The notes under the pieces are model-generated. The model made no database searches, had not been told where the DNA came from, and was given only the letters and a program-made list of their open reading frames with translations. From contig JAFIFZ010000066.1 in assembly GCA_020831775.1 (NCBI GenBank), positions 1-41,029 of the forward strand: a DNA stretch of 41,029 nt. Reading direction: 5' to 3'. This DNA comes from Phycisphaerales bacterium. Its GTDB lineage: Bacteria; Planctomycetota; Phycisphaerae; Phycisphaerales; UBA1924. The position numbers and the translations under genes were made by a program. Within the stretch, counting starts at the first letter, position 1. Each line of letters begins with the position of its first letter. This document shows positions 1 to 41,029 of the stretch, in pieces.

Positions 1-2
1 CT

Positions 3-152
3 GAGATCCTGCGAGTACGGCGACGCCATCCGTGGCTCCTTCCCGACCCCGAGGGTCGAGGCTCGAAGCTACAACAAACATCACCAAGGCGCAACCGGAC
101 ACGCGCCGAACGGCGCTACGAAATCGGTGAGGACGCTCTAGATCCCCACTAG
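3..152 (+). other. possible 3' end of a truncated plus-strand gene
   Basis: An open frame enters from the left edge and stops at a TAG at 150-152. Its last residues are charged and Arg-rich. A second open frame (1-141) has somewhat better third-position GC, so I cannot say which, if either, is coding. If the 3-152 frame is real, its stop overlaps the stop of the convergent minus-strand gene within a CTAG. No family is recognisable in so short a piece. Confidence 0.2.
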
Positions 153-397
153 ATGTTCGGGCCATGGAATCGACGCCCGATACGGGGGAGCCCGCCTGTG
201 GTGTCCTTGCTCTTGCGAAGGAAGAGCAAGAAGCCACAAAGTTCTTCAGCGGTCAAGTCCGATCCTGTCACGAGGTTGAAGTGATCAGCGAAGCGAGTCT
301 TGGCCTCAGGATCGTTGACTAAGCGATCCAGGGGATAGTCGTTGTGGATATAGAGCCGCCGAAGGTCGTCGACATGCTTGCGAGAGAACGGAATCAT
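149..397 (-). CDS. small hypothetical protein, 82 aa
   Basis: An 82-residue soluble protein that I do not recognise. It starts MIPFSRKHVDDL and has a helical centre with the segment DLTAEELCGFLLFLRK, which looks like a small helical domain. It has no signal peptide or membrane segment. I chose the ATG at 397 because an AAGGA Shine-Dalgarno sequence sits 7 nt before it. An upstream in-frame ATG at 433 would add 12 residues but has no ribosome binding site. Base composition is lower in GC than lptB and its neighbours, so it may belong to an accessory patch. Coding status is fairly likely because of the ribosome binding site and sensible composition; function is unknown. Confidence 0.5.
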   Translation of the reverse strand: MIPFSRKHVDDLRRLYIHNDYPLDRLVNDPEAKTRFADHFNLVTGSDLTAEELCGFLLFLRKSKDTTGGLPRIGRRFHGPNI

Positions 398-822
398 GAA
401 TATTCCTTTCAATGATTGTCCCGAATTTGCCATTTTCGAGACGGACCTCCGCCCGGATGTTGCACGATCTGCTGTGCGTGGATGATGCTTTTTGCTTGGT
501 TAGCCTCCCTTCAATCTTTGTGTCGGCCTTGCACTGAAGTCCGGCGTACTTGCAGTGTGTGTGATGTTGTTCCATTGAGTCAGAGTGAATCGCCTGGCGT
601 TATGTCCCATTTCAAGAAGGGTGTCGAGAAGCGGTGGGATTGACTGCGGGCGTGTAGAGAGATGACTTGGTTTGAGCATCCTCACACACTCTTGCCGCGA
701 TCACTGCTGGGTCAAGAGGCGTCGAGCGCAAAATGCCGTAAAAATGATTGGCGTGGAGTTGATTGGATCGAATGGCCTGTCGATAAGCCGGAACGAATGA
801 TTTTGCATAAGGATGGACAAAG

Positions 823-903
823 TTGGCCAAACTGGACAAAGTTTGCCAAAAACACGCCAAATTGGTTGAGCAATTGGCCAAAAAGTGTTGGTTTGAGCCA
901 AAA
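823..903. repeat. cluster of TTGG/CCAA words
   Basis: Within about 80 bp the word GCCAA(A) occurs five times (near 826, 845, 856, 877 and 897). Two of these are the perfect palindrome TTGGCCAA (823-830 and 874-881). The spacing is irregular, roughly 10-20 bp. It could be a multi-site operator for a dimeric regulator, or simple-sequence drift; no adjacent gene clearly uses it. Confidence 0.4.
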
Positions 904-994
904 CTTTTGCCATCGTGATACGACAGCGACGACCCGGACGATGTGCGAGATTAGCAGCGTGTTAGCAATGCCGTGTCGGCCGAGCAGAACTCCT

Positions 995-1110
995 CCGCTC
1001 CTTCAGAGCGGTTGCCTTGGGTGGCTTTCCACCGGGTTGCGCTTCGCCCGATGCTTCGCATCGTGCGGCGCTCCACCCGTGGCAATGATCCGCCGCTCCT
1101 TCGGAGCTGC
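995..1110. repeat. palindromic intergenic element, copy 1
   Basis: It begins with the hairpin CCGCTC-CTTCA-GAGCGG (995-1011). A larger imperfect palindrome follows at about 1029-1082, running from ACCGGGTTGCGCTTCGC through a GATGCTTCGCATC core to CTCCACCCGTGG. It closes with a CGCTCCTTCGGAGC hairpin. Near-identical units occur at 27929-28125 and 30376-30637. It lies just downstream of lptB (minus strand), where it could end or protect the transcript. Confidence 0.75.
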
Positions 1111-1154
1111 CAAATAGCTGTTGACCTGTACTGCGATCGTCGTTCGCGCCGCCC

Positions 1155-1934
1155 TCAGCTCTTGGCCTGGGCTTCTCTGCGTCTGGCTTTGGGGAGGGGC
1201 TCGTCAAATTCGTCGCCTCGGAAGAGTGAGCCGAGGTAGACGCGTTTGACCATGTCGTTGTTGATCAGTTCGCGGGGCGAGCCTTCGGCGAACTTCTTGC
1301 CGCTGTCGATGATGTAGGCGCGGTCGCAGACGCGGAGGGTCTGCTGGACATTGTGGTCGGTGATGAGGAAGGCGATGCCTTCGTCTGCGAGCTGGCGGAT
1401 TTCGGTCTGGAGGTCTTCGACGGCGATGGGGTCGACGCCGCTGAAGGGTTCGTCCATGAGGATGAGGCGCGGGCGGGTGACCAAAGCGCGGGCGATTTCG
1501 AGCTTGCGTCGTTCGCCGCCGGAGCAGGTGCGGGCGGCGTGGGTGGCCTTGTGGGTCAGGCCGAAGCGTTCGAGGAGTTCGTCGGCCCTTTTGCGTCGCT
1601 CGGCCCGGCCCATCGGCAGGGTTTCGAGGATGGCCATCAGGTTGTGGCGGCAGTTGAGGCGTCCGAAGACGGAGGGCTCCTGGCTGAGGTAGCCCATGCC
1701 GAGGCGGGCGCGCTTGTACATCGGCAGGCGGGAGATGTCCTTGGTGTCGAAGGTGACACGTCCGGCGTCGGCGTCGATCATGCCGATGGTCATGCGGAAG
1801 CTGGTGGTCTTGCCGGCGCCGTTGCGTCCGAGGAGGCCGACGATCTCGGCCGCTTCGACATGGAAGGAGACGGAATCGACGACGGTGCGTCCGGCGTAGG
1901 CCTTGCGGAGGTTGTCGGCCTCGAGGAGGGGCAT
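1155..1934 (-). CDS. lptB: LPS export ABC transporter ATP-binding protein LptB
   Basis: This 259-residue ATPase would drive lipopolysaccharide extraction from the inner membrane together with LptF and LptG. It shows Walker A GRNGAGKT (36-43), Q-loop Gln85, signature CSGGE (137-141), Walker B LILMDEP (157-163) and switch His194 in TDHN. The C-terminal VYLGSLF (232-238) matches the YLGxxF tail I know from LptB and separates it from amino-acid transporter ATPases. The frame stays open far upstream, but homology begins at MPLLEADNL. That ATG has no Shine-Dalgarno sequence and instead has TACACT six bases upstream, as in a leaderless gene. Two LptF/LptG-type permeases lie at 34017-39289, not adjacent. 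The C-terminal 20 residues are Lys/Arg-rich. Confidence 0.93.
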   Translation of the reverse strand: MPLLEADNLRKAYAGRTVVDSVSFHVEAAEIVGLLGRNGAGKTTSFRMTIGMIDADAGRVTFDTKDISRLPMYKRARLGMGYLSQEPSVFGRLNCRHNLMAILETLPMGRAERRKRADELLERFGLTHKATHAARTCSGGERRKLEIARALVTRPRLILMDEPFSGVDPIAVEDLQTEIRQLADEGIAFLITDHNVQQTLRVCDRAYIIDSGKKFAEGSPRELINNDMVKRVYLGSLFRGDEFDEPLPKARRREAQAKS

Positions 1935-1940
1935 GGGCGG

Positions 1941-1946
1941 AGTGTA
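1941..1946 (-). promoter_or_regulatory. candidate leaderless -10 box for lptB
   Basis: On the minus strand TACACT lies 6 nt before the lptB ATG, inside CCTACACTCCGCCC-ATG. The surE start has almost the same context. There is no Shine-Dalgarno sequence and no clear -35 hexamer. Confidence 0.45.
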
Positions 1947-1966
1947 GGTCCGGGGCGGGATCGTGC

Positions 1967-1972
1967 TATGCT
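1967..1972 (+). promoter_or_regulatory. candidate leaderless -10 box for the PEGA lipoprotein
   Basis: TATGCT lies 7 nt before the ATG at 1980. It faces the lptB -10 box across a 45-bp gap between the two divergent starts, which would leave almost no room for 5' untranslated leaders on either transcript. Confidence 0.4.
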
Positions 1973-1979
1973 GCGGGCG

Positions 1980-2417
1980 ATGGCGACCATCCGGACAATC
2001 TGCGGCGGAGCGGCCCTCGGCGTCGTGCTCGCGGGGCTTGCCGGGTGCTCGAGCGACCGTCGCATCGTGGTGACGAGCGACCCGCCCGGGGCGCGGGTGT
2101 GGGTGAACGACATCGAGATCGGGACGACGCCGGCGGAGACGAGCTTCAAGTTCTACGGGCGGTACGACATCCGTCTGGAGAAGCCGGGGTACGAGCCGTT
2201 GAGCGAGGGGCGGACGGCGCGGGCGCCGGTGCACGAGTGGCCGGTGATTGATCTGGTGGCGCTGGCGGCGCCCTACCGGTTCAAGGACCGGGTGGCGTGG
2301 CACTTCGAACTCGAGCCCTCGCTGGAGGTGACCCAGGGCGAGGAGGAGTTCCGCGAGGGGGTGCTCGAGCGGGCGCGGGAGACGCGGACGGAGCTTGGGC
2401 CGCGGCCGGGGCGCTGA
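1980..2417 (+). CDS. PEGA-domain lipoprotein
   Basis: A 145-residue exported lipoprotein. The signal peptide ends in the lipobox LAGC, so the mature protein would be lipid-anchored at Cys. A PEGA-type beta domain follows directly: the segment VTSDPPGARVWVND, then a GTTPAE turn and LEKPGYEPL, is the classic PEGA pattern of surface-associated proteins. The rest is charged and ends Arg/Gly-rich. I chose ATG 1980 rather than the in-frame ATG at 1968 because 1968 lies inside the presumed -10 hexamer. It is divergent from lptB across 45 bp. The exact role is unknown; the family is thought to act in envelope or surface-layer assembly. Confidence 0.75.
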   Translation: MATIRTICGGAALGVVLAGLAGCSSDRRIVVTSDPPGARVWVNDIEIGTTPAETSFKFYGRYDIRLEKPGYEPLSEGRTARAPVHEWPVIDLVALAAPYRFKDRVAWHFELEPSLEVTQGEEEFREGVLERARETRTELGPRPGR

Positions 2418-2423
2418 GGCAGG

Positions 2424-2440
2424 CCCGAGAAAAACTCGGG
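2424..2440. other. small hairpin after the lipoprotein gene
   Basis: CCCGAG-AAAAA-CTCGGG forms a perfect 6-bp stem with a five-A loop, starting 7 nt after the lipoprotein stop. No U-tract follows, so it is not a textbook terminator. It may still mark the transcript end or stabilise the 3' end. Confidence 0.45.
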
Positions 2441-2568
2441 ATCCGTGTGCTTGAGCAGGGATCTTGAGGTAGACTTTTGCTGAGGTTTTGGTTTTGATCG
2501 GATCAGCCGTGCCGGTGTCGGCGTGGCTGGTTCGCGTGAACCCCCGAACTTGGCGAGAGGAGCAACCC

Positions 2569-3198
2569 ATGCAGCGCAGAGGCAGAGCTTTGGTGTCGGC
2601 GGTCGGCGCCGCCGGAGTGTTGGCGGCGGCATTCGTGGCGGGTGTGGTGGTGGCGGGCAGCCCCGAGGGCGAGCGGATGGCGCCGCCGGAGGAGATGTCG
2701 CCCGAGCAGATGATGGCGGCGTGGCAGCAGGCAAACGCCAAGGGCGAGCATCACGAGCACCTGAAGGCGTTCATCGGGTCTTTCGACGTGAAGGTGTCGT
2801 TCCAGATGCTGCCCGACACGGAGGTTTACGAGTCTGAGGGGGAGTCTGAGGGGGAGTGGATTCTTGACGGGCGTTTTGTGCGTTCGACGTTCAAGGGCGA
2901 GAGTTTCGGTGTGCCGTTCACGGGGATCTCGATGACGGGGTACGCCAACGCGACGGGGAAGTACCAGACGGTGTGGATGGACTCGATGGGCAACTCGATG
3001 CAGTACATGGAGGGGACATGCCGCGGGGGTCGTGTGTTCACGTACACGGGGACGGAGACGGACCCGATGACGCGTCAGACGCACCAGTACCGCGATGTGT
3101 TGACGGTGCACGGGCACGACCGGCACACCTTCGAGCGGTTCTATGTCGACGGTGAGATGGAGCACCGGGGTCTTTGGATCGAGTACACGCGGAAATAG
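2569..3198 (+). CDS. exported DUF1579-family protein
   Basis: A 209-residue protein with a long hydrophobic N-terminal segment (about residues 9-28), so it is exported or membrane-anchored. A Met/Glu-rich linker with repeated EEMSPEQMM-like acid patches follows. The C-terminal domain has the DUF1579 pattern: HLKAFIGSFDVKV, GEWILDGRFVRSTF, TGYANATGKYQTVWMDSMG and a closing LWIEYTRK. DUF1579 is predicted to be a lipocalin-like beta barrel of unknown ligand. The start at ATG 2569 is set by an AGAGGAG ribosome binding site; an upstream in-frame start would spoil the signal sequence. It has a non-exported paralogue immediately downstream (3310-3795). Confidence 0.75.
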   Translation: MQRRGRALVSAVGAAGVLAAAFVAGVVVAGSPEGERMAPPEEMSPEQMMAAWQQANAKGEHHEHLKAFIGSFDVKVSFQMLPDTEVYESEGESEGEWILDGRFVRSTFKGESFGVPFTGISMTGYANATGKYQTVWMDSMGNSMQYMEGTCRGGRVFTYTGTETDPMTRQTHQYRDVLTVHGHDRHTFERFYVDGEMEHRGLWIEYTRK

Positions 3199-3228
3199 CG
3201 CCGCGAGAGGCTGAACTTGGCGGATGTC

Positions 3229-3270
3229 GCCGCCCGCACGTCTTCTGGACGCGTGGGCGGCGTTTGTGTT
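3229..3270 (+). terminator. hairpin with T-rich tail after the first DUF1579 gene
   Basis: GCCGCCC (3229-3235) pairs with GGGCGGC (3255-3261), the stem can extend imperfectly inward, and GTTTGTGTT follows. This is a plausible intrinsic terminator between the two DUF1579 genes. TTAAGAT at 3269-3275 just downstream could be part of the next promoter. Confidence 0.45.
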
Positions 3271-3309
3271 AAGATCGTGTCAAGAACCCGTGAGCAAGGA
3301 GCGTTCACG

Positions 3310-3795
3310 ATGAGCGACGACAGCTACTCACCCGCACGCACAGAGCATCACGAACGCCTCTCTCCCCTTATCGGGGTGTTCAGGTCGGCCGGGCGGTCTT
3401 GGCGAGGGCCCGGGGCGGAGGCGATGACCAGCAGCGGGACGATGATCAACCGCTGGATCCTCGGCGGGCTGTTCATGGAGCAGGACTACAAGGGGACCTT
3501 CAACGGCGCGGCGTTTGTCGGGCGGGGGTACTGGGGGTTCAACGAGGCGTCGGGGCTGTACGAGAGCGTGTGGATGGACTCGACGGGGGGGCAGATCGCC
3601 CACGACTCGGGCTCATTCCGTGACGGGGCGTGGGAGTTGCGGGGCGAGTCGTTCATGGCCGACGGGACGGCACGGCAGCAGCGTGCGGTGGTGAAGGTGG
3701 TGGACGAGGACCGGCACACGATGGAGCTGTACTTCACGCCGCGGGGGGGCGAGGAGTTTCTGGCGTTGCAGGTGGAGTACCGGCGAGAGGGCTGA
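3310..3795 (+). CDS. cytoplasmic DUF1579-family protein
   Basis: A 161-residue protein with no signal peptide, paralogous to the exported DUF1579 protein upstream. Matching landmarks are HERLSPLIGVFR, NRWILGGLFMEQDYKG, the GYWGFNEASGLYESVWMDS segment and a terminal LALQVEYRREG. The start is fixed by AAGGAG about 8 nt before ATG 3310. The family is expected to fold as a small beta barrel; substrate and reaction are unknown. A terminator-like hairpin separates the two paralogues, so they may be transcribed independently even though they probably arose by tandem duplication. Confidence 0.75.
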   Translation: MSDDSYSPARTEHHERLSPLIGVFRSAGRSWRGPGAEAMTSSGTMINRWILGGLFMEQDYKGTFNGAAFVGRGYWGFNEASGLYESVWMDSTGGQIAHDSGSFRDGAWELRGESFMADGTARQQRAVVKVVDEDRHTMELYFTPRGGEEFLALQVEYRREG

Positions 3796-3815
3796 GGGCG
3801 AGGCGGCCGGGTATG

Positions 3816-3834
3816 ATTGAGACCCGGTCTCAAT
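3816..3834. promoter_or_regulatory. 19-bp palindrome, candidate metal-dependent repressor site
   Basis: ATTGAGACC-C-GGTCTCAAT is a perfect 9-1-9 inverted repeat about 65 bp upstream of the ABC importer. The geometry is that of Fur- and Zur-type boxes, although the sequence differs from the E. coli consensus. It overlaps TATGAT (3812-3817), a possible -10 box, which is a usual repressor layout. The one-base loop and absence of a U-tract argue against a terminator. Confidence 0.5.
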
Positions 3835-3899
3835 ACCGCGTTGAGCTTTGAACCGTTGCGCGGCGGCCTCCGAAGGCCGGGGAAGGAAGCGACCCCGAT

Positions 3900-4847
3900 A
3901 TGCCTTCGAGATGTCTGTTTGTGCTGCTGTTTGCGCTCGTGCTGGCCGGTTGCGGCGAGGACACGGGCGATCGCCCCGCCGACCGCAGCATGATGGTGAC
4001 CGACCGGACCGGACGCGAGGTCGAGGTGCCGGGCAAGCCCGAGCGCATCGCGGCGCTCGCGCCGTTTGCGGTGGAGATGCTGCAGGCGCTCGGTATCGAG
4101 CCCGTGATGCGTGCGTCGGTGCGCGGGGAGACGCCCGAGGCGTGGTCGTCGATCCCCGAGCTTCCGATCAGCCACGGGGCGGGGCCGGAGATGGAGCGGC
4201 TGGTGGCGGCGAGGCCGGACCTTGTGATCCTGCCCGAGCCGTTTGCGCACTTTGCGTCTTCGGTGCGCAGCGCGACGGGGGCGCCGGTGCTGGTGCTGGA
4301 TGTGCGGACGCTGGACGAGGCGCGAGGGATGATGGAGTTGCTGGGGGTGATGACCGGCCGGATGGACCGGGCTGTCGAGCTCGGGCGTGAGCTTGACCGG
4401 CGCGTGGCGGAGGTCGTGGCGGATGTGCCCGGGGACGGATCGGGGGAGGGGCCGGGCGTGTTTGCGCTCTTCGGCACGCCCGATGCGTTTTACGCCTTCC
4501 TGCCCGACAGCTACCTGGGGGATCTCGCCTCGCTGCTGGGGGCGACGCTGGTGACCGAGGGGCTGCCCGAGGACCGGAGTTTCGGCGGCTTTGCGCAGTT
4601 CAGCCTGGAGACCGTGGTCTCGCGCGACCCGGATGCGCTGTTGATCGTGACGCATGGGGGCGTGGCGGAGGGAGTCATCGAGCGTTTGCAGCGCGACCCG
4701 GCGTGGAAAGGTTTGCGTGCGGTGCGCGAGGGGCGCGTCGGCGTGCTGTCTGACGACCTGTTCGTGCTGCGCCCGGGGGCGAGCCCCGCGGAGGCGATGG
4801 GACGGCTGCGCGACGCGTTGTACGCGACGCCGAGCAACGGCGGGTAA
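3900..4847 (+). CDS. substrate-binding lipoprotein of a metal-chelate/cobalamin-type ABC importer
   Basis: A 315-residue lipoprotein of the BtuF/FhuD/FepB cluster that would capture its ligand outside the inner membrane. The signal peptide ends in the lipobox LAGC. The mature start has the family hallmark VTDRTGREVEVPGKPERIAAL, followed by the ARPDLVILPEP strand-loop of the first lobe. A long connecting helix (MMELLGVMTGRMDRAVELG) and a second lobe ending in RLRDAL complete it. AAGGAAG lies 10 nt before the ATG. Permease and ATPase genes follow, so this is a complete importer. Ligand cannot be told from sequence: ferric siderophore, haem or cobalamin are all possible. The upstream palindrome favours iron; no cobalamin riboswitch is visible. 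Confidence 0.85.
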   Translation: MPSRCLFVLLFALVLAGCGEDTGDRPADRSMMVTDRTGREVEVPGKPERIAALAPFAVEMLQALGIEPVMRASVRGETPEAWSSIPELPISHGAGPEMERLVAARPDLVILPEPFAHFASSVRSATGAPVLVLDVRTLDEARGMMELLGVMTGRMDRAVELGRELDRRVAEVVADVPGDGSGEGPGVFALFGTPDAFYAFLPDSYLGDLASLLGATLVTEGLPEDRSFGGFAQFSLETVVSRDPDALLIVTHGGVAEGVIERLQRDPAWKGLRAVREGRVGVLSDDLFVLRPGASPAEAMGRLRDALYATPSNGG

Positions 4848-4858
4848 CGGCGGGTAAC
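4836..4858 (+). repeat. 10-bp tandem duplication spanning a stop codon
   Basis: AACGGCGGGT is repeated twice and followed by AAC. The TAA stop of the binding-protein gene lies across the first junction, so the duplication places an in-phase-looking second TAA just downstream. It is probably a replication slippage product. Confidence 0.6.
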
Positions 4859-4903
4859 TGGGGCGGTGGCGCGTCGGCGGAAGCCGCGCGGAGGGTGCTT
4901 CTC

Positions 4904-5947
4904 TTGACGGTCGTCGCGGCGTCGAACAGTGTTGAGGATGGCGCCGGGCCTCGCGTGCGGCGATCGGTGGTGGTGATTTCCGCCTGCGCCGTGCTGGTCG
5001 TTGTCGGTCTTCTGCTCTCGCTGATTTTCGGTTCGGTGACGCTGCCTTTCGTTGATGTCTGGCGGGCGGTGATTGCGCCGTCTTCGGCTGACGATACGGC
5101 TTCGCAGATCGTGCGGAACCTGCGTCTGCCTCGGGCGCTGGTGGCGGTGTTTGTGGGATTGAACCTTGCGGTGGCGGGGGTGCTGCTGCAGGGGGTGATG
5201 CGGAACCCGCTGGCTGCGCCGAATGTGGTGGGGATTACGGCGGGGGGCGGGCTCGCGGCGACGATCGTGCTGGTGATGGCGCCGGGGATGCCGCAGGCGC
5301 TGGCGCCGGCGGCGTTTGTGGGCGCGACGATCGCGGGGCTGATCGTGTACGGGATCAGCTACACGCCGGGTGTGGGGACGAGCCCGATCCGGATGGTGCT
5401 CGGCGGCGTGGCGGTGACGGCGGTGCTCGGGGCGGTCACGACCTTTCTGATGGTGACCTACAGCGATCGCGTGCAGAGCGTGGTGGCGTGGATGAGCGGC
5501 TCGCTGGCGGGGCGGTCGTGGGGGCATCTGTACACGGTGCTGCCATACTCGGTGGCGGGGCTGATCGGGGCGGCGCTGCTCGCGCGCCGGATGGACATCC
5601 TGCAATTGGGCGACGACAGCGCGGCCTCCCTGGGCGTGCCTGTCGAGCGGACGCGGTTTTTCGGCCTGATCGTCGCGTGTCTGCTTGCGGGCAGCGCGAT
5701 CAGTGTTGCGGGGCTGATCGCGTTCATCGGGCTGGTGGTGCCGCACATTCTCAGGATGCTTGTGGGGGTGCGTCACGCGATGCTGATCCCCGCGGCGGCG
5801 CTGGGCGGGGCGGCGCTCTGTGTGTTCGCGGATCTGGTTGCCCGCACGGCGATGGCGCCGCGCGAGATCCCCGCGGGCGTGCTGACGGCGCTGATCGGCG
5901 GGCCGTACTTCGTGTTCCTTCTTTACAAGACGCGGATGCTCAGGTGA
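4904..5947 (+). CDS. FecCD-family ABC importer permease
   Basis: A 347-residue membrane protein of the BtuC/FecCD family forming the translocation channel of the importer. About nine to ten hydrophobic segments are visible. Family landmarks are RNLRLPRALVAVFVGLNLAVAG, the MRNPLAAPNVVGITAGGG loop, and AGLIAFIGLVVPHILRMLVG, which is the ATPase-coupling region. I prefer the TTG at 4904 because GGAGGG lies 8 nt upstream. A GTG at 4895 is in frame, but that same Shine-Dalgarno sequence would touch it. The stop overlaps the ATPase start by four bases (GTGA), implying translational coupling. Confidence 0.88.
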   Translation: MTVVAASNSVEDGAGPRVRRSVVVISACAVLVVVGLLLSLIFGSVTLPFVDVWRAVIAPSSADDTASQIVRNLRLPRALVAVFVGLNLAVAGVLLQGVMRNPLAAPNVVGITAGGGLAATIVLVMAPGMPQALAPAAFVGATIAGLIVYGISYTPGVGTSPIRMVLGGVAVTAVLGAVTTFLMVTYSDRVQSVVAWMSGSLAGRSWGHLYTVLPYSVAGLIGAALLARRMDILQLGDDSAASLGVPVERTRFFGLIVACLLAGSAISVAGLIAFIGLVVPHILRMLVGVRHAMLIPAAALGGAALCVFADLVARTAMAPREIPAGVLTALIGGPYFVFLLYKTRMLR

Positions 5948-6702
5948 CGCTCGAAGCGCGCGACATCACGGCGGGGTACCGCGACACGCCCGTCTTGCAC
6001 GGGGCGGGCGTGAAGATCGCGCCGGGCGAGCTGGTGGGCATCGTCGGGCCCAACGGGTCTGGCAAGTCGACGCTGCTGCGCGTGATGGCGAGGCTGCACA
6101 AGCCCGAGGGGGGCGCGGTGCTGCTCGACGGCGAGCCGATCTCGAAGCTGGCGAGGCGGGCGATTGCGCGGAAGCTGGCGGTGATGCCGCAGCACCAGCC
6201 GACGCCCGAGGGGCTGACGGTGCGCGAGCTTGTCGCGTTCGGCCGAGCCCCGCACGGTCGCGACCCCGTCGCCGACAAACAAGCGATCGAGCACGCGCTG
6301 CAGCTGGCGGACATGACGCACCTGAGCCACCGACGCCTGACGGCGCTCTCTGGAGGCGAGCGCCAGCGGGCGCGCCTGGCGATGGCGCTGGCGCAGTCGC
6401 CCTCGCTGCTCTTGCTCGACGAGCCGATCGCGGCGCTGGACATCCGCCACCAGCTCGATGTGCTGGCGATGCTGGCGTCGGTGCGCGAGGGGCGCGGGAT
6501 CGGCGTGGGCGTGGTCATCCACGATCTGATGCTGGCGGACCGGTACTGCCCGCGGATCGTGGTGCTGGAGGAGGGGCGAGTGGCCGCCGACGGCCCGGCG
6601 GATGAGGCGTTGAGCCCGGGGCTGGTGCGGCGGGTCTTTGGGGTGGAGAGCCGCAGGCTGAGGGATCCGGAGACGGGGCGGGGTGTGTTGGTGTGCGGGT
6701 AG
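5944..6702 (+). CDS. FecE/BtuD-type ABC importer ATPase
   Basis: A 252-residue ATPase that powers the importer. It has Walker A GPNGSGKS (35-42), Q-loop Gln83 in MPQHQ, signature LSGGE (135-139), Walker B LLLLDEP (155-161), a D-loop AALD and switch His193 in VVIHDL. QTP-like spacing and the LARRAIARKLAVMPQ stretch are typical of iron-siderophore/cobalamin ATPases. It starts at GTG 5944, overlapping the permease stop; homology begins immediately after. It is the last gene of the three-gene operon. The long upstream extension of this reading frame inside the permease gene is not coding. Confidence 0.9.
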   Translation: MTLEARDITAGYRDTPVLHGAGVKIAPGELVGIVGPNGSGKSTLLRVMARLHKPEGGAVLLDGEPISKLARRAIARKLAVMPQHQPTPEGLTVRELVAFGRAPHGRDPVADKQAIEHALQLADMTHLSHRRLTALSGGERQRARLAMALAQSPSLLLLDEPIAALDIRHQLDVLAMLASVREGRGIGVGVVIHDLMLADRYCPRIVVLEEGRVAADGPADEALSPGLVRRVFGVESRRLRDPETGRGVLVCG

Positions 6703-6734
6703 GCGAGAATCGACAAAATTTTTTCCGAAAGTGC

Positions 6735-6763
6735 TTGCGTCCGGAAACCGAAGCCGGTAGGTT
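6735..6763 (+). promoter_or_regulatory. weak candidate promoter before the Cys-rich gene
   Basis: TTGCGT (6735-6740) and TAGGTT (6758-6763) are separated by 17 bp in the 190-bp gap between the importer operon and the next gene. The match is only moderate. Confidence 0.3.
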
Positions 6764-6894
6764 GAGATCTGGCCTTGGACAGGCCGTTCCGAATATGGAT
6801 TTGTGCCCCGCTAGGTATGCGGGCAGAGGATTGAGCTCGTGTCATGGCCGTCTGGAATGGTTCTTGGCGGTCTCAGGAGCCAGAAAGGAACGCA

Positions 6895-7221
6895 ATGCAG
6901 TACATCAAGCGGAGTGGTCAGAAGATGCTCGATGGGTCCATCGTAGTCGCGGCGATCGTCGTAATGGCGCTCGGAGCTGCGGCGTTGGCCTCGGGAGGCA
7001 TCCACAGTCCCGGTTGGCAGTGGGGGCAGCAGAACTGCAATCCAAATGTTCCGGAGCACGGTGTCAACACTTTTGCTCAATGCCTGAGTTGCTGCAACAA
7101 CATGACCTATGACCCCGATCCGAAAATCAACGAGGATGTGGAAATACCCCAGTGCTATGGGTATTGCTGCGTAGCGTTCGCATCGACCGGCCCTCATCCT
7201 GAGTGTGAAACGGAGGATTAG
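6895..7221 (+). CDS. small Cys-rich exported protein
   Basis: A 108-residue protein I do not recognise. After a short basic start, residues about 12-32 form one hydrophobic segment (IVVAAIVVMALGAAALA), a signal peptide or anchor. The exported part of about 75 residues carries nine cysteines, clustered as CLSCC, CYGYCC and isolated Cys near each end, which suggests disulfide bonds or a metal site. ATG 6895 is chosen over an upstream ATG because AAAGGAA sits 5 nt before it. It heads a same-strand group with two coupled exported proteins and a pseudopilin. Composition is less GC-rich than the importer genes, consistent with an accessory locus. Confidence 0.6.
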   Translation: MQYIKRSGQKMLDGSIVVAAIVVMALGAAALASGGIHSPGWQWGQQNCNPNVPEHGVNTFAQCLSCCNNMTYDPDPKINEDVEIPQCYGYCCVAFASTGPHPECETED

Positions 7222-7319
7222 TAGAACGAAGGCGAGGAGTGACCAAGTGCGAGTTGCTGCGACGAGTCAGCTCGTCGCAGCGGCATTTCTCGATACTTCA
7301 AAAATAATTAGAGACAACT

Positions 7320-7994
7320 ATGGGAAAAAAAGTGCTTATCGCGGGCCTAGGGGTGGCGGCAGTCTTGGTGTGTCTTCTGATTGCGAATGTCGCGGGCTCA
7401 AAAGCGGATCGCCTTCAGGTCCCCTATGTTCCGCCGGAATTACCTGAAGATGCCCACCCTAGGTTTGTTTCGTACATTGCGGAGTTCAGGCCGGTGGTTG
7501 TCGATCCGGCGTCGATAATGCCCGTCGAGGCTCAGCAGCAGATGGCTTACATCAACAACGTCATTGCTGTCAGACCCAGGTGGGAGGAAGATGACATCGA
7601 AGAATTGCTGGACATCATCGCCGCGCACGAATCATTCAGGGAAGGGCGGGTTGATGGCGAGCCGATGGATATCGAAACCCGGTCGAGTTGGGGCGTGCTG
7701 ACAAAGGCGTTTTTTGCATTTAGAACACGGATTCTATTCAGCGGCCCTATGTCCGATGCCGCAGAAGCCCGTCTGATCGAGGCGTTGGTGGGGTACGCGA
7801 CGCATGATGATGTGTATTTCAGATCAAACAGCATATCAATTATTATGGTGTCGCCGAGAATGATGCGCAAGCCGGAAGTGCGTCGCGTTCTCCGTGATGC
7901 ATATCACAATGACCCGTCGCCGAGGATTACAGGCTACATCGATCAGCGTATGAGATCGCTCCGCAGCCGGGGGCGTTGGGAGGGCGAATTGTGA
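7320..7994 (+). CDS. exported helical (HEAT-like) protein A
   Basis: A 224-residue protein I do not recognise. Residues about 5-25 are a hydrophobic anchor or signal (VLIAGLGVAAVLVCLLIANV). The rest is helical. The last third, LIEALVGYATHDDVYFRSNS followed by RRVLRDAYHNDPSPRITGYI, resembles a pair of degenerate HEAT repeats with the typical D-x-D/P-x-R turn. The next gene has the same layout and starts within the last codon (GTGA overlap), so the two are translationally coupled. The ribosome binding site is weak. Composition is lower in GC than most of the window. A structural or adaptor role at the membrane is a guess. Confidence 0.6.
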   Translation: MGKKVLIAGLGVAAVLVCLLIANVAGSKADRLQVPYVPPELPEDAHPRFVSYIAEFRPVVVDPASIMPVEAQQQMAYINNVIAVRPRWEEDDIEELLDIIAAHESFREGRVDGEPMDIETRSSWGVLTKAFFAFRTRILFSGPMSDAAEARLIEALVGYATHDDVYFRSNSISIIMVSPRMMRKPEVRRVLRDAYHNDPSPRITGYIDQRMRSLRSRGRWEGEL

Positions 7995-8704
7995 AGACTT
8001 CGCTAGTGTGCGTCAAGGCCTGTTTGCTTGCGTCGCTTCTTGGCGTGGCGGTCGTGTTGTCTGTCAAGCTTGTCAGCGGCGGAGTTTCGGAGGCTCCGGA
8101 CCTTGAGCATCGAGCATACACAGAAGCGGGCAGCGGTGGTTCACCGAAGACCGACGAGAAGTCGTGCTCCTCTTGCCCACAGGATGCTGCTGGTAGGTAT
8201 CGGCCGAATGAGCTCTTGCCCGCATCCGGGCAAGCACTTGAGCAGCGTCTTTTCGCGCTTGTCGGTACCGAATCTTGGTCTGACGAGGATGCTGTTTTCG
8301 CGTCTGATTTGCTTCTGAATGGTCCTCCCCCGGGTTGCGTCGAGAGGCCAGTTGATGCGGTGATGCTTCGGGTTCGAGCGGCGCTCGCGTGCGGGTTTCG
8401 GCTGTGGACGATCCGACATGGAACCGCAGATGATTCGGAATATGCCGAGTTCGTCGGTCAGATGCAGATCCTTGAAACGGCGCTCGCAGTCGGGGTCGCC
8501 GATGGCGACCCTCGCATCCGTTTCACTTCGCTGCGTGCCGCTTTCTATGCCGGAGCTCACTTGGATGATCGCACCTGCGGCGAACTTCTTGAGGTGATCT
8601 TCGCCGCGACAGAGGATCCAGATATCCGGATCGCTCGGGACACACTGAAGCATCTAAACATCGCGAGCTCCACATCTGCGCGAGACTGGTGGAGGCTTCC
8701 GTGA
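7991..8704 (+). CDS. exported helical (HEAT-like) protein B
   Basis: A 237-residue protein coupled to the previous gene by a GTGA overlap. GGGAGGG lies 6 nt before the GTG at 7991, which decides the start over an upstream TTG. It has an N-terminal hydrophobic anchor (about residues 4-27), a linker with a Cys pair (SCSSCP), then helices. The C-terminal part, LAVGVADGDPRIRFTSLRAA and IFAATEDPDIRIARDTLKHL, forms two HEAT-like units. The order of elements parallels protein A (anchor, acidic DED/EDD motif, long helix, two DP-x-R repeats), so the pair looks like diverged duplicates. Function is unknown. Confidence 0.6.
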   Translation: MKTSLVCVKACLLASLLGVAVVLSVKLVSGGVSEAPDLEHRAYTEAGSGGSPKTDEKSCSSCPQDAAGRYRPNELLPASGQALEQRLFALVGTESWSDEDAVFASDLLLNGPPPGCVERPVDAVMLRVRAALACGFRLWTIRHGTADDSEYAEFVGQMQILETALAVGVADGDPRIRFTSLRAAFYAGAHLDDRTCGELLEVIFAATEDPDIRIARDTLKHLNIASSTSARDWWRLP

Positions 8705-8755
8705 TGCGATGAGGAACCACTTCAGAATTATTCAACTGCGTAATCGGCTGCGCTT

Positions 8756-9367
8756 ATGGCTTATGCTCTGCAAAAAAATCAAGAACGCGGTTTCACCATC
8801 ATCGAGCTGGTTGTAGTGATCTCGATCGTTGTGGTGCTGCTGGCGCTCCTCATTCCGGGGTTGGGTGCGGTGCGCAAGTCGGCCCGGGCTGCGGCATGCC
8901 AGAGCAATCTACGGACCACTTACACCGGGTTTCGGACATATCAGGACGCGAACAACAACGCCTTGCCGATCGTGTTCGGCGGGTACAGGCCGGGTGACGG
9001 GCAGATGGAGCCGGTCCGCACGCTGGCCGAAATGCTCGGTGTGCCGGCGCCCGAGCGGTCGGGGGACGAGTTCACCAGACGACAGCCATGGGCCTGCCCG
9101 GAAGACACGACGGTGTTCAGAGAGAAGGGGTGGAGCTATTATGAAGATGCGTATCTAATATATGGCTATTATCGTACAATGGGCGGCAATCCGATGGGCA
9201 GGACGATCGCCCATTACGAGAACGATCCTGAATCGATCTTTGTCGTCGAAGCATCGCAGCCCGCCCACGGGCTCCGCGACACCCGTGACCCTTTGGGCCG
9301 TCCTCAGTATCGCCGTCACGAACTGCTCTACGACGGGACGGTGCGGCTCCAGGAAACTCGTCGGTAA
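8756..9367 (+). CDS. prepilin-type N-terminal cleavage/methylation protein (pseudopilin-like)
   Basis: A 203-residue type II secretion/type IV pilin-like protein. A short leader ends in ERG, followed by FTIIELVVVISIVVVLLALLIP. This is the class III signal with cleavage after Gly12, N-methylated Phe and Glu+5. The C-terminal globular part has ACPEDTTVF and a DYLIYGYY-like aromatic patch and ends with RRHELLYDGTVRLQ, a feature of the planctomycete pseudopilin families with a DG-V closing motif. No other secretion-system genes are nearby. It follows the exported-protein pair by 50 bp on the same strand and may share their transcript. Many Planctomycetota carry large numbers of such orphan pseudopilins, so a specific role is not implied. 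Confidence 0.8.
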   Translation: MAYALQKNQERGFTIIELVVVISIVVVLLALLIPGLGAVRKSARAAACQSNLRTTYTGFRTYQDANNNALPIVFGGYRPGDGQMEPVRTLAEMLGVPAPERSGDEFTRRQPWACPEDTTVFREKGWSYYEDAYLIYGYYRTMGGNPMGRTIAHYENDPESIFVVEASQPAHGLRDTRDPLGRPQYRRHELLYDGTVRLQETRR

Positions 9368-9390
9368 GCGCGAGACCGGGCCCCGCGTCC

Positions 9391-9396
9391 TACGCT
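9391..9396 (+). promoter_or_regulatory. candidate leaderless -10 box for surE
   Basis: TACGCT lies 6 nt before the GTG of surE, in the context CCTACGCTCCGCCC-GTG. This is nearly identical to the lptB start context. No Shine-Dalgarno sequence is present. Confidence 0.45.
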
Positions 9397-9402
9397 CCGC
9401 CC

Positions 9403-10317
9403 GTGCGCATCCTCCTGACCAACGACGACGGCATCCGGGCTCCCGGGATTGTTTCGCTCTTTCACGCTCTGGCCGATCCTTCCGGCGAGCTCGGCGGGCC
9501 GATCTTCGGCGATGAGACCGAGATCATGGTAGTCGCGCCCGAGACGGTGCAGTCGGCCACGAGCCACGGCGTGACCTTCCACGAGCCGCTGATGGCGCGC
9601 CGGGTCCGCATGAGCGAGCACATGGAGGGGATCGCCGTCGACGGGCGCCCGGCGGACTGTGTGAAGCTGGCGCTGAGCGCCCTGTGGCCCGAGCAATTCG
9701 GCGAGGGGTCCAGGCCGGACATCGTGCTGTCTGGGATCAACTCCGGGGCGAACTGCGGCGTGAATGTGATCTATTCGGGGACGGTGGCCGCGGCGATCGA
9801 GGCGGCGTTTCTCGGCGTGCCCTCGATCGCCCTGAGCCTGCACATGGGGCGCGGGGTGGCGTTGTTTGATCTAGCGGCGCGGCATGCGCGTCGCGCGGTC
9901 GAGCGGCTGCTGGAGGGCGGGCCGCTGGAGGCGCACGAGTGTCTGAATGTGAACATCCCGCTGACCGAGCGTGCGCCGGGCGAGGAGGAGGACGCGCGGG
10001 GGCTGGCGGTCTCGGCGGGGCTGGCGTCGCAGGGGCCGCAGCCGTACGAGAAGATGACGACGCGTGATCCCGAGGCGATGCCGCCGATCCGTGTGTGCCG
10101 CATGAACACGCACGGGCTGGTTGATGAGTACGAACGCCGTACGAGCCCGACGGGGGGGACTTATTTTTGGGCTGCGGGGGGCGGGCTCAATTTCCACGCG
10201 ACGGAGCCGCAGTCGGATGTTGATTTGTTGTTTGCGGGGTGTATTACGGTGACGCCGCTGACTTATGACATGACGCGGGGTGCTGGGTTGCGGCGTTGGG
10301 CGGATCGGTTGGTGTAA
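9403..10317 (+). CDS. surE: 5'/3'-nucleotidase SurE
   Basis: A 304-residue survival protein E homologue, a metal-dependent phosphatase of nucleoside monophosphates (and often short polyphosphate). The N-terminal MRILLTNDDG carries the Asp8-Asp9 metal ligands. VVAPETVQSATSH gives the SAxSH phosphate-binding loop, here with Ser and His retained. LSGINSGANCGVNVIYSGTV contains the conserved NxGxN and YSGTV signatures. DGRPADCVKLAL is the usual helix. The C-terminal tail places the dimer hairpin around TSPTGGTYFW. The start is GTG 9403 and fits the family N-terminus exactly. It stands alone between a pseudopilin and a metalloprotease gene, and I see no operon context. Confidence 0.93.
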   Translation: MRILLTNDDGIRAPGIVSLFHALADPSGELGGPIFGDETEIMVVAPETVQSATSHGVTFHEPLMARRVRMSEHMEGIAVDGRPADCVKLALSALWPEQFGEGSRPDIVLSGINSGANCGVNVIYSGTVAAAIEAAFLGVPSIALSLHMGRGVALFDLAARHARRAVERLLEGGPLEAHECLNVNIPLTERAPGEEEDARGLAVSAGLASQGPQPYEKMTTRDPEAMPPIRVCRMNTHGLVDEYERRTSPTGGTYFWAAGGGLNFHATEPQSDVDLLFAGCITVTPLTYDMTRGAGLRRWADRLV

Positions 10318-10637
10318 GGGTCGGAGTGATTCACCATTCCCTTGCGCAGAGCGATCTGATCTGCATGCGTTCGGTCCTCGATCCAAAAAATCGACTAAAT
10401 CCGTGCGGTATGTGGGAGACGGTGGTTCGCTGTCCGTAGAGCGTAGTGGCGTTGGCTGTGTGGTCTCGCCTTGCGTTCTAGAGTGTTCGTTTGGACAGAC
10501 ATCGGCACGGTGCAGCGCGGCTTGCGGGAGTGGAGCGATGCTGGTAGAAGGCGGAGTATCCAGTCCTCTATAGATCGTTCGTGTGGCCTATGCACCCGGC
10601 GGTGGCCGCAAGCTGCGGTTCTTCAATGGGGTGGAAA
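10318..10637. other. intergenic region upstream of the metalloprotease gene
   Basis: About 320 bp with no convincing gene. TATAGA at 10569-10574 is a reasonable -10 hexamer and would give a leader of roughly 57 nt before ATG 10638. I find no good -35 match 16-18 bp upstream. No strong terminator for surE is visible. Confidence 0.4.
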
Positions 10638-13600
10638 ATGTTCAGGATCTCAGGCATGGCAGTGTTGCTCGCGGCGGTGCTGGCGTTGCTCTGGATGCCG
10701 TCGATCGCGGTGGGCCAGGCAGATACAAAACAAGCTATCCGAGAGAAGCTGCAACTTGACAGCTTCGATCTCGTTGCTTTGGATCTTCCATCGGATGTTG
10801 GCGAGGGCTTCATACTTGAGATCGAGCTGGAAGGGCAGGCTTTCGAGATCCAAATGTTTCCGCATTCTGTGCGAGCGCCTGACTTCGAAGTGTGGCTCCA
10901 CGATGGCACTGGCGAAGCGAAGGTCATTGATGTGCCCGAGCCGCGGACAGTGCGGGGCACTGGCTTGGGTGAACAAGAGGTGGCAGTCGTAGGTTCGCTA
11001 AGAGAGGTCGGACTTTCAGCCCTGGCGATCCAGCAAGATCTTATTGGGCGGAAGCAGCAAGTGTGGGTGATTCAACCGCTGTTGGAAATCATGGAGGAGG
11101 TAACAATACCAGGGCAGCATGTAGTCTATCGGTTGAGTTCTACTTCAAGGGATCTAGGCGTTTGTGGCGTGTGTGGAGATGGGCAGAACCACTCAGCACA
11201 CACAGCGCAGCATCATAGCATTCCGGCCAGCACCGGATTGAACAACGGCGATTTCCAAGATTCGCCGCAACCTGAGACCAGCCTGTACATCGCAGACATC
11301 GCTTATGACACCGACGCTGACTATTATTTGCACCACCAATCTGATCCAAATGCCGTGGTGGACGCAGTTGAGTCGATCCAGAACAATGTATCATTCCTAT
11401 ACGAGCACTCGCTTGATATCACATACTTCATTCGCGTAATTCATGTGCGGAGTGACCCGGCTACCGATCCCTATACGCACCAGCAGCCCCAGTTATTGCT
11501 TGATCAATTCGCATATCTGTGGTCGTCCGATCCTCAGTATGCCGGCGTTGATCGTAGTGTTGCGCACTTGATTACAGGAAAGTGGGCGGTTCCGAGTAGT
11601 GTTGGCGGGATAGCCATGTTGAGTGGTGTCTGTGTGCCGAATCGCGGGTACGGATTGACCTATGTCGCACAAGACTCATTTGATACGATGTTGATAGTCG
11701 CGCACGAATTGGGACACAATTGGAGTGCCGTTCATTGCGATGAGCCTCCCCATTCCGATCCTGATTGCGGGTTGATGACCCGCGTACTGCAGCGCCATTT
11801 GCACTTTGGTACTCGTTCTACGAACGATATTGCTATGTTTAGAGACTCCCGAGAGTGCCTGTCGGGCGCTGGCTGCATATACACTGTTGTTCCGCTGGAG
11901 CGAACCGTGCCGTCGGATGCGGGGAGTCACCTCATCGGAGTCGGCGCGAACCGGCTTATATGTCAGTGGGATGTTGCAAGCAATGATGACTGGATCACAA
12001 TTATGACTGGAACGGGAGGTTCTGGTGGTGGAAGTGTTATCTACGAAGTCAGCGAGCATACTGGCGCTAGCCCCCGGGTCGGCACCATTACGGTAGCCGG
12101 TCAGGTCCACGAAGTTACACAGGAAGGTGGCGGCTGTGGCTATGCGATCTCCCCGACTGAGATGCAGGTGGCGAGTGGAGCAGTGTCCGGATTGGTCAAT
12201 GTGCTTAGCCCATCAGGATGTGAGTGGACCGCTGTTAGTAGTGCGCCATGGATCACGATTGAGCCCGGTTCGCAACAAGGAAGTGGGAGTGAACCTGTAC
12301 TATTCAGCGTTTCTGCCAATGCAAGCCAGAGTCCACGAGTGGGTACGGTCACGATACAAGATAACATATTCGTTGTAACTCAAGATGGAGTAGTTTGCAG
12401 TTATGAGTTAGATTCGAGCATTCGCGATGTTCCGGCGGATGAGATGTCGTACATCCTTGGTGTGACCGCTTCGCTGCCGGACTGTGAGTGGACAGCGCAG
12501 AGCAATGACCCGTGGATAGTGGTTACACATAACCATCAGGGGACTGGCAATCAGACGGTTGTTTTCAAAGTGCTGGCCAATCAGAGTAGCTCAATGCGAA
12601 CAGGCACGCTGACGGTTGCGGGTTACACGCACACCGTGAGACAGTCGGGCGCCGATTGCAATTACGAACTCGGTTCACCTGGCCGCACGGTGTCTGCCGC
12701 CCAGGCGACCTATTCGCTGGATGTCACCGCAACGCACTCGTTCTGTCCGTGGTCGGCTCAGAGCAACGCCCCGTGGATATCGATCGTCGGCGGCGCTATG
12801 GGGCAGGGCAATGATGTGGTGCAGTATCGCGTGGATGCGAATCAAGACACTATGTCGCGAGAGGGTACCATCACGGTCGCCGGAAACACGTTTGTCGTGT
12901 CGCAGCAGGGCGTGGCCTGCACGATTGCGATCGAGCCGTCGACCCGAACGGTATCGGCCGATGAGCATACCGGTCTGGAACTCAATGTGTCCGCATCGCC
13001 TTCGACCTGCTCCTGGGCGGCCGAGAGCAATGTCCCGTGGATCGTGATCACGGACAATCCGACCGGGACCGGTGACGATACTGTCGTCTACACCGTCGTG
13101 GCGAACGACACGATCGATCAGCGCGAAGGCGAGATCGTTGTAGGCAGTGAGACGCACACGGTTGTCCAAGCCCCGGTGGAGTGTTTCTATGATCTCGGGC
13201 CGCCCTCCCACACGGTGCCCCCTTCGGGCGGCGAGTACTGGTTTGGAGTGGACGCGCAACCCTCCACCTGCGAAATTGCGGTCGTTTCGACTGTTGACTG
13301 GGTGGAGATTATCGATGTCGATCCGTTCGGCAATGTGGATTACCGCGTGTTTCCGAACAACACTCCGGATCCCCGTCAGACGGAGTTCGTCATCGGGAAC
13401 GCGACACACAGTGTGTGGCAGAGTTCCGCGGCGATCTGCGACTCCTTTGTTGATCCCCCTTCGAGGGTTGTGGACGGCTACGGCGGTCAGTTCGATTTCA
13501 TGATGTTCATCAGCTTGTGGGATCCGATGTGTGTTCCGGAACCCTCAACCAACGAGTCATGGATCGAGATCGTCAGTGTCACAATCACGGGGACGGGGCT

Positions 13601-14129
13601 CGAAGTAGTCTACAACGTCGATGAGAACGATTCATGGAACGGCCGTGGCGGCTGGATCGATCTCGGCGATGAAGCGCATGAAGTGATCCAAGAGCCGCTT
13701 CCGTGCGAGTACTCGTTTAACAACGCGACGGTGACTGTGCCCGCGTCCGGCGGCCAGTTTGTCGAAGGGTACACAGTGTATCCGTGGGACTGCGAGCCGG
13801 ACATCTGGATGATCTGGTCGAGCCCGCCGATCGATGTCCTGTCGATCGATGTGTCAGCGCAAACCATTGAGTATCAGGTGGAAGCGAATGCATCCACCGA
13901 GCCCCGGGACCTTGAGATAATCCTCGAAGCGGAGGTTCTCAACATCCACCAACTGGGCGCACAATGCCCGGCAGACCTCAATGGCGACGGTGTGGTCGAT
14001 GCCGACGACTTCTTCCTCTTTCTGCAGCTCTTCGCCCAGGGCGATCCGAGGGCGGACTTCAACAACGATGGCGTGATCGATGCCGACGACTTCTTCGAGT
14101 ATCTCGGGGCATTCGCCGCAGGATGTTGA
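10638..14129 (+). CDS. secreted M12-like zinc metalloprotease with eight BACON-like repeats and C-terminal dockerin
   Basis: A 1163-residue secreted protein. Residues 1-28 are a signal peptide ending in AVGQA. A propeptide-like region of about 170 residues follows. The catalytic domain has the zinc motif HELGHNWSAVH (His356, Glu357, His360, His366) and a CGLM Met-turn shortly after; the usual Gly of HExxHxxGxxH is Ser363. From about 412 to 1107 come eight repeats of about 87 residues, each with an early Cys, W-x-I/V and a closing V-x-Q, which is the BACON pattern. The tail (1108-1163) has two Ca-binding NGDG/NNDG loops of a dockerin and ends in Gly-Cys. ATG 10638 is chosen because the signal peptide starts there. 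Earlier in-frame starts exist. Confidence 0.85.
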   Translation: MFRISGMAVLLAAVLALLWMPSIAVGQADTKQAIREKLQLDSFDLVALDLPSDVGEGFILEIELEGQAFEIQMFPHSVRAPDFEVWLHDGTGEAKVIDVPEPRTVRGTGLGEQEVAVVGSLREVGLSALAIQQDLIGRKQQVWVIQPLLEIMEEVTIPGQHVVYRLSSTSRDLGVCGVCGDGQNHSAHTAQHHSIPASTGLNNGDFQDSPQPETSLYIADIAYDTDADYYLHHQSDPNAVVDAVESIQNNVSFLYEHSLDITYFIRVIHVRSDPATDPYTHQQPQLLLDQFAYLWSSDPQYAGVDRSVAHLITGKWAVPSSVGGIAMLSGVCVPNRGYGLTYVAQDSFDTMLIVAHELGHNWSAVHCDEPPHSDPDCGLMTRVLQRHLHFGTRSTNDIAMFRDSRECLSGAGCIYTVVPLERTVPSDAGSHLIGVGANRLICQWDVASNDDWITIMTGTGGSGGGSVIYEVSEHTGASPRVGTITVAGQVHEVTQEGGGCGYAISPTEMQVASGAVSGLVNVLSPSGCEWTAVSSAPWITIEPGSQQGSGSEPVLFSVSANASQSPRVGTVTIQDNIFVVTQDGVVCSYELDSSIRDVPADEMSYILGVTASLPDCEWTAQSNDPWIVVTHNHQGTGNQTVVFKVLANQSSSMRTGTLTVAGYTHTVRQSGADCNYELGSPGRTVSAAQATYSLDVTATHSFCPWSAQSNAPWISIVGGAMGQGNDVVQYRVDANQDTMSREGTITVAGNTFVVSQQGVACTIAIEPSTRTVSADEHTGLELNVSASPSTCSWAAESNVPWIVITDNPTGTGDDTVVYTVVANDTIDQREGEIVVGSETHTVVQAPVECFYDLGPPSHTVPPSGGEYWFGVDAQPSTCEIAVVSTVDWVEIIDVDPFGNVDYRVFPNNTPDPRQTEFVIGNATHSVWQSSAAICDSFVDPPSRVVDGYGGQFDFMMFISLWDPMCVPEPSTNESWIEIVSVTITGTGLEVVYNVDENDSWNGRGGWIDLGDEAHEVIQEPLPCEYSFNNATVTVPASGGQFVEGYTVYPWDCEPDIWMIWSSPPIDVLSIDVSAQTIEYQVEANASTEPRDLEIILEAEVLNIHQLGAQCPADLNGDGVVDADDFFLFLQLFAQGDPRADFNNDGVIDADDFFEYLGAFAAGC

Positions 14130-14145
14130 TGCTGTATTGGATCAT

Positions 14146-14178
14146 GTGCCACCGACCTCCGTTGGAGGTCGGTGGCAC
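14146..14178. terminator. 15-bp perfect hairpin after the metalloprotease gene
   Basis: GTGCCACCGACCTCC pairs perfectly with GGAGGTCGGTGGCAC across a GTT loop, 16 bp after the stop and 14 bp before the end of the convergent small gene. There is no immediate U-tract. Its GTGCCAC/GTGGCAC ends resemble the hairpins at 16530 and 32372, so it may be a mobile REP-like element serving as a bidirectional terminator. Confidence 0.6.
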
Positions 14179-14192
14179 GGGTCGAAGAAGTT

Positions 14193-14474
14193 TTACACGC
14201 TCCGCAGCGCGTCGTTGATGATGGCGCGTTCTTCTTCGCTCAGCTCGATGCCGAGGCGGAGGATGTTCATGATTTCGTCGGCGCGTTGTGCGGCGGCGGG
14301 GTGGGGGGCGCCTCGGAGGATTTGGGCCGCGGTGATGGCGCGCCGGAGTTCTTCGTCGGGGCTGGTCGGGCGCGAGGGCGTGCGCACGCTCGGTTGGGGG
14401 CGGCGTGTGAGGGCGGCGGGGGTGCGTGCCGGCCGGGCTGTTCGGATCTGGGTGCTGGGTGCGAGGGCCACCAT
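14193..14474 (-). CDS. small hypothetical protein, 93 aa
   Basis: A 93-residue protein I do not recognise. The first 40 residues are Ala/Pro/Arg/Thr-rich and probably disordered. The rest (PDEELRRAITAAQILRG, then EIMNILRLGIELSEEER) looks like three amphipathic helices. An AGGAGGT ribosome binding site 4 nt before ATG 14474 sets the start; the longer open frame upstream is unlikely. It converges on the metalloprotease gene with a strong hairpin between them. It has no signal peptide or membrane segment. A small regulator or partner-binding protein is possible, but nothing shows this directly. Confidence 0.6.
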   Translation of the reverse strand: MVALAPSTQIRTARPARTPAALTRRPQPSVRTPSRPTSPDEELRRAITAAQILRGAPHPAAAQRADEIMNILRLGIELSEEERAIINDALRSV

Positions 14475-14746
14475 GACGACCTCCTGCCGCGATCGGCGCG
14501 CACTGGGAGCCCACGAGACTCTCTCGGTGCGTCTGCCGTAGTGACGGCGGGTGCTAGAGGGCTGAGCGTCGGTTGGGGTTCGTGTCGCGACGCTCGTTGA
14601 CGCCATGGTCTATGGGAATCGGGGCCCGGGGTTTCACGCAGCGCGGGTGAAAGGTGTTGCAGGGGCGGCGGGCGCGGGGCGGGTGGCCCGGCTCCGCTCG
14701 CCTGTTCGCCTGTTCGACCCTCTCGCCCGTGAAGCGGGCGCCGGGG

Positions 14747-14774
14747 TTGCATCGCGGACGGGATTCGTTATCCT
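14747..14774 (+). promoter_or_regulatory. promoter with leaderless geometry before the LTD protein
   Basis: TTGCAT (14747-14752) and TATCCT (14769-14774) are separated by 16 bp. The -10 ends 6 nt before ATG 14781, so transcription should begin at about the start codon. This is the only leaderless candidate here with a recognisable -35 hexamer. Confidence 0.5.
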
Positions 14775-14780
14775 GTGTCC

Positions 14781-15479
14781 ATGCGCCGGGGACGACGCAT
14801 TTTCGCGGCCTTGCTTCTCTTTCCCGGGACGATGGGGACGGGTGTCTGTGTGCACTCGATCGGGGGGGAGGTGCTGCACCCGGTGGTAACGGAGATTCTG
14901 TACGCCGTGCCGACGCAGGGGGGCGATGCGAACCTCGACGGCAAGCGGTGCCCGACGGGCGATGAGTTTGTGGAGCTGTACAACCCCCACGACCGGGCTC
15001 TCCAGCTCCGTGGGTACGCGCTGACGGACCGGCACCCGCCGGGGGATCGGCAGTGGCGGTTTGTGTTTCCGGACTTTGAGCTGGGGCCCCGCGAGGTGGT
15101 GGTGGTGTTCAACGGGTACGACACCGAGTGGACGGGGCCGGTGGGGGACCATCGGCGGGCGCCGGCGGGGCGTCACGAGCTGTTTTCCGAGGCGTGGGTC
15201 TTTACCTCGGGCAACACCTCCAGGTACCGGGCGCTGGCGAACGCGGCGGACCGGCTGACCTTGTGGGATCCCTCGGGGCGGGCGATCCGGTCGGTGCGTT
15301 GGGGGGCGCTGGAGGGGGAGGACCCGGCGCCGCCGGAGGCGGTGGAGGAGGTGCAGACGCCTCGGCGGGGGTCGGTGGAGCGCGACCCGGCGACGGGTCG
15401 TTTCGTGAGCCACACGGACCTCCCGGGCAACGAGGAGGGCGTACTGTTCAGCCCCGGCCGGTTCCCGTTTGCGTGGTGA
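14781..15479 (+). CDS. exported lamin-tail-domain protein
   Basis: A 232-residue exported protein. A basic start and hydrophobic stretch (RRIFAALLLFPGTMGTGV) form a signal peptide. A lamin tail domain follows: VVTEILYAVP, then GDEFVELYNPHDRALQLRGY and DGPR-like hydrophobic strands to about residue 120, including PREVVVVFNGYD. The C-terminal third matches the common LTD ending with a DRLTLWDPSGRAI strand and RRGSVERDPATGRFV. LTDs in bacteria usually occur in secreted or surface proteins, often next to nucleases; here it is alone. An alternative GTG start at 14775 adds two residues. Confidence 0.75.
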   Translation: MRRGRRIFAALLLFPGTMGTGVCVHSIGGEVLHPVVTEILYAVPTQGGDANLDGKRCPTGDEFVELYNPHDRALQLRGYALTDRHPPGDRQWRFVFPDFELGPREVVVVFNGYDTEWTGPVGDHRRAPAGRHELFSEAWVFTSGNTSRYRALANAADRLTLWDPSGRAIRSVRWGALEGEDPAPPEAVEEVQTPRRGSVERDPATGRFVSHTDLPGNEEGVLFSPGRFPFAW

Positions 15480-15524
15480 GCCTTGGGCCGTGGCGACGCA
15501 CGCTCATCGGAGGACGGCTCGGAC

Positions 15525-16067
15525 ATGGCCTGGATCACGAAGCCCTCGGCGACCACGAAGATCTCCAAGCGCGACGAGCCTTACCTAACCGAGGCGATGC
15601 GGGAGGAGCTGACGGGGAAGATCCTGCCCCGGTACGAGACCAAGCACGGGGCGTTGCTGCCGGCGTTGCACATGATCCAGCACGCGTACGGATGGGTGCC
15701 GCACCAGGCGATGCTGGAGATCGCGGGGGTGCTGGAGCTGCCGCCGGCGGAGGTGCTGGATACCGCGAGCTTTTACGAGGAGTACTGGCTGCGGCCGAAG
15801 GGCAAGCACACGGTGGCGGTCTGCCGCTCGATCGCGTGTGAGTTCTGCGGGCAGCCGGAGATCACGCAAGCGGTGATGAAGCACCTTGGGATCGAGGTGG
15901 GCGAGACGACCGACGACGACGAGTTCACGCTGGTCGAGCTCGAATGCCTCGGGGCGTGCGGCGGGGCGCCGGCGGTGCTGATCGACGAGACTTTGCACGA
16001 GTTTGTCAAGCCGGGGGATATCGCGGGGTTGCTGGACGAGGCGAAGAAGGCTGGCGGGCATCACTGA
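15525..16067 (+). CDS. nuoE: NADH-quinone oxidoreductase subunit E (NuoE/24 kDa type)
   Basis: A 180-residue peripheral-arm subunit that would hold the N1a [2Fe-2S] cluster of complex I. The four ligands are visible as Cys100 and Cys105 (C-x4-C) and Cys141 and Cys145 (C-x3-C), in VAVCRSIACEFCG and LECLGACGGAP. The N-terminal helical domain has LPALHMIQHAYGWVP and ASFYEEYWLRP, typical of the family. ATG 15525 has GGAGGA about 12 nt upstream. nuoF lies 840 bp downstream on the same strand, but a lipoprotein and a small charged protein stand between. No nuoG or membrane subunit is in the window. It could instead serve a hydrogenase or formate dehydrogenase diaphorase. Confidence 0.9.
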   Translation: MAWITKPSATTKISKRDEPYLTEAMREELTGKILPRYETKHGALLPALHMIQHAYGWVPHQAMLEIAGVLELPPAEVLDTASFYEEYWLRPKGKHTVAVCRSIACEFCGQPEITQAVMKHLGIEVGETTDDDEFTLVELECLGACGGAPAVLIDETLHEFVKPGDIAGLLDEAKKAGGHH

Positions 16068-16086
16068 GAGAGTGTGGGAGGGCACG

Positions 16087-16581
16087 ATGGCGCGGGCTTC
16101 GGGGTTGAAGCTGCTCTCGTTTGTGCTCTGCTGCGTCGTGATGTCCGGCTGCGCGGGGCAGCGGTTTGTCAACGCGACGGACCGGACGCTCGTGGTCGAG
16201 ACGGGGAGCCGTCACGGCTTTCTGAAGCCGTCGGGCCTGCGGACGCGAGAGGTTGTCGTCGGGTCGGGTGAGGAGGCGGTGATCCGCTGGCCTCGGGGGA
16301 GCCGGTCGTGGCTGCGGGTCGGCTCCCCGGACGGGCCGACCGAGTGGATCGACGGGGTGATCGAGGCCGAGGTGCTCAGGGCGGAAGTGCGCGATGGCCG
16401 CGTGCGGCTGTTCAAGGCGGACCGCAAGGGTGAACCGGTGACGATCTACCCCTTGCGTTCGCGGGAAGTTCCGGCCGAAGAGATGCGAGAGCAGCGGCTG
16501 AGGGAAGCCGATCGGGTTGCACGATGCCACACTGGCGGGCAAGCCGCCAGTGCCACAGATCTTGCGGGATTTGGTGTCTGA
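16087..16581 (+). CDS. lipoprotein of unknown function
   Basis: A 164-residue lipoprotein that I do not recognise. The signal peptide ends in the lipobox MSGC after LLSFVLCCVV. The mature part is beta-rich (NATDRTLVVETGSRHGFL, then EAVIRWPRGSRSWLRVG) and probably folds as a small sandwich. GGGAGGG lies 5 nt before ATG 16087. The last 20 or so residues, around ARCHTGGQAASATD, are encoded by a CACTGGCGG...CCGCCAGTG hairpin repeat that also occurs outside genes, so the native C-terminus may have been replaced by the insertion. The stop shares one base with the next start (TGATG). The gene sits between nuoE and nuoF. Confidence 0.65.
   Translation: MARASGLKLLSFVLCCVVMSGCAGQRFVNATDRTLVVETGSRHGFLKPSGLRTREVVVGSGEEAVIRWPRGSRSWLRVGSPDGPTEWIDGVIEAEVLRAEVRDGRVRLFKADRKGEPVTIYPLRSREVPAEEMREQRLREADRVARCHTGGQAASATDLAGFGV
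16530..16552. repeat. REP-like hairpin inside the end of a coding sequence
   Basis: CACTGGCGG-GCAAG-CCGCCAGTG has 9-bp perfect arms and a 5-nt loop. The same arms with a different loop occur at 32372-32394. Here the unit lies within the 3' end of the lipoprotein gene and supplies its C-terminal codons. Confidence 0.75.
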
Positions 16582-16778
16582 TGGCCGGGCTGATGCGATC
16601 GCTGGGGCAGTTTGTGGGTCACATCGCCAAGGCGGTGAAGACGGATGTCTCGTCGACGGAGCGTCGGGAGGTCTCGCGGACGGTTGAGGAGGAGGAGCGG
16701 GAGACGGAGGGGGGGAAGGTGACGCTCCGTCGGACGGTGATCGAGGAGATCGAGGTGGAGAAGCCGCGGGAGGAGTGA
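16581..16778 (+). CDS. small charged protein, 65 aa
   Basis: A 65-residue protein I do not recognise. A short N-terminal part (MAGLMRSLGQFVGHIAKAV) could be an amphipathic helix. From about residue 27 on the protein is strongly charged, with EEEERETEGG and VIEEIEVEKPREE, and probably forms paired beta strands or a helix. Its ATG overlaps the preceding lipoprotein stop by one base (TGATG), so translation is likely coupled. The upstream REP-like hairpin would sit in the same message. Short length and simple composition keep the coding call moderate. Confidence 0.45.
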   Translation: MAGLMRSLGQFVGHIAKAVKTDVSSTERREVSRTVEEEERETEGGKVTLRRTVIEEIEVEKPREE

Positions 16779-16909
16779 GGGGCCGCTCTCGGCGGGGCGT
16801 TTGTCCCCTAGAATCCGGTTCCCGCGTGCGCCGAAGGCGGAGCGGGGTGGTGGATTCATTCGTCCGGCGCCGGCGGCCGGGCGTCGGCCTTGAGAAACGG
16901 ACCCAGAGC

Positions 16910-18334
16910 ATGGCTGATCGGCGGCTGTTTACCGAGAACATGGGCGGACGCGGGATCCTGACCCAGCGGATCCCCACCAAGCCCTTCGGCGACCTCAAGG
17001 ACCGGCACATCGTCGGGTACGACGAGTATGTCAAGACCGGGGGGTACGAGGGGCTGCGCAAGGCGCTGACGATCGCGCCCGACGACATCACCGAGTCGGT
17101 GAAGAAGTCGGTGCTGCGCGGGCGCGGGGGCGCGGGCTTCCCCACGGGGGTGAAGTGGACCTTCCTGCCCAAGGTCGAGGAGGGGCAGGTCCCGGGCGTG
17201 GACGGGTTCCACCGGTACCTGGCGATCAACGCCGACGAATCGGAGCCGGGGACCTTCAAGGACCGGCTGCTGATGGATTTCGATCCGCACCTGATGCTGG
17301 AGGGGATCGCGATCTGCTGCTATGCGTGCCGCCTTGACCGGGCGTACATCTACATCCGGGGCGAGTACCACCACCAGGCGCATGTGCTCGAGCAGGCGAT
17401 CGCCGAGGCGTATGAGCACGGGATCTTCGGCGAGAAGGGCCTGATCAATTCAGACGCGAACACGGCGGGCCAGCGGTTTCAAGTGGACTGCTATGTGCAC
17501 CGTGGCGCCGGGGCGTACATCTGCGGCGAGGAGACGGGTCTGCTCGAATCGCTGGAGGGCAAGCGGGGGTGGCCCCGGATCAAGCCGCCCTTCCCGGCGG
17601 TGAAGGGCCTCTTCGGCAAGCCGACGGTGATCAACAATGTCGAGACGCTTTGCCACCTGCCGAGCATCATCGAGAACGGGCACGAGTGGTTCTGCAAGCA
17701 GGGTGTCGAGAGCACGGTGGGCGGCCCGCCGAGCTTTGGGACCAAGCTGATCGGCGTCTCGGGGCATGTGAACGACCCGGGCGTGTTCGAGCTGGAGCTG
17801 GGCATCCCGCTGCGGACGCTGGTGGAGGAGTACTGCGGGGGCATGCGGGGCGGGAAGAAGTACAAGGCCGCGATCGCCGGGGGCGTCTCGATGGGCGTGC
17901 TCGGCACGGACCAGTACGAGGCGGAGCTCGATTTCGACATCGGGCGGAAGTACAACGTGCTGGGGCTGGGGACGGCCTGCCCGACGGTGTTCGACGAGGA
18001 CACGGACATGGTCGCGGTGGCGAGGAATGTGGCGCGGTTCTTCAAGCACGAGTCGTGCGGGCAGTGCACGCCCTGCCGCGAGGGCTCGGGGTGGCTGTAC
18101 CAGCTTCTGTGCCGTATCGAGGAGGGTGACGGGAAGACCAAGGACCTTGATCTGGCGCTGGAGGTCGCGACGAGCATGGGCTCGATGCCTGGGACGACGA
18201 TCTGCGGGCTGGCGGACGGGAACAACTGGTCGCTGCGGACGATCATGAACAAGTTCCGCGACGAGTTCGAGGACCGGGTGGAGCGATCGTTCGTGCCCGT
18301 GAAGATGACGGTCGGGGCCGCGGCGAAGGACTGA
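16910..18334 (+). CDS. nuoF: NADH-quinone oxidoreductase subunit F (NuoF/51 kDa type)
   Basis: A 474-residue flavoprotein that oxidises NADH with FMN and passes electrons to a [4Fe-4S] cluster. The glycine-rich NADH/FMN loop GRGGAGFPTG is at 71-80, and YICGEETGLLESLEGKRGWP is the FMN-binding signature. The N3 cluster ligands are Cys383, Cys386 and Cys389 in ESCGQCTPCREG plus Cys432 in TTICGLAD. Family homology begins just after MADRRLFTEN; the longer frame upstream is Arg-rich and not credible. A strong intrinsic terminator follows, so the gene ends its transcript. A nuoG partner is not in the window. A NuoEF pair can also act as the diaphorase of a bifurcating hydrogenase. Confidence 0.93.
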   Translation: MADRRLFTENMGGRGILTQRIPTKPFGDLKDRHIVGYDEYVKTGGYEGLRKALTIAPDDITESVKKSVLRGRGGAGFPTGVKWTFLPKVEEGQVPGVDGFHRYLAINADESEPGTFKDRLLMDFDPHLMLEGIAICCYACRLDRAYIYIRGEYHHQAHVLEQAIAEAYEHGIFGEKGLINSDANTAGQRFQVDCYVHRGAGAYICGEETGLLESLEGKRGWPRIKPPFPAVKGLFGKPTVINNVETLCHLPSIIENGHEWFCKQGVESTVGGPPSFGTKLIGVSGHVNDPGVFELELGIPLRTLVEEYCGGMRGGKKYKAAIAGGVSMGVLGTDQYEAELDFDIGRKYNVLGLGTACPTVFDEDTDMVAVARNVARFFKHESCGQCTPCREGSGWLYQLLCRIEEGDGKTKDLDLALEVATSMGSMPGTTICGLADGNNWSLRTIMNKFRDEFEDRVERSFVPVKMTVGAAAKD

Positions 18335-18364
18335 TCGTTCAGGATTTGTCGATATGGAATTCGT

Positions 18365-18408
18365 GAACGCGACGACGCACGGGTTGTGCGGGCGTCGCGT
18401 TCTTTTTT
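18365..18408 (+). terminator. Rho-independent terminator after nuoF
   Basis: GAACGCGACG (18365-18374) pairs with CGTCGCGTTC (18393-18402). An inner CGCAC/GTGCG stem continues after a small A/GG internal loop, and six T residues follow directly. It lies 30 bp after the nuoF stop and is the best intrinsic terminator in the window. Confidence 0.88.
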
Positions 18409-18461
18409 ACGAGTTTGAGGGGATGGGGCGCGATGGCTGTTGCTGCGGACACCCGATCAAT

Positions 18462-18477
18462 TCCACAGATCTGTGGA
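18462..18477. promoter_or_regulatory. 16-bp perfect palindrome upstream of the histidine kinase gene
   Basis: TCCACAGATCTGTGGA is a perfect palindrome, nested in a looser GATCA...TGATC pair. It lies in the roughly 260-bp stretch between the nuoF terminator and the kinase start, where no gene is seen. Candidate operator for an unknown dimeric regulator. Confidence 0.4.
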
Positions 18478-18666
18478 TCGTGATCCCCCGGCTGAGCGTC
18501 GCCTTGCCGGTGGATGCCCCGGGATTTCGGCAGCCCCCTGCGCAACCCGATCCGTATTTGGCGCACTCGGGCCCGTATGCGGCCCGTACGCTGTTTATGC
18601 GTTCACGACCGGCCGATCCCTTGTGCACGGGAGCGCGGTGGTCGCGCCCCGTTTAGCAGGGGCGCC

Positions 18667-20406
18667 ATGGGCCGCAGGCAGATCAGACCGGACGAGGCTT
18701 CCCCGGCGGGCGCGCCGGACTGGGGATCGTGCGTCCCCGCGGCTGAGGGATCGCCGGCGGCGACCGCCAACCTGGGCGGGTCGTACGACTTCTTCACCAA
18801 TTTCGGGGCGTATCAGCCTCGGACGCACTGCCTGCAGACGGCTTCGGGCGGGGTGGACTGGTTCTGGGTGCTGTTGCTGGTGACCCTGACGATCGGGGTG
18901 ACGGCGGGGTACAGCCGCATCTTCATGTTCCTGCGCCGGGCGTACCTGGCCGAGGCGCCCGATGACCGCAACCACAAGCTGATGCAGCTCTCGTGGATCT
19001 TTCTGTGGTGCTCGATCTGCGGGTATGTGCTCTCGGCGGTAATGTTTGTCTGGCCGGCGTACCGGCTGCTTGCGTTGGCTCTTGTGGGGTTGAATTTCTG
19101 GACCTGGCGGTTTGTCTGGAACCTTGGCGACTTCGGCATCTCGATGAAGGCCAAGCGGCTTGAGCGCGAGCTGCGCGAATCGCTCGAGTCGCGCACGAGG
19201 GAGCTCGAACGGCTCGTTGCGCAGCGGACCGAGGAGCTGGTGGCGGCCAAGGCGAAGGCGGAGGAAGCGAACCGCACCAAGTCGTTGTTCCTGGCGAACA
19301 TCAGCCACGAGATCCGCACGCCGCTGACTGCGGTGCTGGGCTACGCCGAGTTGATGAGCGAGCCGGGCTGCGAGGGTCGCGAAGCGCACGCGTCGACTGT
19401 GCGTCGCAACGCGTCGCACCTCTTGGGCCTGATCAACGACATTCTGGACATGAGCAAGATCGAGGCGGGCGAGCTCGCGTTCGAGCTGGCGGACTGTTCG
19501 CCAGCGGAGATCGCCGACGACGCGCTGAGCACGGTTCGCCTTGCGGCGAAGGCCAAGGGCCTGCAGACCGAGCTCGTCGTGAGCGAGGGCGTGCCCGATC
19601 GGGTGCGGACCGACGCGGTGCGCCTGCGCCAGATCCTCGTCAACCTCGTGAGCAACAGCGTGAAGTTCACGCCCTCGGGCTCGATCGAGGTGCGGCTCTC
19701 GTGGGACGAGGGGGCGGGCGTGCTGGAGTGCCGCGTGAAGGACACGGGGATCGGGATCGCGCCGGATCAGGTGGAGCGTGTGTTCGACCCGTTTACGCAG
19801 GTCGACGGCTCGCTGACGCGGACGCAGCCGGGCTCGGGCCTCGGGCTGTACATCTCTCGGAGTTTGGCGCGGAGCCTCGGCGGCGATCTGGCCGTCTGCA
19901 GCACGCCGGGCGTCGGGACGGAGATGGTCGCGACGATCATGCCGGGTCGGGCCGAGAGCGCAGCAGAAGAGCGCGTCGGTCGAGCCGTGGCGTGGACCGG
20001 TGGCGAGCTGCGCGGGCGCGTGCTGCTGGTCGACGACAGCATCGATAACCGGCGGCTGCTCCGCATGCACATGGAGCGGGCGGGCGCCCGCGTGATAGAG
20101 GCGGAGAACGGCAGGCGGGCGCTCGAACGCGTCGACCAGGCCGGGCGGGAAAAGCTCGCGTTCGACCTGATCCTGATGGACATGCAGATGCCGGTGATGG
20201 ACGGGCGCGAAGCGGTCAGGAAGCTGCGCGAGGGCGGTTACACCGGGCCGATCGTCGCGCTGACGGCGCACTCGCTCGCCGAGGACAGGGCCCGCGCCAT
20301 CGAGGCCGGCTGCGACGCCTACGCCAGCAAGCCGATCCCCGCGCCGGACCTCATCAGGCTCTGCGGCCTGTGGATGGACCGGTCGGTGCATTCGCGGGCC
20401 GCCTGA
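18667..20406 (+). CDS. membrane-bound hybrid sensor histidine kinase with receiver domain
   Basis: A 579-residue hybrid kinase. After a soluble N-terminus of about 60 residues, three hydrophobic segments appear (WFWVLLLVTLTIGVTAG, SWIFLWCSICGYVLSAVMF, LALALVGLNFWTW). A coiled coil rich in Glu/Arg/Lys links them to the kinase core. The H-box is NISHEIRTP with phospho-accepting His214; the N-box is NLVSNSVKFTP; the G-boxes are DTGIGIA and GSGLGL. A receiver domain follows (VLLVDDS; phospho-Asp505 in LILMDMQMP; Lys in ASKPI). No DNA-binding output and no partner regulator are nearby, so phosphotransfer to an HPt protein elsewhere is likely. The unusual three-segment sensor has no domain I can name. 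ATG 18667 follows CAGGGGC. Confidence 0.88.
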   Translation: MGRRQIRPDEASPAGAPDWGSCVPAAEGSPAATANLGGSYDFFTNFGAYQPRTHCLQTASGGVDWFWVLLLVTLTIGVTAGYSRIFMFLRRAYLAEAPDDRNHKLMQLSWIFLWCSICGYVLSAVMFVWPAYRLLALALVGLNFWTWRFVWNLGDFGISMKAKRLERELRESLESRTRELERLVAQRTEELVAAKAKAEEANRTKSLFLANISHEIRTPLTAVLGYAELMSEPGCEGREAHASTVRRNASHLLGLINDILDMSKIEAGELAFELADCSPAEIADDALSTVRLAAKAKGLQTELVVSEGVPDRVRTDAVRLRQILVNLVSNSVKFTPSGSIEVRLSWDEGAGVLECRVKDTGIGIAPDQVERVFDPFTQVDGSLTRTQPGSGLGLYISRSLARSLGGDLAVCSTPGVGTEMVATIMPGRAESAAEERVGRAVAWTGGELRGRVLLVDDSIDNRRLLRMHMERAGARVIEAENGRRALERVDQAGREKLAFDLILMDMQMPVMDGREAVRKLREGGYTGPIVALTAHSLAEDRARAIEAGCDAYASKPIPAPDLIRLCGLWMDRSVHSRAA

Positions 20407-20450
20407 GCGGTCCTGATCTGTACAAAAGAGCGCGGGGCGAAGGGGCGGGT

Positions 20451-21692
20451 TCAGGCGGTGCGTTCGTCGAGCACGCCCGAGCGTTCGCCCCAGAGCGTGT
20501 CGAGTCGGTCGGCGAGGCCTCCGGCGGCGGGGAGGTCCTCGCCGCAGGCGATGAGCAGGTCGACCATGTTGTCGAAGTCGTTGAGGGAGATGTACTCGCG
20601 ACCGACGCGGGGTCGTTGCGTGTTGTTCCCGGCTTGCACGGCGTCGAGGTCGGCCATGTTGTGGTAGTTGCCCAGGGGGAGGCAGACGCAGGTGGCCTCG
20701 TAGCCGTAGGCGCAGAAGACGCTTGCTTCGCATGCGCCGCCGGCCATGAGCTTGCGTTGCCACTTCCACTTGGGGGCTTCTGAGAGTTTCTGCGCCGCGG
20801 TCGGCATGGGCGCGCCCGCGACGGCCTCGGCCCTTTTGCTGACGGCGGCGGTGAGGGCGGGGCTGAAGGTGCTCAGGCGGTCGCCGACACGGACGATCGG
20901 CCCGCCCCCGATCGGCGAATCGATGAACGAGCGGCTGTTTTCCAGGGCGATGACGCGCGAGCCCTCGGGCATGGTCTTGTTGCGGCAAGCGCCGATCGCG
21001 CCGATGAAGCCGATCTCTTCGGCGCGGGTCAGCAGCACGCGCGTGTCGCGGACCTGTGCGCCTTCCTTGCGGGCGCGGTAGAGCTCGTCGAGTGCGGCGA
21101 GCGCGCCGACGAGTGCCGCGAGGTCGTCGCAGGCGTTGGTGTGGAGGATCCCTTCGGCGTCGATCTCGGCTTCGGGGAGCTCCCACACGCCGACATCGCC
21201 GAGCGCGATCTGGTCGTCGGGCGCTTCGAGTTCGGCGAGGAAGCGGTTGAAGGGGGTTTGCTCGCCGGTGCGTTCGCTGATGGTCGCGTTCGCGGCGTGC
21301 TCGCCCTTGGCGCCGGCGGCGAAGATGTTGATCTTCGCCTCGTCGAAGTAGTCGTCCATGACGCCGCCTCTGAAGGCGAGCTCGACGGTGGTCGGCGAGA
21401 CGATCCGCTCGACGACGAAGGCGGGGTGGTCCATGTGGGCGGTGAGGAAGACGGGCGGGCCTTCGCTGAAGCCCTTGGCGGCGTCTTTGCCCGGCTCAAC
21501 TTTGCCCGGCTCCATGGCGATGACGAGGTTGCCGCCGGGGTCGGCCTCGACGGTCAGGCCCGGTCGGGCCTCTGCCCAGAGGCGGACCCAGCGTTCGATG
21601 CGCCATTCTCTGCCGGCGGCTGTTGGGAGTGTGGTCAGTTCCAGAAGCCAGCGTCGGTGCTCGTTGCGAGCTTCGGGTCGGGGCGTGATCAT
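20451..21692 (-). CDS. M42/M28-like zinc aminopeptidase family protein
   Basis: A 413-residue cytosolic peptidase-like protein. Metal-site motifs appear in order: TAHMDHP (His86, Asp88), ACDDLAAL (Asp189/Asp190 in the bridging-ligand position), RAEEIGFIGA (catalytic Glu225/Glu226) and ALENSR (Glu251). This order is that of M42 and related co-catalytic peptidases. A late His in CLPLGNYHNMADLDAV probably completes the site. There is no signal peptide. It follows the two exported amidohydrolase genes by 23 nt on the same strand and could be co-transcribed. The start ATG 21692 has no Shine-Dalgarno sequence but has TACCAT six bases upstream. The gene converges with the histidine kinase gene, with only 44 bp between the stops. 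Confidence 0.75.
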   Translation of the reverse strand: MITPRPEARNEHRRWLLELTTLPTAAGREWRIERWVRLWAEARPGLTVEADPGGNLVIAMEPGKVEPGKDAAKGFSEGPPVFLTAHMDHPAFVVERIVSPTTVELAFRGGVMDDYFDEAKINIFAAGAKGEHAANATISERTGEQTPFNRFLAELEAPDDQIALGDVGVWELPEAEIDAEGILHTNACDDLAALVGALAALDELYRARKEGAQVRDTRVLLTRAEEIGFIGAIGACRNKTMPEGSRVIALENSRSFIDSPIGGGPIVRVGDRLSTFSPALTAAVSKRAEAVAGAPMPTAAQKLSEAPKWKWQRKLMAGGACEASVFCAYGYEATCVCLPLGNYHNMADLDAVQAGNNTQRPRVGREYISLNDFDNMVDLLIACGEDLPAAGGLADRLDTLWGERSGVLDERTA

Positions 21693-21698
21693 GCGCTC

Positions 21699-21704
21699 AT
21701 GGTA
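21699..21704 (-). promoter_or_regulatory. candidate leaderless -10 box for the M42-like gene
   Basis: On the minus strand TACCAT lies 6 nt before ATG 21692. It falls in the 23-nt gap after the upstream gene, so it may be an internal promoter or a chance match within an operon. Confidence 0.3.
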
Positions 21705-21715
21705 GGGGCCGGGGT

Positions 21716-23062
21716 TCAGTCTTCGATGATGCCGAGCTGGCGGTACTTTTCGCGGTACTTATCGCGGAGCTCACGCTGCTTGTTGTGCAGGTCAATGGTG
21801 CGTCCGTCGATGAAGGCGAGCTCGACATTGGTCATCATCTCCAGCGGGTTGCCGTCGGTGATGATGAGCGTGGCGGACTTGCCGGGTTCGATGGTGCCGT
21901 AGCGGTCGGCGATGCCCATGATCTCGGCCGCGTAAATCGTGACGCCCTTCATGGCGATCTCGGGGTCGAGGCCGTGGGCGGCGGCGAGTGCGGCCTCGTA
22001 GGGGAGGTTTCGGACATCGGAGGCTTCGTTGCCGCCCTTTGGCGCCAGGCACCAGCGGACGCCGGCTTCTTCGAGGCGGAGGGGGAGCGTGAATGCGTCG
22101 TCGTAGGGAGAGTCGTCGCGTTTGGGGAAGGCGTAGGTCCCGGTGATGATGACCGGGACATCGTGCTCCTTGAGCAGGTCGGCCGCGAGGGGCGCGTCGC
22201 GACCGCCGAGGATGATCAGGCGGAGGTCGCGCTCTGCGGCCCACGCGACGGCGGCGTTGATCTGGTCGACATCGGCGCAGCGGACGATGACGGGGAGCTG
22301 GTCGTCTGCGGTCGGCAGGAAGCGGCGCATCGCTTCGAGGCTGACGTCGACGGGGTGGCCGGAGTCTTCGCGGCGCAGGGCGTCGTAGGCGGCGGCTTCG
22401 TCGAAGAAGTTGTTGAGGGTGCGGAGGCGTTCGTCGCGGCGGCGGCGCTGTTCGTCTGCGCGCTGGTCCATCCACCACGCGTCGACGGGGCGCATCTGGG
22501 GCCAGGAGATGACCAGGCCCATGCTCGGCTCGATGGTCATGTCTTCGGTGGTCCAGCCGTCCATGCGGAGGATCGAGGCCTGGCCCTGGATAAGCCCGCC
22601 GGCGGGGAACGAGCCGGCGATGAGCACGCCGTTGCTTCGCGTGACGGGGAACATGACCGAGTCGGGGTTGACGCTGACCCAGGCGCGGACCTCGGGGGCG
22701 ATGTCGCCGGTTTCTGCGAAGTCGCGCGTGGCTCTGACGGCGGAGATCTCGATGAGGCCGAGGCGTGTGGAGGCGGCGATCATGCCCGGGTAGATGTGCG
22801 AGCCCTGCGCATCGATGCGGACGCCGGCGTAGCGAGAGGGCGGGTCGCCGGCTTCGACGGCGGTGATGACGCCGTCCTGGAACATGACATGCCCGCGTTC
22901 GATGACCCGCCCCGCCATGGTGTGGATGCGGGCGTTGGTGATGGCGATGCCCGTCTGCTGGGGCGGGGCGGAGCGGGTGAGGTCCTGGGCGGCGGCGCCC
23001 TGCCACAGCGCGACGGCGCAGAGGGCGGCGGCGAGGCGGGCTCTGAGATTCATTTCGGCCAT
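21716..23062 (-). CDS. exported amidohydrolase-family protein lacking the HxH motif
   Basis: A 448-residue exported protein of the amidohydrolase superfamily. A signal peptide (LAAALCAVALWQGAAAQ) is followed by the family's N-terminal beta sandwich (IAITNARIHTMAGRVIERG). The strand that normally carries the metal-binding H-x-H reads IYPGMIAASTRLGLIEI, so both histidines are missing. The C-terminal half keeps GTIEPGKSATLIITDGNPLE, the conserved closing region. Loss of the ligands suggests a non-catalytic scaffold or a changed activity. It lies 75 bp downstream of a larger two-copy relative on the same strand. The start may be ATG 23062 or 23053; both give the same signal peptide. Confidence 0.8.
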   Translation of the reverse strand: MAEMNLRARLAAALCAVALWQGAAAQDLTRSAPPQQTGIAITNARIHTMAGRVIERGHVMFQDGVITAVEAGDPPSRYAGVRIDAQGSHIYPGMIAASTRLGLIEISAVRATRDFAETGDIAPEVRAWVSVNPDSVMFPVTRSNGVLIAGSFPAGGLIQGQASILRMDGWTTEDMTIEPSMGLVISWPQMRPVDAWWMDQRADEQRRRRDERLRTLNNFFDEAAAYDALRREDSGHPVDVSLEAMRRFLPTADDQLPVIVRCADVDQINAAVAWAAERDLRLIILGGRDAPLAADLLKEHDVPVIITGTYAFPKRDDSPYDDAFTLPLRLEEAGVRWCLAPKGGNEASDVRNLPYEAALAAAHGLDPEIAMKGVTIYAAEIMGIADRYGTIEPGKSATLIITDGNPLEMMTNVELAFIDGRTIDLHNKQRELRDKYREKYRQLGIIED

Positions 23063-23137
23063 GGCTGGTCTTTCTTCGATATCTGCGTTGAACGGGCGAG
23101 GCCCGGTTGTGTTCGCTGGTGTCCGGTCTTGCCGGGG

Positions 23138-26100
23138 TCAGTTGCCGAATGTCTGCTTGATGAAGTGGAACTCCGAGCAGCCGCAGACGCCGCAGGAGTC
23201 GAGCGTGGGGTCGCGGTTTGCGTTGAGTGCTTCGAGCATGCGTTCGCGGACGAGGGCTCGCTCCTGGGCGAGCATGCGGGCCCTGAGGGAGCGGTCGGGG
23301 TCGGGCGTTTCGGCCTCTTCCTTCTTCTCTTGCTCTTCGTCCTTCTTTTCTTCGCGCTCTGAGGGCGGGCCGGCGAGGATCTTCTGGATCAGGCGCCGGC
23401 GCTCTGAGGCGATGCGCTTGCGGTGCTCGCGGTCCATCTCGAGGGAGAAGTACTCGGCGCCGTCGATCCAGGTCGACTCGGCGCGAGAGAGCGTGCTGAG
23501 GGGCGAGCCGGACCAGATGACGAAGTCCGCGTCCTTGCCGGCTTCGAGCGAGCCGACGCGGTCGCCGATGCCGAGCTGGACCGCCGCGTTGATGGTGACG
23601 AACTTGATGGCCTCTTCGGGGCTGACGCGTCCGCCGGAGTACTTGACGGCCTTGGCGCCCTCGGCGTGCATGCGCCTGGCGAGCTCGTCGGAGTCGGAGT
23701 TGAAGCTGGTGTTGACGCCGACCTCGTGCTGGAGCGGCCCGGCGTAGGGGATCGCGTCCCAGACCTCGACCTTGAAGTTCCACCAGTCGCTGAAGATGCT
23801 GGCGCCGATGGCGGCTTCGCGGACGGCCTCGGCGACCTTGTAGACCTCCAGCCCGTGCTGGAAGGTGCCGATGGTGATGCCGAACTCCTTGGCCAGCAGG
23901 CAGAGCATCAGGATCTCGTCCTGGCGGTAGGAGTGGCAGTGGATGAGGCGATCGCCTCTGAGCACCTCGGCGAGGGCTTCGAGCTCGAGATTGCGACGCC
24001 CGCCCCGCCTGCGTTCCTCTTCGTAGCGCTGCGCGGCGTGGAAGCGGTCACGCATGATCGTCTCGACGCCCATGCGCGTCTGGGGGTAGCGGGTGGTGGC
24101 GGTGTCGCCCCAGTTGGACTGCTTGACATTCTCGCCCAGGGCGAACTTGATGCCTGGGGTTGCGCCGTCCATGTGCATGTCGCGCGGGTGGCGCGAGCCC
24201 CAGCGAACTTTCTGCGTGAGCGATTGCCCGCCGATGGGGTTTGCAGAGCCGTGCAGCGTGTTGACGGTCGTCACGCCCCCGGCGAGCTGGCGGTACCAGT
24301 TGATGTGCGAGGAATCGACGGCGTCTGCGATGCGGACCTCGCTGGTGACGGCCTGGGTGCCCTCGTTGACGCCGAGTGCGAAGGTGCCGGTGTGGCTGTG
24401 GGCGTCGACGAAGCCGGGGGCGATGTGCCTGCCTTCGAGATCGAAGCGTTCGGCGTTGTTCCATCTGGAGGCCGCCGAGCGGTTGAAGGCCGAGCGCGTG
24501 CCGACGAAGGCGATCTTGCCGCCGTCGATGGCGAGCACGCCGTTCTCGATGGTGCCGGCTTCCGAGGCGGTCCAGATCGTGGCGTTGGTGAAGATCGCGC
24601 GGCGTTGCTGGGGCTTTTCCTCCACGGCGTAGGGGCCGAAGGGGTAACCCTTGAGGTCGGGGATCTCGCCGGGCCCGCGTTCTTCGCGGTCGCGTTCGTC
24701 GTCGGGCGCGTCGCCGACGCGGACGGCGGTCCACGAGAAGGTGCGTCCGTCGGGGATCATGAGCGTGCCGTGGAGGGTCGTGCCGCGGCGCTGGGCGGTG
24801 GCGATGGCGACGGAGCCGTCGTGCTCCTTGACGGTGTAGCTGAGGCGGTCGCCATCGATGGAGACCTTTTCGGCGCGTGTTTTCACATCGCCGTCTTCGA
24901 GGGTGACGCGGGGCCTGCGTGTGATGGTCAGTGTGCCGCGGGGCTCGCCCCGGAAGTTGACCTCGTAGACGCCGGCCATGGCGCCGACATCGTCGGTCGC
25001 GATGACATGGCGCTCGCCCTCGGTCCAGACATCGAGGATGCGGGACGGGCCGACAAAGAGCGGGCGGTCGGTGACGACGAGGTTGGCGCGCCTGCCGCGT
25101 TCGACCGAGCCGAGCCTGTCAGCGGCGCCGAGGATCTCCGCGGGGTTGGTCGTGAGCATCGCCAGGGCGTCGTCGGCGGAGAGCCCGTGGCGGACGGCCG
25201 AGCGCAGGTCGTTGTGGAGGTTGCCGGCGCCCCGGATGCGCTTGGCGCTGGTGATGGCGGTCTTGACACCCGCCTCGGCGAGGCGGCGGGGGTTCGTCGG
25301 CGCCTGCTCCCACTCCATCAGGCGTTCCAGGTCGGTCGAGTCCGCCTCGCCGAAGCCCGAGACATCGGGGGCGCGGGGGAAGCGGAGGGGGACGATCACC
25401 GGCAGGTTCTCCGCCGCGATCGCTTCGAGCCACTTGAACTCCATGCCGTTGCCGACGATGATCGCGTTGCGCTTGAACTCGCTGGCGATGTCGGCGGCGT
25501 GGAGCGTGGTCATCTCGCGTTCGATGTCGAAGAAGAGGGGGCGGTTGGCGTCGGCGAGCTCGTCGATCGCGTCGGGCCCGCCCGTAAAGTCGCCGGTCTG
25601 GCGGGTGCGGCGCTGCCAGTCGGCGTCGGCGAGCACCTGGCGGATGAGCGCCACAGCGCCCATGTGGCTGCTGGGGTAGCCCCCGCGCCGGGTGTTTCGC
25701 TCAAACGCCACGGCGTCGGCGAAGCCATCGCGGTAGACCGCCGGTGGTTCGTGGCTGCTGTCGCTCCGCGGGTCGGCGAGGCTGATCAGCGCCGTGCGTC
25801 CGCGGAAGACCCCCTGGTCGGGCACGAGGTGGGCGGCGGTGAAGCCCATCTTGCGGAGGTTGTCGCGGTCGCGGGCATTGGGGGCCGAGCCGTCCAGGGC
25901 GCGACGGTGGGGCGTGACACCCTCGTTCCAGTGCGCCCCGACCGCCGAGCTGTCCACGCCAGGCGCCCGCACGGGCAGGTACGCCTCGATGAACCCGGCG
26001 TAGATGTGGCGCCCGGTGTAGTCGACCTCGATGGTCCCGCCCGGGCGGGCCATGCGGTCGTACTCGGCCCGAGGCACCACACGCCGGATCTCCCCGTGCT

Positions 26101-26317
26101 CGATGAGGACGACCGCGTCCTCCATCTGCTCGCCGGGGCGGACATGGACGGTCGCGCCGACCAGGGCGGCTCGGGGGGCGACCTGGCGGGTCATGCCGTC
26201 GGGAGGCGAGGCGAGGGGGGAGTTGGCGGTCGGGCGGGCCTGGGCGCCCATGGCCAGCGACGCGAGCGCACAGGCCAAGAGCGCCGTACCGGAACGGATC
26301 GTTCGTGCAAGCTTCAT
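23138..26317 (-). CDS. large exported protein with two amidohydrolase modules
   Basis: A 1059-residue exported protein. A signal peptide (LLACALASLAMGAQA) precedes two amidohydrolase-like modules. The first (about 40-500) has the fold signatures but a degenerate site, with IYAGFIEAYLPV where H-x-H should be, and it still ends in DRLGSVERGRRANLVVTDRP. The second (about 590-1000) keeps APGFVDAHSHTGTF with His640 and His642, a later CHSYRQDEI and GSLEAGKDADFVIWSGSP. Only this half looks able to bind metal. A Lys/Glu-rich tail leads to a final CGVCGC cluster. ATG 26317 has no Shine-Dalgarno sequence and has TACTCT 8 nt upstream. With the downstream relative it forms a probable peptide- or amide-hydrolysing set. 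Confidence 0.82.
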   Translation of the reverse strand: MKLARTIRSGTALLACALASLAMGAQARPTANSPLASPPDGMTRQVAPRAALVGATVHVRPGEQMEDAVVLIEHGEIRRVVPRAEYDRMARPGGTIEVDYTGRHIYAGFIEAYLPVRAPGVDSSAVGAHWNEGVTPHRRALDGSAPNARDRDNLRKMGFTAAHLVPDQGVFRGRTALISLADPRSDSSHEPPAVYRDGFADAVAFERNTRRGGYPSSHMGAVALIRQVLADADWQRRTRQTGDFTGGPDAIDELADANRPLFFDIEREMTTLHAADIASEFKRNAIIVGNGMEFKWLEAIAAENLPVIVPLRFPRAPDVSGFGEADSTDLERLMEWEQAPTNPRRLAEAGVKTAITSAKRIRGAGNLHNDLRSAVRHGLSADDALAMLTTNPAEILGAADRLGSVERGRRANLVVTDRPLFVGPSRILDVWTEGERHVIATDDVGAMAGVYEVNFRGEPRGTLTITRRPRVTLEDGDVKTRAEKVSIDGDRLSYTVKEHDGSVAIATAQRRGTTLHGTLMIPDGRTFSWTAVRVGDAPDDERDREERGPGEIPDLKGYPFGPYAVEEKPQQRRAIFTNATIWTASEAGTIENGVLAIDGGKIAFVGTRSAFNRSAASRWNNAERFDLEGRHIAPGFVDAHSHTGTFALGVNEGTQAVTSEVRIADAVDSSHINWYRQLAGGVTTVNTLHGSANPIGGQSLTQKVRWGSRHPRDMHMDGATPGIKFALGENVKQSNWGDTATTRYPQTRMGVETIMRDRFHAAQRYEEERRRGGRRNLELEALAEVLRGDRLIHCHSYRQDEILMLCLLAKEFGITIGTFQHGLEVYKVAEAVREAAIGASIFSDWWNFKVEVWDAIPYAGPLQHEVGVNTSFNSDSDELARRMHAEGAKAVKYSGGRVSPEEAIKFVTINAAVQLGIGDRVGSLEAGKDADFVIWSGSPLSTLSRAESTWIDGAEYFSLEMDREHRKRIASERRRLIQKILAGPPSEREEKKDEEQEKKEEAETPDPDRSLRARMLAQERALVRERMLEALNANRDPTLDSCGVCGCSEFHFIKQTFGN

Positions 26318-26325
26318 GGTGGGAG

Positions 26326-26331
26326 AGAGTA
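26326..26331 (-). promoter_or_regulatory. candidate leaderless -10 box for the large amidohydrolase gene
   Basis: On the minus strand TACTCT lies 8 nt before ATG 26317, with no Shine-Dalgarno sequence between. The -35 is not evident. Confidence 0.35.
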
Positions 26332-26396
26332 ACGAAAAACCCGGCCGAACCAAAGCGGGCGGCACGGGTCATTTGAGTCCGAAAGAGCCGCGCCGG

Positions 26397-26434
26397 GGCC
26401 GGAGGGGGCTCTCTCCCCGCTCTCCCCTCCGGCC
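26397..26434. promoter_or_regulatory. 11-bp inverted repeat in a divergent intergenic region
   Basis: GGCCGGAGGGG (26397-26407) and CCCCTCCGGCC (26424-26434) are perfect arms around a 16-nt spacer. The repeat lies in the 308-bp gap between the divergent amidohydrolase and phosphofructokinase genes. Both genes point away from it, so a terminator role is unlikely and an operator is possible. The rest of the gap shows nothing I can name. Confidence 0.4.
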
Positions 26435-26625
26435 CGTTGGATCGGCGGCGGCTCGGCTCCCCGCACTTCTCACCATGCCTAACGACAGGTGTTGGGCCAA
26501 CAAGAGTGCCGATCCCCCCTCCAGATCGCGCAAACGGCGTCCGCGCCGGCCTCAGCCCTTGCCGGGCTTATCATCGCCGGACACCCGAGTCCCTTGGCCA
26601 TAAGAGAGAGCGGAGCGAGCGAGCC

Positions 26626-27870
26626 ATGCCAGAACTGATCGAAGGAAATGCGGTTATCGGCCAGTCCGGCGGGCCCACCGCCGTCATCAACCAGTCGCTT
26701 GTCGGCGTGGTCGAGAAGCTGCGCGAGTTCGGGGCGGGGCGGGGCTCGCCGATCAAGAAGATCCTGGGCATGCGCCACGCCGTGCGGGGCCTGACCCAGG
26801 ACGACCTCTTCGACTTCACCGAGACGCCCCGCCAGACGCTGGACCTGCTCGCCCAGACCCCCTCGGCGTGTCTGGGCTCGACGCGTGACAAGCCCGACGC
26901 GGCGTACTGCCAGCGGATCTTCGAGGCCTGCCGCAAGCACGACATCCGCTACTTCTTCTACATCGGCGGCAACGACAGCTCCGACACCTGCCGCATCGTC
27001 AACGAGCTGTCGAACGAGGCGGGGCACGAGCTGCGTTGCTTCCACATCCCAAAGACGGTGGACAACGACCTTGTGATCAGCGACCACACGCCGGGGTTCG
27101 GCTCGGCGGCGCGGTTCGTCGCCAAGGCGTCGATGGCCGACTTCATGGACAACATCTCGCTGCCCGGGATCAAGATCAATGTGATCATGGGGCGGCACGC
27201 GGGGTTTCTGACCGCCGCGAGCGCCCTGGCCCGTCGCTCCGACCGCGCAAGCTCGACCGACGGCCCGCAGCTGATCTACCTGCCCGAGGTCGCGTTCGAC
27301 ACCGAGCGGTTCGCCCACGAGGTCGCCGAGATCTACGACCGCAAGGGCCGCTGCCACATCGCCGTCAGCGAGGGCATCCAGGACAAGGACGGCACGCCCA
27401 TCGGCGCCAAGCTGATCAAGAACGCCCAGACCGACGCGCACGGCAATGTGCAGCTCTCCGGCTCGGGGGCGCTGGGTGATCAGCTCGCCGAACTGCTGAA
27501 AGAAAAGCTCACGCCCAAGGGGGGCAAGCCGGTGCGCGTGCGGGCCGACACGCTGGGCTACATGCAGCGCTGCTTCCCCGACGCGAGCCCGGTCGACCAG
27601 CTCGAAGCCCGCGGCGCCGGCCACCACGCCGCCCAACTCGCGGCCGAGGGCGAGCTCGACGGCTCGGTCGCCATCCTGCGCACGGGCAAGCCCGGCCCTG
27701 ACGAGGTCTACGGCGTGCGCTATGAGCGCATCGAGCTCTCCGATGTCGCGGCCAAGACCAAGCACATGCCCCCCGAGTTCATCAAGGGGACGAGCGATGT
27801 GAGCGAAGCGTTCATGCACTACGCCCGCCCGCTGGTGGGCCCGCTGCCGGAGTTTGAGCGGTTGCCGTAG
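26626..27870 (+). CDS. pfp: diphosphate-type 6-phosphofructokinase
   Basis: A 414-residue phosphofructokinase that would phosphorylate fructose 6-phosphate in glycolysis, probably with PPi. Motifs are IGQSGGPTAVIN near the N-terminus, GGNDSSDT at 114-121 (the position that reads GGDGS in ATP enzymes), PKTVDND at 142-148 with the catalytic TVDND, and MGRHAG at 188-193. Gly-to-Asp at the GGxDS site is the usual sign of PPi use, although the preceding residue here is Asn rather than Asp. ATG 26626 is preceded by GGAGCGAGCGAG, and homology starts a few residues in. It is a single gene; the palindromic repeat cluster follows immediately. ATP use cannot be excluded by sequence alone. Confidence 0.88.
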   Translation: MPELIEGNAVIGQSGGPTAVINQSLVGVVEKLREFGAGRGSPIKKILGMRHAVRGLTQDDLFDFTETPRQTLDLLAQTPSACLGSTRDKPDAAYCQRIFEACRKHDIRYFFYIGGNDSSDTCRIVNELSNEAGHELRCFHIPKTVDNDLVISDHTPGFGSAARFVAKASMADFMDNISLPGIKINVIMGRHAGFLTAASALARRSDRASSTDGPQLIYLPEVAFDTERFAHEVAEIYDRKGRCHIAVSEGIQDKDGTPIGAKLIKNAQTDAHGNVQLSGSGALGDQLAELLKEKLTPKGGKPVRVRADTLGYMQRCFPDASPVDQLEARGAGHHAAQLAAEGELDGSVAILRTGKPGPDEVYGVRYERIELSDVAAKTKHMPPEFIKGTSDVSEAFMHYARPLVGPLPEFERLP

Positions 27871-27902
27871 CGTGCAGGTCTTCGACCGATGCGTTCGGCC
27901 CT

Positions 27903-28152
27903 CACCCCGAAGGGGTGAAAGGTTGTAGCCACGGGTGGAGCGCAGGCCGACGCACAGCGTCGGACAAGCGCAACCCGTGGAAAACGACGCAAAGGAACAG
28001 ATCGCCCTGAAGGGGCGAAGGAATGCGAGGACTCGATCGCGCGCTTCCTCCGCTCCTTCAGAGCGGTGTTGTTGATGAGACGCTCTCCACGGGTTCCGGC
28101 ATGCTGCGCACGCCTCCACCCGCGGCTACAACCCATCGCCCCCCTGGGGCGA
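27903..28152. repeat. palindromic element cluster, copies 2 and 3
   Basis: CACCCC-GAA-GGGGTG (27903-27917) is followed by a CCACGGGTGGAGCGC...GCGCAACCCGTGG unit (27929-27980), reversed relative to the copy at 30560. Next come CGCCCTGAAGGGGCG (about 28003-28017) and CCGCTC-CTTCA-GAGCGG (28050-28066), which is identical to 995-1011. A shorter CCACGGGTTCC...CCACCCGCGG unit (28087-28125) follows, and a CGCCCC...GGGGCG hairpin closes the cluster. It fills the gap between the phosphofructokinase and FmdB-like genes. Confidence 0.8.
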
Positions 28153-28209
28153 GCCGGAACCGAGAGCGTGGCCCTCCGCCCCGGCACACCCGAACCCGAG
28201 GCCCTCGCA

Positions 28210-28215
28210 TAGAAT
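28210..28215 (+). promoter_or_regulatory. candidate leaderless -10 box for the FmdB-like gene
   Basis: TAGAAT lies 5 nt before ATG 28221. No Shine-Dalgarno sequence is present. Confidence 0.45.
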
Positions 28216-28220
28216 CGCCC

Positions 28221-28523
28221 ATGCCGACCTATGTGTACGAAGAGCTGGATGAGAAGGGGGAGGGAACGGGGTCGTACTTCGAGGTGGTGCAGTCCATGAA
28301 GGACGAGCCGCTGAAGGAGCACCCCGAGTCGGGTCGTCCCGTGCGCCGCGTGCCGCAGATGCCCGCGATCGCGGGCGAGATGTCCGACCTGAAGGCGGGC
28401 AAGAAGCTGAGCAACGAGCGTCTGGACAAGCTGGGGTTCACGAAGTTCCAGCGCCAGAGCGACGGCAGCTACGAACGCGTGGCGGGCAAAGAAGGGCCGA
28501 GGTACATCAAGAAGCAGGATTAA
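28221..28523 (+). CDS. FmdB-like protein without zinc-ribbon cysteines
   Basis: A 100-residue protein that keeps the framework of the FmdB/CxxC zinc-ribbon family. It has the MPTYVYE start, FEVVQSMKDEPLKEHPESG and GRPVRRVPQMP, which line up with the usual MPTYxYxC...FEVxQSMxDxPL...CPxCGxxVRR. All four expected cysteines are gone; the second CPxCG knuckle reads HPESG. The sequence contains no Cys at all, so zinc binding in the usual way is impossible. The C-terminal half is Lys-rich and soluble. It starts at ATG 28221 with TAGAAT 5 nt upstream. It stands alone between a repeat cluster and an AT-richer gene. The alignment is from memory of the family pattern. Confidence 0.7.
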   Translation: MPTYVYEELDEKGEGTGSYFEVVQSMKDEPLKEHPESGRPVRRVPQMPAIAGEMSDLKAGKKLSNERLDKLGFTKFQRQSDGSYERVAGKEGPRYIKKQD

Positions 28524-28597
28524 GGGGCAATGGGGTGGTCCGAAGGAATTGTGAACAAGGCCAGTCGTGCACGCTTTTCTCTTGCTGAGGTCACTCG

Positions 28598-29389
28598 GTG
28601 GTTACATTTACAAAGCAGATAAACATTCCACCGTGCAGGGTTACAAAAGCCTTCCTGCTTCAGCTCGAAGAGCTGGTGAACATCCATGTTCCAAGGCAGG
28701 CTGGGTGGAAGGATGAGTCTTGGAGTTTTAGAGTACAAAGAGTCGAACTCGCATTTACAACAAATGAGACGCAGCAAGCCGAGCGTATACAAGATCTTGT
28801 AAACGCTGACCGGCTTCCTGACAATATTGTTTCAATATCACTCACGGCTTGGTTGGATTCGGACGACAATTCAAACCTAGTCATGTTCAGGATGACTTGT
28901 CGGTTGCAGAAGGCTTATTACCACAGGGGTTATGTGGAAGTTTCTGCAGACGGGAACGCATCTCGCGCTGTTGTGCTTGATGTTTCAAGCAGAATTGAGC
29001 AACTGATAGAGCAGATTTCCAGGAATGCAATTGCGGTTCGAATCCCAGAAGGGGTTATCACCATTTCGATGACGATTCTCCTGGGTTTTCCGCTTGCAGT
29101 ATTGCCGATCATTTTAGCTTTGTGGTCTCGTGCTGAGGCTGGCAGTCGCCTTCCGGCCATTGGTTTGTTGGTTGCATCGGCTTGTGTCTACTTTGCTTCA
29201 ATCGTTTTGGTGGTGCTTAAGCATGCGGCGATCAAGTTGGAGCCTTGGACAGTTTTTGATTCGAAGCAAGCTGATAGAAATAGCTTGAGGTATGCCAGGG
29301 TTAAGTCAATGGTTTTGTGGCCTATCGGGTTTTTGTGGGCTGTTGCCGTCGGTCTCGCTGTTGATTACATGGCAAGATTCTTGCCGTGA
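28598..29389 (+). CDS. membrane protein of unknown function, atypical composition
   Basis: A 263-residue protein I do not recognise. The first 145 residues are soluble and mixed alpha/beta. Two hydrophobic segments (about 149-176 and 185-207) form a hairpin, and a third lies at the C-terminus (MVLWPIGFLWAVAVGLAV). The soluble part is therefore presumably cytoplasmic. GAGG lies 7 nt before the GTG at 28598. Two 60-base lines inside it (28741 and 29161) are 27/60 and 26/60 GC, against 45/60 for a line in the phosphofructokinase gene, so it is compositionally foreign. It sits between repeat-bearing intergenic regions. Transfer from another genome is likely; function is not inferable. Confidence 0.6.
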   Translation: MVTFTKQINIPPCRVTKAFLLQLEELVNIHVPRQAGWKDESWSFRVQRVELAFTTNETQQAERIQDLVNADRLPDNIVSISLTAWLDSDDNSNLVMFRMTCRLQKAYYHRGYVEVSADGNASRAVVLDVSSRIEQLIEQISRNAIAVRIPEGVITISMTILLGFPLAVLPIILALWSRAEAGSRLPAIGLLVASACVYFASIVLVVLKHAAIKLEPWTVFDSKQADRNSLRYARVKSMVLWPIGFLWAVAVGLAVDYMARFLP

Positions 29390-29506
29390 TCAACTGGGGT
29401 ATTTATTTCTCTCTGTCCTTGGCGATGGTTGAACGGTGCCGTGGTGAGGGGTGTTCAGCCTCTTCGCCGCATCCGGCAGCCTTGTCCGCATAGATGATCG
29501 CCAGTG

Positions 29507-29569
29507 CCCGCTCCGAAGGAGCGCAGGATCTTGGCCACGGGTGAGTCGAGCGAGACGCGCACGCGTCGA
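29507..29569 (+). repeat. direct repeat upstream of the potassium channel gene
   Basis: A 63-nt unit starting CCCGCTCC-GAA-GGAGCG and continuing through GCCACGGGTGAGTCGA to GCGTCGA. A 63-nt copy with 55 matching positions lies at 30348-30410, so the two flank the channel gene in the same orientation. Its end is only 15 nt from the channel start codon and touches the presumed -10 box. Between 29390 and 29506 I see nothing else. Confidence 0.8.
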
Positions 29570-29571
29570 TG

Positions 29572-29577
29572 TACACT
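29572..29577 (+). promoter_or_regulatory. candidate leaderless -10 box for the potassium channel gene
   Basis: TACACT lies 7 nt before ATG 29585, just after the repeat unit. There is no Shine-Dalgarno sequence. Confidence 0.45.
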
Positions 29578-29584
29578 CTCCGCC

Positions 29585-30337
29585 ATGCCCACCCTCCGCC
29601 AGATCGTCGAGGACCACGACACGCCGCACGGGCGCGCGTTCGATATCGCGATCCAGGTTCTCATCGTCCTGTCCCTGATCTCGTTCACCGTCGAGACTGT
29701 CGAGGGGCTGCCCGAGGCGGTCCGTCGCTGGCTCCGGTGGATCGAGGTCGTCACGGTGCTGATCTTCACCGTGGAGTACATCCTCCGGGTGTATGTGGCG
29801 CGGCCTCGGAGGTCGTACATCCTGAGTTTCTACGGCGTTATCGACCTCGTCGCCATTCTTCCGTTTTACCTCGCCAGCGGCGTTGACCTGCGATCGGTTC
29901 GGGCGCTGCGGCTGCTGCGGCTCTTCCGGCTCTTCAAGCTCGTTCGGTACAGCGCGGCGATGCGACGCTTCCATGTCGCGCTGAGCATCGTCAAGGAAGA
30001 GGTCGTGATGTTCCTCGCCGCGACCGCGATCCTGCTGTACCTCGCGTCGGTCGGCATCTACTTCTTTGAGAGCAAGGCCCAGCCCGAGCTGTTCGGCTCC
30101 ATCTTCGACAGCATGTGGTGGGCGGTGGTCACGCTCACGACAGTCGGCTACGGCGATGTCTACCCGATCACGATCGGGGGGCGGCTGTTTACCTTTGTCG
30201 TGCTGCTTGTCGGGCTCGGCGTGATCTCCGTGCCCGCGGGGCTTGTCGCGTCGGCGCTATCGAAAGCGCGCGAGCTCGAAAAGCAGGAGCAGGAAGCCGT
30301 GGATGCGGCGCCGTCGGAGCAAGACAGCGGGGTGTAG
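29585..30337 (+). CDS. voltage-gated-type potassium channel
   Basis: A 250-residue six-transmembrane ion channel subunit. The S4-like segment carries regularly spaced arginines (RSVRALRLLRLFRLFKLVR, about residues 102-120), the voltage-sensor pattern. The pore loop has TLTTVGYGDV, the potassium selectivity filter. S5 and S6 are hydrophobic on either side, and a short Glu/Lys helix with no ligand-binding domain ends the protein. It would form a tetrameric K+ channel in the inner membrane. ATG 29585 begins at the family N-terminus (VEDHDTPHGRAFDIAIQ). The gene is bracketed by 63-nt direct repeats. Bacterial Kv-like channels of this length are well known. Confidence 0.9.
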   Translation: MPTLRQIVEDHDTPHGRAFDIAIQVLIVLSLISFTVETVEGLPEAVRRWLRWIEVVTVLIFTVEYILRVYVARPRRSYILSFYGVIDLVAILPFYLASGVDLRSVRALRLLRLFRLFKLVRYSAAMRRFHVALSIVKEEVVMFLAATAILLYLASVGIYFFESKAQPELFGSIFDSMWWAVVTLTTVGYGDVYPITIGGRLFTFVVLLVGLGVISVPAGLVASALSKARELEKQEQEAVDAAPSEQDSGV

Positions 30338-30347
30338 GACGCCGGCG

Positions 30348-30428
30348 CCCGCTCCGATGGAGCGGACGAACTTTGCCACGGGTGAGTCGATCGAGACGCG
30401 GATGCGTCGAAGGTCGGCGAACCCGCGG
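30348..30428 (+). repeat. direct repeat downstream of the channel gene, palindromic copy 4
   Basis: This is the second copy of the 63-nt unit (30348-30410; 8 mismatches to 29507-29569). It runs on to an ACCCGCGG that closes the CCACGGGT begun at 30376, forming a complete palindromic unit. It starts 10 nt after the channel stop codon. Confidence 0.8.
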
Positions 30429-30450
30429 ATTGTGGTCTTTATCCAAGCCG

Positions 30451-30637
30451 CCCTGAAAGGGTGGAGGAATGTTGGGCTTTGCCTGCCGCAGAGACGATGG
30501 GGTTGAAGACGGGTTCTGTTCCTTCGCCCTTTCAGGGCTCGGCCAGAAGTATGGGCTGTCCACGGGTTGCGCTTCGCTCGATGCTGCGCATCGTGCTTCG
30601 CTCCACCCGTGGCAAGGATCCGGCGCTCCTTCGGAGC
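30451..30637. repeat. palindromic element, copy 5, with satellite hairpins
   Basis: CCCTGAAAGGG (30451-30461) and its inverse CCCTTTCAGGG (30527-30537) flank unremarkable sequence. A near-perfect palindrome follows at 30560-30612, with CCACGGGTTGCGCTTCGC and GCTTCGCTCCACCCGTGG arms around a CGATGCTGCGCATCG core. GCTCCTTCGGAGC (30625-30637) closes it. It is about 90% identical by eye to 1029-1110. It lies between the channel gene and the end of the HglS gene, where it may terminate both. Confidence 0.8.
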
Positions 30638-30662
30638 TCGCATCAGTGTTGTTGCTCGACCC

Positions 30663-32348
30663 TCAGCCCTCGACCCTTGCCGCGCCCGCGTCGCGTTCGA
30701 GCCGTTCGCGTTCGGCGTTCTCCAGCTTGTCGAGCAGGCCGAGTTGTTCGTAGGTCTCCAGCCTCGATCTCGCGTCTGTCGCGGCATACACGCGGTCGGC
30801 GTCCACGATCGGGCGGGCCATGATCGATTCGAGTTGGGCGGCGCTGTACTCGGGGCGTTTGGCGGCGGTCGAGGCGGTGCCGTACTGGTTGAGGTTGGAG
30901 GCGAAGATGCCCGCGGCGCTGACGGGCAAAAAATCCTCGTAGCGTTGGCCCTCGCGCCGGGCGAAGCCGCGCCGGACGAGCTCTTGCATGTCCGTGGTGT
31001 CGATCGGGCCCGACGAGAGTCCCTTCTCGGTCGGCTCGTAGATCGCGTAGACGAGCCCGCGTTCGAGCAGGGCGTCGAGCGTCTTGGGGAAGGGGGCGAA
31101 GGCCTCGGCCTGTTTGCTCAGGAAGGCTTCCTCGTCGCGCTTGCTCGGGTCGGGCTGTGCGGCTCGGACTTCTTCGAAGGCCGCGAGGCACTGGTCGTAG
31201 AGGGCGCGCCCGGCGGGTGTGGTCGCGTAGAAGCGTTGCTCGATCTCGCCGAAGCGGGCGGTGTGCTCGGTTTTGATCTCGGTCCCGTCGTCTTCGGTGA
31301 AGGTGACCGGCTCGGTCAGGGCCTTGTAGGCGTCCTGGCGGAGGAGGACGGGCGTGTCGGACGCGGGACCCTCGGTGAAGTCCTTGAACCCCGCGTGCGG
31401 GAGTTTGGAGAGGTCGAGGTCTGGCCGCGAGAGCCGGTCGGCGAGGGTCTTTGCACTTTGGTCAAGCTCGGCGTCGGTGATGGACGCCTCGCCGAAGCGT
31501 TCGATCTCGTCGCGCGAGAGGTGTTTGAAGTGGAGCTGCAGCCAGTCCGGTCCGCTGATGGCCATCATGCCCCGCAGGGCGCGCCCGGCGCGGCGGAGAA
31601 ATGTCTCGCGGTCTGATGCGCCCATGCAGAACTTCATCGCCGCGGTGTAGAGGTCCATGCAGAGCGTGTTGGGCGTGAGGTGGTTGAGGTGGTGGGCCTT
31701 GAAGCACGCGATATCCGCGGCGATCTTGAAGCCCGCGTCGCAGAGCTCGGTGTAGAGCGCGTGCCCCGCCGCTTGCCCGGTCCATTTGAAGATGCGTCCG
31801 GTCGCCTCGCGGATCAGGGCCTCGGCGTCGGCCTCGGAAAGGCCGCCCTCGCGCTCGTTCTTGTCGAGCAGGGCGATCGCTTCATCAGAAAAGACCTTGC
31901 GCGTCGCGAGCAGCGCCTCGATGCGCTCCTTTGTTGTGTCGTCGAAGTAGTCGGTGACGAGGAGCGAGGTGAAGACGCGGTGCTCGGGGCGGCAGGTCGA
32001 GCGGAAGGCGGTGGCGATCACCGGCTGGCTCTTGGCGCCGATGGCGGTCATGTCGTAAAAGTTGTGCGGCAGCATCCCGAAGCAGGCGAAAAAGCGGGCG
32101 ATCAGACGGTACTCGTCGGCGCGGCCGATGCGGATGGCGCCGTGGCGCTCGCCGCTGGTCTTCTCGATCTGCTCGTCGGTGATCGTGAGGCCGGGGTGGC
32201 GCCCTGAGAGAATGTCGCAGACGGCGCGGTTGCAGGCCGCGTTGACGGCCAGGGCCTTGTCGTACAGCGGCACCTCACGCCCGAACATCGCCGAGAGCTC
32301 GGCGAAAAGCCTGTGCTGCATTTTGATTGGGTCGGCGTGTTGCGGCAT
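30663..32348 (-). CDS. DUF1338/HglS-type 2-oxoadipate dioxygenase/decarboxylase family enzyme
   Basis: A 561-residue member of the YdcJ/HglS (DUF1338) family. HglS is an Fe(II) enzyme that turns 2-oxoadipate into 2-hydroxyglutarate in lysine breakdown. Family marks are GERHGAIRIG (His69), FKAHHLNHLTPNTL (His219, His220 and His223) and ARFGEIEQRF (Glu), which match the two-His-one-Glu metal site in order. The protein is about 100 residues longer than the HglS enzymes I know, mostly between these motifs and at the C-terminus. GGAAGA lies 7 nt before ATG 32348. Upstream in-frame codons come from a REP-like hairpin and are not expected to be translated. No lysine-catabolism genes are adjacent, so the substrate is not certain. 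Confidence 0.8.
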   Translation of the reverse strand: MPQHADPIKMQHRLFAELSAMFGREVPLYDKALAVNAACNRAVCDILSGRHPGLTITDEQIEKTSGERHGAIRIGRADEYRLIARFFACFGMLPHNFYDMTAIGAKSQPVIATAFRSTCRPEHRVFTSLLVTDYFDDTTKERIEALLATRKVFSDEAIALLDKNEREGGLSEADAEALIREATGRIFKWTGQAAGHALYTELCDAGFKIAADIACFKAHHLNHLTPNTLCMDLYTAAMKFCMGASDRETFLRRAGRALRGMMAISGPDWLQLHFKHLSRDEIERFGEASITDAELDQSAKTLADRLSRPDLDLSKLPHAGFKDFTEGPASDTPVLLRQDAYKALTEPVTFTEDDGTEIKTEHTARFGEIEQRFYATTPAGRALYDQCLAAFEEVRAAQPDPSKRDEEAFLSKQAEAFAPFPKTLDALLERGLVYAIYEPTEKGLSSGPIDTTDMQELVRRGFARREGQRYEDFLPVSAAGIFASNLNQYGTASTAAKRPEYSAAQLESIMARPIVDADRVYAATDARSRLETYEQLGLLDKLENAERERLERDAGAARVEG

Positions 32349-32371
32349 GGGGTTCTTCCGGGGCTCTGTGG

Positions 32372-32394
32372 CACTGGCGGCTCGCCCGCCAGTG
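32372..32394. repeat. REP-like hairpin upstream of the HglS-type gene
   Basis: CACTGGCGG-CTCGC-CCGCCAGTG has the same 9-bp arms as the element at 16530-16552. It lies 24 bp upstream of the HglS start, in its likely 5' leader. A CCCT...AGGG pair around TTCGCTGCGCT (32423-32441) follows. Confidence 0.7.
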
Positions 32395-32469
32395 GGCTTG
32401 TTCTGGCACCCCAAAGACCCGACCCTTCGCTGCGCTCAGGGATCGGCGTCGGGGGCTTGGGAATGGTAC

Positions 32470-32511
32470 CGCCGGGCGGGCGCACGCCAAAGCGGACCGG
32501 TACGCCCGGCG
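32470..32511. terminator. inverted repeat between the GH57 and HglS-type genes
   Basis: CGCCGGGCG (32470-32478) and CGCCCGGCG (32503-32511) are perfect 9-bp arms. The repeat lies 59 bp downstream of the GH57 stop on the minus strand. There is no clear U-tract, so terminator or RNA-stability element is a guess. Confidence 0.35.
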
Positions 32512-32569
32512 AGGGGTACTTCGGCAGAACCGGGATCGTGCTTGAGGGGCCGGCTTGAGGGGGTGGGGC

Positions 32570-33877
32570 TCAGCTCGCGGCGACCACGGAACTCCCCGCC
32601 CGCGTCTTCAGGTTGTCGAGCACATTCATGAAGTTGATGTACGCGTCGTACGGCGAGTCGTAGGGCGAGAAGTACTTGTGCACATCGCCGTCGGCCCAGT
32701 ACTTCGTGCACATGTAGTAGAAGTGGTCGCTCGTCGAGAGCTTGCGCCAGTCGTTGAGCAGGTGGAAGGCGACTTCCTGCTCGGTCTTGTCTTGGGCCTT
32801 GTGTTTCCCGGTCATCGCCTCGGCGTAGCGGGTCTTGACGAGCGTGCCCACGCGGTAGAACTCGTCGAGCGCGTTGTGCTGCATCGCGTTCTCGCGCCAG
32901 GCGCTCAGGTCGCGCTCGGTGTCGGCCCACGAGGTGTACTCGTGCGCGTCGTACACGCCCACCGGGTCGAACCTGGTGAGCACCTCCGTCGGCGTGTTGA
33001 AGTGGTTCTGCCCCGGGTTGACATCGAAGATCGCCTCGGGCAGCTTGTCGAGGAAGCCGAAGATCCCCGTGTCCTCCCACTGGTGCTCGCCGAAGGTCTC
33101 GTAGTCCATGAACAGGTTGCAGAGGTAGCCGTTGCCGTTGATGTGGTTCACCCAGCGGGCGAACTTCTCGGTGTTGAGCGGCCACTCGGCCCACGACTTG
33201 TTGCTGAAGCGGAAGGCGATGTCGTCGCTGAGGCGGTAGTTCTTCAGCAGGAGGCCGAAGGGCCGCCCGTCGCGTCCGGTGAGGGGCTTGCCGTCGGGCC
33301 CGGGCGGGGGCGAGTAGACGAAGTTGGGCGAGCGGAAGCCGAGGATGCGGTCGACGCCCTCGCAGATGGTGCCGTAGAAACGCTTGTTCCCCTCGGCGTC
33401 GGTCATCTTCGAGAGCTCGATCGCCAGCTCGTTGGCGTAGATGAGCTCAGTGTTCCTGAAGACGGTGGGGGTCTGGCCGAACAGCTTCTCGATGCGTGCG
33501 GTGTGGGCGTCGACCTGCTGGCGGAACTCCTCCTTGTTGTAGAGGAAGCTCAGCGAGTGGAAGTAGGTCTCGCCGACGAACTCGCAGCAGCCGGTCTCGG
33601 CCAGGGCCTGGAAGAGCTCGATCACATCGGGGCAGAACTTCTCGAGCTGGTCGAGCACCGTGCCGGTGATCGCGTACGAGAGCTTGAAGTTGCCCTTGTG
33701 CCGCTTGACGAGGTCGAGCATCAGCTTCGTCGCCGGGCGGTAGCACTTGTCGGCGACCTTGCGGCAGATCGCCCCGTTCTTGTCGTCGTCGAAGTACCAC
33801 GGGTGGTCGTCGAAAACGGAGTAGCGGGAGAGCCTGTGGGGCTGATGGACCTCGAAGTAGAAGACGACCGACGCCAT
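32570..33877 (-). CDS. glycoside hydrolase family 57 protein
   Basis: A 435-residue cytosolic GH57 enzyme (alpha-amylase or branching-enzyme-like) acting on alpha-glucans. The first motif HQPHR is at 11-15. The second region is CEFVGETYFHS (about 98-108). RNTELIYANE (141-150) fits the nucleophile-Glu region, and FMDYETFGEHQW (257-267) is the fourth motif with the acidic Asp258. GGAAGGGG about 6 nt before ATG 33877 sets the start, and the protein begins directly at strand one (ASVVFYFEVHQPHR). It is shorter than the large GH57 branching enzymes and has no carbohydrate-binding module or signal peptide, so an intracellular glycogen or maltodextrin role is likely. The exact specificity is not readable. 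Confidence 0.88.
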   Translation of the reverse strand: MASVVFYFEVHQPHRLSRYSVFDDHPWYFDDDKNGAICRKVADKCYRPATKLMLDLVKRHKGNFKLSYAITGTVLDQLEKFCPDVIELFQALAETGCCEFVGETYFHSLSFLYNKEEFRQQVDAHTARIEKLFGQTPTVFRNTELIYANELAIELSKMTDAEGNKRFYGTICEGVDRILGFRSPNFVYSPPPGPDGKPLTGRDGRPFGLLLKNYRLSDDIAFRFSNKSWAEWPLNTEKFARWVNHINGNGYLCNLFMDYETFGEHQWEDTGIFGFLDKLPEAIFDVNPGQNHFNTPTEVLTRFDPVGVYDAHEYTSWADTERDLSAWRENAMQHNALDEFYRVGTLVKTRYAEAMTGKHKAQDKTEQEVAFHLLNDWRKLSTSDHFYYMCTKYWADGDVHKYFSPYDSPYDAYINFMNVLDNLKTRAGSSVVAAS

Positions 33878-33942
33878 CGTGCACCCCTTCCGTGGAGACC
33901 TTGCGGCACCGTCCGATCGCGGAGGGCGCCCGTCTACAGCGT

Positions 33943-33970
33943 ATTGTGCCCAAATCCGCCCGGCCCACAA
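33943..33970 (-). promoter_or_regulatory. candidate promoter of the GH57 gene
   Basis: On the minus strand TTGTGG and CACAAT are separated by 16 bp, about 65 bp before ATG 33877. A moderate match, consistent with a leader that carries the Shine-Dalgarno sequence. Confidence 0.35.
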
Positions 33971-34016
33971 CCCCCGGACAAAGACTGTAAAACCATCGTA
34001 AATTCGGCCCCGAACC

Positions 34017-35153
34017 TCAGCTTTTGATCGAGGCGAAGGCCCAGAAGGTCATCGGCACCAGCGCCAAGAGGGGCAGGAAGACCCCGATCGCCGCCGGAAC
34101 CCCCGGCACCGGCGCAGCAGACCCGATGATCCCGCCCATGATCACCCCCAGGGCGATGGGGGCGGCCTTGAGCGACTGCACGGCCATGTTCCTCGGTTCT
34201 CGCGTCAGGAAGAAGGGCAGGGCGATCACCAGCCCGAGCAGGTTGGCCGCCAGAACCGCGAACCTGCCCCAGCGGATACGTTCGAGCCGGTCGACGCGGA
34301 CGCCGGCGGAGCGTTCGTCGCCGGTGCGTCGGACGATCCGCATCATCTCGGTCACCTGGCCGAAGCTCAGGCTCTGCATGTACTCGGCGTGCTGGGCGAT
34401 GGTCAGGGCCGTCGGGTCCAGGTCCGTCTCGATGCGCTCGACGGGCCGGGGCGTGGGCGCCACGGCGGCGTCGGCCGAGGCGGGCTCGACCCCGACTCCG
34501 TCCTCCAGCGTCCAGCCCCCGTGCTCCCAGACCGCCGAGCGGGCCTCGATCCGCCGGGTCATCAGGCCTGCGGCATCGCGCTCCCAGATGAACACCCCGC
34601 GCATCGTCCCCGCCTTGGCGTCGAAGCTCTCGGCGGCGATCAGGCGGCGCGAGCCGTCGGGCACGAGCATCACGCTGGTGACGGCCAGGTCCCGCGTGCC
34701 CGCGTCGCCGTAGCCCCGCGTCAGCAGCGGGGCGAAGCGGGGCAAAAGCACCTCGGCGTTGACGATCTGCAAGCCCCCGAGGCAGGCCGCCACGACCAGG
34801 ATCGGGCGGGCGACGCGGACGAGGCTCTGCCCGCTGGCGAGGATCGCCACCAGCTCGCGGTGGCGGACCATCTGGGCGCAGGTGAAGCCCATCGCCCCGA
34901 CCATCACGATGCCGAGCATCACATTGAAGAGCTGCAACAGCCTGGGCCACCACAGATCGATCACCACGAGCGGCAGCGCCAGCCAGCGCCGGATCGCCGA
35001 GGCGTCCTCGCCCACGAGGCTCTCTGCCGCGCGTGCGAAGCGCCCGATGTTGAGGGTCGCGTCGACCACGACGATGAAGCTGCAGAGGATCGCCAGCAGG
35101 ATCAGGAAGTTCAGGGCGAACTGGCGCGCGATGTAACGGTCGAGGATGGTCAT
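34017..35153 (-). CDS. LptF/LptG-family permease (YjgP/YjgQ)
   Basis: A 378-residue inner-membrane permease of the lipopolysaccharide exporter. The N-terminal MTILDRYIARQF followed by a hydrophobic helix is the family signature. Six membrane segments are expected: three before and three after a periplasmic beta-jellyroll domain (about residues 125-265). RHRELVAILASGQS in the cytoplasmic coupling loop is the LptB contact. The start ATG 35153 overlaps the PAP2 gene stop by four bases (ATGA), so translation is coupled. It is the last gene of a four-gene envelope operon whose first gene is a second family member. Which of the pair is LptF and which LptG is not decided by sequence reading alone. 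Confidence 0.85.
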   Translation of the reverse strand: MTILDRYIARQFALNFLILLAILCSFIVVVDATLNIGRFARAAESLVGEDASAIRRWLALPLVVIDLWWPRLLQLFNVMLGIVMVGAMGFTCAQMVRHRELVAILASGQSLVRVARPILVVAACLGGLQIVNAEVLLPRFAPLLTRGYGDAGTRDLAVTSVMLVPDGSRRLIAAESFDAKAGTMRGVFIWERDAAGLMTRRIEARSAVWEHGGWTLEDGVGVEPASADAAVAPTPRPVERIETDLDPTALTIAQHAEYMQSLSFGQVTEMMRIVRRTGDERSAGVRVDRLERIRWGRFAVLAANLLGLVIALPFFLTREPRNMAVQSLKAAPIALGVIMGGIIGSAAPVPGVPAAIGVFLPLLALVPMTFWAFASIKS

Positions 35154-35863
35154 GCCCCGTTCCCCTCGCTGTGGATCAAGGCCGAGCGCCGGGTCTCCCA
35201 CTCCGGCTCGGGGCGGAAGAAAAGCCCGACACCGATCCCGATCATCGCGCCGAGGGCAACGTCGCTCAGCCAGTGAGCACCGGTCATCATGCGGCTGATG
35301 CCGCAGCCGGCAGCCCAGACCCAGAAGACCGGCGCGGCTCTTGGGAGCATCGCCGCGAGGACCGTCGCGCCGGCGAAGGCAACCGCGGCATGACTGCTGG
35401 GCAGACCCAGGTTCTTCCCGTGGATCACCCCTTCAAGCCAGGGCTGGAACGAGTACCAGTCGCCGACCTCGCCCGGACGCTCGCGGACGAAGATCCGCTT
35501 GAAGATCTCCGCCAGCAGCCCCGCGGCCGCCGTCGCGACGACGATGCGGAAGGCGAACTCGACGCCGTGACGGCGCTCGCCCGGCCCCGGGCTCGCGGTC
35601 CTTGGGGGGCAGAGGGCGACGACGATCGCGATGCCCATCCACGCCCACAGCCCGCCCCCCTGGCGGAGGACGTGGTACCACTCGGTGCGTTCGACCTTCC
35701 GCTTGGCCGCTTCCTGGTCCTCCCCCGCCAGGACGAGTGCGTGCGCCGGCATGTCCAGCAGGTGCGCCAGCAGGAGCACCAGCGCGAAGATCGCGCCGAG
35801 GTGGAAGGCGCGCACCCTGCGCCGGTGTCGTGTGTAGGCGTCGATCGGGACCATGGGTCGCAA
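35150..35863 (-). CDS. PAP2-family membrane lipid phosphatase
   Basis: A 237-residue membrane phosphatase of the PAP2/LpxE type. All three catalytic motifs are present: KRIFVRERP (K-x6-R-P, 122-130), PSSH (155-158, the PSGH motif) and SRMMTGAHWLSD (S-R-x5-H-x3-D, 190-201). About five to six hydrophobic helices surround them. The active site should face the periplasm and remove phosphate from a lipid, for example undecaprenyl-PP, phosphatidylglycerophosphate or lipid A. Placement between a GT-C glycosyltransferase and an LptF/G permease favours an envelope glycolipid. I take TTG 35863 as start since GGGAG in the end of the upstream gene is well spaced; ATG 35854 is the alternative. Confidence 0.85.
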   Translation of the reverse strand: MRPMVPIDAYTRHRRRVRAFHLGAIFALVLLLAHLLDMPAHALVLAGEDQEAAKRKVERTEWYHVLRQGGGLWAWMGIAIVVALCPPRTASPGPGERRHGVEFAFRIVVATAAAGLLAEIFKRIFVRERPGEVGDWYSFQPWLEGVIHGKNLGLPSSHAAVAFAGATVLAAMLPRAAPVFWVWAAGCGISRMMTGAHWLSDVALGAMIGIGVGLFFRPEPEWETRRSALIHSEGNGA

Positions 35864-35866
35864 AGA

Positions 35867-37570
35867 CTACTCCCGTTCCCCGCCCGACGCGTCCCGCGGC
35901 AGTTCCCGCCCGAACCCCCTGAACCCGTAGCCGATGAAGGTCGGCCGGTCGCGACGGTCGTTGTCGGGCAGGCCCTCGACGCGGTCGAAGGCGGGCTTCC
36001 ACTGCTCGTAGCCGCCGCCGACGATCACCGCGTCCCGCCCGAGTAACGCCGGCGTCTGCTCGTCAACCGACCACTCGGGCCAAAAGTCGAGCTGGCTCTT
36101 GCGTCCGGTGAACAGCCCCTCCTCGGGCACGCTGGGGAGCTGGGCGCTGGCGGCGTACACCACCGGACGCCCGGGCAGCAGCCACGAGAGCAGGCTCGAA
36201 GTCCCGTAGTGCCCCGTCATCACCACAGGGGGCCCCGCGGGGTTGTCTTGCGTTCTGAGCACTTCGAGGCGTTCCTGCACGCCCTCGGCGAGCACCGGGC
36301 CTCGTTCCAGCCTGCCCAGAGGCAACCTGTCGCCCGCGAACGGCAGCAGCCGGTACGCCGGCAGGTACTGCAGCGAGAGCCCCACGAAGATCCCGACCCC
36401 GATCGTCCAGTGCCAGAGCGCCTGCGAGTGCGTCTCGGGCGAGCGGCGGAGGAACCCAGCCCTGGGGCGGGGCTCGGGCAGCGCCTTCCACATCCGCACT
36501 CGCCAGCGGTACCGGCGCATCGCGACGGGCAGCCACATCCCCGCCGAGGCGCTGAGCGTGACATACGCCGCCAGCGTCCAGTTGCCCTGCGTGGGCGTGA
36601 AGAAGCTGACGACGAAGTAAAAGAGGATCTGCGAGAGCCCGATCGACCAGCAGTAGAGCTGCGCCCGCCAGAGCACGGGCTTCGAGCGTCGTTTCGTCAG
36701 GGCGTAGCCGAAGCCGATCGCCGCCAGCGCCAGCGCCGGCCCTGCGACGAGGATCTGCAGGCCGAGGTATTCCAGCGTCCAGAGTGGGCTGTAGGGGTCG
36801 GCGCGTTCGAGGCGTTCTGCCGAGATGTCCCCGCCCTCAAGACGCAGGTGCCCCATGAGGTGGAGCACCGTCGCCCAGCCGTTCTGGCTGTTCCAGATCA
36901 GGACGGGGACCAGCCCGAGCGCGCCGCACGCGACACCGATCAGCACCGGCCCGACCCGCAGCGAGGCACGCGCCCGCCGGTCCAGCAGCAGGAAGACCAG
37001 CAGCCCGGGGATGAACAGGAGCATGGTGTACTTGAAAAGGAACCCCGCGGCGATCGCCAGGCCCAAGGCGGCCCACGCCGGCGCCGAGCCGGTGCGCAGC
37101 GCCCGCCACGCACACAGCGACGCCAGCGCCCAGCAGGCGATGTAGGGCCCGTCGATGGTCATAAAGAGCGTGGTCGCCTGCGTTGCGGGCAGGAGCATGA
37201 AGATGCCGGCGCCGTACACCGCCGCACGCCGATCGCCCGACGCCCACTTGGCCAGCAGCCCGACACAGATCGCGCCGATCGCGGCCGCGACGGGGGCGAG
37301 CCAGCGCACGCCAAAGACCGTGTCGCCAAAGGCGGCGGTGCCGAGCCAGATCGCCCACGCGATGCCCGGGCCCTTGGAGTAGTACGACCAGCCTGGGTGC
37401 TGGCTCCAGAGCCAGTAGTGCGCCTCGTCCTGCACGAGGTCGTACGGGACGATGAGCCAGAGCGAGAGCAGGCGCAGGGCCGTGATGATGGCGACGAGCA
37501 GCAGCATCGGCCCGAGGCCCGCGAGGGCCCGGCCATTGCCGAGGAGGGGTTGTTCCCGCTTGGCCTCCAC
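35867..37570 (-). CDS. GT-C (PMT_2/ArnT-like) membrane glycosyltransferase
   Basis: A 567-residue polytopic glycosyltransferase of the ArnT/PMT_2 superfamily that uses polyprenyl-phosphate sugars. The catalytic first periplasmic loop is clear: VQDEAHYWLWSQHPGWSYYS carries the conserved acidic DE pair and the YY-K/H-GPG motif. About ten to eleven hydrophobic helices follow. The last 170 residues form a soluble periplasmic domain with GRPVVYAASAQLPS and FIGYGFRGFGREL. The GTG at 37570 starts 3 nt after the upstream LptG-like stop, so the two are tightly coupled; it ends 3 nt before the PAP2 start. An acceptor on lipid A or another exported glycolipid is inferred from the neighbours. Confidence 0.85.
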   Translation of the reverse strand: MEAKREQPLLGNGRALAGLGPMLLLVAIITALRLLSLWLIVPYDLVQDEAHYWLWSQHPGWSYYSKGPGIAWAIWLGTAAFGDTVFGVRWLAPVAAAIGAICVGLLAKWASGDRRAAVYGAGIFMLLPATQATTLFMTIDGPYIACWALASLCAWRALRTGSAPAWAALGLAIAAGFLFKYTMLLFIPGLLVFLLLDRRARASLRVGPVLIGVACGALGLVPVLIWNSQNGWATVLHLMGHLRLEGGDISAERLERADPYSPLWTLEYLGLQILVAGPALALAAIGFGYALTKRRSKPVLWRAQLYCWSIGLSQILFYFVVSFFTPTQGNWTLAAYVTLSASAGMWLPVAMRRYRWRVRMWKALPEPRPRAGFLRRSPETHSQALWHWTIGVGIFVGLSLQYLPAYRLLPFAGDRLPLGRLERGPVLAEGVQERLEVLRTQDNPAGPPVVMTGHYGTSSLLSWLLPGRPVVYAASAQLPSVPEEGLFTGRKSQLDFWPEWSVDEQTPALLGRDAVIVGGGYEQWKPAFDRVEGLPDNDRRDRPTFIGYGFRGFGRELPRDASGGERE

Positions 37571-37573
37571 GCG

Positions 37574-39289
37574 TCAGTGCCGGACCAGCCCGCGGTAGCC
37601 GACGATCGTGAGCGCGCCCATGACGACGATGCCGCCCCAGAGCACGATGAGGCCCTCGATCCCCTGGCGGTAGAGCATGTTCTGCCCGCCCGAGACGCTC
37701 GCGAGGATCGCCAGCGCCGGGATGAAGCTCAGGAGGTAGACAGAGAGCGGGTCGCTGTGGCGGAGGCGCATCGCCGCGATCGTGCCGGCCATCATCACCA
37801 CGATCACGCTGACCGAAAGCCCCGCCCGCTCGTGGATCTTGCTGAAGACCTCGTCTTCGAGCTGGATCACGCGCCCTTCCAGGTCGTTGCGAGGGCCGAC
37901 CAGCGTGCCGGCGCCCCACGACTCGGCCTCGATCCGCCGGTCGGCCTCGGCCAGCAGCTCGGGGATCGGCCGCTCCATGAACTCGGCGGTCGGGTCGAAC
38001 CAGAGGGTGAGCGCGGGGAAGTCGAGCTGGTCGCGCTTGCCCGCGGCGCCGAGCTGGTCGCCCGTCACCGCCGAAGCGCCCATGAGCGAGAGCGTGAGTT
38101 CCAGGCTGCGGAACTCGCGCTCGCCCTCGACGGCGGCGTCGAAAAACGCGCGGTCCGACTCCCACCTGATCGTCCGGCCCTCGGGGTCGAAGCGTTCGAT
38201 CCGCACCGGCCCGTCCGCGGCCTGCTCGATCAGGTGCCCGCGCGGGCGGGGGGTGAGCCCTGTGCCGCTGACGAGCACCGTCCGCCCGAGCTGGTCGCGC
38301 AGTCGCACGCCCCCCTCGGAGCGGAGCTGATCGTCGATCGCCTCGAGCGCTTCGAGGCGGGCGAGGTGGAAGGCGAGCTCGCGCTTGCGCGACTGGATGT
38401 AGTCCATCCGCTCGGGACTTTCGGGCAGGTTGCGCAGGTCCCGGTAGGTCATGTACTTCGCGTTGGTCTCGAAGGTCCCGCCGATCGCGTAGGGCCCGGT
38501 GCGGAAGCGCTGCGCCCGCGCGATCGGCACATCGCGCCCGCGACGCCCGACCGTCTCGGCGAGGTCGATGAACGCGAGCGTCCCGCTCTGGGCCGCCGGA
38601 TCGTCATCGTCGGCGATCGACTCGGCGCGGAAGAGCCAGACGATCGCCTCGGTCGCGGTGAGCTCCGAATCGATCTTCATCGTCGGCGCGTCGGGGTCGT
38701 CCTCGGGCGGCGCGACGCGTTCTGTCCGAACCAGCGCCACCTCGCGCAGGCGGATCCGCTCGTACGCCCCCACGCTCCGGTCAGGCCCGAGCGAGGTCGC
38801 GCTGGCGGCGTGCAGCGCCACATTCCCGAACCGGATCGGCTCGCCGGTGTCGACCGACCGCGTGATGATCCGCTGCACATCGCGGGCGACGAGCGTCTCC
38901 ATCGAGTTGAGGAAGCGGGGGATCACCTGCTCGTTCATCACCCCCATCACGCCGGCGAGCATGATCGCTGTCGCCAGCGCGGGCGCCACGATCGCGTGGT
39001 GGGAGACCCCGCCCGCGTGGGCGGCCAGCACCGCGTTCTCCTGCGTGTGCCGGTGGTAGACCATCGTCGCGGCGAACCCCGCCGCGAACGGCAGCGCGTA
39101 CGCCAGCATCGGCGGCATCGCCAGCAGCATGAACAGCGGGGTGTCGAGGGGCTGCAGCAGCCCGTCAGACAGCGGCTTCACGGAGATCGCAAAGCAGATC
39201 ACCACCAGCACCACCGCGGTCGACAGCAGGAGCAGACGCCACAGTTCGAGCGTCAGGTGCGTCCACAAAGTCCAGGGCAGTCGGGGCAT
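37574..39289 (-). CDS. LptF/LptG-family permease with enlarged periplasmic domain
   Basis: A 571-residue LptF/LptG-type permease. It starts MPRLPWTLWTHLTLELWR before the first hydrophobic helix and has MPPMLAYALPFAAGFAATMVYH as helices two and three, then a coupling loop HRHTQENAVLAAHAGG. The periplasmic part spans about residues 110-470, against roughly 150 residues in the family members I know, with acidic and Arg-rich inserts. Three C-terminal helices follow (SVSVIVVMMAGTIAAM, VYLLSFIPALAILASV, GGIVVMGALTIVGY). It heads the envelope operon. ATG 39289 has TATCAT 8 nt upstream and no Shine-Dalgarno sequence. The partner ATPase LptB is encoded at 1155-1934. Confidence 0.82.
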   Translation of the reverse strand: MPRLPWTLWTHLTLELWRLLLLSTAVVLVVICFAISVKPLSDGLLQPLDTPLFMLLAMPPMLAYALPFAAGFAATMVYHRHTQENAVLAAHAGGVSHHAIVAPALATAIMLAGVMGVMNEQVIPRFLNSMETLVARDVQRIITRSVDTGEPIRFGNVALHAASATSLGPDRSVGAYERIRLREVALVRTERVAPPEDDPDAPTMKIDSELTATEAIVWLFRAESIADDDDPAAQSGTLAFIDLAETVGRRGRDVPIARAQRFRTGPYAIGGTFETNAKYMTYRDLRNLPESPERMDYIQSRKRELAFHLARLEALEAIDDQLRSEGGVRLRDQLGRTVLVSGTGLTPRPRGHLIEQAADGPVRIERFDPEGRTIRWESDRAFFDAAVEGEREFRSLELTLSLMGASAVTGDQLGAAGKRDQLDFPALTLWFDPTAEFMERPIPELLAEADRRIEAESWGAGTLVGPRNDLEGRVIQLEDEVFSKIHERAGLSVSVIVVMMAGTIAAMRLRHSDPLSVYLLSFIPALAILASVSGGQNMLYRQGIEGLIVLWGGIVVMGALTIVGYRGLVRH

Positions 39290-39297
39290 CGGGAAGG

Positions 39298-39303
39298 ATG
39301 ATA
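39298..39303 (-). promoter_or_regulatory. candidate leaderless -10 box for the LptG-like operon
   Basis: On the minus strand TATCAT lies 8 nt before ATG 39289, in the 42-bp gap after the lipoprotein gene. No Shine-Dalgarno sequence is present. Confidence 0.35.
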
Positions 39304-39331
39304 CGGACCGCCCGGCCCCGGGCGGCTCGGC

Positions 39332-40345
39332 TCAGGAACTCTGCGGCACCATGACGAGCTGGCTCGGCTGGAGCCGGAAGTTCCGCTCGGCGTTGCCTCG
39401 CGTGCCCGGGATCCGCTCGCGGATGCCCTGGCCGTTGAGCAGATTGTTGGGGTGCTCGCGCCGGACCTCGCGGAGCCTCATGCTCTCGCTGCGCCGCACG
39501 CCGTCGGCCCCCCGCCCGCCGACCTCATCCTCTGTAAAGAGCCCGACGGTCACCGTGCTGCGGGTCGAACCGTGGAAGTAGAAGGCCTCCTGACCCTCGC
39601 GCCGGAGCTCGGCGACGGCGGTCTCGGCGGTCCTCCTGATCTCGGTGAGCTCCCGGTCGGAGGGGCGGTCCCCGTCCTGGCGCCCGTAGATGGCGATTTG
39701 GAGGGTGAAGTCCTTGTCCTGGCCGTGGTGCTGGCGGGCGTTGCGCAGGTCGAACTCGGGGATCTCGCCGTAGACCTCGCGGACCGCGGGCGGCCCGATG
39801 ATGGCCCTGGAGTAGGGGCGTTCGTCGTCGATGGTGAGGCCGCGGATGCGCTGGAGGTCCTCGCGTGCGCGCCGGTCGTTCAGATCGGTGTAGCTGCCGT
39901 AAATAATGACGATGCGGTCGCCCCGGTCTTCCATGCGGGCCTCGGGCAGGCGACCGGCGGTTCGGACGCGCTGGAGCGCGTAATTTGCGCGTTGAGCGCC
40001 GTCTTCATCGGCTGGGAAGTGGGCGATCACGATTGACCAGCCCGAGTCGCTCTGGGATGCCGAGCCCCCGCGCCCACCCCGCGCCCCGCCCGAGTTGGAG
40101 CCGAAGAGTTCCGAGCCGACCTGGCTCTGGCCGGCGCCGGATTGGGCCTGAGTGGAGCCGCTGCCCCCTGCGCAGCCGGCCAGTACCAGATGGCCCACCA
40201 ACAGACCCCCGGCGAGGATCCACCGGAGCCGGGGATAGCGAACACGCCACGAACGACAGCATGCTGTCAGTGGCTGAAGCGCGAGCCGGGATTCGGCGCG
40301 AGATCGCGAAAAAAAGTCCCGCGTCCGTTGGGTCGTTATTCTCAT
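39332..40345 (-). CDS. lipoprotein with SPOR-like repeats
   Basis: A 337-residue lipoprotein. The lipobox LAGC places the lipidated Cys at 58, after an unusually long, Arg-rich N-terminal region and a hydrophobic helix (ILAGGLLVGHLVL). A Gly/Ser/Gln-rich linker of about 40 residues follows. Two alpha/beta modules then appear: SGWSIVIAHFPADEDGAQRA to IVIIYGSYTDLNDRRA, and FTLQIAIYGRQDG to STVTVGLFTEDE. The pattern of a first strand, helix and a final V-x-V/I-x-G strand is SPOR-like, the peptidoglycan-binding fold. No closer internal start codon exists before the lipobox, so ATG 40345 is kept. It precedes the LptG-like operon by 42 bp. The SPOR call is pattern-based. Confidence 0.6.
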   Translation of the reverse strand: MRITTQRTRDFFSRSRAESRLALQPLTACCRSWRVRYPRLRWILAGGLLVGHLVLAGCAGGSGSTQAQSGAGQSQVGSELFGSNSGGARGGRGGSASQSDSGWSIVIAHFPADEDGAQRANYALQRVRTAGRLPEARMEDRGDRIVIIYGSYTDLNDRRAREDLQRIRGLTIDDERPYSRAIIGPPAVREVYGEIPEFDLRNARQHHGQDKDFTLQIAIYGRQDGDRPSDRELTEIRRTAETAVAELRREGQEAFYFHGSTRSTVTVGLFTEDEVGGRGADGVRRSESMRLREVRREHPNNLLNGQGIRERIPGTRGNAERNFRLQPSQLVMVPQSS

Positions 40346-40554
40346 AAGTCGTTGTGAATACTGGACTTGCATCATTGAGCACCTGAACATCTGTTTTGGA
40401 GCCTTTTCGTTCCCGGGGACGATAAGCCTTGCCAGAGCAAATGAGTACGCGGCCCGCGGAGCGGGCGACCGACCGCCGGAGGGCACAGATCAAAAATTCG
40501 ACCCCTACACGAGGGTCGGGCCGGCAGACCGCCGGCCGAGGAGGTGGACTCCAG
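40346..40554. other. divergent intergenic region between lipoprotein gene and flgM
   Basis: 209 bp with no gene. GACGATAA (40418-40425) resembles the -10 half of a sigma-28 promoter, but no TAAA sits 15 bp upstream. TTGGAG (40396-40401) with GATAAG (40421-40426) is a weak sigma-70-like pair. The stretch near 40509-40535 holds a GGTCGGGCCGGCAGACCGCC-type partial repeat. Confidence 0.3.
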
Positions 40555-40854
40555 ATGACCGACATCACTCCGATCAACTCCCAACACGCCGCCCGAATCG
40601 AGAGCCCGGGACGCACCGCGGCGAGCCGGACCGAGCCCGAAGCCTCGGCGTCGTCGCGCGTCGAGCGGGGCGCAGACCGTGCCGACACCGACCCGCTGAA
40701 CGCCTTCCTGCAACGATTGCGCGAAACGGGCGTGCTCCGCGTTGACCTGATCAACGACATCCGTTCCCAGATCGAGGCCGGCACCTACGACACGCCCGAG
40801 AAACTCGACAGCGCCCTCAACGAGATGATCGACGACGAGATCGTCTTCGGCTGA
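40555..40854 (+). CDS. flgM: anti-sigma-28 factor FlgM
   Basis: A 99-residue negative regulator of flagellar class III genes that binds sigma-28 (FliA) until it is exported through the hook-basal body. The N-terminal half (MTDITPINSQHAARIESPG) is disordered and Ala/Ser/Arg-rich, as in other FlgM proteins. The C-terminal half holds the conserved FliA-binding helices: VLRVDLINDIRSQIEAGTY, then DTPEKLDSALNEMIDDE. GGAGG lies about 10 nt before ATG 40555. No other flagellar gene is in the window; the rest of the locus may lie to the right. It shows that the organism is, or derives from, a flagellated cell. Confidence 0.85.
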   Translation: MTDITPINSQHAARIESPGRTAASRTEPEASASSRVERGADRADTDPLNAFLQRLRETGVLRVDLINDIRSQIEAGTYDTPEKLDSALNEMIDDEIVFG

Positions 40855-41029
40855 TCTTGCGCCCCGACGGGGGCCTGAACTCGCTGAACACAATTCGGCC
40901 ATGCCTGCAGCTCCGAGGCGGGGGGGCACATTAACGGCCCCGCGCCCTTTTGGTGGCCAACCCCGAACCGGTAGCCCCCCCGGGGGGCGCCCCCGGCCCG
41001 TTGTAGGGGGGTTTGGGGGCCGGCCGCCC
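40855..41029. other. end of window, low-complexity G/C runs
   Basis: After flgM there is a small GCCCC-GAC-GGGGC hairpin near 40860. From about 40970 the sequence consists largely of C and G homopolymer runs separated by short words. No gene is seen. This may be a degraded contig end. Confidence 0.4.

Follow-up and report, generated by a model that had tools for sequence, protein, structure and literature searches.

The window, that is, the whole stretch of DNA that was analysed, comprises 41,029 nt of a planctomycete genome, in which ten start codons are preceded by the hexamer TANNNT at a distance of a few nucleotides (Table 1). Nine of these hexamers had been listed in the original prediction, and their letters and spacers are all as given there; the tenth case, in front of a gene for a PAP2 phosphatase, was absent from that list. 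The gene names proposed from the sequence agree with Pfam, except for the FmdB-like zinc ribbon, which scores under the Pfam cut-off (26.6 versus 34.4 bits). The genome had been taken as planctomycete-like, and planctomycete MAGs are indeed the source of every one of the 13 named loci retrieved with its SurE; 12 carry the label Phycisphaerae or that of a subordinate group.

Table 1. TANNNT boxes of the window and the genes they precede
Feature	Position	Strand	Start and spacer	Remarks
lptB-like ABC transporter ATPase, leaderless candidate	1158..1934	-	ATG 1934	PF00005, E 3.9e-33
TACACT box, lptB	1941..1946	-	6-nt spacer	kept at -11 to -16 in 29/30 loci, own included
TATGCT box, PEGA	1967..1972	+	7-nt spacer to ATG 1980	
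PEGA-domain lipoprotein, leaderless candidate	1980..2417	+		PF08308, E 3e-12
TACGCT box, surE	9391..9396	+	6-nt spacer to GTG 9403	kept at -11 to -15 in 38/41 loci, own included
surE, leaderless candidate	9403..10317	+		PF01975, E 1.9e-52
TATCCT box, LTD-domain protein (14781-15479)	14769..14774	+	6-nt spacer to ATG 14781	PF00932
TACCAT box, M42-like peptidase (20451-21692)	21699..21704	-	6-nt spacer to ATG 21692	kept in 25/30 loci, own included
TACTCT box, large amidohydrolase (23138-26317)	26326..26331	-	8-nt spacer to ATG 26317	gene by Pfam
TAGAAT box, FmdB-like zinc ribbon (28221-28523)	28210..28215	+	5-nt spacer to ATG 28221	kept in 14/30 loci, own included
TACACT box, ion channel (29585-30337)	29572..29577	+	7-nt spacer to ATG 29585	gene by Pfam
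TAGTCT box, PAP2 phosphatase (35150-35854)	35864..35869	-	9-nt spacer to ATG 35854	tenth case
TATCAT box, LptF/LptG-like permease (37574-39289)	39298..39303	-	8-nt spacer to ATG 39289	gene by Pfam

At the ten starts, none of the words GGAG, GAGG and AGGA occurs between -16 and -4, which bears out the claim that the listed genes have no clear Shine-Dalgarno (SD) sequence. The gene caller picks exactly six of the ten starts and gives the other four genes another start; by its calls, 6 of the 30 genes in the window are led by the box (TA-led), against 0.39 in shuffled sequence. Spacers of 8-9 nt leave room for a leader of 2-3 nt.

Position and genomic context of the box

We scanned a sample of 747 kb (21% of the genome; 597 genes), for which start codons were called blind to the upstream sequence. 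TANNNT occurs 11-15 nt upstream of the start in 78 of the 597 genes, while dinucleotide shuffling of these upstream regions yielded 5.65 on average and 13 at most; outside the window, the counts are 72 of 567 genes versus 5.3. The sharp peak anticipated for a comparison of starts with shuffled upstream regions is thus seen in this fifth or so of the genome: from -15 to -11, the counts are 7, 8, 17, 39 and 7, on a background of 2.0 per position, with the maximum at -12 (6-nt spacer). No such peak is seen at internal start codons that the caller rejected (2 of 9,470 at -12). The box mostly takes the form TAC[A/C/G][A/C]T, often followed by a C, and the spacers range from 5 to 9 nt. TTG is the start codon of 41 of the 517 other genes and of none of the 82 TA-led ones.

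Some TANNNT hexamers are expected upstream of starts by chance or base composition. The rate assumed beforehand, about 2% per start, was of the right size (0.95% in shuffles at -11 to -15, and 1.7% in real DNA at the control offsets -32 to -36). Over the whole genome, however, TANNNT-N6-ATG occurs 225 times and the phase-matched control, TANNNT-N12-ATG, 76 times, and none of 292 planctomycete genomes has an opposite excess beyond z -4. The shuffles and the phase-matched control rule out this explanation, to which we attach practically no probability.

The box and the SD word seldom occur together: an SD word precedes 4 of the 82 TA-led genes versus 224 of the 517 other genes (Fisher p 2e-13). 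The SD system is retained alongside the TA-led genes, and the anti-SD sequence CCTCCTT is present at the 3′ end of the 16S RNA (GGATCACCTCCTTTCT in L018). That many other genes would carry AGGAGG-type sites holds for the genome sample (SD word in 211 of 597 genes) but only weakly for the window, where 5 of 30 genes have an SD word and 2 of 30 have AGGAG or GGAGG. About half of the called genes (293 of 599) show neither signal; they are probably a mixture of genes with misplaced starts, genes internal to operons and genes served by other promoters.

The boxes behave as promoters, in that their occurrence depends on the position of the gene relative to its neighbours. In tight divergent pairs (gap of up to 80 nt), 34 of 54 genes have the TA box and 4 of 54 the SD word, while among overlapping same-strand genes, the figures are 4 and 55 of 104, respectively. 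The need for a promoter is not obvious at genes that follow a same-strand neighbour at a distance of 1-25 nt, but 13 of these 79 genes are TA-led. We found no -35 element at spacings of 15-19, the best match to TTGACA reaching 2.51 of 6 positions against 2.34 and 2.46 in controls (n = 79), and no extended (TGn) -10 element: in three genomes, the TA-led genes with TG numbered 1 of 79, 0 of 47 and 2 of 23.

Spacing before RNase P RNA and the nature of the box

The distance between box and transcript start can be calibrated on RNase P RNA, which is untranslated and whose 5′ end, set by a covariance model, is assumed to be the primary 5′ end in Phycisphaerales. In 38 of 43 Phycisphaerales genomes, TANNNT lies about 12-13 nt from the modelled 5′ end; between -17 and -8, it was found in 24 of 28 genomes and in 14 of 15 of a second set, most commonly at -12 or -13. 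The second set includes loci L264 and L274, whose flanks were cut in the first set; L292, from a genome outside Phycisphaerales, was left out because its flank is cut. As the spacing is the same as that before the start codons, the box is most likely a -10 promoter element, which the operon-position pattern also suggests, and transcription would begin at the start codon.

A translation signal on an ordinary leader, be it an A/U-rich or S1-type ribosome site or some unusual ribosome-binding site, might equally lie near the start codon and replace SD words, and for SD-poor species, including Planctomycetes, Nakagawa 2017 (PMC5397173, as far as its available text goes) refers to leaderless mRNA and/or S1 signals. 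Such a signal has no place before an untranslated RNA at an equal distance, nor should it be scarce just where a promoter is unneeded, as the box is among overlapping same-strand genes; moreover, what is seen is a constant TA...T hexamer with C-rich DNA after it, and no U-rich run. We therefore consider a translation signal very improbable.

We regard it as very probable that the TANNNT hexamer is a -10 element and that some 12% of the genes (about one in eight) are expressed as leaderless mRNAs devoid of an SD sequence. A box so placed, presumably recognised by the primary sigma factor, would direct transcription from the first base (A or G) of the start codon or from within about 3 nt of it; judged by the spacing, transcripts would start no more than 5 nt from that codon. 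The mRNAs of TA-led genes would then have neither leader nor SD sequence, and the ribosome would recognise the 5′-terminal AUG or GUG directly, while at least a third of the genes have SD words, as on ordinary leaders. The original prediction of widespread leaderless genes is supported by operon position, the missing SD words, the RNase P calibration and the footprints in orthologues.

These footprints consist of boxes that hold their position in the orthologues of surE, lptB and the M42-like gene, although other upstream DNA has diverged (counts in Table 1); retention is weaker for FmdB, at just under half of the loci. The lptB starts of Phycisphaera mikurensis and 18 other genomes were left out of this reading. 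The N-termini of SurE and LptB are conserved directly behind the box, which argues against a variant in which transcription from a -10 box starts a few nucleotides off (leaders of ca. 1-5 nt), or in which a miscalled start hides a longer leader at some genes. The 5- to 9-nt spacers are compatible with this variant, as are the broad TANNNT peak (-17 to -12) in the f2 relative G042 and the fact that the starts are computed, 4 of 10 in the window differing from the caller's choice. The peak in the own genome is sharp, however, with half of all counts at -12, and we judge the variant to have only a slight chance of being correct; the definition of leaderless applied in PMC3898074, in the part of that paper available, still includes leaders of up to 5 nt.

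Leaderless genes in other bacteria and their probable occurrence in planctomycetes

Several features of the TA-led genes described as leaderless elsewhere (Zheng 2011; Cortes 2013; Zhong 2025) recur here: TANNNT enriched about 12 bp upstream of the start codon, no SD sequence, a -10 identity for which the evidence is indirect, and no -35 element found. According to the available text of PMC12340547, in Deinococcus-Thermus a TANNNT located a few bp before the ORF acts as the -10 element of leaderless genes, mostly without a -35 element, and about one third of the genes of D. radiodurans are transcribed leaderless. The likeness lies in TANNNT near the ORF and in the -35 element, mostly missing there and not found here; the phylum is different, the proportion here is lower at about 12%, and the case is known here from sequence alone. 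Mycobacterium tuberculosis likewise uses a TANNNT -10 with no -35 motif, TGN preceding the box in 7% there and in 1 of 79 here; in that species, starts were mapped by sequencing, and leaderless transcripts account for 22% of the genes expressed, a share that rises to 26% if only genes having a primary start site are counted (PMC3898074, same part).

In the TA-led genes that Zheng et al. 2011 (PMC3160421) describe, the same signal lies about 12 bp upstream of the start and reads TAnnnT in high-GC genomes. In the portion of that survey available, leaderless genes are reported from 207 of 953 bacterial genomes, and its list of leaderless groups does not name Planctomycetes, a word absent from all of that portion; nor are planctomycetes named in the accessible text of StartLink (PMC9581028), which states that 21.6% of bacterial species were predicted to be leaderless. 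Our literature search, which did not extend to the GeneMarkS-2 survey of 5,007 genomes (PMC6028130), found no published report of leaderless genes in these planctomycetes and, for transcription start-site mapping, Streptomyces only. The kind of gene is already known, and it is for its occurrence in Phycisphaerales that we found no earlier report.

By whole-genome counts, 106 of the 292 planctomycete genomes carry the TANNNT signal, among them P. mikurensis NBRC 102666, a cultured strain in which the leaderless reading is testable. Within the order, the signal appears to be common and conserved. In the Phycisphaerales genome G044, the sample shows only a slight excess (10 of 116 versus 8 at control offsets), although the whole-genome counts are 514 versus 266 for the control. 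We think it likely, with less assurance than for the genome at hand, that the expression of some 10-20% of genes as leaderless mRNAs, from -10 promoters without a -35 element, is ancient and stable in Phycisphaerales and in about twenty further planctomycete families, with lptB and surE among the genes that retain it, and that other families in the phylum share the -10 box without placing it at start codons.

Leaderless expression in bacteria has so far been best documented in Actinobacteria and Deinococcus-Thermus. If shown to be a conserved and substantial mode in Planctomycetota, it would widen the list of leaderless groups and bear on whether leaderless genes go far back in bacterial history and on how long one gene stays leaderless over time. 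For annotation, gene finders that expect SD sequences may misplace the starts of TA-led genes.

The lptB and PEGA boxes of the window stand head-to-head, 45 bp separating their two starts. A conserved divergent pair was considered and rejected: among the 21 loci with a PEGA match, the two genes lie on the same strand in the other 19, and the divergent arrangement occurs only in the genome of the window and in its near relative G001.

TANNNT before start codons

All nine TANNNT boxes (candidate -10 boxes) of the original prediction, those of lptB and the PEGA lipoprotein, surE, LTD, M42, amidohydrolase, FmdB-like, ion channel and LptF/LptG-like genes, are present in the window with the letters and spacers ascribed to them, and one further gene, PAP2, matches the pattern (see table). 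The gene names are consistent with the domain assignments; the FmdB-like zinc ribbon scores under its Pfam cut-off. A Shine-Dalgarno (SD) word is absent from all ten genes, as had been predicted for the nine. The accompanying claim that other genes differ in this respect is clear in the larger genome sample, but in the window itself only five of 30 called genes have an SD word.

From the genome (3.55 Mb, 84 contigs, of which the window is contig C31) we sampled 747 kb, comprising the window and 40 other stretches. The gene caller was a self-trained coding model blind to upstream sequence, and the start calls could therefore not favour the motif. TANNNT occurs at positions -15 to -11 in 8, 8, 18, 38 and 9 cases in the first version of the calls (599 starts; about two per position elsewhere) and in 7, 8, 17, 39 and 7 cases in the corrected version (597 starts). 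In the latter, 78 genes (13.1%) are TA-led, that is, they carry TANNNT at -11 to -15, versus 10 (1.7%) with TANNNT at control offsets (-36 to -32); 211 (35%) have an SD word. Scanning the starts against shuffled upstream DNA bore out the predicted enrichment: the 78 cases compare with 5.65 in dinucleotide shuffles (maximum 13 in 300) and, once the window that supplied the predicted cases is left out, 72 of 567 genes with 5.3. Of 9,470 internal start codons that the caller had not accepted (first version), two have TANNNT at -12. Overall, the net excess amounts to about 12% of genes.

Promoter-like behaviour and RNase P RNA

In the own-genome sample, four of 82 TA-led genes have an SD word versus 224 of 517 others, and none starts with TTG, versus 41 of the 517. 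The consensus is TAC[A/C/G][A/C]T, then a C-rich stretch. No -35 element was detected; at 15-19 nt the best match to TTGACA scores 2.51 of six on average, versus 2.34 and 2.46 at control distances. The 16S rRNA retains its anti-Shine-Dalgarno end, so leaderless and SD modes could coexist.

Pooled over four Phycisphaerales samples, 34 of 54 genes at divergent gaps of up to 80 nt are TA-led (four have an SD word), as are 13 of 79 at co-directional gaps of 1-25 nt, 19 of 196 at divergent gaps above 200 nt and four of 104 overlapping same-strand genes (55 with an SD word). TANNNT is thus commonest where a promoter is needed in little room, and rare within overlapping operons.

In the window, lptB and the PEGA gene form a head-to-head pair whose start codons are 45 bp apart, and both have -10 boxes. 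Of 21 loci in which PEGA was matched, 19 carry it on the lptB strand; PEGA may therefore have gained its own box when it moved, in this genome's genus. Pairs with both genes TA-led number five in the own-genome sample, four in G042 (family f2) and one in Phycisphaera mikurensis NBRC 102666; tight pairs have 41-79 bp between starts, each promoter lying about at the site of the opposite gene's expected -35.

If TANNNT is a -10 box, an RNA with a structurally defined 5' end should have it an equal distance upstream. The RNA used was that of RNase P, detected in 43 of 46 Phycisphaerales genomes, its 5' end being that of the Rfam model, assumed to be primary. TANNNT stands at -17 to -8 in 24 of 28 genomes, compared with one of 28 for a control window (-47 to -38), and in 14 of the remaining 15, most commonly at -12 or -13, as before start codons. 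Two additional Phycisphaerales have it at -13 (G057) and -14 (P. mikurensis). Six genomes of other families were readable: four have the box in range (G277, -13; G084, -15; G118, -16; G215, -17), G147 has it slightly beyond (-18) and G198 has none. The box might instead be a translation signal; its start-codon-like distance before an untranslated RNA argues against this. By the modelled RNase P spacing, transcription from such a -10 box would be expected to begin at the start codon of TA-led genes. The TANNNT finding is real and, within what sequence can show, the proposal of widespread leaderless genes is supported.

Conservation and spread among planctomycetes

Orthologues were taken as the best 30 matches from 61 genomes for surE and 41 each for lptB, M42 and FmdB; the surE set additionally includes 13 named loci found with the SurE protein, in metagenome-assembled genomes (MAGs) labelled Phycisphaerales (six), Phycisphaeraceae (four), Phycisphaerae, Phycisphaera sp. 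and Planctomycetota (one each). Two of these 43 surE loci lack a 5' match; 38 of the 41 readable ones, own included, have TANNNT at -11 to -15, or 35 of 38 distinct loci once three repeats (L043/L072, L047/L082, L053/L074) are removed. In relatives with SurE 50-65% identical, the DNA upstream of the start has diverged and TANNNT is still in place. The box is kept in 29 of 30 lptB loci and 25 of 30 M42 peptidase loci (counting our own and two near-identical same-genus loci). FmdB has it in 14 of 30, with an SD word in nine of the remaining 16; single genes can therefore switch mode, lptB and surE rarely.

Whole-genome counts of TANNNT-N6-ATG were compared with phase-matched TANNNT-N12-ATG in 292 Planctomycetota genomes. 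The thresholds, z >4 with a ratio of 1.5 or more, are passed by 106 genomes, from 26 of the 77 families drawn (five of the 26 in Phycisphaerales); weak signals would be missed in low-G+C genomes with their high background. No genome falls below z -4. Phycisphaerales contribute 28 of 30, including P. mikurensis (321 vs 35; identified by its second contig, whose first 20 kb match plasmid NC_017081.1 exactly), the others being G041 (423 vs 299, z >4, ratio 1.41) and G309 (1633 vs 1519). Outside the order, nine genomes of its class (f7-f9) have z -0.4 to 2.3. Families f30 (25 genomes), f46 (22), f63 (seven) and f75 (six) show ratios of 0.99-1.04; for f30 and f46 the pooled excess is small, not nil (z 3.8 and 3.1), at about 32 and 44 per genome, compared with 132 for the family of the window. 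A single f30 genome, G317, does pass (208 vs 70) in a family otherwise nearly signal-free, which raises the question of its placement or of a regain of leaderless genes. G277 (f30; 63% G+C in 200 kb read) has the box before RNase P RNA and no excess before starts (283 vs 326); thus, on this one genome, box placement rather than the box itself may differ between clades.

Small samples of called genes (TANNNT at -11 to -15 vs control offsets) are only suggestive: named Phycisphaerales loci L072-L082, 25 vs 8 of 152; P. mikurensis, 41 vs 0 of 207; G042, 20 vs 2 of 120; G044, 10 vs 8 of 116; G147, 8 vs 2 of 104; G229, 5 vs 1 of 46; G215, 9 vs 3 of 110; G277, 4 vs 2 of 145; G192, 14 vs 8 of 102; G299, 4 vs 0 of 70; G110, 3 vs 3 of 27. 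The peak in G042 (L178-L184) is broader (-17 to -12, commonest -15; own genome -12), perhaps reflecting very short leaders.

Leaderless genes of this kind are already known. In Deinococcus, mutation showed that the same motif, mostly without a -35, drives them (Zhong 2025, PMC12340547), and TANNNT without a -35 motif is described in M. tuberculosis (Cortes 2013, PMC3898074). Planctomycetes are not among the groups named as having leaderless genes in the parts consulted of Zheng 2011 (PMC3160421); one planctomycete is included by Nakagawa 2017 (PMC5397173), where leaderless mRNA and/or S1 is mentioned, and PMC10783764 tabulates Phycisphaerae among anti-Shine-Dalgarno types, with no tie to leaderless genes in the part seen. 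Searches of the accessible literature on leaderless genes or start-site mapping in planctomycetes, Phycisphaerae or P. mikurensis showed no report of this signal there; the GeneMarkS-2 survey may already class some of the present genomes. The present analysis adds the broad and conserved use of such a system by Phycisphaerales and further planctomycetes, a calibration on RNase P RNA and a cultured organism for testing.

Other features of the window

A palindromic motif around GCTCCTTCNGAGC has 16 copies in the 747-kb sample, five of them in the window. Three stretches with a poor coding-model score or low third-position G+C are possibly acquired or fast-evolving genes; one open reading frame in them has, judged by eye, a prepilin-like N-terminus.

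Coordinates of features in the window and in sampled loci
Feature	Sequence	Position	Strand	Basis
PAP2 start codon (ATG)	window	35854	-	
lptB/PEGA head-to-head pair	window	1934-1980		
Head-to-head pairs, both TA-led	own genome	L026:12454-12507; L016:12721-12778		
Head-to-head pair, both TA-led	G042	L183:2508-2550		
Palindromic motif	window	997, 1095, 28052, 30625	+	sequence search
Palindromic motif	window	29522	-	sequence search
Poor coding score or low third-position G+C	window	6700-9300, 10581-14129, 28589-29389		
Prepilin-like open reading frame	window	from 8756
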